From Longitalea luteola (GTDB taxonomy: Bacteria > Bacteroidota > Bacteroidia > Chitinophagales > Chitinophagaceae): DNA of 64,000 nt. The notes beneath the pieces were generated by a model. That model was not told the DNA's origin. It did not search any database and was given only the letters and a program-made list of their open reading frames with translations. The position numbers and the translations under genes were made by a program. Shown here piece by piece: positions 1 to 64,000 of the stretch. The stretch is from assembly GCF_017356035.1 (NCBI RefSeq), contig NZ_JAFIQX010000009.1, positions 1-64,000 on the forward strand, read 5' to 3'. How positions within the stretch are numbered: the stretch's first letter is position 1; every line of letters starts with the position of its first letter.

Positions 1-92
1 TCCGGTAAAAAATAGCCTAACAATTGTTTTTCCTGGTCCTTTTCCAATGTTTCTTGTCCGTTTTATTTGGCTGCAAAACAACTACTTTTTCT

Positions 93-151
93 CCTAAATC
101 CCCCAACTTTTCAACCTGATCCCTAAATCCCCCAACTTTTCAACCTGATCC
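93..151. repeat. two-copy 29-bp tandem repeat
   Basis: Two adjacent 29-bp copies beginning CCTAAATCCC (93-121 and 122-150) are identical or nearly so. The surrounding 1-180 holds no convincing gene or RNA. The repeat lies downstream of the tRNA-Pro terminator. Its function is unknown. Confidence 0.85.
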
Positions 152-181
152 CAATCCAGCCTGACTGCATTCACATAGTGA

Positions 182-225
182 CAAAAACAAACAAGGCAGC
201 ATTTCTGCTGCCTTGTTTGTTTTTG
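182..225 (-). terminator. intrinsic terminator of tRNA-Pro
   Basis: Two perfectly complementary 20-base arms (182-201 and 206-225) are separated by a 4-base loop. On the minus strand the second arm is T-rich, as in a rho-independent terminator. The stem starts at the base right after the tRNA discriminator base, so it must be cut off during 3' maturation before CCA is added. Confidence 0.85.
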
Positions 226-299
226 TCGGGAGGACAGGATTCGAACCTGCGACCCCGTGGTCCCAAACCACGTATTCTACCGGGCTGAACTACCTCCCG
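226..299 (-). tRNA. tRNA-Pro (anticodon TGG)
   Basis: This is a 74-nt cloverleaf on the minus strand. The acceptor stem CGGGAGG pairs with CCTCCCG, the discriminator base is A, the T-arm contains GGTTCGAATCC, and the anticodon loop TTTGGGA carries TGG. The 3' CCA is not encoded. It reads proline codons of the CCN box. The next tRNA gene lies 81 bases upstream on the same strand and may be co-transcribed. Confidence 0.95.
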
Positions 300-380
300 A
301 TGATCTTTTCAGTTGTTGCCAACTACCAGATCGAGGTAAAAAATATCCGCCTTTGCACTTGCCACGGCGGATCTTCTCAG

Positions 381-471
381 CGGAGAGGGAGGGATTCGAA
401 CCCTCGGTACAAGTTTAAGCTCGTACAACGGTTTAGCAAACCGGCCCTTTCGGCCACTCAGGCACCTCTCC
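381..471 (-). tRNA. tRNA-Ser (anticodon GCT)
   Basis: This is a 91-nt class II tRNA on the minus strand. The acceptor stem GGAGAGG pairs with CCTCTCC, the discriminator is G, the anticodon loop TTGCTAA carries GCT for AGC/AGT codons, and a long variable arm is typical of serine tRNAs. CCA is not encoded. It lies upstream of tRNA-Pro in the same orientation. Confidence 0.95.
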
Positions 472-730
472 TTTTCGGCGGGACGGCAAAATTAAGAGTA
501 AATTCCCAAATAAAAATCAATTACATAGCTAAAAATTCAGATTGTTTTTCGTCTTTTTTCCGGAAAAGCCTGCCCGACGGGCTGAAACCAGCGCCGACGC
601 CTGGTTTCAGCGCTTTATGCTGCCATTCAAAAGTAATTCTAATCTTGTAACCTCTTTACACCGGCCGCAAAACATCTCCCGGGTACGCTCGTAAATCACT
701 GGACCGCTGCTGCACGGCCAATCGACCCCA
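472..730. other. intergenic region between tRNA-Ser and dnaA
   Basis: No coding region or RNA is supported here. A GC-rich inverted stretch with GAAACCAGCG and CGCTGAAACC-type halves lies at about 580-612 and could fold. The promoter of the tRNA pair should lie just above 471 on the minus strand, but no clean TAnnTTTG box is seen. Confidence 0.4.
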
Positions 731-762
731 AAAACAAAAATCCCCCCGATACATCGGAGGGA
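731..762 (-). terminator. intrinsic terminator of dnaA
   Basis: The arms TCCCCCCGAT (741-750) and ATCGGAGGGA (753-762) pair with one G-T wobble. On the minus strand the stem is followed by a T-rich stretch (the A-run at 730-740). It lies 25 bases beyond the dnaA stop codon. Confidence 0.85.
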
Positions 763-786
763 CTATATTTTTAAATCAGGTCATAT

Positions 787-2220
787 TTACATGGCGGCTA
801 ACTGAACCTTCTGCTGTAACTCCATTACACTCTCACGGAAGGTGCTATCGGTATCCATCAGATCTTTTACTGTTTGGCAGGAATGGATCACGGTGGTATG
901 GTCACGGCCACCGAAGTGTTCACCGATGGTTTTTAATGAGTTTTTCGTGAACGCCTTGGCCAGGTACATAGTAATTTGCCGGGCCTGAACGATTTCACGC
1001 TTGCGGGTTTTCTGCAGCAATTTATCATAAGGCACATCGAAATATTCGCATACCATTTTCTGTATGGTTTCGATGGTGATCTCCTTGCTGCTAGTTTTCA
1101 CGAAATTACGGAGGACTCTTTTTGCCAAGTCTAGGTCAATTTCCCGCTTATTAAGCGAAGATTGTGCCAATAATGAGATCAGCGCGCCCTCTAACTCCCG
1201 CACATTACTATTGATATTATAAGCCAGATACTTAACTACTTCCCTGGGCATTTCCAACCCGTCGTTCTTCATCTTCCGCTCCAGTATTTCAATGCGGGTC
1301 TCATAGTCGGGAACCTGCAGATCGGCACTCAGCCCCCAGCGGAAACGGCTCAACAACCTTTCCTGAACCCCTTCCAGGTCTTTGGGTGGCTTGTCTGACG
1401 TTAAGATCAATTGCTTGCCGCTTTGATGCAAATGATTGAAGATGGCAAAAAAAGCATCCTGCGACTTTTCAGCCCGGTTAAAGAACTGCACATCATCAAT
1501 GATCAGTACATCTATCAATTGATAAAAATGTATAAAGTCATTGATCGCATTATTACGGCTATGATCCTGGAACTGGTTAATGAATTTTTCAGAGCTTACA
1601 TACAATACAACTTTGTTCGGATGTAATCTCTTTGTTTCATTACCGATGCCCTGGGCAAGATGGGTTTTACCCAAACCTACACCTCCATATATTACCAATG
1701 GATTGAATGAACTGGCGCCTGGTTTTTCAGCAACCGTCTTTCCTGCACGGCGAGCCACGCGATTACAATCGCCCTCAACAAAACTTTCAAATGTATAAAT
1801 GGGATTGAGCTGCGGATCAATCTGCATTTTTTTCAAACCCGGTATTACAAACGGATTCTTAACCGGATTGTTTATAATGAGGGGAAAATCCATCTCATTA
1901 CTTGAAAATGTTTTGTAGCCGTGTGTAGGAACATCCATAGTGAGCGGTTTGTTATTATGATTGCCACTATCAACCATGATCCGGTATTCTAATCTGGCGT
2001 CCTTACCTAATACTCTTCTTAATGTTTTTGCCAACAAATTAACATAATGCTCTTCCAGGTACTCATAAAAGAATTGACTCGGAACCTGAATGATAAGTAT
2101 ATTGTCTCTCAACTCAACTGGTTTAATAGGCTCAAACCAGGTTTTGAAATGTTGCCACTCAACAATATCCTTTATTATTTCCAAACAATTACTCCAAACT
2201 TTTTCGGACGTCTTAGCCAT
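787..2220 (-). CDS. dnaA: chromosomal replication initiator protein DnaA
   Basis: DnaA binds the replication origin and melts it to load the replicative helicase. Visible, numbered from the longer frame that opens at 2265: an N-terminal domain (KVW..CL...WQHFKTWF), Walker A GGVGLGKTH near residue 194, Walker B LIIDDVQ near 254, and the C-terminal DnaA-box helix-turn-helix GGRDHTTVIHS near 452. I take the ATG at 2220 (MAKTSEKVW) because it places the conserved Trp at residue 9, close to its position in other DnaA proteins. Starting at 2265 adds 15 unconserved residues. It is monocistronic with its own terminator. Identity is certain and the start is moderately sure. Confidence 0.96.
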   Translation of the reverse strand: MAKTSEKVWSNCLEIIKDIVEWQHFKTWFEPIKPVELRDNILIIQVPSQFFYEYLEEHYVNLLAKTLRRVLGKDARLEYRIMVDSGNHNNKPLTMDVPTHGYKTFSSNEMDFPLIINNPVKNPFVIPGLKKMQIDPQLNPIYTFESFVEGDCNRVARRAGKTVAEKPGASSFNPLVIYGGVGLGKTHLAQGIGNETKRLHPNKVVLYVSSEKFINQFQDHSRNNAINDFIHFYQLIDVLIIDDVQFFNRAEKSQDAFFAIFNHLHQSGKQLILTSDKPPKDLEGVQERLLSRFRWGLSADLQVPDYETRIEILERKMKNDGLEMPREVVKYLAYNINSNVRELEGALISLLAQSSLNKREIDLDLAKRVLRNFVKTSSKEITIETIQKMVCEYFDVPYDKLLQKTRKREIVQARQITMYLAKAFTKNSLKTIGEHFGGRDHTTVIHSCQTVKDLMDTDSTFRESVMELQQKVQLAAM

Positions 2221-2265
2221 TATACTAGAAGCAGTTTTTTTATGTTGAGTTAAGTTCGTATTCAT

Positions 2266-3215
2266 CTTTTATTGCGCACTAGTGTCAACTTCACAGGAAT
2301 GTTGGGGAATCTCAGAAACTTAAAAAGGGCGACGAATATCAAATTTTTTCACTGAAAAAAAAATTTTTTATTCACTAGTTTTTGACAATTCTACACTCTG
2401 ACTGACTAATTAATTTATTTTATTTTTTACTGTCAAAATAATTCCCATCAGGTAACAATCCAATGCAATTATTATGCGCAAATTCTGTTACTGTTTACAA
2501 TCTGTGAGCACTCGCTAATACAAATAGCAGCACGCAGAAAGCAGCATACCTTTCACTCACCATCTGGTTAACTACGCTACGTAATTTTGCGTCAGTACCA
2601 TTATTAGCAACACTCTTTATTTTATTATACGCCCGGGAAACTTTTTTTTTGAGCGGGCCTGCCGACCGAGAAGCGCCTGGTTTACATCGAACGGATTTTA
2701 TTGTGTTGGTTTCGCAGGGAATGCAATCGAAGAAAGATAACAACGCAGTAGTATTAAAAAAGTCTTTCTTCATATTATTTATTGGATGCTATTGAAGGTA
2801 CAAATATTTTGAAACGCAGAAAATATAAATCCAGTTTTTTTTATTTCAAGATCAAAATAATAAAACAAATGTCAACATAGCATTAACTGAAACAAAGTTA
2901 TAGATTATCATTTTACCACATTAGCCATAAATACACCCTTACGGGTTAACAGTCGTAAGTAAAATTTTAACGACTCAAGGTATTCAGGTATTTTATGAAA
3001 GTCAATAACACATACTGGTATAATTTAACACTCTTCTAATGTAAGTGTGTAATACAAGTCGATTCATTTATAAATAATTACATCAAACAATCCAATTACC
3101 TGTTAAAACTGTGTCAGTTTATGATTACAAAACGCTAAACAGCGTACACTACTTTAGCAAGCTGTCTATACCAAGGGGACGAATTACATTTTCTTACTGT
3201 TAATCGTGGAACGTT
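2266..3215. other. AT-rich gap upstream of dnaA, weak candidate origin
   Basis: About 950 bases, strongly AT-rich, with a long A/T palindrome-like run at 2341-2371. One near-match to the DnaA box (TTATTCACT, 2368-2376, one mismatch from TTATNCACA) was found by eye, but no cluster of boxes. The only possible gene inside is the 92-codon frame at 2495-2773. Location next to dnaA is the main reason to suspect an origin, which is weak evidence. Confidence 0.25.
2495..2773 (-). CDS. hypothetical small protein (doubtful)
   Basis: A 92-codon frame with an ATG start; no family is recognised. The product would be basic, with a central KKK..SRAYNKIKSV stretch and a hydrophobic tail (FCVLLFVLASA). A -7-like box AATATTTG (one mismatch from TAnnTTTG) lies about 30 bases upstream of the ATG on the minus strand. 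Against it: it sits in a long AT-rich gap and has no recognisable domain. It could be a real orphan small protein or chance. Confidence 0.35.
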   Translation of the reverse strand: MKKDFFNTTALLSFFDCIPCETNTIKSVRCKPGASRSAGPLKKKVSRAYNKIKSVANNGTDAKLRSVVNQMVSERYAAFCVLLFVLASAHRL

Positions 3216-3241
3216 TTTGTGAATCGTAGTTAGTACCTTTG
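3216..3241 (+). promoter_or_regulatory. promoter of the FAD oxidoreductase gene
   Basis: A perfect Bacteroidota -7 box TACCTTTG lies at 3234-3241. A TTTG is present at 3216-3219, but the spacing of 14 is shorter than the usual 19 or so, so the -33 element is uncertain. Transcription would start near 3248, giving a 5' leader of about 30 bases. Confidence 0.6.
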
Positions 3242-3277
3242 TGCTGCCAATAATTTTTAGGTTAACTACCTAACACT

Positions 3278-4855
3278 ATGCAACAGCAAATTACATTGAA
3301 GCTGCTTCCTTCAGAAGCCAGTATAGAATCGATCGTACAACAATATGCAGCGCGCACGATAGGTGTCAAAACCGCCGCCATCACTGGCTACCAGGTCCTT
3401 AAACGCTCCATCGATGCCAGAGGACGCCAGCCCTGGATCATGCTCACCATCCTTGTTTTTGTTAATGAACCATTCATCGAGCGCAACGTCAAAAAAATAG
3501 TACTGCAGGATGTCGCTAAAGCTGCGCACCGGGTAGTGATCATAGGAGCAGGCCCCGCAGGTTTGTTTGCTGCACTAAAGCTTATTGAACAAGGCATTAA
3601 ACCTGTGCTGCTCGAAAGAGGCAAGGATGTGCGCTCTCGTCGCAGAGATCTTGCTGCACTCAATAAACAGGGTATTGTAAACCCGGAGAGCAATTACTGC
3701 TTTGGTGAAGGCGGCGCCGGTACATATAGCGATGGTAAATTATATACCCGCAGCACCAAACGCGGTGATGTAGAACGCATATTAAACATCCTGGTGCAAT
3801 TCGGCGCTCATGAAAAAATCCTCTATGAAGCGCACCCTCATATTGGCACTAATAAACTTCCTGAAATTATTACCGCCATAAGAGAACAAATATTGTCTTG
3901 TGGTGGTGATTTTTTGTTTGAACAAAAAGTTACCGACCTACTCATCCGCAACAATGTCATTTATGGCGTGAAGACTGCCAGCGGGGATTCCTTTATGGCT
4001 GATGCTGTCATTCTGGCTACCGGTCATTCGGCCAGGGATATTTTTGAATTACTACATAGCAAAAAAATCATTATCGAAGCCAAGCCTTTTGCGCTGGGCG
4101 TTCGTGTAGAGCATCCGCAAAGTATAATCGACAGCATTCAATATCATTGTCCCGCAGGGCAGGCCAGGAATGAATTTCTGCCGCCTGCCTCTTATAGCCT
4201 CGTCCAACAAGTGAATGAACGCGGCGTTTTCTCCTTTTGTATGTGCCCTGGTGGAATCATTGCGCCTGCGGCTACCAGTGACGGCGAGTTGGTGGTAAAT
4301 GGCTGGTCGCCTTCCAAACGGAATAATCCCTTTGCGAACTCCGGGATCGTAACCGCTGTTGAGGTAAAAGATTTTGTAAATTTTCAAAAGAATAACTCGC
4401 CTTTATCGGGCATGTATTTTCAACAGGCGGTCGAACGGAAAGCCTTTCAATATGGCGGTGGTAAATTCGTAGCACCGGCTCAGCGCATGGTTGATTTTAC
4501 CCAACAAAAAATATCCGCTAATTTACCCGACTGCTCTTATTTACCCGGCATCAACAGCGCTGCCCTTAACGAGGTATTACCTGCTTTTGTTACTGCTTCC
4601 CTGCAAAAGGCATTTATTGAATTCGGTAAAAAAATGAAAGGTTATTTTACCAATGAAGCTGTACTGGTTGCTACCGAATCCAGGACATCTTCGCCTGTTC
4701 GTATTCCCCGCGATCCGGAAACAACCCAACACCCGCAAATAAAAGGACTTTTCCCCTGCGGGGAAGGGGCCGGTTATGCAGGGGGCATCGTGAGCGCCGC
4801 TATGGATGGAGAACGCGTTGCCACCAATGCCGAACGATTACTTGTGAACACGTAA
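3278..4855 (+). CDS. FAD-dependent oxidoreductase (COG2509-like)
   Basis: A 525-residue cytosolic flavoprotein. The FAD-binding Rossmann motif VVIIGAGPAGLFAA is near residues 86-99, preceded by an N-terminal domain of about 85 residues typical of the family often labelled 'NAD(P)/FAD-dependent dehydrogenase'. Further family signatures are NYCFGEGGAGTYSDGKLYTR, ATGHSARD and a C-terminal GAGYAGG/ERVA segment that closes the FAD site. The substrate is unknown. It has its own promoter and no co-directional partner within 1.4 kb. Family assignment is firm; the reaction cannot be read from sequence. Confidence 0.88.
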   Translation: MQQQITLKLLPSEASIESIVQQYAARTIGVKTAAITGYQVLKRSIDARGRQPWIMLTILVFVNEPFIERNVKKIVLQDVAKAAHRVVIIGAGPAGLFAALKLIEQGIKPVLLERGKDVRSRRRDLAALNKQGIVNPESNYCFGEGGAGTYSDGKLYTRSTKRGDVERILNILVQFGAHEKILYEAHPHIGTNKLPEIITAIREQILSCGGDFLFEQKVTDLLIRNNVIYGVKTASGDSFMADAVILATGHSARDIFELLHSKKIIIEAKPFALGVRVEHPQSIIDSIQYHCPAGQARNEFLPPASYSLVQQVNERGVFSFCMCPGGIIAPAATSDGELVVNGWSPSKRNNPFANSGIVTAVEVKDFVNFQKNNSPLSGMYFQQAVERKAFQYGGGKFVAPAQRMVDFTQQKISANLPDCSYLPGINSAALNEVLPAFVTASLQKAFIEFGKKMKGYFTNEAVLVATESRTSSPVRIPRDPETTQHPQIKGLFPCGEGAGYAGGIVSAAMDGERVATNAERLLVNT

Positions 4856-5094
4856 CGCAGATGCCTCAAGCTAAAAAAGTGTACACATAACACTTTCGCT
4901 TTTTGCGTTATTTACGCGCTGCTGCTTTTTGCGTTTTATGCGCCCGATCAATTGCGCTTCATGTGCGTTTGTTAATGGGGAATTATTCGCATTCTGGGGA
5001 ATGGAAATTTCCAAATTGTGGAATTCGTAATGACTACTTACATAGGGCAAACAAGTTAATTAGTTTAACTGATCAACTTATCAGCCGTGATCCC

Positions 5095-6090
5095 CTACTC
5101 TTCCCTGTCATTGGCCTGCCTTGCTATTAACAATTTCTTTTCTATGAGTTTGTTCTTTTTGAATGCTTCCATCTCCGATCTCAGCTCTTCCCTTTCCTGC
5201 TGCCGCTGTGGTGTAAGCAAGCCCTTATTCAGGTTCGGACAACCGGCATCTACCCAGCTGGTGTACCAGAAGTCGGCCACCAGGTTGGCAGATCGTATCA
5301 ATTGTTTATTGATGGTATTGCCTAAACGCGCACTATACGCTTTTGCAAAGGCAGCAGTATAACTTTTATACTCTTTTCCATTCCGTATTTGCACCCGGTA
5401 CTTTTCCTTTTCAGTGAACGCTTTTGTCGCCGCTTTCTCTGCGGCAAATACGTCCTGTAATAATTTATGCGATTGCCTGATGGTGCTCCAGATAACCCTG
5501 TCGGGATGTTTCAGGTAACGGGCTTTATGACGGCTGCGCAGATCGTATTGCCGGATGTCAATTTCGGGGATCGTAGATTCCCATAAACTGTGCAGCCCTT
5601 TTTGACCGGTGAGCTGGCCATCGTAATTCTCAGTAGTATGCAATGGCACATGTGCATCACTTATATAATGTCCCAGATCAGTTGCATAAAAAAGTATACT
5701 GTCTTTATTACCACTGCGGAAAGCTGCCGTCAGCTTTTCTTTTATGGCAATTACATGATAAGGCAAATAGCCGGCATGAGACAAACTGTCTTTCCCATAT
5801 TTTTTTACGGCCGCCGCCCATGTCCTCGGCATCTTCCAGGCAGCCGAGTCGCCGTATAACTCGAGGTCAATAAAGTGGCGGGGCGCTTCCTCCTTATCTT
5901 CACTCCTGCGCTCATCGGCGCGTACCGATCTTTTAACCACCTCGTTCATATTACGATGAAAAAAATACCGCATCGATGGTGGCAGCTCGTATACCGCCAG
6001 TTGATGAATGGTACGATGCGCGAGGAAACCCCAACTGCTGCAAAGGATAACTGTCAACAGTAAACCGCTTATTGCGATCCCCCTTTTCAT
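5095..6090 (-). CDS. secreted S1/P1 nuclease or phospholipase C-like zinc enzyme
   Basis: A 331-residue exported hydrolase with a three-zinc active site. I take the ATG at 6090, which gives a signal peptide (MKRGIAISGLLLTVILCSS) that would be cut just before Trp20. The mature protein then starts WGFLAH, so Trp1 and His6 match the N-terminal zinc ligands of P1 nuclease. GHYISDAHVPLH supplies the H-x3-D-x5-H triad. The last ligand pair is HSLWE, i.e. H-x3-E as in Bacillus phospholipase C rather than H-x3-D of the nucleases. Nuclease versus phospholipase is therefore open. The neighbouring 4856-5094 holds nothing clear. Confidence 0.85.
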   Translation of the reverse strand: MKRGIAISGLLLTVILCSSWGFLAHRTIHQLAVYELPPSMRYFFHRNMNEVVKRSVRADERRSEDKEEAPRHFIDLELYGDSAAWKMPRTWAAAVKKYGKDSLSHAGYLPYHVIAIKEKLTAAFRSGNKDSILFYATDLGHYISDAHVPLHTTENYDGQLTGQKGLHSLWESTIPEIDIRQYDLRSRHKARYLKHPDRVIWSTIRQSHKLLQDVFAAEKAATKAFTEKEKYRVQIRNGKEYKSYTAAFAKAYSARLGNTINKQLIRSANLVADFWYTSWVDAGCPNLNKGLLTPQRQQEREELRSEMEAFKKNKLIEKKLLIARQANDREE

Positions 6091-6271
6091 AGAGTATATT
6101 TTGCGGCGAAGTTGCACAAATAAAATATGCCGCTGTAATAAATCTGTTTTTTTTGCTACTAATTAACGGTTTCATTACCTTTTGTGATAAGTGTGTCAGG
6201 CTTATTTTTACGACGCCGGGGAAAGTGTGGCACACCTTACGCCCACATTTCATTAAAAAAGCTAACATGCT

Positions 6272-7204
6272 ATGAACCGACTGGAAGTTAAACATCTGAA
6301 AAAGTATTATACTTCGCAAAAAGCGGTAGATGATATCAGTTTTTCGCTGGCCCCCGGCAGCATTTTCGGCTTACTGGGTCCTAACGGCGCCGGTAAAACC
6401 ACCCTTATCAGAATGATCACCGGCATCCTGTTTCCAGACGATGGCGAGATCATCTTCAATGGACAACCGTTCAACCCCGATAAAGATGTTGCTTATATAG
6501 GCTATATGCCCGAAGAAAAAGGACTGTACAAAAAAATGAAGATCGGCGATCAGGCCATTTACCTGGCGCAATTAAAAGGGCTCAGCAAGGCAACCGCGCT
6601 GGAACGGGTAAAACACTGGTTCATAAAATTTGAAATGCAAAGCTGGTGGAACAAAAAAGTTGAAGACCTGAGCAAAGGCATGCAGCAAAAATTGCAGTTT
6701 GTGACCACCGTACTGAACGATCCCAAACTCATCATTCTCGATGAACCATTCAGCGGCCTCGATCCCGTTAACAGCAATCTCATCAAAGATGAAATTTACA
6801 AGCTGGCCCAAAACGGCAGCAGTATTATTTTCAGTACGCACCGCATGGAGCAGGTAGAAGAAATATGCGATCACATCATTCTCGTCAATAAAGGACAAAA
6901 GATCCTCGATGGCTCAGTGAACAGCGTTAAACAACAATTCAAGGAGAACATTTTTTCCATCGGTCTCGATAGCAACCCTGGCAACCATCAAAGCGAAGCT
7001 TTCGAGGTCATTCAGCAAAAAGGCCATCAGCTGCTCCTGAGGATCAAAGAAGGATACAAACCCAATGATGTGCTGAATCATTTCCTGCAGCAACAGATCG
7101 GCATCAACTCCTTTCATGAAATGCTGCCTTCGCTCAGCGATATCTTTATAAAATTGGTAGAAGGCACTCCACTTGCCCGTCAATTCCAAATTGCATCAGC
7201 TTAA
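6272..7204 (+). CDS. ABC transporter ATP-binding protein (NatA/CcmA class)
   Basis: The 310-residue ATPase of an export-type ABC transporter. Walker A GPNGAGKTT is at 36-44, the signature LSKGMQQ near 133, Walker B LIILDEPFSGLD near 153-163 and the switch His in FSTHRMEQ at 190. The C-terminal 90 residues resemble the DUF4162 tail of NatA-like ATPases. The permease gene starts 12 bases downstream, so the two form an operon. By family analogy it could export Na+ or a small molecule, but the substrate cannot be inferred. Confidence 0.93.
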   Translation: MNRLEVKHLKKYYTSQKAVDDISFSLAPGSIFGLLGPNGAGKTTLIRMITGILFPDDGEIIFNGQPFNPDKDVAYIGYMPEEKGLYKKMKIGDQAIYLAQLKGLSKATALERVKHWFIKFEMQSWWNKKVEDLSKGMQQKLQFVTTVLNDPKLIILDEPFSGLDPVNSNLIKDEIYKLAQNGSSIIFSTHRMEQVEEICDHIILVNKGQKILDGSVNSVKQQFKENIFSIGLDSNPGNHQSEAFEVIQQKGHQLLLRIKEGYKPNDVLNHFLQQQIGINSFHEMLPSLSDIFIKLVEGTPLARQFQIASA

Positions 7205-7216
7205 TACGATATTGAA

Positions 7217-8530
7217 ATGAACAAGATCTTACTCATTATACAACGCGAATACCTGGTTCGGGTGAAGAAAAAATCTTTTCTGTTCACTACCATTGGCGTG
7301 CCCATTCTCATTGTGGTCTTCTATGCCATCATGATCGCCATTGGCGCCAGCGGCGGACACGAAAAAAATAAAATAGCGGTGATCGACGAAGCCGGCCTGC
7401 TCAGCTCCGGTATGGAAAAATCCAAGAGCGACGCGTCCGAGTATGTGTTCATTACCGGTCAGCAGCCCGATTCACTGAAAGTAAAGTACAAAAGCCTGGG
7501 CTATGATTACTTTTTATACATTCCGCCCATCGATATTACGCAGCCCGTTAACAATATTCAACTCTACAGCCAGTCACCCGTAGCCGTTAGCCAGAAAAAC
7601 AAGATCGAGCGCATGATCGATAATGCCATAGAGTTAAGAAGACTGCAATCGGCCAATATTACGCGGGAGCAATACCGCTCAATAAAATCAAATGTATCCA
7701 TTGATAACAAGATCCTAAATGGAAAAGAGGAGAAGAAAGGCGTGGCCCTGGTTTCATCGATCGTAGCTTTCAGCTGCGGCATGCTCATTTACATTATCAT
7801 GCTCATTTATGGTACGATGGTAATGCGGGGCGTAATGGAAGAAAAGATAAACCGCATTGCTGAAGTAATGGTAAGCTCGGTGAAACCTTTTCAATTGATG
7901 ATGGGAAAGATCATTGGCATTGGCGCAGTAGGTTTAACCCAGTTTGCCATCTGGATCGTACTGATCCTTGGTTTGCAGATGATCCTGTCGGCCTTCATCC
8001 CTTCATTCGATATGAGCGCTTTGCCGCAGGCAGCGCCGGGCGCAGCTGCCGTGGCTGATAATACTGATAAACTGGCCGCATTCCGCGCCGGTATTAATTC
8101 TGTTCCCTGGGGAATGATCAGTTTTTGTTTTATTTTTTATTTTCTCGGCGGCTACCTGTTATATGCCTCTATGTTTGCCGCCATTGGCAGTGTCGTAAGC
8201 GATGATCAGAATGAAGCACAATCGATGGTATTCCCGGTAATGATGCCGATCGTGCTGGGGTTTGTGATCATGACGAAGGCGGTTGCAGAACCGGGCAGCC
8301 CGCTGGTGGTCTTTGGCAGTATATTCCCGCTCACATCGCCTGTGGTCATGGTGGGCCGCATCATGTACGACGTTCCCCTGAGCGAGTTGATCATTTCCAT
8401 GTTATTACTGGTGATCAGCATTATATTCTTTGCCTGGCTTACTGCCAAAATTTATCGTACCGGCATCCTGATGTATGGCAAGAAAGTAACGTGGAAGGAA
8501 ATGCTCCGATGGGCGTTCCGGAAACAGTAA
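7217..8530 (+). CDS. ABC-2 type permease (NatB-like)
   Basis: A 437-residue membrane partner of the preceding ATPase. There is one N-terminal transmembrane helix (FTTIGVPILIVVFYAIMIAI), then an extracytoplasmic domain of about 150 residues, then a cluster of five or so C-terminal helices. The conserved motif MEEKINRIAEVMVSSVKPFQ before the second helix block is typical of NatB/ABC-2_3 permeases. An octamer array begins within 5 bases of the stop codon. Confidence 0.92.
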   Translation: MNKILLIIQREYLVRVKKKSFLFTTIGVPILIVVFYAIMIAIGASGGHEKNKIAVIDEAGLLSSGMEKSKSDASEYVFITGQQPDSLKVKYKSLGYDYFLYIPPIDITQPVNNIQLYSQSPVAVSQKNKIERMIDNAIELRRLQSANITREQYRSIKSNVSIDNKILNGKEEKKGVALVSSIVAFSCGMLIYIIMLIYGTMVMRGVMEEKINRIAEVMVSSVKPFQLMMGKIIGIGAVGLTQFAIWIVLILGLQMILSAFIPSFDMSALPQAAPGAAAVADNTDKLAAFRAGINSVPWGMISFCFIFYFLGGYLLYASMFAAIGSVVSDDQNEAQSMVFPVMMPIVLGFVIMTKAVAEPGSPLVVFGSIFPLTSPVVMVGRIMYDVPLSELIISMLLLVISIIFFAWLTAKIYRTGILMYGKKVTWKEMLRWAFRKQ

Positions 8531-8534
8531 AGGC

Positions 8535-8566
8535 AATGTGCTAATTTGCCAATGTGCTAATGGGCT
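8535..8566 (+). repeat. octamer array AAT[GT][TG]GC[TC] x4
   Basis: Four consecutive 8-bp units, AATGTGCT, AATTTGCC, AATGTGCT and AATGGGCT, start 5 bases after the permease stop codon. A looser GGCAATGG/GGCAATC stretch follows at 8588-8616. Confidence 0.85.
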
Positions 8567-8660
8567 AGCGCACGGAAGCAAAAGGAAATGGCAATGGCAT
8601 GGCAATCGGCAAAAATTTGAGGCTTTGCAAATCTGTTATCAGTTTCAATTGTCGCGAGCC

Positions 8661-8684
8661 ATTCACCACTCACCATTCACCATG
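8661..8684 (+). repeat. heptamer array CCA[TC]TCA running into a start codon
   Basis: Units CCATTCA, CCACTCA and CCATTCA are followed by CCATG, whose ATG is the start codon of the next gene. The reverse complement is the TGAATGG word seen again at 33086 and 52420. Confidence 0.75.
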
Positions 8685-9218
8685 CTTTATTTTATCGCCA
8701 TAGTAACACCGGAAGAGATCAACCAGCAGGTACTGGAATGGAAACACTATATGCTGCAACAGTTCGGGTGCAGGGTGGCGCTGAAATCACCGGCGCATAT
8801 AACGCTTATTCCGCCCTTTAATATGCCCACCACCCTGCACCACGAATTGGAGGAAGGAATACTGGAGTTCACGCAAGAACAGTCCTCTTTCCCCATTTAC
8901 TTAAAGGACTTTGCGGCTTTTAAACCGCGGGTAATCTATGTACATGTTCAACCCAATACCCATTTAAGCGATTTACAGGCGCGCCTGGAAGCTTTTCTTC
9001 TTAACACCGGCTTTCCCATTAAAAAAGAAGACCGCCCCTATCACCCACACGTTACGATCGCCAACCGTGATCTGCAAAAAGAAGATTTCCCCCTGGCCTG
9101 GCAATACTTTCAACAGCGGTCGTATGAAGTAGCGTTCACAGCCAATGCCGTTTGCCTGCTCCGGCATAACGGACAGGCCTGGGAAGTTGCCAATGCCTTT
9201 CCGCTGAATAAACGTTAA
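8682..9218 (+). CDS. 2'-5' RNA ligase family protein (2H phosphoesterase)
   Basis: A 178-residue cytosolic protein of the 2H phosphoesterase superfamily. The two catalytic H-x-T motifs are HITLIPPF and HPHVTIANR, about 85 residues apart. Members hydrolyse or form 2'-5' or cyclic phosphodiester bonds in RNA or nucleotides; the natural substrate here is unknown. I take the ATG at 8682 because homologous sequence (MLYFIAIVTPEE) begins there. The frame is open upstream to 8538, but only through repeat words. Confidence 0.88.
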   Translation: MLYFIAIVTPEEINQQVLEWKHYMLQQFGCRVALKSPAHITLIPPFNMPTTLHHELEEGILEFTQEQSSFPIYLKDFAAFKPRVIYVHVQPNTHLSDLQARLEAFLLNTGFPIKKEDRPYHPHVTIANRDLQKEDFPLAWQYFQQRSYEVAFTANAVCLLRHNGQAWEVANAFPLNKR

Positions 9219-9324
9219 AAAAAGAGACCGCTTAAAAAAAGGAATGCCCTCATGCAACAAATTACGAAATGTATCGTATTTTTATACGAAGGACGTCGTA
9301 AATAGAAACTATAAACTTAACACC

Positions 9325-10221
9325 ATGAAATTGAATCCACCACTTATCCGCTGGGGCGCCCTGGCCCTGCTCGCTGTGGCTACTGTTGTAACCCTGGAAG
9401 CTTTTAGCGGCAACCAGCAACCATATTTGACCATGGCCGACAACACCAACGATACCATCCCTAAAAGAAATAAAGTTACCCGCGAAACCGATGACCGTGA
9501 CCTTGATAAAGAACTACGTCAATTGGACAAAGCCCAGGAACAGCTGGAAAAGATGAAAGAAAAAGACTGGAATGAGGTTTCCCGCATGGCAGAAGAATCG
9601 ATCAGCAGAATAAACTTCGATAAGATCCAGGAACAAATAGACATGGCCACGAAGAGCATTGATTATGAAAAGATCAATCGCCAGGTACAGGAATCGCTGG
9701 CAAAGATCGATTTCGCCGAAATACAACGCAGCATTGAAAGATCACTGGATGAAGTAAAGAAAATTGACAAAGAAGAGCTCCGGCATGAACTCGAGAAAGC
9801 CCAAAAGCACGTTCAGGAAGCCCTGAAAAAAGAAGAGTGGAAGGAAGAATTGAAAAAAGCCCAGGCTTTTAACAGGGATGAAGTGAAGAAAGAACTCGAA
9901 AATGCCAGGAAAGAAATAGCCAAAGTCAAGGGCGAATTGAAAAAGCAGCAATTCGATTTCAGTAAGGAAATGGATAAGGCCAAAATGGAAATTGACAAAG
10001 CTAAAACCGACATGAAAGGCTACCAGGAAATGATCTACGACATGGAAGCTGCCGGCTTATTAAGCACTAAAGAAGATTACACGATCGAATACAAAAACGG
10101 CGATCTGTTCATCAATGATAAAAAACAACCGCAGGAGATTACTGACAAATACAAAAAGTATTTCAGGCAGAAGACTATAGCCATTAAAAAACAAGAAGGT
10201 CAAATGAAAATTGATCATTAG
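9325..10221 (+). CDS. exported coiled-coil protein
   Basis: A 298-residue protein starting at the ATG at 9325 (MKLNPPLIRWG). One hydrophobic N-terminal helix (WGALALLAVATVVTLEAFSG) is a signal peptide or anchor. A highly charged region of about 200 residues has the internal repeats INFDKIQEQI, IDYEKINRQV, IDFAEIQRSI and long K/E heptads, clearly coiled coil. The last 60 residues (YTIEYKNGDLFINDKKQP..ITDKYKKYF) form a small conserved-looking domain. It probably lies in the periplasm. No enzymatic motif is seen. The function is unknown. Confidence 0.8.
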   Translation: MKLNPPLIRWGALALLAVATVVTLEAFSGNQQPYLTMADNTNDTIPKRNKVTRETDDRDLDKELRQLDKAQEQLEKMKEKDWNEVSRMAEESISRINFDKIQEQIDMATKSIDYEKINRQVQESLAKIDFAEIQRSIERSLDEVKKIDKEELRHELEKAQKHVQEALKKEEWKEELKKAQAFNRDEVKKELENARKEIAKVKGELKKQQFDFSKEMDKAKMEIDKAKTDMKGYQEMIYDMEAAGLLSTKEDYTIEYKNGDLFINDKKQPQEITDKYKKYFRQKTIAIKKQEGQMKIDH

Positions 10222-10309
10222 ATCTTTCGGATACGCATTAGACTAGTGATTTTCTCATAAGGCGGGGCTGTTCTCAGTCCGGCCTTTTTTACGCTGAATG
10301 CCAAAAACC

Positions 10310-10374
10310 GCTTAAGGCCTAACGCTTAAGGCCGAACGCTAAAACCGCTGAACGCCTAACGCTAAATGCGTAAC
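10310..10374 (+). repeat. heptamer array GC[TC][TG]AA[GC], about 9 units
   Basis: Units GCTTAAG, GCCTAAC, GCTTAAG, GCCGAAC, GCTAAAA, then after a 2-base slip GCTGAAC, GCCTAAC, GCTAAAT and GCGTAAC. It lies in the 424-base gap between two convergent genes. A related word in inverted orientation (GCGTTTAGCG type) lies far away at 46403-46440. Confidence 0.85.
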
Positions 10375-10429
10375 GCTTGCTCCGCTTGAATTGAATGTGC
10401 AGCTTTAATAGCCGTGTTGGAGCTTGGCT

Positions 10430-10506
10430 TTTAGCCTTCCGCCTTTAACCTTCAGCCTTCCGCCTTCAGCCTTCTGCCTTTAGCCTTCAGCTTTCAGCCT
10501 TTAGCC
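10430..10506 (+). repeat. heptamer array TT[CT][AC]GCC, 11 units
   Basis: Eleven consecutive 7-bp units such as TTTAGCC, TTCCGCC, TTCAGCC and TTCTGCC. The reverse complement GGCTGAA is the word of the array at 46274-46350, so two distant sites share a family in opposite orientations. Confidence 0.9.
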
Positions 10507-10524
10507 TTCCTGGATAACCTGAAA

Positions 10525-10584
10525 CCCTTGTAACCTGTAACCTGAGCCCCGGCACCCGGTAACCGGTACCCGTAACCGGTAACC
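10525..10584 (-). repeat. heptamer words of the GGTTACC family
   Basis: Read on the minus strand it contains GGTTACC, GGTTACG, GGTACC, GGTTACC and GGGTGCC, then AGGTTAC twice. It is a less regular member of the family forming the 19-unit array at 12415. Confidence 0.7.
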
Positions 10585-10620
10585 CTAAAAAAAAGACCCC
10601 TTCAAAAGAAGCGGTCTCTT
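10585..10620 (-). terminator. intrinsic terminator
   Basis: On the minus strand a stem of GACCGCTTC and GAAGGGGTC (one mismatch, loop TTTT) is followed by a run of T. It lies about 25 bases downstream of the carboxypeptidase-regulatory-like gene that it should end. Confidence 0.8.
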
Positions 10621-10645
10621 TATTATAGTTATTTCAACCTATGGA

Positions 10646-11059
10646 TCAGCCTTCCATCATTCGCATGAAAGGATGAAATACATCGCTTTCATCGTCGGGG
10701 CGCATGTTCGTAATATCGAAATTCATTTTGAGGGAAACACCTTCTTTGATAATGATCCCTTCGCGGCGGGTGGTTTTATATCCTTTCTTTTCCAGCACAA
10801 TGATCACTTCGCCAACCGGCATTTGCGGCACTTTGAAATTGCCCGCTGCATCGGTGGTGAACTCTCTCTTTTCCTGTCCTTTCGATGTGGAAATAGAAAC
10901 GGTTACCCCTTGTAAAGGTTTTTTGGTACAGGCATCCGCTACGCATCCCTGTAATACCGGCTCTGTCGATTTACGATGACCGTTATCGCCATTAGCTTTG
11001 GCTAACAATGCAAGAGGCAGTAACGCTGCAAGCAACAGGTAAGTCTTTTTACCTCTCAT
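10646..11059 (-). CDS. secreted carboxypeptidase regulatory-like domain protein
   Basis: A 137-residue exported protein. The signal peptide MRGKKTYLLLAALLPLALLA is followed by one CarboxypepD_reg-like beta-sandwich domain (residues about 35-115; GCVADACTKKPLQGVTVSIS, GNFKVPQMPVGEVIIVLEKKGYK). In Bacteroidota this fold usually precedes TonB-dependent receptors, but here it stands alone. A short tail DESDVFHPFMRMMEG follows. It may be a periplasmic or surface accessory. Its partner is unknown. Confidence 0.8.
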   Translation of the reverse strand: MRGKKTYLLLAALLPLALLAKANGDNGHRKSTEPVLQGCVADACTKKPLQGVTVSISTSKGQEKREFTTDAAGNFKVPQMPVGEVIIVLEKKGYKTTRREGIIIKEGVSLKMNFDITNMRPDDESDVFHPFMRMMEG

Positions 11060-11234
11060 AAAAAATTAGTGTTTAAAAGGTTGGCAAAACCAAACATCAG
11101 CTGCCATTAGTTTTCAAACGGGACCAATTACAAAGACACAACGCACGTACATAATGTTGCATTCCTACCCTGAAGGTACTTAAATTATAAAGATTTTACC
11201 CAGTTAAGTCTGCTTTTGCTCCCGAAAAATTTAC

Positions 11235-12233
11235 TCACGATTCACCCAGGTCGATCTCTGTATTGTCGCCGATATTCAAACTGCGGCTCTCACCTTTTAC
11301 TTCGGTATCGCTTCCGATGAGAGAATTCGTTAATACAATATCGTAGAGGTCTGCAAATGAACCAATAATAGAATCTTTAATTATTGAATAACTGATCGTG
11401 GTCTTTTCGCCTATGGTAACGTTAGGACCAATTATAGAATTTTTGATATCACAGCCTTCTGCAACGCTGACCGGAGGAATAATGATGGTATTTTCAAAAT
11501 TGTGATCGGGGCTAATGACGCCGCCAAACTTTTTTAGCAAAGTGGCGTTCGATTCCAGCAAGGTATCTTTCTTTCCACAATCGAACCAGTTCTGCACTTT
11601 GAAGGGCTGAAACCTGGCGCCATGCTGTATCATACATTCCAGGGCATCGGTGATGCTGAACTCGCCCCGGCTCATGACCTGGTTGCGGATATTACTTTCA
11701 AGGCAGTTGAACAGGAAGGATGTTTCTTTAATGCGGTAAATGCCCACCAGCGCCATATTCGATTTGGGGATCTGTGGTTTTTCCACCACCCGGTTAATGA
11801 ATCCATCTTCGCCCAATTCTACCACACCGAAATCGCGGGGATCATCCACCCGTTTAACGCCCAAAGCCGAGCAGGGCATATCGAGCAGTTCTTTTACGTC
11901 ATATTCGCAGATGGTATCGCCCAGTACGATGAATATTTCATCATCAGCTACTATGTCTTTGGTCAATTGAATGGCATGGCCAATACCGTGGCGTTCGCTC
12001 TGGGTTACGAACCAGGCTTTCAGTTCGGGATATTTCTCTTTAACGTAGTCCTGTATTTTATCGCCCAGATAACCAACAATAAAAACAAATTCATTGATGC
12101 CTGCTTCGCGTAACTGGTCAACAATGATGCTGAGTATGGTTTTACCGGCCAGGGGTATTAGTGCCTTTGGTTGCGTGTACGTATGCGGTCGCAGTTTTGT
12201 ACCTGCTCCAGCTACGGGAATAATTGCTTTCAT
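11235..12233 (-). CDS. sugar-phosphate nucleotidyltransferase with left-handed helix tail
   Basis: A 332-residue cytosolic enzyme that would activate a sugar-1-phosphate to an NDP-sugar. The N-terminal signature is MKAIIPVAGAGTKLRPHTYTQPKALIPLAGK (nucleotide-binding G-x-G-T-x-L-R-P, with Lys in KAL). FIVLGDTICEYDV carries the metal-binding Asp. From about residue 250, hexapeptide-type repeats (IKNSIIGPNVTIGEKTTISYSIIKDSIIG) form a left-handed beta helix. It is closest to RmlA- or GlmU-like pyrophosphorylases; the exact sugar and nucleotide cannot be decided. It probably feeds envelope polysaccharide synthesis. Confidence 0.87.
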   Translation of the reverse strand: MKAIIPVAGAGTKLRPHTYTQPKALIPLAGKTILSIIVDQLREAGINEFVFIVGYLGDKIQDYVKEKYPELKAWFVTQSERHGIGHAIQLTKDIVADDEIFIVLGDTICEYDVKELLDMPCSALGVKRVDDPRDFGVVELGEDGFINRVVEKPQIPKSNMALVGIYRIKETSFLFNCLESNIRNQVMSRGEFSITDALECMIQHGARFQPFKVQNWFDCGKKDTLLESNATLLKKFGGVISPDHNFENTIIIPPVSVAEGCDIKNSIIGPNVTIGEKTTISYSIIKDSIIGSFADLYDIVLTNSLIGSDTEVKGESRSLNIGDNTEIDLGES

Positions 12234-12414
12234 TTGAAAAATATTTGTTCTTCATCCCGACGGGGCCGGGAAAACAGCCAGGCTTATTTATTGCCGCCTC
12301 TTTCTTCTATCGAACCCACAAAGCACTGATTATTTCCTGAAAAACAAGTGGTTTGTTTTCAAAGCCGTGAAAATAGTAAAAAAAATTTTACCAGCGTTTG
12401 TTAGTTGGAAAACC
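12234..12414. other. intergenic region upstream of the nucleotidyltransferase
   Basis: The gap between the two divergent genes. Its distal part (12415-12685) is repeat array. A box TATTTTTC, one base off TAnnTTTG, lies just upstream of the minus-strand start at 12233 and may be that gene's promoter. Nothing else is recognised. Confidence 0.4.
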
Positions 12415-12547
12415 GGTTACCGGGTACCAGTTACCAGTTACCAGGTACCGGGTACCGGTTACCGGTTACCGGTTACCGGGTACCGGGTACCGGTTACCAG
12501 TTACCGGGTACCAGTTACCGGTTACCGGGTACCGGGTGCCAGTTACC
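12415..12547 (+). repeat. 19-unit heptamer array [AG]G[GT]TACC
   Basis: Nineteen consecutive 7-bp units without a single slip. Positions 1 (A/G) and 3 (T/G) vary and the rest are constant, apart from one TGCC unit (12534-12540). The order of the four variants is irregular: GGT, GGG, AGT, AGT, AGG, GGG, GGT x3, GGG x2, GGT, AGT, GGG, AGT, GGT, GGG, GGG, AGT. Many units contain the KpnI-type palindrome GGTACC. It lies between the divergent nucleotidyltransferase gene and glyA. Confidence 0.97.
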
Positions 12548-12643
12548 TTGAAAGTGAGCGTTACAGGTACAAGTTTCACGTTCCGGGTTTACGTATACGG
12601 CTCTACACAACCTGCTGCCTCGCAAGTGAGGCCTGCTTTGGAG

Positions 12644-12685
12644 AAACTTGCAACTTGGAACTTGTAACTTGGAACTTGTAACTTA
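12644..12685 (+). repeat. heptamer array [ACGT]AACTTG, 6 units, in the glyA promoter
   Basis: Units AAACTTG, CAACTTG, GAACTTG, TAACTTG, GAACTTG and TAACTTA run directly into the -7 box of glyA. The word is unrelated to that of the array 100 bases upstream. Confidence 0.9.
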
Positions 12686-12691
12686 TTTTTG
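12661..12691 (+). promoter_or_regulatory. glyA promoter, partly built from array units
   Basis: A perfect -7 box TATTTTTG (12684-12691) ends 4 bases before the start codon. A CTTG (12661-12664), one base off the -33 consensus TTTG, lies exactly 19 bases upstream and belongs to an array unit. Transcription should start at or next to the ATG, so the mRNA is probably leaderless or nearly so. Confidence 0.7.
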
Positions 12692-12695
12692 CGCC

Positions 12696-13976
12696 ATGCA
12701 AAAAGATACGCTTGTTTTTGACCTTCTTAATAAAGAACTTGAACGTCAAAGAAATGGAATAGAACTCATTGCTTCCGAAAATTTTACTTCCTACCAGGTA
12801 ATGCAGGCCATGGGCTCTGTACCTACCAATAAATATGCTGAAGGCTATCCCGGCAAACGCTATTATGGTGGTTGTGAAGTGGTGGATGAAATTGAATCAC
12901 TGGCCATCGACCGCCTGAAAAAGATCTTCAATGCCAGCTGGGCCAACGTACAACCCCATGCAGGCGCTCAGGCCAACGTTGCCGTATTTTTAGCCTGCTT
13001 AAAACCCGGCGACAAGATCCTGGGGCTCGACCTGAGCATGGGCGGCCATCTCACCCATGGCAGTCCGGCCAATTTCAGTGGCAAGAACTACCAGGCTTTA
13101 TCGTACGGCGTTGTTAAAGAAACCGGTCTGGTCGATTATGATCAGCTGGAAGCCATTGCCAAAAAAGAGAAACCCAAAATGATCATTTGCGGTGCTTCTG
13201 CTTACAGCCGCGACTGGGATTATAAGCGCATCCGGGCAGTCGCCGACTCCATCGGCGCCCTGGTTATGGCTGATATCGCCCACCCCGCCGGTTTAATTGC
13301 TAAAGGCCTGCTAAACGATCCTTTTGATCATTGTCATATCGTAACTTCCACTACCCATAAAACCCTGCGTGGTCCCCGCGGCGGTATCATCATGCTTCGT
13401 CATGATTTCGACAACCCGCTGGGCATTAAAGACCCCAAAGGAAATATCCGCCCCATGAGCGCCCTGCTCGACCTGGCCGTTTTCCCTGGTATGCAGGGTG
13501 GTCCGCTGGAGCATGTTATCGCTGCCAAAGCTGTTGCTTTTGGTGAGATCCTTACCGATGAGTTCAAAACCTACGGTGAGCAGATCATTAAAAATGCGCA
13601 GGCTATGGCTGCTGCTTTTGTAAAACGCGGCTATAACCTCATCAGCAACGGTACCGACAATCATTTAATGCTGATCGACCTGCGTAACAAGAATCTTACC
13701 GGTAAAAAAGCGCAGGAAACGCTCGATAAAGCGCATATCACGCTTAATAAAAATGCGGTGCCTTTCGATGACAAGAGCCCATTCGTTACCAGTGGTATCC
13801 GGGTAGGCGTTCCTGCCATCACCACCAGAGGTATGAAGGAATCGCATATGGAAACCGTGGTAAACATGATCGATAAAATGTTAATGGATACTGACAATGA
13901 GGCCACCATCAATGCCGTAAAGCACGATGTGCATGCCTTTATGCAACAGTTCCCGTTGTATCCGGAATTAGGATAA
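12696..13976 (+). CDS. glyA: serine hydroxymethyltransferase
   Basis: A 426-residue PLP enzyme that interconverts serine and glycine and loads one-carbon units on tetrahydrofolate. Signatures: [18 protein letters not shown] near the N-terminus, [20 protein letters not shown], and the PLP lysine in [14 protein letters not shown] (Lys222). The length is as usual for bacterial GlyA. I use the ATG at 12696 because upstream in-frame codons lie in repeat DNA and upstream of the likely transcription start. Confidence 0.97.
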
Positions 13977-14025
13977 GAGCATCAATTCTGATTGCTCAAT
14001 ATTCGTAGCTGAACGTTATTTGCAA

Positions 14026-14124
14026 AGAGTTGCCGGTTACAGGTTACCAGTTTCCAGGTACGCAATATGCAGGTAATTAACCGGCATGTTGGCCCGGCAA
14101 CCGGTGACTGGTAACCGGTAACAA
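14026..14124. repeat. inverted pair of GGTTACC-family heptamer arrays
   Basis: The first arm has units GTTGCC, GGTTACA, GGTTACC, AGTTTCC and AGGTACG (from about 14028). The second arm has GGCAACC, GGTGACT, GGTAACC and GGTAACA (to about 14123), the reverse complement of the same word. A transcript could fold the two into a long imperfect stem with a loop of about 35 bases between glyA and the DUF4293 gene. Confidence 0.8.
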
Positions 14125-14201
14125 TTACAACCAAAAACCTGAACATCATTCTAAACTCAATTTCATTAACGTTCACCATCACTACTCACAAACCATAACA
14201 C

Positions 14202-14627
14202 ATGATCCAACGTCTACAATCCGTTTGGTTATTACTGGCTGCCGCTGCTGCGTTCTGCAGTTTGAAGTTTTCTTTTTACAGCGGCAATATCATTGGGGAA
14301 AATCAGCAGAAGACCTTTGCTTCGTTAACCGCGCAAAGCAATTTGCTGCTGCTGATCTTAACGGCGGGTGTAGGCATTGCTTCCATCATAGCCATCTTCT
14401 TATACAAGAACCGGAAGACGCAGTTACGCCTCGTGCTGGTGACCCTGTTAGTATCGATCATCAACCTCGTACTGTTCTTTTCAGAAACAAAAAAGTTTGT
14501 ACAGAACGAAGGCAAGTTCGATCTCACCGCCATTTTTGCCATCTTCATTCCCATACTTTTATTCTTTGCCATAAGAGGCATTCGGAGGGACGAGAAACTG
14601 GTTAAAAGTCTTGACCGGTTAAGATAG
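14202..14627 (+). CDS. DUF4293 family membrane protein
   Basis: A 141-residue integral membrane protein with four predicted transmembrane helices (about residues 8-24, 46-66, 74-93, 106-122) and a basic C-terminal tail. The start MIQRLQSVWLLLAA matches DUF4293, a family confined to Bacteroidota with no known function. It follows glyA in the same direction but is separated by 225 bases of folded repeats, so co-transcription is uncertain. Confidence 0.82.
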   Translation: MIQRLQSVWLLLAAAAAFCSLKFSFYSGNIIGENQQKTFASLTAQSNLLLLILTAGVGIASIIAIFLYKNRKTQLRLVLVTLLVSIINLVLFFSETKKFVQNEGKFDLTAIFAIFIPILLFFAIRGIRRDEKLVKSLDRLR

Positions 14628-14644
14628 TACGCATACTCGTTACT

Positions 14645-14730
14645 CAGTTCCTTAGTTTTTAAGTTATTCAGTTATTGAGTTCCTCAGTTATTAACTTAGT
14701 GAACTGAATAACTTATGAACTGAATAACTT
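14645..14730. repeat. octamer array [ACGT]AGTT[ACT][CT]T with inverted partner
   Basis: Six 8-bp units, CAGTTCCT, TAGTTTTT, AAGTTATT, CAGTTATT, GAGTTCCT and CAGTTATT (14645-14692), are followed from 14701 by the inverted words GAACTGAA, TAACTTAT, GAACTGAA, TAACTTG. The two halves are reverse complements and would form a stem between two convergent genes. Confidence 0.88.
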
Positions 14731-14734
14731 GTAT

Positions 14735-15226
14735 TTATTTGCCCAACTCAAGCTCATAAGCAATAAACTTCTTGCCATCCTTTAGCTGCGTAGTGATCAC
14801 TTTTACTCTGATGCTGAACCTGCCATTACTGTAGATGGTATGCTGTGCTTCCCTGAAGTCGTACTTTTCGGTCATATGATAGTTGTTGGCCAGCAGCCAG
14901 GCAGCGATCTGCTGGTACTCCTCTTTATTATAGGTGCGATAGGTGATCAGCCTGCTCTTAAAACCCCTTGCTGTTGCATCCATAAACATAAAAGAACGCA
15001 CTACGGCGCGGCCATCCTGCAGTTTATCGAACCAGGAATACTGGTACAACGAACTGGTAGAGTCTACATCTTTTTGCATCAACAGGTAACCATCTGCCTT
15101 TAAAGTAGTATCAATTCGTGTAGTGTTCCAGTCGAGCATATCGATGAGGCGGGGAACCCCTATCGATTGTGATATCGCCCTGGTAGTAATGATTATCAGT
15201 AATAAAGAAATTATAAATTTATACAT
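14735..15226 (-). CDS. hypothetical secreted protein
   Basis: A 163-residue protein with a clear signal peptide (MYKFIISLLLIIITTRAISQ). The mature part is a mixed alpha/beta sequence with no motif I recognise; it includes LLANNYHMTEKYDFREAQHTIYSNGRFSIRVKV. It probably acts in the periplasm. No partner gene is adjacent; it is convergent with the DUF4293 gene. Confidence 0.7.
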   Translation of the reverse strand: MYKFIISLLLIIITTRAISQSIGVPRLIDMLDWNTTRIDTTLKADGYLLMQKDVDSTSSLYQYSWFDKLQDGRAVVRSFMFMDATARGFKSRLITYRTYNKEEYQQIAAWLLANNYHMTEKYDFREAQHTIYSNGRFSIRVKVITTQLKDGKKFIAYELELGK

Positions 15227-15722
15227 TCAACCTGCTATAAGATTTGTGCAAAGTAAGTATAGCAAATGCTTTATTTGTGTTAAAAGACCGCAAAGGCGCA
15301 GCAAGATGGTCAACCAGCTTCGTATAACCGGCAAGGTCTTCACTATCACAATTTAATCTTGTAAATGATTTTGAAATCTCAGTATTTTTATTACCTTCGA
15401 CTCCGTATCCACCCCCTATTGAATATTAAGAGACAAAACTATTCGTATAAACCATTTATTGGTTTTTTCCCCTGACGTAGTCTATTTCCAATATCTGTTA
15501 GAATTTCCTACCTGTTGCATTTTCCCTGTTTGAATCACATTGATTTTAATCCATATCCTTTTAAATCCCACTGATATAGGTTTTTGATCACTCCCAAAGT
15601 TTTCCAGCTCCTGTTTAAAGCCCATGCGATCCTACACAGAGTAGTTCGCTAACCGTAATCCGTATGTTTTTTTCAAACAGCGGTAAAGGCAATTTTATTT
15701 TCAGAACCAAATAAATGTATGT
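15227..15722. other. intergenic region upstream of the T9SS cargo gene
   Basis: About 500 bases, AT-rich, with no supported gene, RNA or heptamer array. The promoters of the two divergent flanking genes should be here, but no perfect TAnnTTTG box was found. Nothing else is recognised. Confidence 0.4.
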
Positions 15723-16637
15723 ATGAAAAAGTTTTACCTCTTGATCATGTCTTTAGTGGCCTATACGGCAGCAACCATGGCTCAACCCGATCCGGATTGC
15801 CCGCTTGCTGTTGGTCAGTATTTTAACATGCCCACTTCGCCTAGTTTTTGTAAAGTATTCTTAGGTAATTTACCTGCGGGTGAACCAGGAACGATTGGTG
15901 CTGTGACCCTGATCGGTGGAAACGGTTTACCTATTCCGGATATTAATGGTAATCCTTCTACCCCGCTCCCTGCTTCCTCTACCTCCATTTCCATTTCATA
16001 CGGTTGCCAGGGTATCCAACGCGTTGAGGTGGACTTTTATGTAGGTACTGAGCTTAGAGAATGTACTTTCACACCCATTGCCGGCGGCGCATTGCCCATT
16101 AAATTGTCTTCTTTCAATGGCCGGTTGAGCACTGAAACAGAAGCGACCCTCGCATGGACTTCTTCTCTTGAAGAAAACAGCTTCCAATATGAAGTGCAAA
16201 GAAGCGCTGATGGCAAAAACTTTGTTACTGTAGGTAAGGTAACTGCTGCCGGAACTTCTTTGGATGCTATTAAATATTCTTTTAAAGATCCGCTGCCAGC
16301 CAATGGCTCTTACTGGTATCGTTTAAATATGATCGATATTGATGGCAAATCAGAGCTTTCCAAAGTGGTTTATGTAAACAGCAAAAAAGGCTCAGGCATC
16401 ATTACCAAAGTATTCCCGAATCCTTTCACCAGCGAAATACAACTGATCGGCGCCACTTCTGCTGACCTCACATCCGGCAATATCAGGGTGTTCAATGTTT
16501 CCGGCCAACAGATCAGGTTCCGCATCGTAGGCGCTAACGCCATCGCACTGGATGAGAATGCCCCTAAAGGCATGTACTTCCTGAAATTCAGGAATAAGGC
16601 AGACCAGGAGCAGATCCTGAAACTGATGAAGAATTAA
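15723..16637 (+). CDS. secreted protein with type IX secretion sorting domain
   Basis: A 304-residue exported protein. A signal peptide (MKKFYLLIMSLVAYTAATMA) is followed by a Cys-containing domain with no recognised fold. Then comes the common Bacteroidota segment LPIKLSSFNGRL..EATLAWTSS...YEVQRSADGKNF, and a C-terminal type A sorting domain of about 75 residues (KVFPNPFTSEIQL, IRVFNVSGQQ, GMYFLKF). The sorting domain directs export through PorU/PorV to the cell surface. No T9SS machinery gene is in the window. Confidence 0.88.
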   Translation: MKKFYLLIMSLVAYTAATMAQPDPDCPLAVGQYFNMPTSPSFCKVFLGNLPAGEPGTIGAVTLIGGNGLPIPDINGNPSTPLPASSTSISISYGCQGIQRVEVDFYVGTELRECTFTPIAGGALPIKLSSFNGRLSTETEATLAWTSSLEENSFQYEVQRSADGKNFVTVGKVTAAGTSLDAIKYSFKDPLPANGSYWYRLNMIDIDGKSELSKVVYVNSKKGSGIITKVFPNPFTSEIQLIGATSADLTSGNIRVFNVSGQQIRFRIVGANAIALDENAPKGMYFLKFRNKADQEQILKLMKN

Positions 16638-16640
16638 TCT

Positions 16641-16665
16641 ACCCCCAGCCCCCTAAAGGGGAGCA
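16641..16665. repeat. short CCCC/GGGG inverted repeat
   Basis: A CCCCTAAAGGGG-centred hairpin right after the T9SS cargo gene. This kind of motif recurs between genes in many Bacteroidota genomes (from memory). It lies 70 bases ahead of a stronger terminator. Confidence 0.5.
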
Positions 16666-16731
16666 TACATTGGGCAATTGGCGATGATATACGAATGTTC
16701 CAATGCCAGGGGGATAAATAAATAAAAAAGA

Positions 16732-16767
16732 AAAGGGTGGGCTACTTCATGAAGTAGCCCACCCTTT
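16732..16767. terminator. bidirectional intrinsic terminator
   Basis: A perfect 17-bp inverted repeat (arms 16732-16748 and 16751-16767, AAAGGGTGGGC...) lies between the convergent T9SS cargo gene and uvrA. The minus-strand side continues into a very T-rich run, so it should end uvrA efficiently; the plus side has a shorter T-rich tail. Confidence 0.88.
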
Positions 16768-16770
16768 CTT

Positions 16771-16796
16771 ATTAACTGAATAACTAATTAACTCAG
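16771..16796 (-). repeat. octamer array overlapping the uvrA stop codon
   Basis: Units ATTAACTG, AATAACTA and ATTAACTC (period 8). The uvrA stop codon (16788-16790 on the minus strand) lies inside the third unit. The word is related to the AGTTATT octamers at 14645. Confidence 0.75.
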
Positions 16797-19601
16797 GAAC
16801 TTCCCGGTATAACTTTCCTTCACCTTCTTTAAACCCTCCGGCACACCGGCATATACGATCTGTCCGCCGCCATCACCTGCTTCCGGACCAAGGTCAATGA
16901 TCCAGTCGGCGCTTTTAATAACATCGGTATTGTGCTCTATCACTAATATGGAATGGCCCTGCTCGATCAATGCATTGAAAGAAGTGAGCAGTTTTTTAAT
17001 ATCATGAAAATGCAAACCGGTAGTGGGCTCATCAAAGATGAACAGGATATGCCCCTGGCCGCGTCCCTTGCCGAGGAAAGAAGCCAGTTTCACACGTTGC
17101 GCTTCACCACCCGACAGGGTATCTGATGACTGTCCGAGTTTTACATAGCCCAGCCCCACATCGCTTAGAGGTTTGATCTTATTGATAATGTCTTTTTCGT
17201 CCTTAAAGAATTCCAGTGCTTCATCTACACTCATTTCCAGCACATCATACACGTTTTTTTCTTTGTAGGTGACCTCCAGCACTTCTTCCTTGAACTTCTT
17301 ACCGCCACATACTTCGCAGGTAAGATGCACATCGGCCAGGAACTGCATTTCAACGATCTGTTCACCTTCACCTTTACAGGTATCGCAACGGCCACCGTCT
17401 ACATTAAACGAAAAATGCTTGGGTTGAAAGCCGCGTATTTTGCTCAATGGTTGTTTGGCATACAGGTCACGTACTTCATCCCAGGCTTTTATATAAGTTA
17501 CCGGGTTACTGCGCGATGATTTACCGATGGGATTCTGGTCAACCATTTCTATTTGTGAAATATAATCTATATCACCGGTAATGGCTTTATGCAAGCCGGT
17601 CTTATCAACCGGTTCCCCTTTCAGCTTCTTCAATGCCGGGTACAGGATCTGTTTTACCAGTGTTGTTTTCCCGCTGCCGCTCACTCCGCTTACCACACAC
17701 AACAGGTTCAGCGGGAAGGTGGCATCTACATTTTTGAGATTGTTCTGCCGCGCGCCTTCAATACTTACTGAACGCGTCCATTTACGAACGGTACGGGGTG
17801 CTTCAATTTTCAGATCGCCACGCAGGTACTTACCTGTAAGGCTTTTATCGTTCTTAATAATAGCGTCATAATCACCCTGGGCTACCACTTCGCCCCCCAG
17901 GTGTGAGGCCAGGGGTCCCATATCGATGATATAATCGGCTTCGCGCATCATCATTTCATCGTGCTCAACGACAACCACGGTATTGCCCAGGTCGCGCAGC
18001 TCTTTCAATACCCTGATCAGTCTTTCGGTATCGCGCGAGTGCAAACCGATTGACGGTTCGTCGAGTATATATAGTGAATTGGTGAGATTGCTGCCCAGGG
18101 AGCGTGTTAATTGAATACGCTGGCTTTCGCCACCACTCAATGAATTGGCCAGGCGGTTGAGCGTTAAATATCCCAGGCCCACATCGAGCAGGGTTTTCAG
18201 GCGGTGATTGATCTCGATCAAGATCCGTTTACCTACCTGGGCGTCGTATTCGCTTAATTGCAGTTCAGCAAACCATACCGCCAGGTCTTTAACCGGCATT
18301 TCACACAGCTCGCCAATATGTTTGCCGCCCACCTTCACATACAATGCCTCTTTGCGTAAACGATACCCGTTACAGTCAGGACATTGGGTTCGGCCCCGGT
18401 AGCGGGATAACAATACCCGGTACTGTACTTTATAGAGGTTCTGTTCTACTTCCTTAAAAAAGTCGTTGATGCCGTTCACAAATGCATTGCCTTCCCAAAG
18501 TACTTTATATTGTTCTTTGGTAAGATCAATGATGGCTTTATGAACGGGAAAATCAAACTTGCGGGCGCCCCGGATGAACTGGTCTTTCCAGGCCCCGAGC
18601 TTCTCCCCTTTCCAGGGCGCAACGGCGCCTTCATATACGCTTAACCGTTTATCGGGAATCACCAGGTCTTCATCAATACCCAGCACCTGGCTGAAGCCCT
18701 CACAGGTAGGGCAGGCGCCAAACGGGTTATTAAATGAGAAAAGATTAGGCACCGGTTCTTCAAACTGCATACCGTCGAGCTCGAAGCGGTTGCTGAATTG
18801 GAGTTTGATGGTGCCGTTCACTTCCAGCATTAATTCACCTTCGCCTTCATAAAAAGCGGTGCCGATAGAATCGGCCATCCGATGCCGGTCGTCTTCGTCA
18901 AAAGCCTTTACCACCAGCCGGTCAACCAACACATAGGTATCACCGCTGAGTTCAGGACCAGCGCCTTTTTCGTTGGCGGTATCTATAAGTTCTTCAATAC
19001 GAAGTATCTCGCCATTGTATAAGCGGGAAAAGCCTTTTTGCATCAGGATATTCAGCTCTTCCAGCGGTTTGCGGTTCTTATGCTGTTTGAAGGGAATAAG
19101 AATAAGCACCTTATCGCCGGCGGGGCGGTTAGCGATAGCCTCTATTACATCGTTGATATCGTCTTTTTTTACTTCGCGGCCCGAAATGGGGGAAATGGTT
19201 TTGCCCGTACGGGCGAATAACAGCCGCAGGTAATCGTAAATTTCCGTCATACTACCCACGGTTGAGCGTGGGGTACGGGTTATTACCTTTTGCTCTATCG
19301 CAATAGCCGGGCATAAACCCTTGATAAAATCCACATCGGGTTTTACCATGCGGGCCATGAATTGTCTCGCATAAGCACTAAGGCTTTCTGCGTACCGGCG
19401 CTGCCCTTCGGCGAATAATGTATCTATGGTAAGAGAAGATTTGCCTGAACCCGACACACCCGTGACCACGATGAATTTATTACGCGGAATTTCAACCGAG
19501 ATATTCTTCAGGTTATGAACCCGTGCCCCCTTTATGTATATATTATCTGACCCCTTTAGCACCGGGTTTGCTACCGTGTTAGCCTTTGTTGATACTGCCA
19601 T
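16788..19601 (-). CDS. uvrA: excinuclease ABC subunit A
   Basis: The 937-residue damage-recognition ATPase of nucleotide excision repair. It has two ABC modules: Walker [10 protein letters not shown] near residue 48 and [10 protein letters not shown] near 640, with signatures LSGGESQRI and [11 protein letters not shown]. Zinc-binding CxxC pairs lie in CPTCEG, CPDCNG and CDTCKG/CEVCGG. The length matches the family. The start at 19601 is supported by a perfect -7 box just upstream. It acts in the cytoplasm with UvrB and UvrC, which are not in the window. Confidence 0.97.
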
Positions 19602-19615
19602 AATTTAAAAGACAA

Positions 19616-19623
19616 CAAATTTA
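19616..19623 (-). promoter_or_regulatory. uvrA -7 promoter box
   Basis: TAAATTTG on the minus strand matches TAnnTTTG perfectly, 15 bases upstream of the uvrA start codon, which predicts a very short leader. No clear TTTG -33 element is seen. The rest of 19624-19864 is AT-rich with TATCTTTA (one mismatch) pointing toward the sigma factor gene. Confidence 0.55.
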
Positions 19624-19864
19624 TTGTTTTGTTTGAGGATATTTTTAAATAGTTTCCTTAACGGTTATTGGGTAAAAAAATCTAAAAATTGCTTAAAGTT
19701 TGCTTATTTCGAAAAGTTCTCTATCTTTAGTTGGTAATTTGTACAATAAATCGAAAACTAAACACACCGCCTATCGCGCAATCACTTCTACTCAGAAAAG
19801 CCAATCAATAATAAAAATCCATTTTAATTAATATCCTATCACCTTCAAAAAACCGTAGAAGTTT

Positions 19865-20446
19865 ATGAGTTCACTACGTAAAAAGACCGATCATGAATTA
19901 ATCCAGGACTTTCAGGATGGAGACTTGTATGCTCTTGAAACCCTCATCCTTCGCCACAAGGAAAAAATGTACACTTCCATTTTATTTCTTGTTAAGGACA
20001 AATATCTCGCCGAAGATATTTTCCAGGATGTGCTGATCAAGATCATCGACACCATTCGTGGAGGCAGGTACACCGAGGAAGGTAAGTTCCTTCCCTGGGC
20101 AATGCGTATTGCCCACAACCTGTGTGTTGATCACTTCCGGAAAGTAAAACGTACCCCTGCTATCAAAACCAGCGACGACAGGGATATATTTGAAGTGATT
20201 AATTTCACAGAAGACGGTGCAGACCAAAAAATGATGAAGCGTCAGAGTTATGACCGCGTTCGTCAGATGTTGGACCTGTTACCAGATGATCAACGCGAAG
20301 TGATCATTCTACGTCATTATGCCGATCTGAGCTTTAAAGAGATCGCAGCCCTGACCAATTGCAGCATTAACACCGCTTTGGGCAGAATGCGTTATGGCCT
20401 GATCAACCTGCGCAAAATGATGTTACAGAAAAAGATCGCTTTGTAG
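19865..20446 (+). CDS. ECF-type RNA polymerase sigma factor
   Basis: A 193-residue sigma-70 family regulator. Region 2 (residues about 8-85) contains YLAEDIFQDVLIKI and FLPWAMRIAHNLCVDHFRK. Region 4 (about 130-185) contains LPDDQREVIILRHYADLSFKEIAALTNCSINTALGRMRYGL, the -35-binding helix-turn-helix. No anti-sigma gene is adjacent on either side, unlike the usual FecR or zinc-anti-sigma arrangement. The target regulon is unknown. Confidence 0.92.
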   Translation: MSSLRKKTDHELIQDFQDGDLYALETLILRHKEKMYTSILFLVKDKYLAEDIFQDVLIKIIDTIRGGRYTEEGKFLPWAMRIAHNLCVDHFRKVKRTPAIKTSDDRDIFEVINFTEDGADQKMMKRQSYDRVRQMLDLLPDDQREVIILRHYADLSFKEIAALTNCSINTALGRMRYGLINLRKMMLQKKIAL

Positions 20447-20959
20447 GCCTTTTTACTTTGGGTACTTCAGTTGTGATTTTATATCATTGCAAAAATTTAA
20501 CAGCACATCTGAAAAAGGGAACGGATAAGCTGCTTAGATTTGACACCAGAAAACAACAAAGTAAAAAATATTGTCATTCTGGCCCTCCATCCGGGCCCAT
20601 TTTCTGAATTGCTTGCTTGCCGGAAGGCTGGAACAGAATGACGCCTAATTAAACACCCCCCTCAGGCTGAGCGGGGTGTTTTCTTTTTATATAGAATTAT
20701 AATCTGATCTCCAGCCTTTTACAATCAAAAACGGCCAATTTCCTGTTCATTTGCCTGATCTGCGTCGTCATTAAGCCAATCCTATGATGCTTTTGCAGCA
20801 TTCAATAACACTTTTCCCGGATCCTATTCGTCTTTTATGAATATCAGTAACCATTTTTGCGAATTGTATCTCTCATGAGCAGTTTTCAATAGTACTTTCA
20901 GCGAATGCTCTTCCTCATGTGTTGAATGTAATCACTCTTTTTTCGTTTTACCCTGCTCA
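20447..20959. other. long intergenic region after the sigma factor gene
   Basis: No gene is supported. It contains a 9-bp inverted repeat, GTCATTCTG (20573-20581) and CAGAATGAC (20634-20642), resembling dispersed REP-like elements of Bacteroidota, then a terminator. From about 20700 the sequence is loosely repetitive and may be a decayed part of the 21-bp array that follows. Confidence 0.5.
20652..20688 (+). terminator. intrinsic terminator
   Basis: A stem of AACACCCC/CTCA with TGAG/GGGGTGTT (loop GGC, one internal C-C mismatch) is followed by TTCTTTTT. It points in the direction of the sigma factor gene, about 200 bases beyond its stop codon. Confidence 0.8.
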
Positions 20960-21358
20960 TTTGCTGAATATGGTAACCCATTGAGCAAACTGTCCGCATC
21001 ATTCAGCAAACTGGCAGCACAATTTGATCAACTGGTTATTAAAGTAAGCAAAAGCCCCACCCTATTTCACCAACCGGGCATCAAACTTGAAAAATGGTCG
21101 CATCAATTCAGTCAAACGGCCGGTAAATTCCGTAAAAGCAGCAGTCAATCTGATAAATGAAGCGGTCAATCCCACAAAAGCAGCAGTCAATTTGAAAAAA
21201 GAAGTGGTGGATCGGTCAAAAGAAAATATCCAATTGAGAAAAGAATGGGTGCATTCGACCAGAGAAGATGCCATCGTGAAAAATGAACCCGTGGTTCTTA
21301 AAAAAGCAATAGTGAATTTGCAAAAAGCACTGACAAAAAGCACCAAAGTGACTGCAAA
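20960..21358 (+). repeat. 19-unit 21-bp degenerate tandem array
   Basis: Nineteen units of exactly 21 bp, each typically starting TT(C/T)..CAAA and ending in CAA or AAA, starting at 20960, 20981, 21002 and so on to 21338. In the last 13 units one frame is open and reads as heptapeptides ending in Val-Asn (for example SVKAAVN, PTKAAVN, LKKAIVN). Earlier units contain in-frame stops, that frame has only a TTG start, and the opposite strand is open too. I treat it as non-coding repeat or the decayed end of a repeat protein. Confidence 0.85.
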
Positions 21359-21422
21359 TAAAGAATCCCGCCCCGGTAAACGGAACGGGATGTTTATCTA
21401 AAAAGATTTTCAGCTACAATGC

Positions 21423-23387
21423 CTATTTAGCCGCCGTTTGCTGCTCTTTTTTATTGTACGCATCAATCCCACATTCCAGCCACTGGGCAAATTCCCGGGC
21501 ACTGGGGGTATACCCCTTGGTTTTAGTGAGTATCCTTTCATCCGGACTGATAATGGCATACTGCGGCTGGGCAACTGCATCAAAGTTCACGGATTGGAAT
21601 GTGGCCCATAAGTCGCCTACGGTAATGATATTTTTCTTCGTATTCGTTTTTTTATTGTCGTATTCAAACTGCTGGGCGGCCGGCAGCGGTCTGCGTTCAT
21701 CAACATACAACGATACAATGATGAACTTCTCTTTTATCAGGGCGCTCACCTTTTCATCGGGCCATACATTCTCTTCCATCCGGCGGCAGTTTACACAGGC
21801 CCAGCCTGTAAAGTCGAGCAATACCGGTTTGTTTTCCTTTTTGGCCCGCGCCAGTGCTTCTTTATAATCATTGTGTAAAGGCTCGATACCTTTTTCACAA
21901 TTCACGGGATTCTTATACACGCTATAACAAAGCGGTGGCGGAAAGCCGCTGATCAAACTCAGATTGGCGCTTTGCGTATTGGTGAGTCCGGGTATAAAAT
22001 ACAGGGTGGCCGCAGAAAAGACAACAATGAATGCAATGCGGGTCTTACTTAATTTCTTCACCGGGCTGTCGTGCGGGAACCTGATCTTACCCAACAGGTA
22101 TAATACGATCAGGATACCAACCAGTACCCATATCCCAATGAATACTTCTCTTTTCAGGAAACCCCACTGCTTCACCAGGTCGGCATTCGATAAGAATTTC
22201 ACCGCCATGGCCAGCTCCAGGAAACCGAGCACCACTTTTACACTGGTTAACCAGCCGCCTGACTTTGGTAATGATTGCAGCCAGCCGGGGAACATGGCGA
22301 ACAAAGCAAATGGCAAGGCCAGCGCCAGCCCAAACCCTGCCAGTCCGGCCGTTAATGGCCAGGCGCCTTCGGATGCCGTGCCGGCCAGTAAAGAACCTAA
22401 AATTGGACCTGTACAGGAGAAGGATACAATGGCCAGGGTTAAGGCCATAAAGAATATACCGCCCAGGCTGCTCATGCCCGACCGGGAATCAATTTTATTG
22501 GCCAGTCCGCTGGGCAATCCTATTTCAAAATACCCGAAAAACGAAATGGCAAAGAATACGAAAATGAGAAAGAAGAAGATGTTCAGCCAAACGTTGGTGG
22601 AGATATTGTTAAGGATCTCGGGGTTCACACCGCTCACCAGATGGAACGGAATGCTCAATAAAATATAGATAAGGAAAATAAATAAGCCATAAACCGTAGC
22701 GTTGGCAATGCCTTTCTTTTTATCCTGCGATTTTTTGGTAAAAAAAGAAACGGTCAGAGGTATTAACGGGAACACACAAGGGGTGAACAATGCGATAAAG
22801 CCACCCAGCATCCCAATGAAAAATATGCCGGCCAGGCTTTTGCCACCGGTATCTTCATCGCCGCAGGGATTAACGGGATTTTTGAGGTCGAATGTGGCTA
22901 CATCGATCACCGGTCTTGCATCAACACCACCTTCAAGCGGTGCAGAAAAAGCATATTCATTCAGCGGGTAAAACTCATCGCCTTTGCCATACGTATACCG
23001 GAACTTACCCAACAGCACCGCCGGAACATCGCCGGTGAACGTTACCGTTGCGGTAAAGGAGGCAGGGCCTTCATACACTTTGAAAGTGGCGTTGTCAAAT
23101 ACAGGATTTTTAAATGATGTGCTGTTGCCTGATTCCTTAAATGGCTTATGAACCTGTATAGAAGAGTCAGCAAGTTCGATCTCTACAGAAGGCACCTCAC
23201 TGATGGATTCATTGGCGCCATATAATTGCCATTTGTTATTTCCTGGTGTTGAAAAAGTTAATTCGTAGACCTTATCCTGGATCTTTTTACCGGATACTTC
23301 CCATTTATAAGCAGTTGGATCCTGGCCCTTAACCACAGTGGAGTTGATACAGCACAGCGCAATCAAACTCCATAAAAAATGTTTCAT
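21423..23387 (-). CDS. dsbD: thiol:disulfide interchange protein DsbD
   Basis: A 654-residue inner-membrane protein that passes electrons from cytoplasmic thioredoxin to the periplasm. Order: signal peptide (MKHFLWSLIALCCINSTVVKG), periplasmic N-terminal domain to about residue 170, eight or so transmembrane helices of the CcdA type with membrane cysteines (TPCVFPL, SFSCTGPI), and a C-terminal thioredoxin domain with the active site WACVNC. I use the ATG at 23387 because the signal peptide starts there. A stand-alone homologue of its N-terminal domain lies just upstream in the same direction. Confidence 0.93.
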   Translation of the reverse strand: MKHFLWSLIALCCINSTVVKGQDPTAYKWEVSGKKIQDKVYELTFSTPGNNKWQLYGANESISEVPSVEIELADSSIQVHKPFKESGNSTSFKNPVFDNATFKVYEGPASFTATVTFTGDVPAVLLGKFRYTYGKGDEFYPLNEYAFSAPLEGGVDARPVIDVATFDLKNPVNPCGDEDTGGKSLAGIFFIGMLGGFIALFTPCVFPLIPLTVSFFTKKSQDKKKGIANATVYGLFIFLIYILLSIPFHLVSGVNPEILNNISTNVWLNIFFFLIFVFFAISFFGYFEIGLPSGLANKIDSRSGMSSLGGIFFMALTLAIVSFSCTGPILGSLLAGTASEGAWPLTAGLAGFGLALALPFALFAMFPGWLQSLPKSGGWLTSVKVVLGFLELAMAVKFLSNADLVKQWGFLKREVFIGIWVLVGILIVLYLLGKIRFPHDSPVKKLSKTRIAFIVVFSAATLYFIPGLTNTQSANLSLISGFPPPLCYSVYKNPVNCEKGIEPLHNDYKEALARAKKENKPVLLDFTGWACVNCRRMEENVWPDEKVSALIKEKFIIVSLYVDERRPLPAAQQFEYDNKKTNTKKNIITVGDLWATFQSVNFDAVAQPQYAIISPDERILTKTKGYTPSAREFAQWLECGIDAYNKKEQQTAAK

Positions 23388-23475
23388 AAAGCGAATACTG
23401 GTTGATTTTAAAAAACAAACGAGTTCTTTGAGCAAGAACCCGTTTTTATAATCTAATAATTTGCATCACAAATTG

Positions 23476-23931
23476 TTAACCGCCTATAGCAACTGAGAAT
23501 GTTGTTTCGGAAGGAGGCAGACATTTTTCTTCGTTACAAACCATATATTCTACTTTTCCGGCCAGATTGGTTTTAGCAGCGCTCTTAACCTTCACTGTTT
23601 GAATGAACTCAACAGTTTTTTCGTAATAGTTCACTTTTCCGCCCCATACTTCTTCATTCTTCGTGATCAGGTTGCCTACTTCTTTTACTTTACCATCCAC
23701 TACCAACAACGGGTTTTTGGTAAATGTGAATACGGTTGGAATAGGACCATCTACTCCTACGTTCTGAGAGTATATATGCCAGTCGCCATTAACGGTTGCT
23801 TTTACCCGAACCTCATACGTCTTATCGGCAATCTTCTTTGAAGAAAATGACCATTTAACCTGGGTACTGGACTGCGCAAACGACACAGCACTGATCAACG
23901 TTACCAAAAGGGAGAGCAGAGTTACCTTCAT
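23476..23931 (-). CDS. stand-alone DsbD N-terminal-like periplasmic protein
   Basis: A 151-residue exported protein. The signal peptide MKVTLLSLLVTLISAVSFAQ is followed by an immunoglobulin-like domain resembling DsbD-alpha. It resembles the N-terminal part of the adjacent DsbD (VKWSFSSKKIADKTYEVRVKAT here, YKWEVSGKKIQDKVYELTFSTP there). The Cys pair YMVCNEEKCLPP matches the redox pair of DsbD-alpha. It lies 88 bases upstream of dsbD, probably in one operon, and likely passes reductant from DsbD to periplasmic targets. Confidence 0.85.
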   Translation of the reverse strand: MKVTLLSLLVTLISAVSFAQSSTQVKWSFSSKKIADKTYEVRVKATVNGDWHIYSQNVGVDGPIPTVFTFTKNPLLVVDGKVKEVGNLITKNEEVWGGKVNYYEKTVEFIQTVKVKSAAKTNLAGKVEYMVCNEEKCLPPSETTFSVAIGG

Positions 23932-24000
23932 GTTGAGTTTGTTTACTTATTAAAACAGTTTACCTGTCTCAAAAGTCTAAGAAATAATCTTAATAATTAT

Positions 24001-24705
24001 CTAAAAATTTACCAATGCGGCTTTTTCAGTGACAACCGCATTTACCCCCATGATCAGTGATTGTAATATAATGCGGCCATCCGTATTGCCAAGTGCTTCA
24101 GAAGTAGCTCTTTCAGGGTGCGGCATCATGCCGAATACATTGCGTGCTTCATTACATATACCCGCGATATTGCGAGCAGCGCCATTACAGTTGGCCTGTG
24201 GGGTTATTTCACCCTGCTCATTGCAATACCGGTATATGACCTGATTATTGGCTTCCAGCTTATCCAATGTAGCGTCATCAGCATAATATCTGCCTTCGCC
24301 ATGCGCAATAGGTATTTTCAATGGCCTGTCGGCGCCTACCCCTATGAGGTGCACGTTCTTGCAAATAAACTGCTGATTGGCATTGCGTAATAATACCCCT
24401 GGCAATAAATGCGACTCACATAATACCTGAAAGCCATTGCACACGCCCAGCACTTTACCGCCTTTATTGGCGAATTCGATCACACTTTGCATCATAGGGC
24501 TAAACCGGGAAATGGCTCCGCAACGCAAATAATCGCCATAGGAGAAACCACCAGGCAGAACGATACAGTCGTCCTTAGTAAACATACTAAGGTCTTTATC
24601 TTTATGCCATAACATGATGACTTCCTGATTCAGATCATTTTGCAGGGCATCCTGCATGTCGCGATCGCAATTGGAGCCCGGAAATACTACAACACCGAAT
24701 TTCAT
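24001..24705 (-). CDS. purQ: phosphoribosylformylglycinamidine synthase, glutaminase subunit
   Basis: The 234-residue class I glutamine amidotransferase that supplies ammonia to PurL in step four of purine synthesis. The nucleophile is Cys89 in [11 protein letters not shown]; the His-Glu pair is in [11 protein letters not shown]. The start [16 protein letters not shown] is typical of the small PurQ found in organisms with separate PurL and PurS. Neither partner gene is in the window. A perfect -7 promoter box precedes it. Confidence 0.95.
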
Positions 24706-24727
24706 TAGCGAGAATTTAAATGAGGTG

Positions 24728-24735
24728 CAAAGATA
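24728..24735 (-). promoter_or_regulatory. purQ -7 promoter box
   Basis: TATCTTTG on the minus strand is a perfect TAnnTTTG match, 22 bases upstream of the purQ start codon. The region where the -33 element should lie is inside the heptamer array that starts at 24747. Confidence 0.65.
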
Positions 24736-24746
24736 ACATAGTTTGG

Positions 24747-24823
24747 GGTTACAGGTTGCAAGTTACAGGTTACAGGGCTCAAGACCAGGTTTTCCCTGTA
24801 GCCTGCAACATGTAACCTGTAAG
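24747..24823. repeat. heptamer hairpin [AG]GTT[AG]CA with inverted partner
   Basis: The left arm has units GGTTACA, GGTTGCA, AGTTACA, GGTTACA and GGGCTCA (24747-24781). The right arm, about 24791-24823, has TGTAGCC, TGCAACA, TGTAACC and TGTAAGG, the reverse complement of the same word. The loop is about 10-15 bases. It lies between the DUF6427 gene and purQ, both on the minus strand. Confidence 0.92.
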
Positions 24824-24853
24824 GCATAATATATTTACATTACTATAAATCAA

Positions 24854-25834
24854 TCAGTTAAGCCAATAGTTAAGATAGATCGCAAACCCAAATAAGATCC
24901 AGTGAATGATCATGGGTAAACGGCGGGAATTGATATAAAAATACATGGCGGCATGAAAAGCGGTTATGGGCACCGCGCACAACATCCAGCTGATATAATT
25001 GCTGCCCCCATCGGCCATAATGATGAGCATGGCCATGATCAGGTATAACAGCAGCAGGCTCCAGCTTTTGCGCACATGAATATACATCTTATTGAGGTTG
25101 GCCTGTACATAATACCCGCCGATCATGAATGGAATGATCAGTAAACTGATACTCACGGTGGTGATCAGGGAGGATGGGATGGCCGGCAGGCCGATGCTGA
25201 ACACCGGCTTTATTTTGTTCCAGTCCCATTTATTACCCAGGTATAATACCAGGGCCAGGAAATAATACGGCATGGTAATGCCCAGAAGGTTGATCGCCCA
25301 TTCGCGCAGGCGAAAAGGCCGCATAATGAACAGGGCGAGCAGGATGAGCCCTACAAATACGATCGCGGGGCGGTATAATAACGTTACAATTCCTATGAGT
25401 ACCCCAATACTGAAAATGGCGGGCGCCGGTCGTTGAATATTGGGCAAAGTGGTCATGCGGTAAAAGATCCAGATCAGAAAGGTATTGGCGAGCAGGGGGG
25501 CCGAAAAATAGTTCCACTCTACAAACAGCGAGGTGGTAAGCATGTGGGCCATGGCCGGCAGGTAATTGGGCCGCGGCAGTAATTTCTGGTCGTTACAAAT
25601 GCGGTTGAACAAAAGCGCCTGGCTGAACAGCAGTAAAAAAGCGATCAGCACATACAATACCGGTGCAATTTGCAGCGGCTTTAAAAATGCGATCAACCAA
25701 TTGTATAGGAAATGGTCTTCCGGTTGTTGCAAAGGGCCGGCAGGGTGCAGAAAACGGTTAAACTTCAGAATTAAACCATAAACCAGCAATACCAGGATAT
25801 TGCTGGAGGTCTTTTGCTTGAATAGTCCTGTCAC
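24854..25834 (-). CDS. DUF6427 family membrane protein
   Basis: A 326-residue polytopic membrane protein with about ten hydrophobic helices. The start MTGLFKQKTSSNILVLLVYGLILKF and the motif LLANTFLIWIFYRM are typical of the Bacteroidota family DUF6427, whose function is unknown. It starts 10 bases after the stop of the upstream gene, so the two are probably one transcript. It is not a known transporter class. Confidence 0.8.
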   Translation of the reverse strand: MTGLFKQKTSSNILVLLVYGLILKFNRFLHPAGPLQQPEDHFLYNWLIAFLKPLQIAPVLYVLIAFLLLFSQALLFNRICNDQKLLPRPNYLPAMAHMLTTSLFVEWNYFSAPLLANTFLIWIFYRMTTLPNIQRPAPAIFSIGVLIGIVTLLYRPAIVFVGLILLALFIMRPFRLREWAINLLGITMPYYFLALVLYLGNKWDWNKIKPVFSIGLPAIPSSLITTVSISLLIIPFMIGGYYVQANLNKMYIHVRKSWSLLLLYLIMAMLIIMADGGSNYISWMLCAVPITAFHAAMYFYINSRRLPMIIHWILFGFAIYLNYWLN

Positions 25835-25844
25835 TCAAACGAAT

Positions 25845-27395
25845 TTAAAATTCAATTTTGGCGAAAGTAAGATAGTTTCTTAATTGACAGGGAACAACCA
25901 TGGAGCTGGCGCTGATCTGTTTACCGAGCCGGGGCATAAATTCTACCCCCCTTTCCAGGTTCTTCAGCGTTGGGTGACGGGTGATCTTTCCATCGGGGCC
26001 AATGCTGTGATCGTTCAGTAACAGGGTCCGGCGCTCATACACATTAAATAAAAAATGCAGTTCTCCGCCGGTATTCATCAGGGAATGCGACACCAAAGCA
26101 TCCGTTTCATCATCGAACTGCGTCTTTGAGATCACATTGCTCCACTGCAGGTTTTCGTCTTTATCGAACGACAGCACCATGATGTTTTCTGCATGGTACC
26201 GGGTCGCTGCAGCGCCCCCATACCGGTTCCAGGGCGACCGCCACGGACTATAATAGGGCGACCAGTAACTATAATCAAGCGGCGACGACCAGGGATTGTT
26301 CCAGTACAAATAATCCCACCTATTAAACGTACCACCGCGCGATGTAGTGTACATAGATTCGGCAGTTAATAAATAACCGCCATCGCGTTTTATGATAATA
26401 TCACTAATAAAATAGTCATTGAAGGCGATCCGCAGGTTGGCGTCGGGCCCTTTGGCCTGTTTGCGCAGATCGTCATTGAAGGCCAGCATGGTCTCTTTGA
26501 GCACAGAATCGGCGGCCTTATCCCAGATTACGGTATACAACCCCTCTACATTACCCCGCTTTTGTTTATAGTACAGGGCCGAGAATAAATATCGCCTGTT
26601 CGTATTGTCGATCTTGATCTTTACCTCATCCAGCACCCGTTCGTCTTTCTGGTGCAGGTCGCGTACATTGAATTTCTCTTCGCCGCCTTTTTTGGTGATC
26701 AGCTGCAGGTTACTGATATAATCGCTCCCGTTCTTGCGCTGGAACTTACCAAACACCATATCCCCTTCATTATCTACCAGGAAGTCGGTAAAATAATCGT
26801 TCCGTTCTTCCATAGGCATGTTCATATGATGCTTGTGCTGCAATTCCATATTGGCATTGAACAGCAGGGTGGTGAACAGGAAATTCTTGGGATTGCGGTT
26901 ATTGATCTTGAACACCATGATCTTTTGCTTATCGTCGCTATAGATGGTGGTGTACAATTTGTTACTGGCGGCCCAGCCTATACGGGTAGTATCCAGCTCA
27001 ACAGGGTCGCTCATGCGCTTCGCATTCTGATCGAGCTTTACGCCCATACAATACACAATACTCCGGCGCTGGAACTGGTATACCATCCAGACGTGATTGG
27101 AATACGGTACAAAGTCTACATTGATCCAACGGTCGTCCAGGTAATCGAGTTTTACCCGTTCGAGCAGTTTCATGTCGTTGTTATAGACACTAATGGCGTT
27201 GTCGTTGCGGTTATTTTTAAAAATGAGGATGTTGCTGCCTACTTTTCCTATTATCTCAAAGTCGGTACGACGTCCGTCTTCCCGTTCGGCTTCTGAATAG
27301 GTGATCTTTTGGGCGGTACTTATAAATGGAAATACGGCCTGCAACAGTACTACCAGCAGCAGCTGGTGCAGGATATTTTTGCGTAATTTCATCAT
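25845..27395 (-). CDS. hypothetical secreted protein, beta-rich
   Basis: A 516-residue exported protein (signal peptide MMKLRKNILHQLLLVVLLQAVFPFISTAQ). I take the ATG at 27395, since the frame upstream lacks signal-like sequence. The mature part is rich in beta-forming and aromatic residues, with repeated 'value-log'-like blocks and an unusual Trp/Tyr/Ser/Pro-rich insert (WNNPWSSPLDYSYWSP, residues about 380-410). No domain is recognised. It is probably periplasmic or outer-membrane attached, in an operon with the DUF6427 gene. Confidence 0.75.
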   Translation of the reverse strand: MMKLRKNILHQLLLVVLLQAVFPFISTAQKITYSEAEREDGRRTDFEIIGKVGSNILIFKNNRNDNAISVYNNDMKLLERVKLDYLDDRWINVDFVPYSNHVWMVYQFQRRSIVYCMGVKLDQNAKRMSDPVELDTTRIGWAASNKLYTTIYSDDKQKIMVFKINNRNPKNFLFTTLLFNANMELQHKHHMNMPMEERNDYFTDFLVDNEGDMVFGKFQRKNGSDYISNLQLITKKGGEEKFNVRDLHQKDERVLDEVKIKIDNTNRRYLFSALYYKQKRGNVEGLYTVIWDKAADSVLKETMLAFNDDLRKQAKGPDANLRIAFNDYFISDIIIKRDGGYLLTAESMYTTSRGGTFNRWDYLYWNNPWSSPLDYSYWSPYYSPWRSPWNRYGGAAATRYHAENIMVLSFDKDENLQWSNVISKTQFDDETDALVSHSLMNTGGELHFLFNVYERRTLLLNDHSIGPDGKITRHPTLKNLERGVEFMPRLGKQISASSMVVPCQLRNYLTFAKIEF

Positions 27396-27570
27396 GGAGC
27401 TGCAATGCATGTTATATGCCAAATTACTGATTGTTAAACGGCTGCCCAAACTTTCGGTATAAATTTAAGCATTCATTTTTTATTGATTCAGTAGCAACCA
27501 AAAGTGCATAAATTTCGTCGTGTGAACCAATTAGAAATATAAAACGGCGCAGATTTAATTTTTTTACGTA

Positions 27571-27578
27571 TAACTTTG
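27571..27578 (+). promoter_or_regulatory. kup -7 promoter box
   Basis: TAACTTTG matches TAnnTTTG perfectly. Transcription should begin near 27585, immediately before the leader hairpin. Confidence 0.65.
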
Positions 27579-27587
27579 TACCGGATG

Positions 27588-27608
27588 CCCCGGGTTCATA
27601 ACCCGGGG
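27588..27608 (+). promoter_or_regulatory. GC-rich hairpin at the 5' end of the kup leader
   Basis: The arms CCCCGGGTT and AACCCGGGG are perfectly complementary with a 3-base loop, followed by TTCTATTATTTTTATT. It has the shape of an intrinsic terminator but lies in the predicted leader of kup, within a few bases of the transcription start. It may be an attenuator, an mRNA-stabilising 5' stem, or a terminator of incoming transcription. Confidence 0.7.
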
Positions 27609-27660
27609 TTCTATTATTTTTATTAAAAACCCTTTGATAAACGGGGATAAGCGAACTACC

Positions 27661-29652
27661 GTGGGCAAACAAATCAATAAAGTTACCGCTGCCACCTTAC
27701 TTATTGCGTTAGGAATTATTTATGGAGATATAGGAACATCCCCATTATATGTTCTGAACGCAATCACCAGCGGCCGGACAATAGATGAAAGATTAGTTGT
27801 GGGCTCTTTATCCTGCATAATCTGGACACTCACCCTGCAAACCACCCTGAAATACGTAGTTCTTACCCTGAAAGCGGACAACCGCGGTGAAGGTGGGATC
27901 TTTTCGTTGTACGCACTGGTAAGGCGGCAGCGAAGATGGCTTGTATTACCCGCCATGCTGGGCGGTGCGGCCCTGCTGGCCGACGGTATGATCACCCCGC
28001 CCATCTCCGTAACCTCCTCTATTGAGGGTTTACGCAACATCCAGGGGCTGGGCACCATTGAGGACTCGACCATCGTTTACATCGTGATCGGCATTATCAG
28101 CGTCCTCTTTTTTCTGCAGCAATTCGGTACTGCTTCCATCGGTAAGATGTTTGGGCCTATTATGTTCTGCTGGTTCTGTATGCTGGCAGTGCTGGGCGCC
28201 TCCCACCTCATGGATGACCTGCATATTTTCAAGGCTTTCAGCCCTTATTATGCTATAGACCTGTTAACCTCATACCCCAAAGGGTTCTGGATCCTGGGCG
28301 CCGTATTCCTCTGTACCACGGGGGCCGAAGCCCTGTACTCTGACCTGGGCCACTGCGGCCGGGCCAATATCCGGTACTCCTGGATCTTTGTAAAAAGCTG
28401 CCTCATCGTAAACTACCTGGGGCAGGGCGCTTACCTGCTCGCCAACTATTCGGGCAAAGTGATCACGCCTGACATGATCAGCGCGGGTTTCAACCCCTTC
28501 TACAAGATCATGCCCCACTGGTTCGTGATCCCGGGCATTTTGATCGCCACCGCGGCCGCCATCATCGCCAGCCAGGCCCTGATCAGCGGCTCATTTACAC
28601 TTATCAGTGAAGCCATGCGGCTGAACCTGTGGCCCAAGCTCAAGATCAATTACCCAACCGAGGAACGCGGCCAGCTGTATATTCCCGGCATAAACATGCT
28701 GTTGTTCGTAGGTTGTGTGGGCATCGTATTATACTTTCAAAAATCTTCCCGCATGGAGGCGGCTTACGGACTGGCCATTACCATGTGTATGATCGCCACC
28801 ACCATCCTGTTTGCCAACTTCCTGGTATCGCGGCGGGCCAAACCGATATGGATCTATCTCTTCCTGATCGTCTATCTCACCATTGAACTGTCGTTCCTGT
28901 TCGCCAACCTCGAAAAATTCCCGCACGGCGGTTTTGTGACCCTGCTGGTAGGCGGCGGACTGTTCTTTGTGATGTATATCTGGTACCGCAGCCGCAAGAT
29001 CAAGAACCGGTATGTGGAATTTGTACGGTTAGAACATTACATTCCGCAGATCCAGGAATTGAGCAACGACAAAACCGTACCCAAATACGCGACGCACCTG
29101 GTGTATCTCACCAGCGCCAATAACCCCAAGGAAATTGAGCATAAGATCATTTATTCCATCCTGAATAAAAAGCCCAAACGGGCCGATATCTATTGGTTTG
29201 TACACGTTGACACCCTCGACGATCCGTACACCTGCGAGTACACTGTTGAGCATATTATTCCCAACGACATCATCAGGGTCGAGTTCAGACTGGGTTTCAG
29301 AATGGAGCCCAAGATCAACCTGATGTTCCGCAAAGTAGTGGCCGACCTGGTAGCCAATAAAGAGGTGAATATTACCAGCCGCTACGAGAGCCTGGAACGG
29401 AATAATGTGGTGGGTGACTTCCAGTTCATCGTAATGGAAAAATACCTGAGCCAGGATATCGAGCTGCCCTTCTTCGAGAAAATGATCATGCGCCTGTATT
29501 TCATGGTAAAAGAATACAGCTTGTCAGAAGAGCGCGGCTTTGGACTGGATGTGAGCAACGTGACCATCGAAAAATTCCCGCTCATTGTTGCGCCGGTACC
29601 TAACCTGAGCCTGAAAAGAGTTTTCTTTGATAATGAGGAAAACCAGTTTTAG
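27661..29652 (+). CDS. kup: potassium uptake protein Kup
   Basis: A 663-residue K+/H+ symporter of the KUP/HAK/KT family. The family signature GIIYGDIGTSPLYVL lies near the N-terminus, GEGGIFSLYALVRR in the first helices, and about twelve transmembrane helices precede a C-terminal cytoplasmic domain of about 200 residues. I take the GTG at 27661 (GKQINKVTAATLLIALG); a TTG at 27634 would add nine residues. It imports K+ at the inner membrane. A leader hairpin suggests control by early termination. Confidence 0.94.
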   Translation: MGKQINKVTAATLLIALGIIYGDIGTSPLYVLNAITSGRTIDERLVVGSLSCIIWTLTLQTTLKYVVLTLKADNRGEGGIFSLYALVRRQRRWLVLPAMLGGAALLADGMITPPISVTSSIEGLRNIQGLGTIEDSTIVYIVIGIISVLFFLQQFGTASIGKMFGPIMFCWFCMLAVLGASHLMDDLHIFKAFSPYYAIDLLTSYPKGFWILGAVFLCTTGAEALYSDLGHCGRANIRYSWIFVKSCLIVNYLGQGAYLLANYSGKVITPDMISAGFNPFYKIMPHWFVIPGILIATAAAIIASQALISGSFTLISEAMRLNLWPKLKINYPTEERGQLYIPGINMLLFVGCVGIVLYFQKSSRMEAAYGLAITMCMIATTILFANFLVSRRAKPIWIYLFLIVYLTIELSFLFANLEKFPHGGFVTLLVGGGLFFVMYIWYRSRKIKNRYVEFVRLEHYIPQIQELSNDKTVPKYATHLVYLTSANNPKEIEHKIIYSILNKKPKRADIYWFVHVDTLDDPYTCEYTVEHIIPNDIIRVEFRLGFRMEPKINLMFRKVVADLVANKEVNITSRYESLERNNVVGDFQFIVMEKYLSQDIELPFFEKMIMRLYFMVKEYSLSEERGFGLDVSNVTIEKFPLIVAPVPNLSLKRVFFDNEENQF

Positions 29653-29655
29653 AAC

Positions 29656-29718
29656 GGTTTGTTGTTTGTGGTTTGTTGTTTGTGGTTTGTTGTTTGTGGT
29701 TTGTTGTTTGTGGTTATC
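29656..29718 (+). repeat. heptamer array [GT]GTTTGT, 8 units
   Basis: Strictly alternating GGTTTGT and TGTTTGT units, 8 in all, with a decayed ninth (GGTTATC). It starts 4 bases after the kup stop codon. Inverted copies (ACCATAA, ACCACAA, ACTACAA, ACCATAA) lie at about 29891-29927, before the first hydrolase gene. Confidence 0.95.
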
Positions 29719-29932
29719 CTAATTTTATGCGTGTCCGACTATTGCTAACCAGCTGCACCTTCAGCGTGCGAAATATTTATTAGATTGGCTTAACCGGCTG
29801 GGAAAATAGAGTGCCGGATAAATGAAGGTGGTTTTGAACGAATGAACCACCCTAAGCATTCGGTGGGGTGAAATATTTATCAGAGATTTGCGGTAGAAGA
29901 ACCATAAACCACAAACTACAAACCATAAACTC
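29719..29932. repeat. core and right arm of inter-hydrolase element, copy 1
   Basis: This contains a core sharing blocks with the next intergenic region (TTAACCGGCT, AATAGAGTGCCGGATAA, GGTGGTTTTGAA, AATGAACCAC) and the inverted heptamer arm at 29891-29927. Copy 2 lies at 30757-30897. Array arm, core and inverted arm together look like one small repeated element. Confidence 0.75.
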
Positions 29933-29937
29933 TATAA

Positions 29938-30726
29938 TTGCCCACGATTGCCTACTATATCATCGGAGGCTTGCTCCTATTAAGTATTCTTGCCTACATA
30001 CTACAGGATTGGTTTATTTTCAAACCGGAAAAACTGCCAGCCGATTTTCAGTTCCGGTACGACATCCCTTTCAATGAATTATTCTTTGATATTTCGCCGG
30101 GCGTGCGCATTAACGGACTCCACTTTTACCGCCCCGATCCCAAAGGACTGATCCTTTATTTTCATGGCAACACCCGCAGCATAAAAGGCTGGGCTAAGTA
30201 TGCGCGTGATTTTTACCGCTATGGTTACGATGTAGTGCTGGTAGATTACCGGGGCTTTGGCAAAAGTACCGGCAAACGCAGCGAAAAAGACATGCTGAAC
30301 GACATGCAGTTCGTTTATAATGTTTTGATCGGAAAATACCCCGAACACCACATCATCGTATATGGACGCAGCATCGGCAGCGGCTTTGCAGCGTACATTG
30401 CATCGGAAAACAAACCACGCTATCTCATCCTCGATTCGCCTTATTATAATTTTCGCATCGTGGTAAAACGCTTTCTGCCCATCCTGCCGGTGCGGTATGT
30501 ATTGCGTTATCACCTGCGCACCGACAAATGGATCCGCCATGTAAACTGTCATACCTACATCATTCATGGCACCCGGGACCGGCTTATCCCTATCAGGCAC
30601 AGCGAAAGGCTGCAAAGGATCAATCCCCGCAAGATCACGCTGATCCGCATTGTAGGCGGAAGACATAATAACCTGCCCTCCTTTCCGGAGTACCATAATT
30701 TTGTGCGTGACATCTTAAAATACTAG
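29938..30726 (+). CDS. membrane-anchored alpha/beta hydrolase, copy 1
   Basis: A 262-residue protein with one N-terminal transmembrane helix and an alpha/beta-hydrolase domain facing out or in. Motifs: the oxyanion segment LYFHGNTRS, the nucleophile elbow YGRSIGSG (Ser), Asp in HGTRDRLIP, and His in VGGRHNN. It resembles the FrsA/BEM46-like 'DUF1749/hydrolase' group; the substrate is unknown. No ATG is available, so TTG at 29938 is the best start, but a -7-like TATAATTG overlaps it, which makes the start doubtful. Confidence 0.85.
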   Translation: MPTIAYYIIGGLLLLSILAYILQDWFIFKPEKLPADFQFRYDIPFNELFFDISPGVRINGLHFYRPDPKGLILYFHGNTRSIKGWAKYARDFYRYGYDVVLVDYRGFGKSTGKRSEKDMLNDMQFVYNVLIGKYPEHHIIVYGRSIGSGFAAYIASENKPRYLILDSPYYNFRIVVKRFLPILPVRYVLRYHLRTDKWIRHVNCHTYIIHGTRDRLIPIRHSERLQRINPRKITLIRIVGGRHNNLPSFPEYHNFVRDILKY

Positions 30727-30897
30727 TTTATGGTTTGTGGGTTGTGGTTTGTAGTTAGCCTGATTTTATAGCCGGCTGATCAAAGGTTTACCAGCTAATT
30801 TATGGGGTTAACCGGCTAGAAAAATTAGAGAGCCGCATAATTAGCGGTGGTTTCGAATAAATGAACCACAAACCATAAACCACAAACCACAAACCCT
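30726..30897. repeat. inter-hydrolase element, copy 2, with heptamer arms
   Basis: The left arm GTTTATG, GTTTGTG, GGTTGTG, GTTTGTA starts inside the stop codon of the first hydrolase gene. The right arm ACCACAA, ACCATAA, ACCACAA, ACCACAA ends 18 bases before the ATG of the second. The core matches copy 1 (29719-29890) in several blocks. Confidence 0.85.
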
Positions 30898-30915
30898 TCC
30901 TATCTTGTGAGCTCT

Positions 30916-31722
30916 ATGAAAAAGAAGGTTCTATTCCGCTGGCTCAAGCTTTTTATATTGATCTATTGTTTAATTGGCATTGCGATCTATTACGGTCAGG
31001 ATAAACTCCTGTTCCATCCGCAACCGGTAACGGCCCAATCACAATACAGTTTTCCATTTCCGTATAAAGAAGTGAATATTCCCTGGTCGAAGGAATCGAA
31101 CATCAATATCATTCAATTTCCCACCACTCAACCGCAGGCCAAAGGCGTAGTGCTGTATTTTCATGGCAATAAGCAAAATATTACCCGGTATGCCAAAGCA
31201 GCCCCTGCATTTACCAGCCGTGGTTATGAAGTGTGGATGATCGATTACCCGGGTTTTGGCAAAAGCACGGGAGATTTTACCGAACAGCGGTTGTATGACT
31301 GGGCGCTGGTGTTTTACAAACTGGCACAGGCGAAGTATTCGAAAGACAGCATTATTATTTATGGGAAATCAATGGGTACCGGCATCGCCGCACAACTGGC
31401 TACCATTCGCGATTGTAAAACACTGATCCTTGAAGCGCCATATTATAGTTTTCCTTCTATTATCGGAAGCTGGCTGCCCATTTATCCGCTGAATAAAATG
31501 ATCCATTTTAAATTGCCCACCTGGCAGTATGTAAAAGAAGTCACGAATCCGATAGTCATTTTTCATGGCACCAGCGATTATACCATTCCTTACAGGAATT
31601 CGAAAAAGCTGAAGCCGTATTTAAACGCAACGGATGAATACATCACGCTGGAAGGTGCGAAGCATAACGATATTCCTACGTTTCCGGAATATAATAAGAA
31701 GTTGGATTCGTTACTAAGGTAA
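30916..31722 (+). CDS. membrane-anchored alpha/beta hydrolase, copy 2
   Basis: A 268-residue paralogue of the preceding gene, with the same layout: one N-terminal helix (WLKLFILIYCLIGIAIYYG), LYFHGNKQN, the nucleophile elbow YGKSMGTG, the acid in HGTSDYTIP and the base in GAKHND. The ATG at 30916 is preferred over the GTG at 30907. The pair arose by tandem duplication that seems to include the upstream intergenic element. The substrate is unknown; an esterase or thioesterase role at the inner membrane is plausible. Confidence 0.87.
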   Translation: MKKKVLFRWLKLFILIYCLIGIAIYYGQDKLLFHPQPVTAQSQYSFPFPYKEVNIPWSKESNINIIQFPTTQPQAKGVVLYFHGNKQNITRYAKAAPAFTSRGYEVWMIDYPGFGKSTGDFTEQRLYDWALVFYKLAQAKYSKDSIIIYGKSMGTGIAAQLATIRDCKTLILEAPYYSFPSIIGSWLPIYPLNKMIHFKLPTWQYVKEVTNPIVIFHGTSDYTIPYRNSKKLKPYLNATDEYITLEGAKHNDIPTFPEYNKKLDSLLR

Positions 31723-31815
31723 CTGAAGTCGGAGGTCTGAAGTCAGACGTCTGAAGTCGGAAGAGCCTGTATTTCGGATTTCCGACTTCCGACATCGGAC
31801 CCCGGACCTCGCAGT
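31723..31815. repeat. heptamer array C[TGA]GA[AGC]GT with inverted partner
   Basis: Units CTGAAGT, CGGAGGT, CTGAAGT, CAGACGT, CTGAAGT and CGGAAGA (31723-31764) begin at the base after the hydrolase stop codon. Inverted units TCCGACT, TCCGACA, TCGGACC and CCGGACC follow (about 31780-31812). They would form a stem between convergent genes and may act as a terminator. The same word occurs inside metG. Confidence 0.92.
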
Positions 31816-31837
31816 CTTTATGTCCCCGGTCCCTACT

Positions 31838-32773
31838 TTAAATAGGAACAACGTTAAGATCCTTGTTCATCTTGATCTTATCGGGGATCGCCGCAATGAT
31901 CTCTTCCTTCAGCGCTTCAATGAGGCGTTTCTTTACAAAATCGCGGTGCACCACAATGCTCACCTCCCGCATGGGAGCCGGCTTTTTAAAATGCCGGATG
32001 AGTTGCAACTGGCGGGCCGTCATATCGAGGGTGGTGAGCTCTGGCAGAATAGTGATGCCATCATTTAATTCAACCATACGCCGCAGGGTTTCTATACTGC
32101 CGGCTTCATATTCGAAATGGGAACCCAATTCACTGGCCCGGCGCAATTCACACAGGTTTACGATCTGCGAGCGGAAGCAATGCCCCTCTTCCATCAGCCA
32201 TAACTTTTCGGGATCAATGTCCTGGGCCAGCACATACGTCTTTTTATATGCAGCATTCTTGCGGGAAACATACGCCAGCAGTTCCTCATAGAACAGCACA
32301 TGTTCCTTGATGCCGTTCTCCTGCAGGGGCGTAACAAGGATACCCACATCGATGCGGCCTTCCCGCAAACGGGTGACAATGTATTCGGTCATCAATTCCT
32401 GCACTACCAGTTTTATATGCGGGTATTTCTTATAGAAGCTCTGGATGAACAGCGGTAATAAATAAGGAGCCAGGGTGGGAATAATGCCAATTCGCAATTC
32501 ACCGGTCAAAATGCCCTTTTTGGTTTGAACCAGCTCTTTGATCACATTTTTTTCCGACAAAATGCGGCGCGCCTGCTCAATGATCTCAATTCCGATTTCA
32601 GTAGGCACTACGGGCTGTTTACTGCGGTCGAATATTTTAACGCCTAATTCCTCTTCCAGCTTTTGCACCTGCATGCTCAAGGTAGGCTGGGTAACGAAAC
32701 AATGTTCGGCGGCAGTAGCAAAATGCCGGTAAGTGTCTACGGCCACTACGTATTCGAGTTGAACAAATGTCAT
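31838..32773 (-). CDS. oxyR: hydrogen peroxide-inducible regulator OxyR
   Basis: A 311-residue LysR-family activator. The winged helix-turn-helix is at residues 1-60 (FATAAEHCFVTQPTLSMQVQKLE), followed by a periplasmic-binding-type effector domain. The redox pair lies in GHCFRSQIVNLC at Cys199 and Cys208, exactly the Escherichia coli OxyR numbering, so peroxide sensing by disulfide formation is well supported. No catalase or peroxiredoxin gene is adjacent. The two flanking genes are not obvious targets. Confidence 0.93.
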   Translation of the reverse strand: MTFVQLEYVVAVDTYRHFATAAEHCFVTQPTLSMQVQKLEEELGVKIFDRSKQPVVPTEIGIEIIEQARRILSEKNVIKELVQTKKGILTGELRIGIIPTLAPYLLPLFIQSFYKKYPHIKLVVQELMTEYIVTRLREGRIDVGILVTPLQENGIKEHVLFYEELLAYVSRKNAAYKKTYVLAQDIDPEKLWLMEEGHCFRSQIVNLCELRRASELGSHFEYEAGSIETLRRMVELNDGITILPELTTLDMTARQLQLIRHFKKPAPMREVSIVVHRDFVKKRLIEALKEEIIAAIPDKIKMNKDLNVVPI

Positions 32774-33085
32774 AATAGGTTTTGTCTATAGTTCTATAAA
32801 ATTAATCAATTTGATTTATCAACAAAATAATTGAAGTTTTGTGATACCGGTTTAAATAGCGATCCGGCATTCCGGTATAAGAACTGTTTCAAAAGGGGGT
32901 TCAGGGAAAGGCCGCAGAAGAGTAGCTTATAGTTTTTTGGAAATTCAAAATACCCGGTAATATTATTCTGCAAATGTGGTGACCCTGCATTTGCGACCCG
33001 CTCATGTGGTAGATGGCATCAGCCGCCTGTAAGCGTTAAGGGCTGTATAATATCCTATTCTGATGTACATCACTACCGCTTGGGT
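32774..33085. other. intergenic region upstream of oxyR
   Basis: About 310 bases of AT-rich sequence with the oxyR promoter presumably at its left end. No perfect TAnnTTTG box and no gene were found. An OxyR operator might lie here, but no convincing ATAG-type repeat was recognised. Confidence 0.4.
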
Positions 33086-33169
33086 TGAATGGTGAATGGT
33101 GAATGGTGAATGGTCAATGGTCAATGGTCAATGGTGAATGGTCAATGGTGAATGGTCAATGGTCAATGG
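33086..33169 (+). repeat. 12-unit heptamer array T[GC]AATGG
   Basis: Twelve consecutive 7-bp units in which only position 2 varies, in the order G G G G C C C G C G C C, plus one decayed unit TCAGTGC. It ends 6 bases before the stop codon of the minus-strand TIGR04222 gene. The same word is found at 52420 and, inverted, at 8661. Confidence 0.97.
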
Positions 33170-33181
33170 TCAGTGCCGGCT

Positions 33182-34612
33182 CTAGGAGCCACACCCGCCA
33201 CAACCACCGCCGCATCCGCTACCGCAGCCTCCGCCGCCATCACCGCCGCCGCTACCAGTGCAGCTGCTGCAACTACTGCAGGAAGAATTGGTGGTTGATT
33301 GTTTGTCATGATTGAGCACGGGGTAAGGAGCAAAGATCGCCGTAAGTGCAGCTCCTTCGGCAAACCAGGTGAGGGAATCATTTCCATGGATGGAATAAAG
33401 GGAAACCACCTGATCGCTGTACAGCGTTCCATCCTGCTGTAAGCTTCCGGCCAGTTTTTTCACCTGCTCAAGCACCATGCGCCTGCGTGACATGAAATTT
33501 GTAAGAATTACAGAGATGATGAGCAAGACCCACAATTCAAAGAAAAGATTACCTAGCGCTTTATGATTCACTGCTCCCTGAAAGAACCTGATCATGATAA
33601 TTACAAATGGTAACAGCATCAGGTGATATTTTTTCACCAAGTGCTCCTTGTGATAAGCCAGGAGATACAACTTTTGCAGCGCAGGATGTTTTATCGCTTC
33701 TTCATCATACCACTCTGTAGCTATCCGTTCATAATGGATGCTATCCTCCTGCTCTTTCAGAAATCCCTGGATTAACGGGTTCTGTTCATTGGCTGGCTTA
33801 TTGTACCAGTTCTTATGAACAATAAACCGGTTATCAGCTGATAGTCCGATCAGGTTGCGCCGCAGCAGGTCTACGATGCCTGCCTGAATAGCGCGGTGTT
33901 TTCCAAAGAGGAACTGTGCTATTTGGAAAGGAGTAACGTCAACAGGAAAATGTTCGGTAACCAGTTGTCTCAGTATGCGGCCTTTTTCGTTTTGGAGGAG
34001 TACATAACCAATAATACAACTAACCGCGAATAAAGGAAAGAAAACCAGGAATTGAGGACCGTTCAATGAAAAAGGAGATAAAACGTGATGGAGGGAAGCA
34101 CTGATAATGAGCGGGAGCGTTAGCAACATTACAACAAGAGCGATGATCTCATTTCGTATGACCCAGTTTGGTTCGGGAAGGTGGATCTGCGGTTCCTGCG
34201 GCGGCGGCCAGATATCATCTGGCGGTGGTGATTCAAAGACCGATTGGTATAATTGCAGCGTTTCTTTATACCAATCGCGGTGTTTGTGGTCTTCTTCATC
34301 CCCTCCCCGGGATGGATGGTGATGGATATCTTTGCCGAGGGTGTTTTTGCAAAGATCGATCCAGTACGATCGCGTGTAAGTGAGGTGTAAATGCCAGGCT
34401 TCATCTACGGCCTGTGAGGGTGATGCGCCATTTGGAGAAATGCAACATAAGAAGAGGAATTTCCGGTACTCATTGATGACCCGTTCTGTGTAGAAGGCTG
34501 TCCAGTTTTGTTTTGCAGCTAATTTGTGTGAGAAGGTGATTGCTGCATTGGGTTCATCGAGGGGAAATTGTTGAATTGCACTCCAAAGGCTTCTGTGTTC
34601 TTCAACTTTCAT
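33182..34612 (-). CDS. TIGR04222 domain-containing membrane protein
   Basis: A 476-residue membrane protein. The N-terminal region contains the family motif VDEAWHLHLTYTRSYW (residues about 64-79). Transmembrane helices lie near 165-190, 200-220, 335-355 and 365-385. The C-terminus is a low-complexity Cys/Gly/Ser tail (SSCSSCTGSGGG...CGGCGS) of about 35 residues with ten or so cysteines. TIGR04222 proteins occur in several phyla and lack an assigned function. The Cys/Gly tail may bind metal or be modified, which is a guess. Confidence 0.85.
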   Translation of the reverse strand: MKVEEHRSLWSAIQQFPLDEPNAAITFSHKLAAKQNWTAFYTERVINEYRKFLFLCCISPNGASPSQAVDEAWHLHLTYTRSYWIDLCKNTLGKDIHHHPSRGGDEEDHKHRDWYKETLQLYQSVFESPPPDDIWPPPQEPQIHLPEPNWVIRNEIIALVVMLLTLPLIISASLHHVLSPFSLNGPQFLVFFPLFAVSCIIGYVLLQNEKGRILRQLVTEHFPVDVTPFQIAQFLFGKHRAIQAGIVDLLRRNLIGLSADNRFIVHKNWYNKPANEQNPLIQGFLKEQEDSIHYERIATEWYDEEAIKHPALQKLYLLAYHKEHLVKKYHLMLLPFVIIMIRFFQGAVNHKALGNLFFELWVLLIISVILTNFMSRRRMVLEQVKKLAGSLQQDGTLYSDQVVSLYSIHGNDSLTWFAEGAALTAIFAPYPVLNHDKQSTTNSSCSSCSSCTGSGGGDGGGGCGSGCGGGCGGCGS

Positions 34613-34756
34613 ATTTCTGTCTTTGGTTACACAAAGTTATAACGGAGTTATTCAACCGGGCAAGCAAGCGTGTGTTACCAAATTATTAATCCGTGTGGAA
34701 CCTGCACTTTGCATGTGAAACGCTGTTATGGAACGTTTGTGGAACGCTGAACCAAC
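34613..34756. other. intergenic region upstream of the TIGR04222 gene
   Basis: Short unique stretch before the heptamer array. No perfect -7 box was found and no small gene is supported. Together with the two arrays to 34977 it makes a 365-base gap. Confidence 0.35.
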
Positions 34757-34833
34757 GGGCAATAGACAATAGGCAAAGGGCAACTGGCAATAGACAATGG
34801 ACAATAGACAATGGGCAAAAGGCAATAGGCAAT
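34757..34833 (+). repeat. heptamer array [AGT]G[GA]CAA[TAC], 11 units
   Basis: Eleven consecutive 7-bp units such as GGGCAAT, AGACAAT, AGGCAAA and TGGCAAT. The same word recurs at 40380-40407 next to another stop codon. Confidence 0.95.
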
Positions 34834-34897
34834 AATTACCACCCATCTCTATTCAACATTATCAACTCTATAAACCGTATTAAATTTATTAACCCTA

Positions 34898-34977
34898 TCA
34901 ACCGGTCAACGGGTTAACTGGTCAACGGATTAACTGGTTAACTGGTCAACTGGCCAACTGGTCAACTGGTCAACTTA
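34898..34977 (+). repeat. octamer array [TC][CT]AAC[TGC]GG, 9-10 units
   Basis: Ten consecutive 8-bp units (TCAACCGG, TCAACGGG, TTAACTGG ... TCAACTGG, TCAACTTA) end at the base before the stop codon of the LD-carboxypeptidase gene (34978-34980). The word is shared with 52535 and 62503. Confidence 0.95.
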
Positions 34978-35904
34978 CTAATCCAACTCATCAACATACT
35001 CGTCCAACACCACTTTCGACTTGCCTACCTTCAACCTGTATCCCATGCCTACCTTCAAGGCATAATTCTCCTTTTCATGGCTCACGGGAAAACCAAAACT
35101 CACGGGGTAATCGTACTCCTTCACGATCTCGTGGATGATCTCATACACGTTTTGGCCGAAAGGCCGCTCAGTATCTTTCATATCACTGAAACCGCCGATG
35201 ATCAGTCCGGCCAGTTTATTTAATTTACCACTGCGCTGCAGCTGCCGCATCATTCTATCTACATTGTACAGGTATTCACCCACATCTTCGATGAACAGGA
35301 TCCTTCCCTTTGTTTTAATGTCTGATGCCGTACCTACCAAATGCGCCAGCAACGCGAGGTTACCGCCCACCAGTTCACCGACGGCTTCGCCTTTCTTATT
35401 GAATGTATGACCCGGACATTCATATCTTAATCTTTTTCCTTCCAGGGCCAGCTTCAACGATCCTACAAACTCATTCGCATAACCGCCGTCATTGAATGCG
35501 GCAGCCATGGGTGCATGCAGGGTGGCAACGCCGCAATTGGAATAAATATGCGAATGCAGCACCGTTATATCACTAAACCCGATCACCCATTTGGGTTGTT
35601 TTTTGAATTTCTTAAAACTGATATGATCAATGATCCGGCTTAACCCATAACCACCGCGGGCACATAATACGGCATGCACGTCATCATCGTCGAGGATCTG
35701 CTGAAAATTGATCAGCCGTTCTTCATCGGTGCCTGAAAAATAATTGGAAGAATGGCTGCCTACCGTTGTGCCCACTTTCACTTTATATCCCCATTGTTGC
35801 AGCACATCAATGCATGTTTGCGCTTTTTCTATTGCCATGAATCCCGAAGGACAAACCAATGCGATCGTGTGGCCTGGCTGCAAATAGGGAGGAACTTTTA
35901 CCAT
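34978..35904 (-). CDS. LD-carboxypeptidase (peptidase S66), cytosolic copy
   Basis: A 308-residue serine peptidase of the S66/LdcA family that trims tetrapeptide stems of recycled murein. The start MVKVPPYLQPGHTIALVCPSG is typical (ATG 35904; 35910 is possible). The nucleophile is Ser in GFSDITVLHSH, after ARGGYGLSRIIDHI; the Glu/His dyad is supplied further on (FIEDVGEYLYNVDRM, FPVSHEKENYALKVG). No signal peptide is present. A longer paralogue with a signal-like N-terminus lies 62 bases upstream in the same direction. Confidence 0.9.
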   Translation of the reverse strand: MVKVPPYLQPGHTIALVCPSGFMAIEKAQTCIDVLQQWGYKVKVGTTVGSHSSNYFSGTDEERLINFQQILDDDDVHAVLCARGGYGLSRIIDHISFKKFKKQPKWVIGFSDITVLHSHIYSNCGVATLHAPMAAAFNDGGYANEFVGSLKLALEGKRLRYECPGHTFNKKGEAVGELVGGNLALLAHLVGTASDIKTKGRILFIEDVGEYLYNVDRMMRQLQRSGKLNKLAGLIIGGFSDMKDTERPFGQNVYEIIHEIVKEYDYPVSFGFPVSHEKENYALKVGMGYRLKVGKSKVVLDEYVDELD

Positions 35905-35965
35905 TATCATTTTATTTGTAATGCGAAATACCTGATGATTACATTCAATGTTCAAATTTAAGCAA

Positions 35966-36988
35966 TCATATTTCCCGGAGTATTACTTCTTCATTAGTAA
36001 CGTTGAGCCGGTGAATAACGCCACATTTTAAAGCATAATTATTGCGTTGATGGCCAACGGGGAAATCGAAACAAACGGGATACTTGTACTCCTTTACTTT
36101 TTCCAGCACAATTTCCTGCACGGTACGGCCGAACTCTTCGCCGGGATCATCGGGCTTTATTTTAAACCCGCCCACGATTAAACCTGCCAGCTTTTCGAGC
36201 TTACCGGTGCGCTTCAGGTTCCAGAACATGCGATCGATGCTGTACAGGTATTCACCTGTGTCTTCTACGAACAGTATTTTGTTGGTAGTTCGAAGATCCG
36301 ATCTCGTGCCCGCCAGGGTTTCTATCAGTTTCAGGTTGCCGCCAACCAATGGTCCTTCCGCTTTCCCTGGTTTGTTAAAGGGGTTTACCGGGGCGGTATA
36401 TGTCATCTTTTGCCCCGTTAGCGCCTGTTTTATAGAAAGGATCGTTTCGATCTGGATCGGTTCGGCTTTAGTCCAGTCATCGGGAAAACTGTTGCACATT
36501 TTAGAATGGATCGAAGCTATGCCATAATTCCGGTTGAGGTGGCAGTGCAGGACGGTAATGTCGCTAAAGCCAATGATCCATTTAGGTCGGGCAACCAGTT
36601 TGGAGAGATCCAATTTATCAATAATGCGAACAATTCCATAACCGCCACGCGCACACATAATGGCTTTTATTTTCGGATCGTCGATCATCTGCTGTAGATC
36701 CTTCGCGCGTTCTTCATCGGTGCCGCCGAAGGTCCAGTCCTTTTTGCCAACGGTATCACCCACCCTGATATTAAAGCCCCACTCTACCATTTGCACCATG
36801 GCCGGTTGTATCTCGGGCAGGGTAATATGACCTGCGGGACAGGTAATACCAATAGTATCGCCGGGTTTTAAATAGCGGGGCAGAATAGGCGCCGGTGACT
36901 CACGCTCATCATTATTAACCAGGGCACTAAAACCAGGAAAAGGTAATCCGGCCACCAGGAACGAGGATAAAAAATGCTTACGGTTCAT
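35966..36988 (-). CDS. LD-carboxypeptidase (peptidase S66), exported copy
   Basis: A 340-residue paralogue of the downstream gene with a signal-like N-terminus (MNRKHFLSSFLVAGLPFPGFSALV). Catalytic Ser lies in IGFSDITVLHCH after ARGGYGIVRIIDKL; FVEDTGEYLYSIDRM and FDFPVGHQRNNYALK carry the other active-site residues. Two adjacent copies, one apparently exported and one not, suggest division of work between periplasm and cytoplasm. They are probably co-transcribed. Confidence 0.9.
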   Translation of the reverse strand: MNRKHFLSSFLVAGLPFPGFSALVNNDERESPAPILPRYLKPGDTIGITCPAGHITLPEIQPAMVQMVEWGFNIRVGDTVGKKDWTFGGTDEERAKDLQQMIDDPKIKAIMCARGGYGIVRIIDKLDLSKLVARPKWIIGFSDITVLHCHLNRNYGIASIHSKMCNSFPDDWTKAEPIQIETILSIKQALTGQKMTYTAPVNPFNKPGKAEGPLVGGNLKLIETLAGTRSDLRTTNKILFVEDTGEYLYSIDRMFWNLKRTGKLEKLAGLIVGGFKIKPDDPGEEFGRTVQEIVLEKVKEYKYPVCFDFPVGHQRNNYALKCGVIHRLNVTNEEVILREI

Positions 36989-37058
36989 GTACTGATATAA
37001 TTTTTAAATATACCGTAAAGTTCTTTTAGCCCATACATAAACAAAGTACTTTTATCGT

Positions 37059-37184
37059 ATGGCAGCACGTTTCGTAATAGCATTGTTAGTAGCAATTGCA
37101 TTGGTACTTTGGGTGTTATACCAGTTGGCCATTCGCAAAAAAAGCGGTGCAGCAATCAATAACGAGGTAATGTTCAGCCGGTAA
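37059..37184 (+). CDS. 41-residue single-helix membrane protein
   Basis: A short frame with an ATG start and TAA stop, encoding MAARFVIALLVAIALVLWVL, then YQLAIRKKSG and a polar tail ending NNEVMFSR. It would have one transmembrane helix (about residues 4-24) followed by a positive flank, so the C-terminus is probably cytoplasmic. A -7-like box TACTTTTA (one mismatch) lies about 7 bases upstream. Its stop codon begins a heptamer array, a pattern seen after several real genes here. The family is not recognised. Confidence 0.65.
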   Translation: MAARFVIALLVAIALVLWVLYQLAIRKKSGAAINNEVMFSR

Positions 37185-37212
37185 CCCGGAACTGGCAACC
37201 GGCACCCGGTAA
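37178..37212 (+). repeat. heptamer array C[CT]GG[TC]A[AC], 5 units
   Basis: Units CCGGTAA, CCCGGAA, CTGGCAA, CCGGCAC and CCGGTAA. The first unit contains the stop codon of the 41-residue gene. It is the reverse complement of the GGTTACC family. Confidence 0.85.
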
Positions 37213-37240
37213 CCAATTTTATGCCTTGCCCCCGAATAGT

Positions 37241-37248
37241 TACTTTTG
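37241..37248 (+). promoter_or_regulatory. metG -7 promoter box
   Basis: TACTTTTG is a perfect TAnnTTTG match. It predicts a leader of about 95 bases before the metG ATG at 37348, long for this window. No known riboswitch or T-box fold was recognised in it. Confidence 0.6.
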
Positions 37249-37347
37249 CAATTCACCCTCCGGCATTCGCCTGGCTGCACAGCGATTTGCAGTACAAGGG
37301 AGCGTCGCAAGGGACGACGATTAGAATTACCAAAGACGATCAACAAA

Positions 37348-39438
37348 ATGAGCAATTTTAAGCGCTATTTAGTCACAGCGGCCCTGCCGTACGCCAATGG
37401 TCCCGTGCATATCGGTCACCTGGCAGGCTGCTATTTACCGGCTGATATTTACGTGCGTTACCAACGGGCGCAAAAAAGAGATATCAAATTTATTGGCGGC
37501 AGTGATGAACATGGAGTTCCCATTACCATCCGCGCCATGAAAGAAGGCGTGAGTCCACAGCAAATTGTAGATAAATACCATGCCCTGATCAAAGAAAGTT
37601 TTGATCAAATGGGGATTTCTTTCGATATCTATTCCCGCACTTCCAATAAAATTCATCACGAAACGGCAGCTGCTTTTTTCAAAAAGCTGTACGACGATGG
37701 CCTGTTCGAAGAAAAAGAGACCGAACAGTATTATGATGAAAAAACAAATACGTTCCTGGCAGACAGATACATTACCGGTACCTGTCCCGTTTGCGGTAAT
37801 CCCAACGCCTATGGCGATCAGTGCGAGAAATGCGGCTCTTCGCTGAGCCCTGAACAACTGATCAACCCGCGCAGTACGCTGAGCGATGCCGTGCCTGTTA
37901 AGCGGAAAACAAAACACTGGTACTTCCCGCTGCAGAACTACGAGGAATGGCTGAAGGGCTGGCTCCTGGAAGGCCATACCGAATGGAAGAATAACGTATA
38001 TGGGCAGTGCAAAAGCTGGCTCGACAGTGGTTTGCAAAGCCGCGCCATGACGCGCGACAGCAGCTGGGGCGTGAAAGTGCCTTTACCCGATACGGAAGGC
38101 AAGGTGCTGTACGTGTGGTTCGATGCCCCTATCGGTTATATTTCCGCTACCAAAGAACTCACCGAACAATGGGCTGATTACTGGTGCAAGGAGGACACCA
38201 AACTGGTGCACTTCATTGGTAAAGACAATATTGTTTTTCACTGTATTATTTTCCCGGCGATGTTGAAAGCGCATGGTGGATTTGTATTGCCCGATAATGT
38301 GCCGGCCAACGAATTCCTGAACATTGAAGGAGACAAAGTATCTACCAGCCGCAACTGGGCCGTATGGGTGCATGAATACATAAAAGATTTTCCGGGCTGC
38401 GAAGATGTATTACGGTATGTGCTGTGCAGCAATGCGCCGGAAACCAAGGACAATGATTTTACCTGGAAAGATTTTCAGGACCGCAATAACAGCGAGCTGG
38501 TTTCCATCTTTGGAAACTTTGTGAACCGCGCCTTTGTGCTCATGCACAAGCTGTGTGGTGGCAAAGTGCCGGCTTTACATGCAGATGTGCTCGATGAATC
38601 GGGCAAAAACCTGCTGGCCGAATTTGCGATCACCAAAACAAAAGTAGAAGAGCACCTGGACAACTTCAAGTTCCGCGATGCATTGTTCGAAGTGATCGAC
38701 CTGTCGAGAAAAGGCAACAAGTATATGCAGGAACAGGAGCCCTGGATCGTTGCCAAAACACTGGCCGAAAATCCGGATAACCAGAAACTGATCGATAACT
38801 GTCTGCACATTTGTTTGCAGCTGACCGCCAATCTGGCGATCATGATCAATCCATTCCTGCCCAATACAGCCAAAAAAATGCTGCACCTGATGAAAGTGGT
38901 GGAAAAAATGCTGGAATGGGAGAATGCGGGTAAAACAAAATTACTGAGTGTTGGTTATAGCTTACGGGCCCCTGAATTGCTGTTCAGAAAAATTGAGAAT
39001 GAGGAGATCGATGCGCAGATCGCGAAACTAAAAGCCGGACTGGTGAAGCCGGAAGCCGGAAGTCTGAAGCCGGGAAACACAGGCGGCGAACCTCAAACGT
39101 CAGACATCAAGCCTCAGATCGTATACGACGATTTTGCCAAACTCGATCTTCGGGTAGGCACCATTGTTGCAGCCGAGAAAGTGCCCAAGGCCGACAAGCT
39201 GTTAAAGCTGCAGGTTGATCTGGGTTTTGAAACGCGCACCATTGTTTCGGGCATTGCTGAACATTTTAAACCCGAAGACATTACCGGCAAACAGGTAGTG
39301 GTGGTAGCCAACCTGGCGCCCCGCAAAATGCGCGGTATTGAAAGTAATGGCATGATCCTGATGGCTGAAGATAAAGCAGGCAAACTGCATTTCATTAATT
39401 CTGTTGATGCTATTGACAATGGCTCTTCAGTGAGTTAA
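37348..39438 (+). CDS. metG: methionyl-tRNA synthetase
   Basis: A 696-residue class I synthetase charging tRNA-Met. The HIGH-type motif is in [14 protein letters not shown], zinc-binding cysteines lie in [18 protein letters not shown], and the KMSKS-type loop is replaced by KVSTSRNW. An anticodon-binding domain is followed by a linker (about residues 562-592) and a C-terminal tRNA-binding EMAP-like domain ([25 protein letters not shown]). The linker is encoded by heptamer repeats, described separately. The start at 37348 is preferred over the open frame upstream, which lies in the leader. Confidence 0.96.
39043..39117 (+). repeat. heptamer array with inverted partner inside metG
   Basis: Units GTGAAGC, CGGAAGC, CGGAAGT, CTGAAGC (39043-39070) and, reading the opposite strand, CTGAGGC, TTGATGT, CTGACGT, TTGAGGT (about 39085-39116). 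It is the same word as the intergenic array at 31723. It encodes the polar linker [20 protein letters not shown] between the catalytic core and the C-terminal domain, in frame. Confidence 0.8.
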
Positions 39439-39455
39439 ATAGATTATTCACCATT

Positions 39456-39503
39456 GTGCCCCACTTGTTTTGCGCAATGGCAAAGCAGTGGGGCACTTCT
39501 TTT
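39456..39503 (+). terminator. intrinsic terminator of metG
   Basis: The stem GTGCCCCACT...AGTGGGGCAC (39456-39496), extended by TTTTGC/GCAAAGC pairing, is followed by TTCTTTT. It lies 17 bases after the metG stop codon. Confidence 0.88.
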
Positions 39504-39514
39504 AATAGTATAAC

Positions 39515-40381
39515 ATGAAAATCGGATTTATCGGGTTAGGCAACCTGGGCACACCCATTGCCGAAAACCTGCAGGAAAAAGGACATCAGCTGTTTGTTTA
39601 CAATCGCACTGCTTCCAAAACAAAAGCATTGACCGACAAAGGCGCCACAGCCCTGGCAACGGTGAAAGAGCTGGCGGTGGAGTGTGCGGTTATCATCACC
39701 ATGGTCGCAGATGACAAAGCCCTTAAAAGCATCTGCGAAGGTGACGATGGCCTGATAGAAAATATGCAGCCGGGAGGCGTTCACATCGCTATGAGCACCA
39801 TACTGCCGCTTACCGCTGCGGAATTGTCAGAACAACACCAACAACATGGTTCACACTACCTGGCAGCACCGGTCTTTGGCCGTCCAGAAGCAGCCCGCGC
39901 CCGCAAGCTGAACTTTGTGGTATCGGGCGAAGCCACCGTTCGCCAGCAATACGAACAACTATTTAAAGATGCGGGCGGCGCAGGTGTATGGGATTTTGGC
40001 GATGCCATCACGGCTGCCAATACTGTGAAGCTTTGCGGTAATTTTATGATCGCTGCTGCCCTGGAAGCCATTGGTGAAAGCGTTTCACTCGCTGCCAAAA
40101 GCAATATCGATACGCAGAAGATGTGGTCATTCTTTACCCAAACGCTCTTCAACTCACCTATATATGTGAACTACGGTAACTTTATCGTAAACCAGCAATT
40201 TAAACCGGCGGCTTTCAACATGCCATTGGGGTTAAAAGATATTAACCTGGTACTTTCACAGGCTGCGGCAGTTGACAATAACATGCCGTTTGCCCTGCTG
40301 CTGAAGCACCATATGCAACAGCTCATAGAAAAAGATCCCGAGCTCGACTGGAGCGCCGTGTCGCTGGCGGCGAATCAATAG
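39515..40381 (+). CDS. NAD(P)-dependent beta-hydroxyacid dehydrogenase
   Basis: A 288-residue cytosolic enzyme of the 6-phosphogluconate/3-hydroxyisobutyrate dehydrogenase family. The Rossmann motif GFIGLGNLGTPIAENL is at residues 4-19, followed by VYNRTASK. The substrate motif is degenerate (ISTIL), and the catalytic Lys lies in GAANTVKLCGNF-like sequence (AANTVKLCGNF). The adjacent convergent glycerate kinase suggests tartronate semialdehyde or a related acid as substrate, which is inference. The stop codon lies in a repeat unit. Confidence 0.88.
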   Translation: MKIGFIGLGNLGTPIAENLQEKGHQLFVYNRTASKTKALTDKGATALATVKELAVECAVIITMVADDKALKSICEGDDGLIENMQPGGVHIAMSTILPLTAAELSEQHQQHGSHYLAAPVFGRPEAARARKLNFVVSGEATVRQQYEQLFKDAGGAGVWDFGDAITAANTVKLCGNFMIAAALEAIGESVSLAAKSNIDTQKMWSFFTQTLFNSPIYVNYGNFIVNQQFKPAAFNMPLGLKDINLVLSQAAAVDNNMPFALLLKHHMQQLIEKDPELDWSAVSLAANQ

Positions 40382-40407
40382 GCAATAGACAATAGGCAAT
40401 AGACAAA
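40380..40407 (+). repeat. heptamer array AG[GA]CAA[TA], 4 units
   Basis: Units AGGCAAT, AGACAAT, AGGCAAT and AGACAAA. The first unit completes the TAG stop codon of the dehydrogenase gene. The word is the same as at 34757. Confidence 0.88.
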
Positions 40408-40409
40408 AT

Positions 40410-40457
40410 AGGTGTGCCACATTTCCCTGCAGCGTCGAAAGTAAATGTGGCACACCT
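40410..40457. terminator. bidirectional intrinsic terminator
   Basis: Perfect 15-bp arms (AGGTGTGCCACATTT at 40410-40424 and its complement at 40443-40457) lie between two convergent genes. The minus-strand exit is TATTTTGTCT; the plus side has little T-run and overlaps the approach to the glycerate kinase stop. Confidence 0.8.
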
Positions 40458-40461
40458 CGAT

Positions 40462-41778
40462 TTAAGGGATCAACACCACAACAATATCCATCACGTTGGT
40501 GAAAGTAGGCCCTGTAATGATATGTCCGCCTGCCTGGTGAAAGAAGTTCCAGGAATCGTTTCGCGTTAGATAATCTTCAGCTGTCAGTACCCGTTGGGCG
40601 GCCTGCTTTATAACGGCGGCATCTACTACTGCGCCGGCGGCATCGGTGGGGCCATCCGTACCATCGGTACCCGCACTGAGCAACACCGGCAATTTTTCAC
40701 TATCGGGAAAAGCCTGCTGCAATGCTATCAATGCAGCCAGCGCAAACTCCTGGTTACGGCCGCCTTTTCCGGGGTGGTTAACGGTCACCGTGGTTTCGCC
40801 GCCCAATAACAAACAGGCAGGGCGCGGGCCATCGTACTGCCGTACCTGCGCTACCAGTTCCTGTGCTTTTTCGCGGGCCTCACCTTTCAGGGCGTCGGTA
40901 ACAATAACGGGCGTGTAGCGCAATGACCGCGCGGTTTCCGCCGCCGCTTCCAGTGCAATGCGATTCGTGCCAATGAGGTAATTAAAGCTTTTGGTAAATA
41001 TGGGATCGCCGGGTTTGGGTGTTTCCGGAATTTGTTTGTTCAGGCCCAAATGTAACCAGCGGATAATACTTACCGGTAGCTTTTCCGCCAGCTGGTATTT
41101 TCGAATAATATCCCAGGCATCGGCGAACGTACTGCGGTCGGCAACGGTGGGACCGCTGGCAATACTATCGAGCGGATCGCCGATTACGTCGCTTAAAATG
41201 AAATTGATCACCGTGGCAGGCCAGGCAGTTCGCATGAGTTGTCCGCCCTTAATGCCGGCCGACAAATGTTTTCGAACCGTATTCATTTCCTCGATCGTTG
41301 CCCCGCATTGCAGCAAACGCTTAAATACAATTTGCAGCTCCGGTAATAAAACACCAGGCGGACAATCGACCACCAGCGCCGAAGCGCCTCCGCTGATCAG
41401 GGCGATCACCACATCTTTTTCACCAGCGTTTTTTACCAGGCGGATCATTTCCCGCCCGCCCAGTAAACTGTTTTCATCCGGAACCGGGTGCCCCGCTTCT
41501 ATACAACGAATGGTGTTTAAGGTGAACCCATGGCCATATTTTGTGACAACAACGCCGTCATCGGTCCGGCTGCCCAGCACTATTTCTGCTTCGCGCGCCA
41601 TGGCCGCACTGGCTTTGCCGGCACCTATAATAAATACCTTATTTATATCACCCTGTGCAAAAAGCTGTTCACCTAACAACAGCTTGTCCTGCTGCCATCG
41701 TATATGCCTGGCCAATAGGTACCGGGGTTGTACCGCCCGAACAGCTGCAGAAAATATTTTGAGCGCATCGTTACGCAT
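40462..41778 (-). CDS. glycerate 2-kinase (MOFRL family)
   Basis: A 438-residue enzyme phosphorylating D-glycerate, of the GckA/TtuD family (annotated in some genomes as hydroxypyruvate reductase). The N-terminal domain has VFIIGAGKASAAMAREAE and VVTKYGHG; ALISGGASALVVDCPPGV is the family's glycine-rich loop. The C-terminal MOFRL domain carries LLGGETTVTV.GKGGRNQEFAL and SAGTDGTDGPTDAAGA. I use the ATG at 41778; a TTG at 41790 is less likely. It is convergent with a beta-hydroxyacid dehydrogenase, consistent with glycerate metabolism. Confidence 0.92.
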   Translation of the reverse strand: MRNDALKIFSAAVRAVQPRYLLARHIRWQQDKLLLGEQLFAQGDINKVFIIGAGKASAAMAREAEIVLGSRTDDGVVVTKYGHGFTLNTIRCIEAGHPVPDENSLLGGREMIRLVKNAGEKDVVIALISGGASALVVDCPPGVLLPELQIVFKRLLQCGATIEEMNTVRKHLSAGIKGGQLMRTAWPATVINFILSDVIGDPLDSIASGPTVADRSTFADAWDIIRKYQLAEKLPVSIIRWLHLGLNKQIPETPKPGDPIFTKSFNYLIGTNRIALEAAAETARSLRYTPVIVTDALKGEAREKAQELVAQVRQYDGPRPACLLLGGETTVTVNHPGKGGRNQEFALAALIALQQAFPDSEKLPVLLSAGTDGTDGPTDAAGAVVDAAVIKQAAQRVLTAEDYLTRNDSWNFFHQAGGHIITGPTFTNVMDIVVVLIP

Positions 41779-41869
41779 TTTTTTAGTCAATTTTTGCGGA
41801 TAGCCAGTTACTTATATTAAATTCCTATACACCCCTGCCACCGGCTAACCTGCTAATTTATAAAAAGCT

Positions 41870-41900
41870 CTTGGCACGTGCGGATTTTATCCTATCTTTG
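41870..41900 (+). promoter_or_regulatory. promoter of the fused beta-oxidation gene
   Basis: CTTG (41870-41873, one base off TTTG), a 19-base spacer and a perfect -7 box TATCTTTG (41893-41900). This is the best-matching complete promoter in the window. Confidence 0.75.
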
Positions 41901-41901
41901 A

Positions 41902-41929
41902 AAATAGTTGTTTAGCTAACTATTTTTTT
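41902..41929 (+). promoter_or_regulatory. leader hairpin with T-run directly before the ATG
   Basis: The arms AAATAGTT (41902-41909) and AACTATTT (41918-41925) are followed by TTTT ending at the base before the start codon (41930). It is AU-rich and weak, but has the layout of an attenuator and would cover the ribosome entry site. Confidence 0.5.
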
Positions 41930-44311
41930 ATGAGTAAACGAATCATTAAAAAAGTAGCTGTACTGGGAAGTGGAGTTATGGGTTCCCGTATTGCTTGCCA
42001 CTTTGCAGGTATTGGGGTACAGGTGTTGTTATTAGACATGGTTCCGAAAGAAGCTGTTGAGAGTGATAACAAAGCCGCCCGCAATAAACTGGTAAACGAT
42101 GCCCTCCAGGCTGCGCTGAAAAGCAATCCTTCGCCTGTTTATACGAAGGATGTGGTGAAGAAGATCACTACCGGCAACTTTACTGATAATATGAAAGATA
42201 TCGCCGGCTATGACTGGATCATAGAAGTGGTTGTAGAACGGCTCGATATCAAACAACAGATATTTACCGAAGTAGAAAAGTACCGCACACCTGGCAGTCT
42301 CATTACTTCCAACACCTCAGGCATTCCAATTCACCTGATGGCCGAAGGCAGAAGCGAAGACTTCAGGAAACATTTCTGCGGCACTCACTTTTTCAACCCA
42401 CCGCGATATTTACGCTTACTTGAAATAATTCCCACACCACATACAGATCAAACGGTAGTTGATTTCTTAATGCAGTATGGTGACCTGTACCTGGGTAAGA
42501 CCACTGTGTTGTGTAAAGACACTCCGGCATTCATTGCCAACCGTATTGGTGTATATGGCATCATGGCCATCTTTGGCCTGGTGGAAAAAATGGGATTGAC
42601 GGTTGATGAAATAGATGCGTTGACCGGTCCCATCATTGGCCGGCCTAAATCAGCCACTTTCAGGACCGCAGATGTCGTAGGCATCGATACGCTGGTGAAA
42701 GTAGCCAAAGGCGTTTATGACAACTGTCCCAACGACGAGCACCGCGATACATTCGTTATACCCGCCTGGCTCGAAAAAATGGTAACCAATAACCAGTTGG
42801 GCGATAAAACTGGGCAGGGCTTCTTTGTAAAGAAAAAAGGAACCGGAGGCGAAAAGGAGATCTTTTCACTCGACCTGAAAACTTTTGAATATAAACCCCG
42901 TACCAAAGCAAAATTTGCCACGGTAGAAACGGCCAAACCGATCGATGATCTTGCAACAAGACTAAAGGCTTTATGTGCCGGCACCGATAAAGCCGGTGAG
43001 TTCTACCGCCAGTTCCATTACGGGCTGTTCTCCTATATCTCACACCGCATTCCTAAAATTTCAGACGAGCTCTACCGGGTCGACGACGCGATGATGGCCG
43101 GCTTTGGCTGGGAGATCGGCGCCTTCGAAAGCTGGGATGTATTAGGGGTGGAAAGCACCGTTCAAAAAATGAAAGCTGCCGGTTACTCAGTAGCTCCATG
43201 GATAACCGAAATGCTGGAAGCCGGCGTAAAAAGTTTTTACAAAGTTGAAAATGGCAAGCGGCTGTACTATGATGTTAACTCAAAGACGTATAGATCATTG
43301 CCGGGTGGTGATGCATTTATCGTGATGAAAAACTTTGAGAACCAGACCGTATGGAAAAACAGCGCCTGCCGGTTGTACCATTTGGGTGATGACGTGCTGG
43401 GCCTTGAGTGGAACACCAAGATGGGAAGCATAGGTGGCGAAGTGCTGGAAGCCATTCAACGATCAATTGCAAAAGCAGAAGAAAAATATAAGGGACTGGT
43501 CATTGCCAATGACAGCGCCAACTTCAGTGCCGGCGCCAATGTGGGCATGATCTTTATGCTGGCCATCGAGCAGGAATATGATGAGCTCGACATGGCTGTT
43601 CGCCTTTTTCAGAACACCATGATGCGGGCCCGTTATAGTTCCGTTCCGGTAGTGGTAGCGCCGCATGCGCTCACGCTGGGTGGCGCCTGTGAACTGAGCC
43701 TGCATTCCGATAAAATATGCGCAGCCGCCGAAACCTATATTGGTTTGGTTGAACTGGGGGTTGGACTGATACCCGGCGGTGGCGGCACCAAAGAATTTGT
43801 ATTACGCGCCGCAGATGAAATGCACGAAGACGAACCGGAAACCATCACCCTCAAGAACCGCTTTCTTACTATAGCAACAGCTAAAGTGGCTACTTCAGCA
43901 GCAGAAGGTTTCGAACTGGGCATCTTACGCAAAGGAAAAGATGAAGTGGTGCTGAACCAGGGCCGCCGGATCGCTGAAGCTAAAAAAAGCGTGATCGAAC
44001 TTTTCGACAGCGGTTATGTTACACCCATACAACGTAACGACATCAAAGTATTGGGCCGTTCGGCTTTGGGCGCTTTATATGCCGGCATCAATGGTATGTG
44101 GCGCGCAGGCTATGCAACCGATCACGATGTAGTGGTAGCCAAAAAACTGGCCTATGTAATGTGTGGCGGCGATCTAAGCGAACCTACTTTGGTTTCAGAA
44201 CAATATGTACTCGATCTTGAAAGGGAAGCCTTCTTATCTCTCTGTGGTGAAAAGAAGACCCTGGAAAGAATACAAAGTGTTTTAAAAGGCGGAAAGCCTG
44301 TCCGCAATTGA
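41930..44311 (+). CDS. 3-hydroxyacyl-CoA dehydrogenase / enoyl-CoA hydratase
   Basis: A 793-residue bifunctional beta-oxidation enzyme of the FadN type, with the dehydrogenase half first. The NAD motif VAVLGSGVMGSRIACHFAG is at residues 9-27, with the catalytic region CGTHFFNPPRYLRLLEIIP and the CoA region GIYGIMAIF-like. The C-terminal crotonase half (from about 480) has the oxyanion segments ANFSAGANVGMIF and APHALTLGGACELSLHSD and the catalytic Glu region LVELGVGLIPGGGGTKE. It oxidises fatty acyl-CoA in the cytosol. No thiolase or acyl-CoA dehydrogenase gene is adjacent. Confidence 0.94.
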   Translation: MSKRIIKKVAVLGSGVMGSRIACHFAGIGVQVLLLDMVPKEAVESDNKAARNKLVNDALQAALKSNPSPVYTKDVVKKITTGNFTDNMKDIAGYDWIIEVVVERLDIKQQIFTEVEKYRTPGSLITSNTSGIPIHLMAEGRSEDFRKHFCGTHFFNPPRYLRLLEIIPTPHTDQTVVDFLMQYGDLYLGKTTVLCKDTPAFIANRIGVYGIMAIFGLVEKMGLTVDEIDALTGPIIGRPKSATFRTADVVGIDTLVKVAKGVYDNCPNDEHRDTFVIPAWLEKMVTNNQLGDKTGQGFFVKKKGTGGEKEIFSLDLKTFEYKPRTKAKFATVETAKPIDDLATRLKALCAGTDKAGEFYRQFHYGLFSYISHRIPKISDELYRVDDAMMAGFGWEIGAFESWDVLGVESTVQKMKAAGYSVAPWITEMLEAGVKSFYKVENGKRLYYDVNSKTYRSLPGGDAFIVMKNFENQTVWKNSACRLYHLGDDVLGLEWNTKMGSIGGEVLEAIQRSIAKAEEKYKGLVIANDSANFSAGANVGMIFMLAIEQEYDELDMAVRLFQNTMMRARYSSVPVVVAPHALTLGGACELSLHSDKICAAAETYIGLVELGVGLIPGGGGTKEFVLRAADEMHEDEPETITLKNRFLTIATAKVATSAAEGFELGILRKGKDEVVLNQGRRIAEAKKSVIELFDSGYVTPIQRNDIKVLGRSALGALYAGINGMWRAGYATDHDVVVAKKLAYVMCGGDLSEPTLVSEQYVLDLEREAFLSLCGEKKTLERIQSVLKGGKPVRN

Positions 44312-44338
44312 TAACAAGGAGTCACATGAGAAAATAGG

Positions 44339-44366
44339 GGCGTAGCATTCCTGCTGCGCCTTTTTA
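44339..44366 (+). terminator. intrinsic terminator
   Basis: A stem GGCGTAGCA/TGCTGCGCC (one G-T wobble, loop of 4) is followed by TTTTTA. It lies 28 bases beyond the beta-oxidation gene. Confidence 0.85.
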
Positions 44367-44381
44367 TTTAAATTTATTCTT

Positions 44382-44437
44382 AGTTCTAAGTTTTAAGTTC
44401 AAAGTTTTAAGTTCAAAGTTTTAAGTTCTAAGTTGAC
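44382..44437 (+). repeat. 8-unit heptamer array AGTT[CT][TA]A
   Basis: Units AGTTCTA, AGTTTTA, AGTTCAA, AGTTTTA, AGTTCAA, AGTTTTA, AGTTCTA and AGTTGAC, without a slip. It lies just after the terminator, so it is probably not needed for termination of the upstream gene. Confidence 0.95.
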
Positions 44438-44506
44438 AGCGTTAACGATAATAAGTGAGGATAGTGGATAATTTGATATTTGAGTAATCAAGGTTGTCGA
44501 TTCACA

Positions 44507-44583
44507 ACTGACGATTGACGATTGACGATTGTCGACTGCCGATTGTCGATTGTCGATTGTCGATTGTTTATTGCCTTTTGATT
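44507..44583 (+). repeat. heptamer array A[CT]TG[AT]CG running to a start codon
   Basis: Eight regular units (ACTGACG, ATTGACG x2, ATTGTCG, ACTGCCG, ATTGTCG x3) are followed by decaying units ATTGTTT, ATTGCCT and TTTGATT that end 3 bases before the ATG of the metalloprotease gene. Its promoter and leader must therefore lie within the array. Confidence 0.93.
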
Positions 44584-44585
44584 GT

Positions 44586-45242
44586 ATGGGTGAAGCCGAA
44601 TTACATACGAACCAATTAGTGATCCACTCTGTATTCTTCTTTTACGGAGAAGCAGCCACGAAAGAACTGTCGTGGCAAATTGCCAATGATATTGAACAAC
44701 ACTGGAACGAACCGCAGGCCAGCATCCGGATCGGCAGCAACTGGTACAGGGTACTGTTCGACATTGACGGTATATACGAACCGGATCTTGATCCTGAAAA
44801 AGTCTGGTACAACGATAATCCCCGCTTTAATTTCTTTCGTATTGAAGAGTTTGCGCCCGGCGACGACATTTCTTTTGTAGATGGTATTGGCAGCAATACC
44901 GGTTACTTCAAACTGGCTAACGTCTTACAAACTTCTACCACCGCAGCCCATGAATATGGGCATACCCTTGGATTGATCCATCCCGAGAACCTCGACATCA
45001 GGGGGCAGTCAACACCCGGCATAATGTATCCCCGTGGTACAATAGTGGATCCGCCTTTTCAGTATGATCCGCATGCAGCGCCCGGTCCTGGTCATGGCGG
45101 CACGCTGAACCCGATCCACCGGCGGGTGTTACAAAGTGATGTGGAAGCCCTGAAACTGCATAAACTGTTTTTTACCAATGGAAAGGCGATAGTGGGAGAT
45201 TTTTCCAGCCTGTATCATGAGAAGCACAGACCCCGTACCTGA
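44586..45242 (+). CDS. zinc metalloprotease, metzincin type
   Basis: A 218-residue protein with the zinc motif HEYGHTLGLIH (HExxHxxGxxH) and a downstream Met-turn candidate in PGIMYPRG, which marks metzincins (M10-like). The start MGEAELHTNQLVIHSVFFFYG at 44586 lacks a signal peptide, so the protein may be cytosolic or exported unconventionally. The frame continues upstream only through repeat units. No inhibitor or T9SS tail is visible. The substrate is unknown. Confidence 0.83.
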   Translation: MGEAELHTNQLVIHSVFFFYGEAATKELSWQIANDIEQHWNEPQASIRIGSNWYRVLFDIDGIYEPDLDPEKVWYNDNPRFNFFRIEEFAPGDDISFVDGIGSNTGYFKLANVLQTSTTAAHEYGHTLGLIHPENLDIRGQSTPGIMYPRGTIVDPPFQYDPHAAPGPGHGGTLNPIHRRVLQSDVEALKLHKLFFTNGKAIVGDFSSLYHEKHRPRT

Positions 45243-45301
45243 TCAATATAAAAGGTTCGGCCGTTGGCCGTGACGAAAACTCCCGAGAGGCGATCTGCCA
45301 T

Positions 45302-46228
45302 TTATTTTTTGATCAGGTCATCGAGCGCCACATCGAGTGTTGGAAACTGGAACTGGAAGCCACTGTTACTGATCTTTTCAGCACTCACTTTCGTACTTTT
45401 CAATAGTTCAATACTTACTTCCCCGATCATCATTTTCAAAACAAAAGAAGGAACATAAATGGGAATATAAAAGCTGCCTTTCATTTTGCGGGCCAGTGTA
45501 AGCATTAGTTGTTTGTTGGTTACGGGATTGGGTGCAACCGAATTGTACTCCCCGTGCTTCCGCTCATCGGTCATAACATATAACATTAAGCGGCAAAGGT
45601 CATCGATATGGATCCAGCTCACCACCTGGTCGCCGCTGCCAAAGATGGGGGCAATGCCGGCTTTTACGGGCTTTTTCAATTCGGTGAGGGCGCCACCCTC
45701 ATTGCTTAAGACCATACCGCAACGGAAGATCACCAGGCGTTTGTTCAGGGCTGTTACCGGTTTAATGGCATTTTCCCATTTAACACAGGTGTCGCCCAAA
45801 AATCCTTCATCGGCCGGGTCACCTTCCCGAAAGAAAGACTGGCCGGGAGCTCTGTTCTTATCATCGCCATACCAGCCAATGCCAGCCATACTGATCACGG
45901 CTTTTACTTTGTTGGGATTCTCCTGTAAAGCTTTTACCAGTAAGCCGGCGCTTTGTACGCGGCTGTCTACGATCTCGGCCTTACGTTTTTTTGACCAGCG
46001 TTTATCGGCCACACCGGCGCCGGCGAGGTTAATGATATAATCGGCTTTTTGCAAGGCATCGAGATCAATGGTTTGTTTGGCGGGATCCCAGGCTGCATAG
46101 GAAACAGCCCCTGTGCCTGTCCGGTGGTGGCGGCTGAGTATTATTACCTGATGTTGTTTATTGGTTAAGAACCTGGTCAGGGATTTACCTATGGTACCGG
46201 TGCCACCGGTGATCAAAATGGTTGCCAT
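45302..46228 (-). CDS. TIGR01777 family epimerase (SDR39U1-like)
   Basis: A 308-residue atypical short-chain dehydrogenase. The NAD(P) motif ITGGTGTIGKSL is at residues 5-16, with YIINLAGAGVADKRWS, the family's conserved INLAG...RW block, near 86-101. The C-terminal DUF1731 domain is present (FVLKMMIGEVSIELLKSTKVSAEKI). The reaction is unknown for most members. It is monocistronic and has a perfect -7 box whose transcript would start at or next to the ATG. Confidence 0.92.
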   Translation of the reverse strand: MATILITGGTGTIGKSLTRFLTNKQHQVIILSRHHRTGTGAVSYAAWDPAKQTIDLDALQKADYIINLAGAGVADKRWSKKRKAEIVDSRVQSAGLLVKALQENPNKVKAVISMAGIGWYGDDKNRAPGQSFFREGDPADEGFLGDTCVKWENAIKPVTALNKRLVIFRCGMVLSNEGGALTELKKPVKAGIAPIFGSGDQVVSWIHIDDLCRLMLYVMTDERKHGEYNSVAPNPVTNKQLMLTLARKMKGSFYIPIYVPSFVLKMMIGEVSIELLKSTKVSAEKISNSGFQFQFPTLDVALDDLIKK

Positions 46229-46232
46229 GGCG

Positions 46233-46240
46233 CAAAGTTA
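46233..46240 (-). promoter_or_regulatory. -7 promoter box of the epimerase gene
   Basis: TAACTTTG on the minus strand, 4 bases before the start codon, in the context TTTGCGCC-ATG, which is identical to the glyA promoter-start junction. A leaderless or near-leaderless transcript is likely. Confidence 0.65.
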
Positions 46241-46246
46241 GGGTTT

Positions 46247-46350
46247 GTTACCGGTTTCCGGTTGCCGGTTACCAGGCTGAAGGCTGAAGGCGCAAGGCTG
46301 AAAGCTGAAGGCTGAGGGCTGAAGGCGCAAGGCTGAAAGCTGAAGGCTGA
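46247..46350 (+). repeat. GGTTACC words followed by 11-unit heptamer array AGGCTGA
   Basis: GGTTTCC, GGTTGCC and GGTTACC are followed at 46274 by eleven units of [AG][GA]GC[TG][GC]A: AGGCTGA, AGGCTGA, AGGCGCA, AGGCTGA, AAGCTGA, AGGCTGA, GGGCTGA, AGGCGCA, AGGCTGA, AAGCTGA, AGGCTGA. A five-unit block (cGCA, cTGA, AAG, AGG) is repeated within it, pointing to duplication of several units at once. It lies in the 377-base gap between ftsZ and the epimerase gene. Confidence 0.95.
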
Positions 46351-46402
46351 AGGCAATCACTGCTATTTAAAGCAGCACACACACTTTATGAAAGGCAAGT
46401 GT

Positions 46403-46440
46403 TCAGCTTTTAGCGTTTAGCGTTAAGCGGTTTTGGCGTT
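46403..46440 (+). repeat. degenerate GTTTAGC words
   Basis: Words TTTTAGC, GTTTAGC and GTTAAGC, then a looser GGTTTTGGCGTTCGGCC. It is the inverse of the array at 10310. Confidence 0.6.
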
Positions 46441-46446
46441 CGGCCT

Positions 46447-46476
46447 AAAACAAATCCCCCCGATTAGTCGGGGGGA
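46447..46476 (-). terminator. intrinsic terminator of the dcw cluster
   Basis: The arms TCCCCCCGA and TCGGGGGGA (46455-46476) are perfect, with loop TTAG. On the minus strand ATTTGTTTTAG follows. It lies 130 bases beyond the ftsZ stop codon and closely resembles the dnaA terminator. Confidence 0.85.
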
Positions 46477-46605
46477 TTACAACTAAAAACAACAATCGCT
46501 GTGTTAAAACAATCGATTTAAAACCCGGTACCCCTGTTCAATGAACCTTTACTCTCAATACAAACAGGTAGGACCTGGGCGGGACAGGATACTAAACAAC
46601 TATTA

Positions 46606-48471
46606 TTAATCTGGTTTCTTTCCGTCTAAAAATGTGTTTAGCGTAGAGATCTGGCCATTATTATTTTCGTCGGCTTTTACCTCATACTTGCTGTAAAAGT
46701 TCTCTACGCTTGAAATGGTGTTATACAGTTCCAAATTGCGGCGGATGTATGCCGGCACAGTTTCAAACTCGTTGTTAGGGTCAGCTCCGTTAATATTGAA
46801 CGAAAGGTTGCGCAATTTCTGTATTCGTTCAGCTGCACGGCGTTTTTGTTCTTCTGCTTCGTCTAGCATTGCCAGGTCCTCAGCAGAAATATGGCCGCTA
46901 CTAACAGGGGGTTGAGAATGGTAGGCCCCAGGCGCATCCGCCGCTGGAATATCATCTTTGAATACCAGGTGCAGTTCATTGGAAGGATCATCTTCCTGGA
47001 TTGGGTTTGCACTGGTATTTCTGACAGGTTCCTTCACAGGGGTGTGTTCTGGTTTGGATTCCTCTTTTTTTGGTTCTGCATAAATATTGGAGGGCTTGGC
47101 CAAGTATCCTCCGGATGCTGCAGACACCGAAGAATTATGTTGCGCCTTTTGGGGCTGTTGCTGTTGTTGCTGCTGCTTCATGGCAGAAGCAGAATTCTCA
47201 CCGGGGTTGGATGGTTGCGAAAGTACCCATTCAATTTTTCCCGGCGTGCCATTTTTATCCACGGTATTGTCCACAGGAGATTTACCAGTTTCCTCCTTCG
47301 TATAAAACTCCATGCTAACCGGCGGTGTGTCGGCGTCTACCAGCTTGGGCGCCAGTTCGGGTTTTATGACAGGCTCAACGGTTTCCTCTTTCTTTTCAAC
47401 AACCGGCTGCTCATTTTTAGGCTTCTCCTGTTGCTGCGTCAATGACAAAAGGATCTTCTCGTCTTTCTTCGGTTCAACCTTTTTGGCTTCCTTTTTAAAA
47501 GGGTCTTTATGTTCAAAGCCGGTGGCAATAAGGGTGATACCCAGCTTATCGCCCAGGGACTCATCGTAGCCCATACCGAGAATGACATCGGTACCTTCCC
47601 CGGCCTGGTTCAATAAATAGTTTTGAATGATCTCTACTTCATCCATCGTGAACTCATGATCGCCTTCGGCTGAATTGATATTGATAAGGATCCATTTCGC
47701 GCCACGGATATCATTATCGTTCAGCAATGGTGAATTCAATGCTTCTTCAATAGTACGCAATGCACGGTCTTCGCCGCTGCAGGCCGCACTACCCAGGATG
47801 GCTACACCACCGTTACGCATTACGGTGCATACATCGGCAAAGTCAACGTTGATCTGGCCGGTACTGTTAATTACATCGGTAATACATTTGGCAGCGGTGG
47901 CCAACACATTATCTGCTTTGGCAAACGCTTCTTTCATTTTCAGGTTGCCGAACTGGTGACGCAGCTTATCGTTGCTGATCACCAGCAATGTATCAACAGA
48001 TTGTTTTAATTCCTTGATACCATACTCCGCCTGCAATTGCCGTTTCTTTCCCTCATATGAAAAAGGTGTAGTGACTATTCCAACAGTAAGTATGTCGAGC
48101 TCTTTACAGATCTTGGCGATTATGGGCGCGCCACCTGTTCCGGTACCACCACCCATACCGGCAGTAATAAACGCCATCTTGGTATTTACTTCCAGAATGC
48201 GCTTGATCTCTTCCAGGCTTTCTACTGTAGCCTGTTTACCGATCTCAGGGTTTGCGCCGGCTCCCAATCCCTGCGTGAGATGGGGACCCAACTGCACTTT
48301 ATTAGGTACGTTGCTTTGCGAAATAGCCTGTGCATCGGTATTAGCGATAATAAAATTTACACCTTCAATATTCTGACTGTACATGTGGTTAACCGCATTG
48401 CTACCGCCACCACCTACACCAATCACTTTGATGATGGATGATTTTTCCTTTGGCAAATCAAAATGAATCAT
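46606..48471 (-). CDS. ftsZ: cell division protein FtsZ
   Basis: The 621-residue tubulin-like GTPase that forms the Z-ring. The GTP loop GGGTGTGGAP is at 107-116, with the T7 synergy loop region NVDFADVCTVM. The globular domain ends near 330, followed by a linker of about 240 residues rich in Lys, Glu, Pro and with a run of seven or so Gln. The conserved FtsA-binding peptide appears as ETVPAYIRRNLEL near 570-582, but 39 further residues follow it. Both length and tail exceed the Escherichia coli protein (383). Last gene of the cluster. Confidence 0.97.
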   Translation of the reverse strand: MIHFDLPKEKSSIIKVIGVGGGGSNAVNHMYSQNIEGVNFIIANTDAQAISQSNVPNKVQLGPHLTQGLGAGANPEIGKQATVESLEEIKRILEVNTKMAFITAGMGGGTGTGGAPIIAKICKELDILTVGIVTTPFSYEGKKRQLQAEYGIKELKQSVDTLLVISNDKLRHQFGNLKMKEAFAKADNVLATAAKCITDVINSTGQINVDFADVCTVMRNGGVAILGSAACSGEDRALRTIEEALNSPLLNDNDIRGAKWILININSAEGDHEFTMDEVEIIQNYLLNQAGEGTDVILGMGYDESLGDKLGITLIATGFEHKDPFKKEAKKVEPKKDEKILLSLTQQQEKPKNEQPVVEKKEETVEPVIKPELAPKLVDADTPPVSMEFYTKEETGKSPVDNTVDKNGTPGKIEWVLSQPSNPGENSASAMKQQQQQQQPQKAQHNSSVSAASGGYLAKPSNIYAEPKKEESKPEHTPVKEPVRNTSANPIQEDDPSNELHLVFKDDIPAADAPGAYHSQPPVSSGHISAEDLAMLDEAEEQKRRAAERIQKLRNLSFNINGADPNNEFETVPAYIRRNLELYNTISSVENFYSKYEVKADENNNGQISTLNTFLDGKKPD

Positions 48472-48681
48472 AGCTTACTGTTTAACAGCCCCACCAGCCT
48501 ACCCTCACTCGCTGCTGAGACCAGATTAAGAATAACGGGTTAGTTTTCAATTTGCATTGCAATGCCTCGTGTTGCGCGCGCAACCGGACAATGCCATGCT
48601 GGTTCTTTTCATATTCCCCGGATTTTCTTTTTCAAAAGGTTGAATGTACGTGGTCTGTTATCAATTCCTGTTACTTGTTAC

Positions 48682-48722
48682 TTAATTGTTGGCCTTGAGC
48701 CTTATGCCTTCAGCCTTGTGCC
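48682..48722 (+). repeat. heptamer array [GAT]GCCTT[GACT], 5 units
   Basis: Units GGCCTTG, AGCCTTA, TGCCTTC, AGCCTTG and TGCCTTT end at the ftsA stop codon (48724-48726 region). Lies in the ftsZ-ftsA gap inside the dcw operon. Confidence 0.88.
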
Positions 48723-48723
48723 T

Positions 48724-50100
48724 TTATAATGCGTGATCCTCTTCTTCTTTGAACAATTCGATAATCCCATCCTTGAACTTGCCCCAGAAATCTTTAATGC
48801 CCTTACGGTTCCTTACTTTTCCGGCATGCAGTTCATCATCATCGATAAACTCTTCTTCCACCAGCGCTGTCTTGCGCAGATTGTCGGGGATCTCTATTTT
48901 CCGGAACTGGTTCTCGAACTGCTTGCGATGATTTTCATAATCGCTGTAGCCTTTCAAAATAAGACCGATACAGGTTGAATAAGTTGGGCGGGCCAGCTCT
49001 TCAATGTGACCGGCAGCCAGGTGCTCGGTGGGAAAACCAATGCGCGCATTCAGTCCGGTAACATATTCTGTTAACTGGATCAGGTGTTTCAATTGAGAAC
49101 CACCACCGGTCAATACGATTCCGCCATTGAGCATGCGGCTGTCCAGACCCACCTGCTTCAGGTGATAGGTAACAAAATCCATGATCTCGCTCATGCGGGC
49201 CTGGATGATGTTGGCCAGGTTCTTCACACTGATCTCTTTTGCCGGCATCCCACGCAAACCCGGAATGGTAATGAAGGCATTGCTGCGCGCTTCATTGGCC
49301 AGGGCGCTGCCAAACTGCACTTTCATTTGTTCAGCCTGGGTCTTCAATACACCCAAACCGGTTTTGATATCATTGGTGATATTCTCGCCACCAAAAGGAA
49401 TAACCGCTGTATGTTTCAGAATACCTTCATAGAAAACGGCCAGGTCGGTTGTACCACCACCTATATCTACAATCGCTACGCCTGCTTCCAGATCTTCAGT
49501 GCCCATTACAGCTGCTGCAGATGCCAGCGGTTGCAACACCAGGTCCTTTGTCTTTAAACCACTTTTCTCTACTGCGCGGTTGATATTGCGAATGGCATTC
49601 TTGTCTCCGGTGATGATGTGGAAATTAGCACCAATTTTCACGCCACCATAGCCAATTGGGTTAGGAATATTTTGAAAATTATCAACTGTAAACTCCTGGG
49701 GTATTACATCGATGATCTGATCACCTGCCGGAATGTAGGTTTTATACTGATCAGAGATCAGCTGATCGATCTCGCGCTGTGATATTTCATCATCGGTTTG
49801 CTGACGAACGATATCACCACGGGTTTGCAGGCTTTTTATATGATGTCCTGCAATACCAACATATACTTCATTTATTTCCAGACCGGGGTTTGAAGCGTAA
49901 CAGTTTTCAAGCGCCATGCTAATGGCCTTGATGGTTTCGTCGATATTAAGCACCTGTCCGTGCTTAACACCGTTGGAGTTCGCCCGGCCAAAACCGATGA
50001 TCTCCAGTTTGCCGAACTCGTTCTTTCGGCCGGCAATCGCGGCAATTTTTGTCGTACCGATATCCAGTCCGACAATAATGGGTTGTTGTTCGTGTTGCAT
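48724..50100 (-). CDS. ftsA: cell division protein FtsA
   Basis: A 458-residue actin-like protein that anchors FtsZ filaments to the membrane. The phosphate-1 loop VGLDIGTTKIAAIAG is at residues 9-23, followed by the 1C insert domain (EINEVYVGIAGHHIKSLQTRG), phosphate-2 VDIGGGTTDLAVF and adenosine motif IVLTGGGSQL. The C-terminal amphipathic helix FWGKFKDGIIELFKEEED is the membrane target. It follows ftsQ by 138 bases that contain an octamer array. Confidence 0.96.
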   Translation of the reverse strand: MQHEQQPIIVGLDIGTTKIAAIAGRKNEFGKLEIIGFGRANSNGVKHGQVLNIDETIKAISMALENCYASNPGLEINEVYVGIAGHHIKSLQTRGDIVRQQTDDEISQREIDQLISDQYKTYIPAGDQIIDVIPQEFTVDNFQNIPNPIGYGGVKIGANFHIITGDKNAIRNINRAVEKSGLKTKDLVLQPLASAAAVMGTEDLEAGVAIVDIGGGTTDLAVFYEGILKHTAVIPFGGENITNDIKTGLGVLKTQAEQMKVQFGSALANEARSNAFITIPGLRGMPAKEISVKNLANIIQARMSEIMDFVTYHLKQVGLDSRMLNGGIVLTGGGSQLKHLIQLTEYVTGLNARIGFPTEHLAAGHIEELARPTYSTCIGLILKGYSDYENHRKQFENQFRKIEIPDNLRKTALVEEEFIDDDELHAGKVRNRKGIKDFWGKFKDGIIELFKEEEDHAL

Positions 50101-50140
50101 ACTTATCCTGTTTTTAGTTGTTGTATAGGGATGTCGTTGA

Positions 50141-50172
50141 CCAGTTTACCAGTTAACGAGTTAACCAGTTAA
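50141..50172 (+). repeat. octamer array C[CG]AGTT[TA]A, 4 units
   Basis: Units CCAGTTTA, CCAGTTAA, CGAGTTAA and CCAGTTAA in the ftsQ-ftsA gap. It sits within a presumed single transcript. Confidence 0.88.
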
Positions 50173-50238
50173 CTCTTTCAATCTCCTAACCCGTCACGCT
50201 CTTTATTATCTTTCTAATACTTATTAATTATAACATAC

Positions 50239-51012
50239 CTACGTTCGCTTCACCCCTATCACCTGTCGTGCGTATCGTACGTTCAGCTTCTGGTACACGT
50301 CCATGCCTGTTTTGCTCAACACCTGCTGATAAAACAACAGCAACCGCCTAAACTTTTTCTCGTAATCGGTACCATCACCAAATTGAATGATATGGTTGCC
50401 TACCACGGGTATGAATTCAAATGTGCGATCAGCCTGCACATCGATTTGCGAAACCTGTGCCATCCAGAAATCATCATGCAATAAATAATTGCTAATGTTA
50501 ACGATGTCACGGATCAATACACTATCGGCCCCTTTTAGTTTATCCTTTTCCGAAGGGAAACCGGTGAATACCGGCAACCGGGCCGAAAACTTGTCTGACA
50601 ACGGCAGTCGTTCGCCGCTGCTGTCTATGTAAAAGCTATTACCTGTAGCCGTAAATAACCTGGCTACGGGTACGCGCTCTTCTATGCGCACCTGCAATAC
50701 CCGGCTATTATCAAAGAACAATTCTGCATCTTTAACCCACACATTATTCTTCAACTGGTTCTCCATCTTACGCAGGTCAAACTCTTTGATCGGTTTTCCT
50801 TTGACACCGCCCTGGCTCACCAGTATGGCGGTTACATCTTTTTTGTCAAGGAACCATTGGTCTGACTTCCCTTTCAGGCTTATCGCATAGCCCTTGCAGG
50901 TCTTGTTGTTCTGCGCATTCATTGCAGCTACCAGCAATACCATAGTGCCGGCTGCTACACACAGCCAGAAACCCACTAATAATAATTTCCTGATAGAGCG
51001 TTTCTTTTTCAT
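50239..51012 (-). CDS. ftsQ: cell division protein FtsQ
   Basis: A 257-residue bitopic membrane protein of the divisome. A short basic cytoplasmic start (MKKKRSIRKLLL) is followed by one transmembrane helix (VGFWLCVAAGTMVLLVAAM), then a POTRA-like domain (AISLKGKSDQWFLDKKDVTAILV) and the FtsQ/DivIB core. Sequence similarity to proteobacterial FtsQ is low, so position between murC and ftsA (14 bases after murC) carries part of the call. Confidence 0.88.
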   Translation of the reverse strand: MKKKRSIRKLLLVGFWLCVAAGTMVLLVAAMNAQNNKTCKGYAISLKGKSDQWFLDKKDVTAILVSQGGVKGKPIKEFDLRKMENQLKNNVWVKDAELFFDNSRVLQVRIEERVPVARLFTATGNSFYIDSSGERLPLSDKFSARLPVFTGFPSEKDKLKGADSVLIRDIVNISNYLLHDDFWMAQVSQIDVQADRTFEFIPVVGNHIIQFGDGTDYEKKFRRLLLFYQQVLSKTGMDVYQKLNVRYARQVIGVKRT

Positions 51013-51026
51013 GTACTCAAACCTGC

Positions 51027-52415
51027 TTATTTCGTTTCAATGATCTGTTTGACCGGCAGCACGAGCGTATCTATATCCCCGGCGCCGGCTGTGATCAATA
51101 ACCAACCTTTATCTTCTTTTGTTGATGCGCTGGCCGCTTTGCCTTTCACCCACTGCAATAATTGCTCCTTGCTCAACACCTGCTTATGCGCATTTTTCAT
51201 TTTATCCAGTATCGTATAGCTTGTGACGCCTTCTATGGGTAATTCCCTTGCCGGATAAATGGGCAACAACACTACTTCATCGGCCATGTCAAGCACCCCG
51301 GCAAACTCGGTGGCCAGGTCTCTTGTGCGGGTGAACAGGTGCGGTTGAAAGATCACCGTGCACTTCATGTTCCCAAACAAGCCTTTCGCACCGGTAATCA
51401 ACGCCCGTAACTCTTCAGGATGATGCGCGTAATCATCCACAAAGGTCAATGCCCTGTCCTTGATCACATATTCAAACCGGCGCCTGACCCCACGGAAAGC
51501 CTCCACGGCTGCTTTGATCTTCTCATCGCTTATTCCCAGGCGGTGGGCAATAGCAATTGCTGCTATTACGTTCTCTATATTATGTAACCCGCCCATATTC
51601 AGCACTACATTGGTTAACCGCCCATCTTTCACCTGCACATCGAATACATAAGTACCATGCTGCATTTGAATATTACAGGCATAAATATCAGCCTGGGTAT
51701 TTTGCAAATGATACGTAAAATGGTTCGGCGCTTTAAGGTCTTTACCTCTTGGTAAACCATATTTGCTGATCAGCAAACCGCCCGGTTTTATTTTCCCGGC
51801 AAACTCAATGAACGCTTCTTCCATGGCAGCGGTGGTACCGTAAATGTCCAGGTGATCAGGGTCCATCGCACTGATCACAGCCACATCGGGACTTAACCGC
51901 AAAAAACTGCGATCGTATTCATCAGCTTCCACCACACAGGTATCGCGTTCATGACTCCAGTAATTGCTGTTATAGTTCACGGCAATACCACCGAGGAAGG
52001 CATTGCAGCCATATTCGCTATGCCGCAGGATATGCGCTACCATGGTAGTAATGGTCGTTTTGCCATGCGTTCCGGCCACACAGATATTAAAAGAACTTCT
52101 TGTTATAGCGCCCAGCACTTCACTGCGTTTCATCAACGGGTAGTCATGCTGCTGGTAATACGTTAATTCGCTATGTCCTTTCGGCACCGCCGGCGTATAC
52201 ACGATCAGTTCGGCATCTTTAGGCGCCAGCTCCAGGTTATCATCATAGTGTACCGGAATCCCTTCATTGACCAATTGTTTAGTGAGGGGTGTTTCGGTCT
52301 TATCGTATCCACTTACCTCTTTTCCATGGAACCTGAAATACCGGGCTAAAGCACTCATCCCGATCCCGCCAATACCTATGAAATAAACTTTCTTTATGTC
52401 TTTTATGTCAGTCAT
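51027..52415 (-). CDS. murC: UDP-N-acetylmuramate--L-alanine ligase
   Basis: A 462-residue Mur ligase adding L-Ala, the first amino acid of the peptidoglycan stem. The UDP-binding loop YFIGIGGIGMSALA is at residues 11-24, the ATP loop AGTHGKTT at 114-121, DEYDRSFL in the central domain, and FVDDYAHHPEEL in the C-terminal part. It starts next to a TGAATGG array. Confidence 0.96.
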   Translation of the reverse strand: MTDIKDIKKVYFIGIGGIGMSALARYFRFHGKEVSGYDKTETPLTKQLVNEGIPVHYDDNLELAPKDAELIVYTPAVPKGHSELTYYQQHDYPLMKRSEVLGAITRSSFNICVAGTHGKTTITTMVAHILRHSEYGCNAFLGGIAVNYNSNYWSHERDTCVVEADEYDRSFLRLSPDVAVISAMDPDHLDIYGTTAAMEEAFIEFAGKIKPGGLLISKYGLPRGKDLKAPNHFTYHLQNTQADIYACNIQMQHGTYVFDVQVKDGRLTNVVLNMGGLHNIENVIAAIAIAHRLGISDEKIKAAVEAFRGVRRRFEYVIKDRALTFVDDYAHHPEELRALITGAKGLFGNMKCTVIFQPHLFTRTRDLATEFAGVLDMADEVVLLPIYPARELPIEGVTSYTILDKMKNAHKQVLSKEQLLQWVKGKAASASTKEDKGWLLITAGAGDIDTLVLPVKQIIETK

Positions 52416-52419
52416 TGTT

Positions 52420-52454
52420 TGAATGGTGAATGGTCAATGGATAATGGTGAATGG
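52420..52454 (+). repeat. heptamer array T[GC]AATGG, 5 units
   Basis: Units TGAATGG, TGAATGG, TCAATGG, ATAATGG and TGAATGG lie just upstream of the murC start codon (52415), inside the dcw cluster. The word is the same as at 33086. Confidence 0.9.
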
Positions 52455-52534
52455 GTTCCAATTCCCAGGCTCGCTTCAATTCTCTTACCTCATGCCTCGT
52501 ACTGCTCTTACCTATATCACCGATATCAACCTTA

Positions 52535-52597
52535 TCAACTTGTTAACTTGTCATCTCGTCAACTGGTCAACTCGTCAACTGGTCAACTCGTCAATTA
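52535..52597 (+). repeat. octamer array T[CT]AACT[TCG]G, 7 units, into murG stop
   Basis: Units TCAACTTG, TTAACTTG, TCATCTCG, TCAACTGG, TCAACTCG, TCAACTGG and TCAACTCG (52535-52590). The next unit (TCAATTAT) contains the murG stop codon (52595-52597). Confidence 0.93.
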
Positions 52598-53740
52598 TAT
52601 CAACCTAAGTATCTCCTTAGCTACAATATTATCTGCATCGGTTATCGCCAGCTTCCCAATATTTTCCCTCAACATATCCTGCTGCTGTTCGTCCCTTGCC
52701 AGGGCTATCACTGTTGGAACCAATTTCTCTTTTGCCTCACTGTCTTTGATCATTAAACCGGCTTGTTTGTTCACCAGGTTCTGCGCATTGGCGGTCTGGT
52801 GATCTTCTGCCGCAAAAGGGAATGGCACAAATACCACCGGCTTTCTGGCCACACATAATTCTGCTACCGACATGGCGCCGGCCCTCGATACCACCACATC
52901 TGCTGCAGCATAAGCATATTCCATCTGCATAATGAAACTGTTGGCCCAGATGTTCCTGTTCTCCACCGCCCGCGCACTGGCTTTTTCTGCATACAGCTTA
53001 CCGGTTTGCCAGATGAGCTGCACGTTATTCCTGGTGAACTGGTCAATGCCGGCATCGATCGCTTCGTTGATGCCTTTGGCGCCTAAACTTCCACCGGTAA
53101 CAAAGACCGTTTTCTTTGCCGGATCCAATTCAAAGAACTCGATCCCTTCCTTGCGGCTGATCGTATTGTTTACAATGCTCTGCCGAACCGGGTTACCGGT
53201 GACCAGGATCTTGTTGGCCGGAAAGAATTTTTCCATACCATCGCTGGCGACAAAGATCTTAGTGGCATTTTTGCCCAGCATCATGTTCGCCTTACCGGCG
53301 AAGGAATTGGCTTCATGAATAAAGGTGGCAATGCCCTGGGTTTGCGCATACCGCAATACCGGGAAACTGGAATAACCACCCACGCCAATCACTGCATCGG
53401 GTTTGAATGTGCCGATAATCTTTCGCACCTGCCAGAAACTTTTGAGGAGTTTGAGTGGCAGCCCGATATTTTTGATCAAAGAACTTCTGTTAAAGCCTGC
53501 GATATCCAATCCTTCTATTTTGTACCCGGCCTGCGGTACTTTTTCCATTTCCATTTTTCCCTTGGCACCAACGAATAATATTTCAATGGTTGGTTCAAAC
53601 TTCCGCAGGGCATTTGCTATGGCCACAGCGGGGAAAATATGTCCGCCCGTACCTCCACCCGCTATGATTATCCGGCGGCCTCTAACCCCTCCGGTGGACG
53701 GGCGCTGTGAACCTGATATTTGATTTTGCGAGTCGCTCAT
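52595..53740 (-). CDS. murG: UDP-GlcNAc:lipid I N-acetylglucosaminyltransferase
   Basis: A 381-residue GT28 enzyme that makes lipid II on the inner face of the membrane. The N-terminal glycine loop IIAGGGTGGHIFPAVAIA lies near residues 25-42, with IGVGGYSSFPVLR and the donor-site region VVVSRAGAMSVAELC. A polar extension of about 20 residues (SDSQNQISGSQRPSTGG) precedes the usual start. The gene follows ftsW by 52 bases. Confidence 0.95.
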   Translation of the reverse strand: MSDSQNQISGSQRPSTGGVRGRRIIIAGGGTGGHIFPAVAIANALRKFEPTIEILFVGAKGKMEMEKVPQAGYKIEGLDIAGFNRSSLIKNIGLPLKLLKSFWQVRKIIGTFKPDAVIGVGGYSSFPVLRYAQTQGIATFIHEANSFAGKANMMLGKNATKIFVASDGMEKFFPANKILVTGNPVRQSIVNNTISRKEGIEFFELDPAKKTVFVTGGSLGAKGINEAIDAGIDQFTRNNVQLIWQTGKLYAEKASARAVENRNIWANSFIMQMEYAYAAADVVVSRAGAMSVAELCVARKPVVFVPFPFAAEDHQTANAQNLVNKQAGLMIKDSEAKEKLVPTVIALARDEQQQDMLRENIGKLAITDADNIVAKEILRLI

Positions 53741-53792
53741 CGTGCGTTTTGTTTTAGCACCTTTTATTACTTCTTCATCACTGTCCGCTACA

Positions 53793-55211
53793 TTAATTCT
53801 CTCGATTCCCTTCGCTCAGCAGCGGTTTTAATGCAGCTAGTTTTGCTGCTTTTTCCTCAGTGGTTTCTACTGCTTCTTTCTTCTTTGCTGCTTTATCTTT
53901 TTTTGCTTTTACGGGTTTTTCTGCCTCTGCTTCCTCTTCTTCTTCCTCTTCCTGCTTGTCGGCTGCTTTCTTCTTCTCTTTTCCTTCTGCAGCCGGTGCT
54001 TTGGCTTCTGCCGGTGCTTCCAGTTGTTCTACGTTCCGGGCTACGCTCAGAATGATACCAATTGCCAGACAGGTGAACAGGAATGAACTTCCTCCCATAC
54101 TTACCAACGGCAGCGTAACCCCGGTTACCGGGAACAGGTTCACTGTTACGGCCATATTGATCAATGCCTGGATCACCAGTGTAAAGCTTAAACCCAACGC
54201 CAGAAATGCCCCAAAAGCATAAGGGCATTTTTTAAATATTCTGATACTCCTGAACAGGAAGACCAGGTATACAAATAAGATAAAACCGCCTCCTGCCAGC
54301 CCATACTCTTCAATGATGATCGCAAAAATGAAATCTGAATACGGATGCGGCAAAAAATTCCGCGTTTCACTATTACCGGGTCCCAATCCCAGCAAACCGC
54401 CTTTGGCAATGGCGATCTTCGCCTGGTTTATCTGGTAGTTCTCATCTTTGTCAACCTGTTTGCTATCATATATGAAGTTCTGCACGCGGCTTACCCAGGT
54501 AGGTATACGGCCGGCTTGCAGAAAGAATGGCAATTCTGAGCACTTCTCTTCTTTTTTATCATAAAAGGCAACCGCTATCATGACCAGTATAGCTACCGGT
54601 ATGGCAGCCACGCCTACTGTCAGCAGCAAATGTTTGGCGCTTGCCCTTCCTATAAATAATAATAACATGCTGGTAGCAGCTACCAGCAATGCAGTGGACA
54701 GGTTAGCCGGGGCAATCAGGATGCAAATGATAGCCACGGGCATGATCACGGGAATAAACCCTTTTTTGAAATCCTTGATCACTTCCTGTTTCTTACTCAG
54801 CAGGCGGCTCAGGAACATGAAGAGCGCCAGCTTGGCAAGGTCGGAGGTCTGGAATGTTAAATTGATGATAGGTAACCGTATCCACCGGCTACCTTCATTT
54901 AATTTCAATCCAAAGAACAGGGTGTAGATCAATAACGGGATCGACAGCATGAACAAAATGCGGGCGACCCGTGAATACAGCGTATAATTCACCCGGTGCG
55001 AAAAATAAATGATCGCCAGGCCGGCAGCCGTAAAGATCACCTGTTTAAACAGATACACTTCCGTGTTGCCGCGGTTATACTTATATGCCAGTAACCCGGT
55101 GGAACTATATACCGCAAGCATCGACACCAGCGCCAACACCACTACGATAGCCCAGATGACCTTGTCGCCACGGGTCTTGCTTAACAAACCTATATTGTTT
55201 GCGTTCGTCAT
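53793..55211 (-). CDS. ftsW: lipid II polymerase FtsW with charged tail
   Basis: A 472-residue SEDS-family glycosyltransferase that polymerises septal glycan. About ten transmembrane helices; the SEDS motifs are seen in FQTSDLAKLALFMFLSRLL, the periplasmic loop and GLLGLGPGNSETR, and LPLVSMGGSSFLFTCLAIGIILSV near the end. The core ends near residue 395. About 75 residues follow, almost only Lys, Glu and Ala (KEKKKAADKQEEEEEEEAEA...), absent from textbook FtsW. Confidence 0.95.
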   Translation of the reverse strand: MTNANNIGLLSKTRGDKVIWAIVVVLALVSMLAVYSSTGLLAYKYNRGNTEVYLFKQVIFTAAGLAIIYFSHRVNYTLYSRVARILFMLSIPLLIYTLFFGLKLNEGSRWIRLPIINLTFQTSDLAKLALFMFLSRLLSKKQEVIKDFKKGFIPVIMPVAIICILIAPANLSTALLVAATSMLLLFIGRASAKHLLLTVGVAAIPVAILVMIAVAFYDKKEEKCSELPFFLQAGRIPTWVSRVQNFIYDSKQVDKDENYQINQAKIAIAKGGLLGLGPGNSETRNFLPHPYSDFIFAIIIEEYGLAGGGFILFVYLVFLFRSIRIFKKCPYAFGAFLALGLSFTLVIQALINMAVTVNLFPVTGVTLPLVSMGGSSFLFTCLAIGIILSVARNVEQLEAPAEAKAPAAEGKEKKKAADKQEEEEEEEAEAEKPVKAKKDKAAKKKEAVETTEEKAAKLAALKPLLSEGNREN

Positions 55212-55252
55212 TCTTGTTTCATTAACACGCTTGGAGTCCGACTGCCAACTGC

Positions 55253-56593
55253 TTACAACTCACGCACTGCCTGCTTGAACTGGTCGCCACGATCTTCGTA
55301 ATTCTTGAACAGATCGAAGCTGGCGCAGGCCGGACTTAACAATACCGTATCGCCCGGAGTGGCAAAATGAAATGCAGCTTTTACGGCCTCATCGGCACTA
55401 TTGGTATTCACGATCAATTGTACGTCGTTCTTAAAGGCATCATGGATCTTGCGATTATCAACCCCCAGGCAAACGATCGCTTTTACTTTTTCACGAACCA
55501 GCTCAGAAAGGATAGAATAATCATTTCCTTTATCTACACCGCCCAGGATCAAAATGGTAGGGCGCTCCATGCTTTCCAGCGCAAACCAGGTGCTGTTCAC
55601 ATTCGTAGCTTTGCTGTCGTTGATGAACTCAACGCCGCGTACAGTGGCCACCGGCTCCATTCTGTGTGCCAGCGATTCAAACGTTTGAACGGCTACGCGG
55701 ATCTTCTCCTTGCGGATGCCCATCGTTACGCCTCCTAATGCTGCTGCCATCGTGTTATTCTGGTTGTGTTTGCCCTTTAAAGTAAAGTCACTCACATTCA
55801 TCTGCATTTTCTCATCATCTACAGTTACAGTCATTTGTCCGTTCCTGATAAAACCGCCCTGGGGTAATTCTTTGCTCATACTGAATGGTAATGGGTTAGA
55901 TTTGATGGAATATTTCTCTAAATACTGCATGGTCACCGGATCATCGGCACAGTAAATAAAATAGTCCTGCGCTGTTTGGTTCTCAGCTATTCTGAACTTA
56001 CTGTGTATATAATTTTCGAACCGGTAATCATATCGATCCAAATGGTCTTCCGAGATATTGGTGAGTATAGCTATATCCGGCCTGAACGTTTGAATGTCAT
56101 CCAACTGAAAACTGCTGATCTCTGCCACATACAATTCCCTGGGATCTTCCGCTATTTGTTTGGCAAATGAATACCCGATATTGCCAACCAGCGCACAATC
56201 CAGTCCCGCGGTTTTACAGATGTGATACATCAACGACGTCGTTGTCGTTTTTCCGTTACTGCCCGTAATGCCAATGATCTTACTGTTGCCTTTGTAGCGG
56301 TATGCAAATTCTATTTCACTGATCACCGGTATTCCTTTTTTCCTGATCTTTTTCACCAGCTCATTCTTTTCAGGTATACCCGGACTTTTCATCACTTCAT
56401 CGGCGTTCAGTATCTTTTCTTCGGTATGCTGATTTGCTTCCCATGTTATGCCATGCCTGTTCAGCTCTTCCTGATATTTTTCCTTAATTGCTCCACCGTC
56501 CGATACAAATACATCATACCCTTTTTGCACGCCAAGGATGGCAGTGCCCACTCCGCTTTCGCCGGCTCCCAGTATTACCAATCGCTTACTCAT
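55253..56593 (-). CDS. murD: UDP-N-acetylmuramoyl-L-alanine--D-glutamate ligase
   Basis: A 446-residue Mur ligase adding D-Glu. The start MSKRLVILGAGESGVGTAIL carries the UDP-binding loop, ITGSNGKTTTTSLMYHI (near 109) the ATP loop, and ILTNISEDHLDRYDY the central domain. FINDSKATNVNSTWFAL and ILGGVDKGNDY lie in the C-terminal domain. It lies 41 bases upstream of ftsW. Confidence 0.96.
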   Translation of the reverse strand: MSKRLVILGAGESGVGTAILGVQKGYDVFVSDGGAIKEKYQEELNRHGITWEANQHTEEKILNADEVMKSPGIPEKNELVKKIRKKGIPVISEIEFAYRYKGNSKIIGITGSNGKTTTTSLMYHICKTAGLDCALVGNIGYSFAKQIAEDPRELYVAEISSFQLDDIQTFRPDIAILTNISEDHLDRYDYRFENYIHSKFRIAENQTAQDYFIYCADDPVTMQYLEKYSIKSNPLPFSMSKELPQGGFIRNGQMTVTVDDEKMQMNVSDFTLKGKHNQNNTMAAALGGVTMGIRKEKIRVAVQTFESLAHRMEPVATVRGVEFINDSKATNVNSTWFALESMERPTILILGGVDKGNDYSILSELVREKVKAIVCLGVDNRKIHDAFKNDVQLIVNTNSADEAVKAAFHFATPGDTVLLSPACASFDLFKNYEDRGDQFKQAVREL

Positions 56594-56811
56594 GTAATTA
56601 CTAACTCCATTACGCCCCGATACGATCGGGATCGGTTATATTTTTACTTTCGGATATTCGGACTAAGGGGGTTCTTCTCTAGTTTAGATTCTTACTGTCG
56701 TACCACACTCAACCTACTACTATGATGGTTTTCCTTAAGTGGAAATTCAGAGTGGTGGTTTTTCAGTAATCCGCTTACAATATTGTTAAGGTCCGGCTAA
56801 CCGGTTACACT

Positions 56812-58092
56812 TTATCTTATTTTCAGTGTTACGATCGCAAACACTACACACAGAATAGTTACGATCCAGAACCTCGTTACGATCTTCGACTCATGATAGC
56901 CCAGCTTCTGGTAGTGGTGGTGCAGCGGGCTCATCAGGAAGATCCTTTTTCCTTCCCCATATTTCCGTTTCGTGTATTTAAAGTAGGATACCTGTAATAT
57001 CACACTAAGATTTTCAACGAGGAACACACCACAGAATATAGGTATCAGCAATTCTTTTCTCACAATAATGGCCAGTGCCGCTATGATACCGCCCAGCGTT
57101 AAACTTCCCGTGTCTCCCATAAACACCTGTGCGGGATAGGCATTGTACCAGAGAAATCCTACACAGGCCCCGATGAGCGCCCCTATGAAGATCGACAACT
57201 CACCCAGGTTAGGAATGTACATGATGTTCAGATATTCTGCGAAGCGCAGATTACCACTCGCATAGGCAAAGATGCCCAAACACGCTCCAATGAGCGCACT
57301 GGTTCCCGTGGCCAGCCCATCGATACCATCGGTGATATTGGCGCCGTTCGACACTGCGGTAACGATCAGGATCACAATGATCACATACAGGATCCATGTC
57401 AATGAACGCAGCCCTTCGGGCAACAGCTTCGAATAGTTGAACTCATGCGATTTCACGAACGGAATGGTAGTAATAGGCTCATCTGCTACCACAAACTTCT
57501 TCACCTTACCATCGAAATTTATTTCCCGGTAGTTACTGGTCTCAGTTGGAGCCGTAGCACCCGTAAATTCCCGCCACACTTTTGTATTATTATTAAACAA
57601 CAGCGTTGCTGCTACCACAAAACCCAGTACTACCTGTCCCAATATTTTAAACCATCCGGCCAGGCCATCTTTGTCGCCTTTTTTATAAGCGATGCCTTGT
57701 TGCTGCGCCAGTTTTTTGGCGCGCAGTTTCAGGTAATCATCGATGAACCCTATCAGTCCCAGCCATACGGTAGCAAACAGCATGAGCCGGATATAAGCTT
57801 TACTCAGATCAGCGAGTAAGAGGGTTGGCACCAGAATGGCGAGGATGATGATGAATCCACCCATGGTTGGTGTTCCTTTCTTCTGCTGCTCACCGGCCAG
57901 GCCCAGGTCACGCACTGTTTCACCTACCTGTTTTTTACGCAGGTAATTGATAAACTTTTTTCCAAACACTGCAGATATTACCAGCGACAGGATCACTGCC
58001 AGCAATACCCGGGATGTAATGAACTGAAACAGTGCATTTCCCGGAAACTTAACCCCCAAATCTTTTAACCAATCAATTAAATGGTACAACAT
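56812..58092 (-). CDS. mraY: phospho-N-acetylmuramoyl-pentapeptide transferase
   Basis: A 426-residue integral membrane enzyme that makes lipid I. Motifs: [11 protein letters not shown], the catalytic [12 protein letters not shown] and [15 protein letters not shown], with [11 protein letters not shown] and the His-rich [12 protein letters not shown]. It is about 65 residues longer than the Escherichia coli enzyme (360). An insert (about residues 175-230, with [20 protein letters not shown]) is predicted between helices, as commonly seen in Bacteroidota. Confidence 0.96.
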
Positions 58093-58124
58093 GTTGGTTT
58101 ATTTTAGGTGTACGAGCTCTTGCC

Positions 58125-59588
58125 TCATTTTTCATACAGCTCAAACATTTCACGCATCACCTGCTTATCGTCAAAAGGATGTTTAACTCCTTTTATCTCC
58201 TGGTATTTTTCATGTCCCTTTCCTGCTATCAAAACAATATCACCTGGCTTAGCCATGCTTATCGCCAGCTTGATGGCCTCTTTTCGATCGGGCACGGATA
58301 CATATTTTCTTTTCGCCGCTGTATTGAGTCCGGTTTCCATTTCTGCGAGGATCTGCAATGGATCTTCGCTGCGTGGATTATCGGAAGTGAAAACCACTTT
58401 GTCGCTGTGCTCACAGGCCACTTCGCCCATCACGGGGCGTTTGGCTTTATCGCGGTCGCCGCCACAACCTACCACGGTAATGATCTGCTCATGGCCTTCG
58501 CGCAATTTTTTGATCGTGGCCAGCACGTTCAGCAATGCATCGGGCGTATGGGCATAATCAACAATACCGATGATCTGCTGCTTCTGTGAGATCATATAAT
58601 CGAAGCGGCCTTCTGCACCGGTGATCTCGCTCAAACACCGCAACACTTCCTGTTTATCTTCACCCAAACAAACCGCAGCGCCATAAACAGCCAGCAGGTT
58701 ATACGCATTGAATTCGCCAATAAGGCGGAAATGCACTTCCTGGTCGTTGATGGTCATTACCAGTCCGGTGAGCCTGTTCTCCAGGATCTTTCCTTTGAAC
58801 TCGGCCATGGTACGCAAACTGTAGAGGTATTTGCGCGCCTGGGTGTTTTGCAGCATCACCTGACCGCGTTTGTCATCTGCATTCGAAATGGCAAATGCAT
58901 CATGCGGCAGCGTGTCGAAGAACGATTTCTTTACCCGGATGTATTCATCAAATGTTTTGTGATAATCCAGGTGATCGTGGGTGATATTGCTGAACAGTCC
59001 GCCTGCATACTTCAACCCGGTTATGCGATGCTGGTGGATGGCATGCGAGCTGGTTTCCATGAATACATGGGTACAGCCGCTGTTTACCATCTGTTGCAGC
59101 AGGGCGTTCAGGCTGATGGCATCAGGAGTGGTATGCGTGGCCGGCACTATTTCATTTCCAATATGGTTCTGCACAGTGCTCAGTAACCCGCATTTATAAC
59201 CCAATGATGTAAAGAGCTTGAATAATAAGGTAGCGATGGTTGTTTTACCGTTGGTGCCTGTTACACCGATCAGCTGCACTTTTTCTGATGGCTGACCGTA
59301 AAAGTTATGCGCCATATAACCGGCTGCCGCTGCACTGTTCTCTACCTGCACATAAGTCACTCCATCTTTAAACGATGCCGGCATTGTTTCGCACACGACA
59401 GCCACAGCGCCCTGTTCCAACACCTGGTCAATAAAACGGTGGCCATCAACAGCACTGCCTTTCACCGCAATGAATAGCGACCCTGCACTTACCTTACGTG
59501 AATCGAGCTGCAGGTCACGCACCGGTATACTGGTATTGCCATGTACCGAGCGAATGCTTACTTTGTATAATATGTCCTGCAGCGTCAC
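58125..59588 (-). CDS. murE: UDP-MurNAc-tripeptide ligase, meso-DAP adding
   Basis: A 487-residue Mur ligase adding the third stem residue. The ATP loop GVTGTNGKTTIATLL is at about 108-122, with the carbamylated Lys region in RVKKSFFDTL. The motif DNPRSEDP at 403-410 is the signature of enzymes specific for meso-diaminopimelate, so a DAP-type peptidoglycan is predicted. The start is 11 bases after ftsI, so they are tightly coupled. Confidence 0.96.
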   Translation of the reverse strand: MTLQDILYKVSIRSVHGNTSIPVRDLQLDSRKVSAGSLFIAVKGSAVDGHRFIDQVLEQGAVAVVCETMPASFKDGVTYVQVENSAAAAGYMAHNFYGQPSEKVQLIGVTGTNGKTTIATLLFKLFTSLGYKCGLLSTVQNHIGNEIVPATHTTPDAISLNALLQQMVNSGCTHVFMETSSHAIHQHRITGLKYAGGLFSNITHDHLDYHKTFDEYIRVKKSFFDTLPHDAFAISNADDKRGQVMLQNTQARKYLYSLRTMAEFKGKILENRLTGLVMTINDQEVHFRLIGEFNAYNLLAVYGAAVCLGEDKQEVLRCLSEITGAEGRFDYMISQKQQIIGIVDYAHTPDALLNVLATIKKLREGHEQIITVVGCGGDRDKAKRPVMGEVACEHSDKVVFTSDNPRSEDPLQILAEMETGLNTAAKRKYVSVPDRKEAIKLAISMAKPGDIVLIAGKGHEKYQEIKGVKHPFDDKQVMREMFELYEK

Positions 59589-59599
59589 AATATTTAAAT

Positions 59600-61729
59600 T
59601 TAATTCAGTTCTAAAGTCACCGTTTGATGATTGCTTACGTAGGTTCCGGGCTCTATGCTCTGACTCACCACTTTTCCCCGGCCACGGAACACTACTTTCA
59701 TTTTTCTATTCTCCAACAGGAACAATGCATCTTTTATACCCATGCCCCTGATATCGGGCATAATATTATTAGCTATTTTCCTGTGGCTCACTACCGGCTG
59801 ATAATTTACCGCATACATATGCCCCCATTCATCCGCTTTTGCTGAGTCGCGGTACTTTATTTTCAGTTTTTCCAGCACCTCTTTTATATCTTCTGTTGAA
59901 CCGGCATATAAATAATGGCTGCTGTCTTTTTTCAGGGCCATGTGCTTCAAACCCCGGCTTTGATCTGCGTTCAGCGCATATAATTTATCGGCTATCTCCT
60001 TGAACACCGGACCTGCTATTTTGGCGCCATAATAAACCGGAGCGAAGGGCTTATTGCGGATCACTACAATACAGCTGTATTGCGGATGCTCGGCAGGAAA
60101 ATAACCGGCAAAGGATGACTGGTAAATATGATCACGATATCCCCTGCTGCCGTTTGCCATCAGCGCCGTTCCGGTTTTACCGGCTGCCCTGTAAGGTGCG
60201 CCGCTGAACAACTCGGCGGCAGTTCCCTGTTCGCAAACACCTTCCAGACATTGACGTAAGAGCTTTAATGTTTTTGGACTGCACACTGCTTCTTCCACTA
60301 TCTGCGGTTGATTTTCCTGGATCTTTACGCCATTTTCCTGCACCGAATTAACCAGGTAAGGTTTCATCATCTTACCATCGTTGGCAATCGCATTATACAA
60401 CATTAATGTTTGCAAAGGACTTACCATTAATTCGTACCCAAAACTCATCCATGGTAATGAAGTCGCACTCCATGATCTCGATTTGGGTGTTTTTATGACC
60501 GGCTTTCCTTCCCCTAACAGATCGATGCCTGTTGGTTGATCTAATCGCAGTTTCTTAATGTGATCAATGAACCGGTTCGGATTTTTGGCATAGTAGGTCA
60601 TTGTTAACTTGGCCATGCCAACATTCGAACTGTGTTCAAAAGCTTCTTTTATAGTTGCATCTGTTCCATGATCTTCTGTATCATATACGGTTCTGCCATT
60701 CACATTCCAGCTTCCACCTTCGAGGTTAATGTGCTGCTGCAAAGTTATTAATTGATCCTCGAGCAGCGATAACATGGTAACCAGTTTAAAAGTAGAACCG
60801 GGTTCAGATGCCTGCACAGCATAATTATAATTTTCCCAATAGCTGCCATCTTCTCTGCGGCTCAGGTTGGCAATGGCTTTTATTTTTCCGGTCGCCACTT
60901 CCATAACAATACAAGTGCCATATTCACATTCATTGGCAGTTAACACATTGAGCAATGCATTTTCTGCAATGTCCTGGATGTTCACATCGAGGGTGGTGAT
61001 GATGTCTTTTCCGTTCTGCGGTTCTATTTCTGAACCATCTACCGGAACAAACACGCCGGCTGCAATCTTTCGCATCAGGCGTTTACCGCTTTCACCGCGC
61101 AAATGTTCGTCATAGGTTTTCTCCAGGCCCACATTCATATTACGCATGATGCCGCCGCTGTCGATGTATTCGCGTGATAACCCGATGGTTCTGTTCGCCA
61201 GCAAGCCAAAAGGGTTCAATCGTTTATCTTTTACTTCAGCAATGAAACCGCTTTTGTTTTTTCCCTCGCGCACCAATGGCAAACTGCGCAACTGTTTGTA
61301 TTGCTGAAATGTCAGGTTCTTTTTCAACAAATAGTAGCGGTTCTTTTTTTGATAACCATTCTTTAATTCACGGCGCCAGGACGCTTTGCTTTTCTCCGGA
61401 AATAACATCGCCAGTCCAAGCGACAGTGAATCAAGGTTATTCTCGAACCGTTGTCCGTTCTTTTGTCTTAATCCGTCTGCGGCAAAATCAATGTATATGT
61501 CGAAATACGGTGTAGAGGTGCTGAGCATGCGGCCATCTTCACTATAGATGGTGCCGCGTTGCGCATCGATCTCCACGAATTTCTGCTGTTGCTCTTTTGC
61601 CTGTTCACGCCAGAATGCCCCCTGTACCTGCTGAATGTACACTGCCCGGCCCAGTATTACGATACTGAAAACCACTATGCCCAGAAAGCACAGGTACACC
61701 CGCCATAATATGTCCTTTTTTACTTCCAT
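59600..61729 (-). CDS. ftsI: septal transpeptidase FtsI (PBP3) with PASTA domain
   Basis: A 709-residue class B penicillin-binding protein. A single N-terminal helix (VYLCFLGIVVFSIVILGRAV) is followed by the pedestal domain (AQRGTIYSEDGRMLS) and a transpeptidase with the motifs STFK at 312-315, SSN at 367-369 and KTG at 518-520. A C-terminal PASTA domain (about 650-709; MPDIRGMGIKDALFLLENRKM) is present, as in SpoVD of Firmicutes and many Bacteroidota. It crosslinks septal murein with FtsW. Confidence 0.96.
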   Translation of the reverse strand: MEVKKDILWRVYLCFLGIVVFSIVILGRAVYIQQVQGAFWREQAKEQQQKFVEIDAQRGTIYSEDGRMLSTSTPYFDIYIDFAADGLRQKNGQRFENNLDSLSLGLAMLFPEKSKASWRRELKNGYQKKNRYYLLKKNLTFQQYKQLRSLPLVREGKNKSGFIAEVKDKRLNPFGLLANRTIGLSREYIDSGGIMRNMNVGLEKTYDEHLRGESGKRLMRKIAAGVFVPVDGSEIEPQNGKDIITTLDVNIQDIAENALLNVLTANECEYGTCIVMEVATGKIKAIANLSRREDGSYWENYNYAVQASEPGSTFKLVTMLSLLEDQLITLQQHINLEGGSWNVNGRTVYDTEDHGTDATIKEAFEHSSNVGMAKLTMTYYAKNPNRFIDHIKKLRLDQPTGIDLLGEGKPVIKTPKSRSWSATSLPWMSFGYELMVSPLQTLMLYNAIANDGKMMKPYLVNSVQENGVKIQENQPQIVEEAVCSPKTLKLLRQCLEGVCEQGTAAELFSGAPYRAAGKTGTALMANGSRGYRDHIYQSSFAGYFPAEHPQYSCIVVIRNKPFAPVYYGAKIAGPVFKEIADKLYALNADQSRGLKHMALKKDSSHYLYAGSTEDIKEVLEKLKIKYRDSAKADEWGHMYAVNYQPVVSHRKIANNIMPDIRGMGIKDALFLLENRKMKVVFRGRGKVVSQSIEPGTYVSNHQTVTLELN

Positions 61730-61738
61730 GTGAATCAG

Positions 61739-61832
61739 CTAGTGGTTAGTAGCTAGTGGCTGGTAAGCCTAAATTCGCAACTGCCTTTTTTTTCAGACTT
61801 TCCCTACTCGCCATTTACTACTTGCTACTTGC
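61739..61832. repeat. heptamer words [CT]TAGT[GA]G with inverted partner
   Basis: CTAGTGG, TTAGTAG, CTAGTGG and CTGGTAA (61739-61766) face inverted TTTACTA, CTTGCTA, CTTGCCC (about 61812-61832). They form a possible stem upstream of the ftsI start codon. Confidence 0.7.
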
Positions 61833-61849
61833 CCTTTCTTCTCATTTTT

Positions 61850-61886
61850 GTCAACTTTATCACTTTGTCAACTTTATCACTTCGTC
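61850..61886 (+). repeat. 17-bp (8+9) repeat overlapping the ftsL 3' end
   Basis: TGTCAACTT and TATCACTT words alternate (period 17) and run through the ftsL stop codon (61877-61879). The last codons of ftsL (KLT-K-stop) are encoded by repeat words. Confidence 0.8.
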
Positions 61887-62212
61887 AACTTAACCGTATC
61901 AACCAGCACGGCCGGGGGAACGGTCAGTTCTTTCAGGCCTAGCGGCTGTACTGCTTTGGCCATCTCACTTTGTTTGCTGCGGAACATCACTTCACTTTTC
62001 AGTGTTTTGTATTCGTATTGAAGTTCTTTCAGCTCACGGTTCAGTTTGTTGATGTTGCGCACGGTGTTATCGGCAAAGTGACCATTGTAGATGTATACAA
62101 CTGCCAGGGCCGACAGGAACAGAAAGAATGGAATGTTCTTCACGATCCACCTGTACCCGAACAACGTTTTGCGTTGTCTTCTCCTGCGTGCTATTTCTTT
62201 TTCTTCACTCAT
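61877..62212 (-). CDS. ftsL: FtsL-like divisome protein
   Basis: A 111-residue bitopic protein. A basic cytoplasmic start (KEIARRRRQRKTLFG) is followed by one transmembrane helix (IPFFLFLSALAVVYIYNGHF) and a leucine-zipper-like coiled coil (INKLNRELKELQYEYKTLKSEV). Size, topology and place between rsmH and ftsI identify it as the FtsL equivalent, which bridges FtsQ and FtsWI. Sequence identity in this family is always low. Confidence 0.88.
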   Translation of the reverse strand: MSEEKEIARRRRQRKTLFGYRWIVKNIPFFLFLSALAVVYIYNGHFADNTVRNINKLNRELKELQYEYKTLKSEVMFRSKQSEMAKAVQPLGLKELTVPPAVLVDTVKLTK

Positions 62213-62522
62213 TTTTAATCGAATAGCGGTCAGACAGGTGTTATCCGTCTAACCGCTACGTAAGCTTAATTCACGAGGCGTAATTCAATAGAACATTGCA
62301 ATTTTTAATACCCTTTATATTGAGAATAAGAACTCTGTTAATGTGATAATGTGATAATTCGATAATTTGATAATGAGATACATCTCCTTATTTCATCCTA
62401 CATTTTCATCAAGTTCTCCAGGCTTCTTCTTTCGTTCGTTACTGCTTACATCAAACTCAATAACTAAAAAACTCAATAACTGAATAACTTATGGTACTTA
62501 TAAACATTGTTAACCGGTCAAC
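62213..62522. repeat. 310-base intra-operon gap with three octamer arrays
   Basis: No gene is supported. Octamers AATGTGAT x2, AATTCGAT, AATTTGAT, AATGAGAT at 62340-62379. CTCAATAA, CTAAAAAA, CTCAATAA, CTGAATAA at 62456-62487. TTAACCGG, TCAACCTA, TCCACTCG from about 62511, running over the rsmH stop codon (62523-62525). Each array has its own word and all have period 8. Confidence 0.9.
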
Positions 62523-63449
62523 CTATCCACTCGTCTCCACTTTCTCAGCGACTCTTAACCTGGCACTGCGAGCGCGGGAATTCCGCTTCATTTCTGCTTC
62601 AGTAGGTACGATCGGTTTTTTGGTTACAGCTTTGAGTGGAGGCTGGCTGGTTTGCAACCCGAACGGGTCAACATCTACTGCTTCTTCTTCAAAATTTCCT
62701 TTGCGAAAGAAATTCTTTACGATCCGGTCTTCCAGAGAATGAAAAGTAATAATGGCTACACGGCCGGCGGGTTTTAACAGGGGGGGAACCTGCTGAAGCA
62801 TTTCTTTCAAAGCGCCTAATTCATCATTCACCTCAATACGCAAAGCCTGAAATACCTGGGCAAAGTACTTGTGAGGGTTTCCTTTCACCACGGAGTGAAG
62901 CGCCTGTTTAAAGTTGGAGATGGTTTTTAGCGATACATTTTTCCGCAGTTGAACTATGGTCCTGGCCAGTGTTTTCGAATTGGTTACTTCACCATACTGT
63001 TCAAACAATTTGTGCAATTGCTGTTCAGTGTAAGAGTTCACCACTTCAAAAGCGGTCAGTTGCTGCCGCTGGTCCATTCGCATATCCAGGTCACCTTCGA
63101 AACGGGTGCTGAATCCGCGGTCGGCGGTATCAAACTGGTGGCTGCTTACGCCCAGATCGGCGAGAATGCCATCTACCTGGGTAATTTTATGCAACCGGCA
63201 AAACCGCTGCAGGTGCCTGAAGTTGTGCGGAACAAAAATGATACGATCATCATCGGGCACATTCTTCCGGGCATCTGCATCCTGGTCAAAAACAACCATC
63301 CGCCCTTCGGTGTTTAGGTGTTTGAGTATTTCCAGGGAATGTCCGCCACCACCAAAGGTACAATCAACATATACCCCATCGGGGCGAATGTTCAATCCGT
63401 CGATCACCTCCTGCAATAAAACCGGCACATGGTAAACAGGCTCACTCAT
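62523..63449 (-). CDS. rsmH: 16S rRNA (cytosine1402-N4)-methyltransferase
   Basis: A 308-residue SAM-dependent methyltransferase of the mraW/rsmH family, modifying C1402 in the ribosomal P site. The start MSEPVYHVPVLLQEVIDGL, then VDCTFGGGGHSLEIL (SAM loop), GILADLGVSSHQFD and ITFHSLEDRIVKNFF are diagnostic. I take the ATG at 63449, 13 bases after mraZ; an upstream start at 63488 would overlap mraZ. It is second in the dcw cluster, as usual. Confidence 0.96.
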   Translation of the reverse strand: MSEPVYHVPVLLQEVIDGLNIRPDGVYVDCTFGGGGHSLEILKHLNTEGRMVVFDQDADARKNVPDDDRIIFVPHNFRHLQRFCRLHKITQVDGILADLGVSSHQFDTADRGFSTRFEGDLDMRMDQRQQLTAFEVVNSYTEQQLHKLFEQYGEVTNSKTLARTIVQLRKNVSLKTISNFKQALHSVVKGNPHKYFAQVFQALRIEVNDELGALKEMLQQVPPLLKPAGRVAIITFHSLEDRIVKNFFRKGNFEEEAVDVDPFGLQTSQPPLKAVTKKPIVPTEAEMKRNSRARSARLRVAEKVETSG

Positions 63450-63462
63450 AACTTTTACAATA

Positions 63463-63927
63463 TTACAACTGTGTAGTATTTTGACCACCCATTACCCGCT
63501 CTGCCAGATCGCTGTACTTTTCCGGTGTAAAAGACTCAAAGAACTGTTGGTACTTAACTTTATCCCAGATCTCAATTTTATTGATAACAGAAACCAGTAC
63601 TATATCTTTTTCGAGCCCGGCGTGGGCTTTCAAATTAGGTGGTATCAGCATTCGGCCGGCAGAATCCAACTCACTCAGCGTAGCACCCATTGTGAAATAT
63701 CTCAGGAACTCCCTATTTTCGGCTTTGTATTCGCTAACTTTACTCAGATCAGCTAAAATGGGATCCCAGTTTTTTTTAGGATATAACGTCAAACATTTTT
63801 CAAAACCACGAGCTATGACAAATTGGTCACCTGCATCCTCCGGTAGCTGCTTTTTAATGCCCGCCGGTAGGAGAAAACGCCCTTTTGCGTCAAGGGTAAC
63901 TTCGTATTCTCCGAGAAATTGTATCAT
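63463..63927 (-). CDS. mraZ: transcriptional regulator MraZ
   Basis: A 154-residue DNA-binding protein with two SpoVT/AbrB-like MraZ repeats. The first is residues 1-60 (LGEYEVTLDAKGRFLLPAGIKKQL), the second about 75-130 (GATLSELDSAGRMLIPPNLKAHAGLEKDIVLVSV), each with the family's D-x-x-G-R. It heads the dcw cluster and represses it in other bacteria by binding upstream direct repeats. The stop codon lies 13 bases before rsmH. Confidence 0.96.
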   Translation of the reverse strand: MIQFLGEYEVTLDAKGRFLLPAGIKKQLPEDAGDQFVIARGFEKCLTLYPKKNWDPILADLSKVSEYKAENREFLRYFTMGATLSELDSAGRMLIPPNLKAHAGLEKDIVLVSVINKIEIWDKVKYQQFFESFTPEKYSDLAERVMGGQNTTQL

Positions 63928-63963
63928 TTACAATGAGTTGCAGCTGCCTATCTAATACTTACA

Positions 63964-63986
63964 CAAAATAACACTTTTTCCCACTT
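63964..63986 (-). promoter_or_regulatory. candidate mraZ/dcw promoter with MraZ-type box
   Basis: On the minus strand a TTATTTTG (63964-63971, one mismatch from TAnnTTTG) lies about 37 bases before the mraZ ATG. GTGGGAAAAAGTG just upstream contains a TGGGA like the TGGG boxes bound by MraZ elsewhere, but only one clear copy, not the usual three. Upstream sequence ends at 64000. Confidence 0.4.
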
Positions 63987-64000
63987 TCTTACCCGAATTG

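Follow-up and report, generated by a model that had tools for sequence, protein, structure and literature searches.

The window, i.e. the whole stretch of 64,000 nucleotides from Longitalea luteola that was analysed, encodes among others a methionyl-tRNA synthetase, FtsA and a MurG-like glycosyltransferase, and many of its gaps between genes carry arrays of short degenerate words repeated with a period of 7 or 8 bp. The arrays, many of them arms of inverted pairs (L-type and R-type), are the following.

8539..8567, + strand: TAATGTGC-class array, 8 bp, L-type, 8 nt past the stop at 8530 (TRF start 8535)
8659..8685, - strand: GTGAATG-class array, 7 bp, R-type, in the same gap as 8539, ending ahead of a 2'-5' RNA ligase domain
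~10304-10377: AACGCT-class L arm, sharing its gap with the array at 10442
10442..10508, - strand: AAGGCTG-class array, 7 bp, R-type arm
12412..12544, + strand: ACCGGTT array, 19 copies, word nearly self-palindromic, polarity uncertain
12643..12686, - strand: AAGTTAC-class R arm, 7 bp, partner at 12564-12584
14652..14729: inverted pair TTAGTTAT, 8 bp, in a convergent gap (L 14652-14681, R 14709-14729)
24747..24822: inverted pair GTTACAG (L 24747-24776, R 24802-24822)
29657..29930: TTTGTGG-class inverted pair in a tandem gap (L 29657-29715, beginning 4 nt past a stop; R 29900-29930, ending 7 nt ahead of the next ORF)
30724..30895: second TTTGTGG-class inverted pair (L 30724-30758 from a stop codon, R 30861-30895)
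31723..31808: inverted pair GAAGTCG (L 31723-31743 from a stop, R 31769-31808)
33084..33175: 12 copies of the 7-bp word GTCAATG/GTGAATG (GTSAATG), placed at the right gap edge with 6 nt to a stop
34753..34834, + strand: CAATAGR array, 7 bp, L-type
34898..34975, - strand: TCAACTGG array, 8 bp (L form GTTGACCA), larger part R-type, ending 2 nt short of the stop of 34978-35955
39045-39073: coding array in the methionyl-tRNA synthetase gene, between domains
40373..40410, + strand: CAATAGR array, including the CAA-TAG end of ORF 39515-40381
44377..44434, + strand: L-type array of AAGTTCT/AAGTTTT, 7 bp, preceded by a terminator-like hairpin also present in relatives
44494..44576, - strand: ATTGTCG array, 7 bp (CAATCG class), R-type
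46247..46275, + strand: GTTACCG array, recognisable in L. arenae too
46274..46431: AAGGCTG L arm (46274-46354) and AACGCT-class R arm (46402-46431), absent from L. arenae
48692..48724, - strand: GCCTTGA array (AAGGCTN class, R-type by sequence), touching the ftsA stop; found by TRF only, below the detector threshold
50136..50173, + strand: GTTAACCA array, 8 bp, between ftsA (48724-50100) and ORF 50239-51012
52420..52596: GTGAATG L arm (52420-52447) and TCAACTCG R arm, 8 bp (52547-52596), the latter touching the stop of the glycosyltransferase-28 (MurG-like) ORF
61847..61891: array of alternating 8- and 9-bp units
62334..62491: two 8-bp arms, L with TAATGTGA (62334-62380) and R with AATAACTA/AACTCAAT (62459-62491)

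A detector set to a minimum of 17 matches in 21 at lag p found 29 arrays in the window with a period of 7 (21 arrays) or 8 (8 arrays), in line with the "more than 25" of an earlier note on this DNA, and one each of periods 3, 6 and 9. Period 7 covers 948 bp and period 8 covers 309 bp of the 11,191 bp of intergenic DNA, the other periods from 4 to 12 cover 0-30 bp each, and ten dinucleotide-preserving shuffles of the same DNA gave 0 bp at periods 7 and 8, so that the sharp 7/8 peak predicted by that note was borne out. A TRF array lies within about 10 bp of each array start that it had listed; at 31723 the TRF period is 14, i.e. two degenerate 7-mers, and the period of 17 at about 61850 confirms the proposed alternation of 8 and 9. 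Minor signals were seen at periods 13, 17, 23, 26 and 29 (35-70 bp). The described intergenic location stands insofar as the arrays are nearly confined to gaps; 6 of the 29 lie by more than half within a longest-ORF call, and the coding DNA (52,809 bp) holds 90 and 4 bp at periods 7 and 8 (shuffled means 3.0 and 6.1, maxima 30 and 31). The arrays at 8539 and 8659 fall in the first 50 codons of the longest ORF 8538-9218, the true start of which is probably later, since its 2'-5' RNA ligase domain begins only at residues 51-58. The arrays at 12412 and 12643 lie within a putative ORF of 104 aa and the array at 44500 overlaps the start of an ORF with no Pfam match. The system was found in all three stretches of the present genome that were examined, with 73 and 90 arrays per 400 kb and a share of intergenic DNA of 5-11%, compared to 2% in Niastella koreensis. 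The same 7/8 pattern in 400 kb of the N. koreensis genome, which is a single contig, rules out an assembly artefact.

The arrays draw on a restricted vocabulary. Counting the two arms of a gap separately, 156 period-7 arrays are built from 60 words (146 at random) and 75 period-8 arrays from 27 (73 at random). The words group into about 16 classes or, when merged, 11 families. That words recur far apart and in both orientations, as had been noted, is confirmed by a single CAATAG pattern with 51 overlapping matches in the genome (reversed control: 0). The word profiles resemble motif logos with a fixed core and one or two freer positions; units vary independently, their order within arms is indistinguishable from shuffled order, and arms and loci resemble independent samples of a word. 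The mean GC of the arrays is 0.41, and left arms contain 25.5% G versus 13.9% C.

The arrays are mostly laid out as convergent inverted pairs, in which the G-rich strand runs away from the adjacent ORF. L-type and R-type arms are both present in 50 of 70 array-bearing gap instances, and 20 have one arm only; 47 arm pairs point inward and 4 outward. In the window the arrays are not placed independently of one another; gaps with two oriented arrays show the order L-type to R-type, a layout absent from the earlier note, e.g., 29657/29900, 30724/30861, 34786/34922, 46274/46402, 52420/52547 and 62334/62459. The C-poor strand mostly runs 5' to 3' towards the gap centre. After dropping 21 ambiguous arrays, polarity from the gene edge into the gap, which is independent of gene direction, was found for 163 of the 199 oriented arrays and 36 are exceptions; L:R is 97:18 in the left half of gaps and 18:66 in the right half, a trend alike in all four gene arrangements. 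The array at 33084 breaks this rule, being L-type in one analysis and tied in another. In 11 non-Niastella genomes one word gave L:R 10:1 in left halves and R:L 8:1 in right halves (overlapping loci removed). Arrays frequently begin where genes end: the start lies at most 5 nt from a stop codon in 51 of 210 array-stop comparisons versus 9.3 ± 2.8, the enrichment at start codons is weaker (13 of 170 versus 5.4 ± 2.3), and arrays at or overlapping a stop codon are L-type at 65:1. Stop codons next to arrays are conserved: the C-termini coincide in 13 of 15 genes touched by an array and in 88 of 106 other genes.

With profiles trained on other stretches, both arms belong to a common word family in 39 of 51 two-armed gaps (permuted mean 13.1, maximum 21 in 2000), and 12 gaps mix families. 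The spacer between the arms is non-conserved and the arms do not correspond unit by unit (identity score 5.86, against 5.90 once the units are shuffled, p 0.66); with foreign arms of their class the match is as good (6.19 versus 6.37). Word sharing between neighbouring gaps (within 3 kb) is not detectable: a word is common to 10 of 58 pairs, and 91 of 500 shuffles (mean 7.3) reached at least that number. Same-word direct partners exceed the control (65 versus 17.3 of 192, continuations of the same array included), and array density is 0.53 per kb in divergent gaps versus 1.17-1.37 elsewhere.

The turnover that had been anticipated was observed between species, where words as well as lengths change. 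Among relatives differing by about 9% at the protein level, orthologous gaps mostly keep arrays and the word differs in 12 of 29 shared gaps; in L. arenae the gap of 10442 holds a GTTAC-family pair, that of 31723 a GTTACCG pair and the array of 12412 about 5 copies (by eye). In place of the 48692 array N. caeni has related units over about 200 bp, whereas N. vici has no counterpart, and close species have next to nothing in gaps of the ftsA/murG region that bear arrays here. The relatives compared yielded no clean junction between an empty and a filled gap, and neither a break or repair event nor the birth of an array was seen. As some arrays, such as the one at 117348, are conserved unit by unit (by eye), the process behind them is not fast.

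From these observations we infer, with a probability of roughly 0.35, that the arrays may have been synthesised 3'-ward from gene edges into the gaps. The C-poor strand would be made by repeated 3'-end synthesis from the coding edges of a gap, for which the repair of intergenic breaks or single-stranded gaps would be the likeliest occasion. One episode would place one word at both gap edges, slippage on a degenerate template would scramble the order of units, purifying selection would halt the replaced region at coding sequence, and a later episode might swap both arms for another word; the arrays themselves would need no function. Polarity exceptions, one-armed gaps, mixed word families, same-word direct partners and the arrays conserved unit by unit count against this model. 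No writing enzyme or template was found among the candidates checked, a retron-type reverse transcriptase and an IS200-like transposase. The type XIII retron reverse transcriptase was rejected as writer, occurring in 5 of 27 genomes (four Niastella and one weak partial match); it is conserved in the genus yet absent from other array-rich genera. The presence of the transposase does not track with the arrays. A telomerase-like variant, in which both 3' ends left by intergenic breakage would be extended with units of one word, drawn from a limited set of degenerate 7/8-nt templates, similarly to the healing of chromosome ends by telomerase, and then joined, is a long shot.

Synthesis from gene edges has to be weighed against ordinary polymerase slippage, which could expand any short word while selection clears arrays from genes and promoters, inverted pairs being retained as useful or tolerated hairpins or cruciforms. 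This is possible though on balance unlikely. In most genomes heptamers are reported to outnumber all other long simple repeats, and a polymerase contact of 7 nt was proposed (Mrazek et al. 2007, as cited in PMC4679880 and PMC4692102); the variable copy number at 12412 (19 against about 5), the sparser divergent gaps and the excess of direct partners fit as well. Slippage leaves the restricted shared vocabulary, the inward polarity and the starts at stop codons without a reason, as well as a word that is common to both arms yet not to neighbouring gaps, and selection for hairpins predicts the unit-by-unit match that the arms lack. Of the two processes invoked in the earlier note, simple word expansion fails on vocabulary, shared arms and polarity, and selection for folded intergenic RNA is weakened by the missing correspondence of the arms. 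That the words are binding sites, arranged as inverted homotypic clusters for a family of oligomerising DNA- or RNA-binding proteins, would explain logo-like profiles, independently varying units and the mostly single word family per gap, and a repeat-binding regulator was proposed for TAACTGA (PMC4679880). It is nevertheless rather doubtful, as the array density and the number of classes would demand many proteins, nothing would account for a start exactly at the stop codon, the word can switch between orthologous gaps, and the filled gaps of the ftsA/murG region are almost empty in close species.

A function of the inverted pairs as transcription terminators or 3'-end stabilisers, suggested by the frequent starts at stop codons and the highest densities in convergent and tandem gaps, is improbable: TTTTT lies near the right arm in just 6 of 68 elements, so that the stem is not generally followed by a T-run, separate terminator-like hairpins at 10221 and 44311 precede arrays (by eye), and arrays are present in divergent gaps and within the ftsA/murG cluster as well. 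Dispersed mobile elements of MITE, REPIN or RAYT type with arrays as ends are largely refuted despite the inverted ends in fixed orientation and an IS200-like transposase in 10 of 10 genomes of the genus searched. No conserved body was found: with arrays masked, only 26 of 155 array-bearing gaps match any other of 468 gaps, the matches consisting mostly of residual words or of other palindromes (by eye), and a shared neighbour (AATACAG) is weak and limited to the TAATGTG class. Moreover, the genomes G059 and G061, in which GTSAATG is abundant, have no such transposase, and G050, G052 and G053, which are devoid of that word, carry one. G-quadruplex-forming repeats, as proposed for GGGAATC, would share the geometry of the Xanthomonas and Nostoc arrays and the excess of G over C in left arms; for the arrays examined here they are refuted by sequence, as 0 of 309 match the consensus on either strand, GGG or CCC of any kind occurs in 62 of 309 and the mean GC is 0.41.

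As the same geometry occurs in words unable to form G-quadruplexes, the idea put forward for GGGAATC is not general. Inward polarity, the mostly single word family of a gap, arms that are no copies of each other and fixed sites at which the word switches place quantitative constraints on any theory of bacterial short tandem repeats. The question why heptamers are used becomes testable in a sequenced soil bacterium, N. koreensis, and the share of arrays in intergenic DNA bears on the prediction of promoters, sRNAs and terminators in the family. If the telomerase-like gap-edge writing were true, a single process would have left its scars as convergent heptamer arrays in Xanthomonas, Nostoc, Beggiatoaceae and Chitinophagaceae.

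Among known systems, REPINs are copies with conserved spacers, in which short intergenic units are inverted in fixed inward orientation; REP/REPIN elements with RAYTs resemble the present arrays in these inward units, whereas here neither a conserved spacer nor a tracking transposase was found. Cyanobacterial STRRs are tandem heptanucleotides, and the comparison drawn with them is supported by the tandem 7-mers common to both, although octamers coexist here and the host differs. For Calothrix, three heptanucleotides are mentioned (PMC4692102). The earlier view of STRRs as the closest parallel is not supported, since the GGGAATC arrays of Xanthomonas and Nostoc have the geometry described here (PMC4692102). 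In the parts of that report on these arrays, two Xanthomonas species possess 186 and 183 arrays of GGGAATC / GGGGA(C/T)T heptamers, 89-93% intergenic, with 70 and 75 convergent inverted pairs; they overlap stop codons, are scarce between divergent ORFs and lie mostly between the same genes in both species, with varying length and sequence, while Nostoc shows few inverted pairs (PMC4692102). The present arrays share the degenerate, mostly intergenic tandem 7-bp units. They differ in having 8-bp units too, word switching at orthologous gaps and about 16 classes with no G4 consensus instead of one G4-capable word family per lineage (PMC4692102). The earlier statement that no equivalent was described in Bacteroidota does not hold, as TAACTGA direct repeats were reported from Beggiatoaceae, cyanobacteria and five Bacteroidetes, some gaps carrying other heptamers alongside (PMC4679880). 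These are likewise intergenic heptamers adjoining genes in one predominant orientation, and relatives have short, repeat-free gaps; unlike the present arrays they consist mostly of one word, with two to six copies in the main genome, lie upstream of starts with one indirect repeat in the sections describing them, and were proposed to act in regulation (PMC4679880). TAACTGA is absent among the period-7 words here, and the arrays are not start-adjacent direct repeats. It lies forward before starts, and in F. litoralis a single reverse set follows immediately on a stop (PMC4679880); these sets would fit the inward rule if TCAGTTA, which resembles L-type GTTATTCA, is the L form. Long simple sequence repeats have units of 5-11 bp among which heptamers predominate (Mrazek et al. 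2007, as cited in PMC4679880); the present arrays fall within this range and exceed chance length, and differ in being degenerate, paired, polar and vocabulary-based. Reports from a few other bacteria thus describe this layout with single words, and here it is carried by many words that are swappable between species.

The window is the beginning of a 338-kb contig in a genome of 7.30 Mb, whose FtsA is 99% identical to that of Longitalea arenae and 94-97% identical to those of Niastella species. An earlier note, made from the sequence alone, had claimed a system of intergenic arrays with a strict period of 7 or 8 bp, and Tandem Repeats Finder (TRF) at a low threshold reports an array within ~10 bp of each position that it had named. 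With arrays called at 17 or more matches in 21 at a given period, the intergenic DNA of the window (11,191 bp) contained 948 bp at period 7 and 309 bp at period 8, compared with 0 in ten dinucleotide-preserving shuffles; 0 bp were found at periods 4-6 and 10-12 and 30 bp at period 9. The intergenic preference was likewise confirmed, as the coding part (52,809 bp; genes taken as longest ORFs, with uncertain start positions) held only 90 and 4 bp at periods 7 and 8 (on average 3.0 and 6.1 bp after shuffling). One array, at 39045, lies within a methionyl-tRNA synthetase gene. The strongest longer periods in the window were the multiples of 7 or 8, i.e., 14, 16, 21, 24, and 28, while periods 13, 17, 23, 26, and 29 covered 35-70 bp each. 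A perfect 29-bp tandem repeat of 2.1 copies is located at 93-152, close to two tRNA genes. The same two periods dominated the larger stretches, with at most 8 arrays per stretch at each of the remaining periods 3-12. Niastella koreensis GR20-10 is a single contig of 9,033,684 bp, showing that a one-contig genome has the same array pattern.

Arrays per stretch (C11 and C33 are contigs)
C11, 400 kb: 47 of period 7, 26 of period 8
C33, 400 kb: 65 of period 7, 25 of period 8
Window: 21 of period 7, 8 of period 8
N. koreensis GR20-10, 400 kb: 23 of period 7, 16 of period 8

The arrays draw on a restricted vocabulary. With rotations and strands merged, 156 period-7 arrays reduced to 60 distinct words (random 146) and 75 period-8 arrays to 27 (random 73); the biggest one-mismatch clusters contained 28 and 29 arrays (random maxima 11 and 8), the clustering being inflated by counting each arm of a gap separately. 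Each word class consists of a fixed core with one or two freer positions, and 27 of 309 arrays were without any fitting class. Regional clustering of words along the chromosome was looked for and rejected.

Examples of word classes, in left-edge orientation
GTTNCAR, GTTRCCR, AACGCWN, AAGGCTN, CAATRGR, GTSAATG, TTTRTKG
GAAGTAR, AAGTTCA, TAATKTGM, GATTTYGR, GTTRACCA, GTTATTNA
Array word: TAATGTGC

Other repeats accompany the arrays. Palindromes of the form CCTGCCTGCCGGCAGGCAGG lie within AACGCT-class arrays at several loci (contigs C11, C33, and C43) and resemble the small dispersed repeats that are found inside heptamer arrays. In C11, units of ~94 bp (145094-145400) and 60 bp (294448-294605), each repeated in tandem about three times, carry TAATGTG or GATTT arrays. 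The palindrome AGGTGTGCCACA...TGTGGCACACCT at 40407-40461 of the window looks similar by eye to 33-bp palindromes, near-identical to each other, in C33 and in gaps at ~82.9 and 136.3 kb of C43, which would form a separate dispersed family.

Many arrays are arms of inverted pairs. At score 18, 69 of the 192 arrays in the present genome (control 11.3) and 21 of 39 in N. koreensis (control 2.3) had an inverted partner of the same word no more than 300 bp away. Direct partners, in which continuations of one array are included, numbered 65 (control 17.3) and 4 (control 1.7), respectively. The list of inverted elements comprises 72 entries with a median spacer of 56 bp, several sharing an arm and self-palindromic ACCGGT words being retained. 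A single orientation was used in all 11 exact-word classes having at least two elements (37 elements, some sharing an arm), and none was mixed. The left word had more G than C in 43 of the 72 elements, equal numbers in 19 and fewer G in 10; it was keto-rich in 48 and purine-rich in 31. C11, C33, and N. koreensis served to train profiles, which were then tested on C43 and L. arenae; there, 47 of 51 gaps with both arm types had them pointing into the gap and 4 outward. Both arms carried the same word family in 39 of the 51 (permuted mean 13.1), 16 profiles having been merged to 11 families and the threshold set at 14 (null 99th percentile 14.1). Gap instances reaching 30 bp numbered 162, of which 92 were armless, 50 had both arms, 12 had only R-type and 8 only L-type arms.

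The orientation of the arrays follows the gene edges. L-type denotes the word in left-edge orientation and R-type its opposite; for the polarity count, orientation was learned from inverted elements only and 21 ambiguous arrays were dropped. Of the arrays overlapping a stop codon or within 5 nt of it, 65 were L-type in the gene sense and one was R-type, namely GTTAACAG, which is nearly self-palindromic. Over all gaps, L:R was 97:18 in the left half and 18:66 in the right half, the label single being provisional for arrays at 64-204 kb of C43. The trend is present in each of four gene arrangements, and the polarity is therefore not a transcription-strand effect. For the GTSAATG word, 30 loci of 16 genomes gave L:R of 13:1 in the left half and R:L of 10:3 in the right half; after removal of Niastella and of overlapping loci, the remaining 11 genomes gave 10:1 and 8:1, and 7:0 at stops. 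Flavihumibacter profundi has five close plus/minus GTSAATG pairs, all pointing inward. The clearest exception in the window is a 12-copy GTSAATG array at 33084-33175, which is L-type at the right gap edge. Supply of stop codons was rejected as the cause of polarity, since GTTACAG arrays follow stops in an orientation in which the word reads without stop codons.

The contact with genes is close. Of 210 array-to-stop comparisons 51 were within 5 nt (9.3 ± 2.8 for random placement in the same gaps), compared with 13 of 170 for predicted starts (5.4 ± 2.3). Over 63 listed cases, the first unit often included the stop codon, with 111 of 189 bases fitting the word, and the coding DNA ahead of the stop did not fit (399 of 1323 bases). 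C-termini coincided with those of L. arenae orthologues in 13 of 15 array-touched proteins and in 88 of 106 others. As the protein ends are unchanged, the arrays extend to the old stop codon and the genes were not shortened.

In the earlier note, turnover of arrays between close strains was to count in favour of the claim. This genome and L. arenae share 109 orthologous gaps (median protein identity 91%), 75 of which, being at least 30 bp long in both, were compared: 36 were without arrays, 17 carried the same word family, 12 different ones, 8 an array only here and 2 only in L. arenae. Change of word was thus seen, and the sites themselves were mostly kept. Arrays in both species occurred in 29 gaps, compared with ~15 if independent by simple arithmetic, gap length being a confounder. 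Among the 12 switches, the one at 202248 rests wholly on near-threshold scores and others have one weak arm. An earlier, cruder count over the 109 gaps gave 80 with neither, 12 with own arrays only, 8 with the same word, 6 with different words and 3 with L. arenae arrays only. An inverted pair close to the stop at 31722 is present in both species, with the word GAAGTCG here and GTTACCG in L. arenae, and at 10221 the same terminator-like hairpin is followed by different pairs. Around ftsA and murG, gaps of Niastella measure 14-21 bp in some cases and 100-320 bp, with arrays, in others. Unit-by-unit conservation was seen by eye in a few arrays (117348).

Polarity set solely by which side is coding suggests one-directional growth, and the use of a single word family in each gap suggests that one episode filled it. 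The C-poor strand would grow in its 3' direction, away from sequence protected by selection. Neither the vocabulary nor the shared word nor the polarity is explained by slippage alone. Selection for hairpins does not account for words common to distant loci or for the absent correspondence of units: arm identity scored 5.86, compared with 5.90 for unit-shuffled arms (n = 68 of the 72 elements, self-palindromic ACCGGT words being dropped) and 6.19 compared with 6.37 for same-class arms from other loci (n = 35). On these scores, fold-back synthesis, i.e., unit-by-unit copying between arms, and RNA covariation were rejected. Dispersal of arrays as copies was rejected, as the longest common stretch between same-class arrays at different loci hardly exceeded that of shuffled ones (10.94 vs. 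10.50), apart from the GTSAATG class, which was modestly higher (14.2 vs. 12.2). MITE bodies were rejected because array-masked gaps seldom resemble one another: 53 of 468 were in any match, 26 of these being among the 155 array-bearing gaps. In the search for a universal spacer motif, nothing beyond AATACAG was found near arrays. First noticed adjoining TAATGTG arrays, it had an array no more than 60 bp away in 10 of its 42 intergenic occurrences, compared with 0 of 37 for AATACTG (C11, C33, the window and the N. koreensis stretch).

Terminators and G-quadruplexes (G4) were tested as the identity of the arrays and rejected. Chi-like sites would fit in length and polarity and were set aside, as some 16 words would be required. 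A type XIII retron reverse transcriptase (RT) and an IS200-like TnpA, both conserved in the genus, were considered as writers and dropped on distribution. The retron-like RT is accompanied by its SWIM partner (locus L227:1325-4861); the RT occurs in 9 of 10 genus genomes, the tenth being incomplete, and in genome G015, and is unusually stable for a defence system. The IS200-like Y1 transposase (L230:2714-3169) lies between a DAHP synthase/chorismate mutase gene and aroB; its family has a strong match in 10 of 10 genus genomes, with neighbours of similar length in G005, G007, and G011, and it is possibly domesticated in this aromatic-amino-acid gene cluster. PADLOC additionally detects a Drt9-family RT in the window's own genome (L229:2926-4470).

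Across the phylum the arrays are patchy, they are dense in this genus and their spread differs by word. In the dcw region, 28 of 77 Chitinophagaceae loci (80 obtained, three dropped as shorter than 5 kb) had a period-7/8 array; array numbers over the loci were 50 at period 7, 12 at period 8 and 26 at the remaining periods of 4-12. Other genera were represented by 17 stretches of 14-20 kb (20 obtained, three short ones left out), of which three had one period-7 array each and 14 no period-7/8 array. About two and a half units of the GTSAATG word occurred in 16 of the 27 Chitinophagaceae genomes, several of them having no more than one or two matches. Over Bacteroidota, 23 of 395 genomes, from 19 of 171 genera, contained it, compared with 6 of 395 for its reversed control. 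Among Chitinophagaceae, the control gave 106 matches in Niastella vici, probably reflecting many arrays of another, related word, and one in genome G044. All 10 genus genomes contained the CAATAG pattern, and none of the 29 genomes searched from other genera did.

No description of a many-word, paired array system in Chitinophagaceae was found in searches of a collection of openly licensed papers. For known heptamer arrays, Rehm et al. (2015; PMC4692102) show G-quadruplex formation in vitro and report that no function was found, and MacGregor (2015; PMC4679880) describes TAACTGA arrays with five Bacteroidetes among the hosts. Polarity in arrays without G4, which is new to us, generalises beyond these known heptamer arrays.
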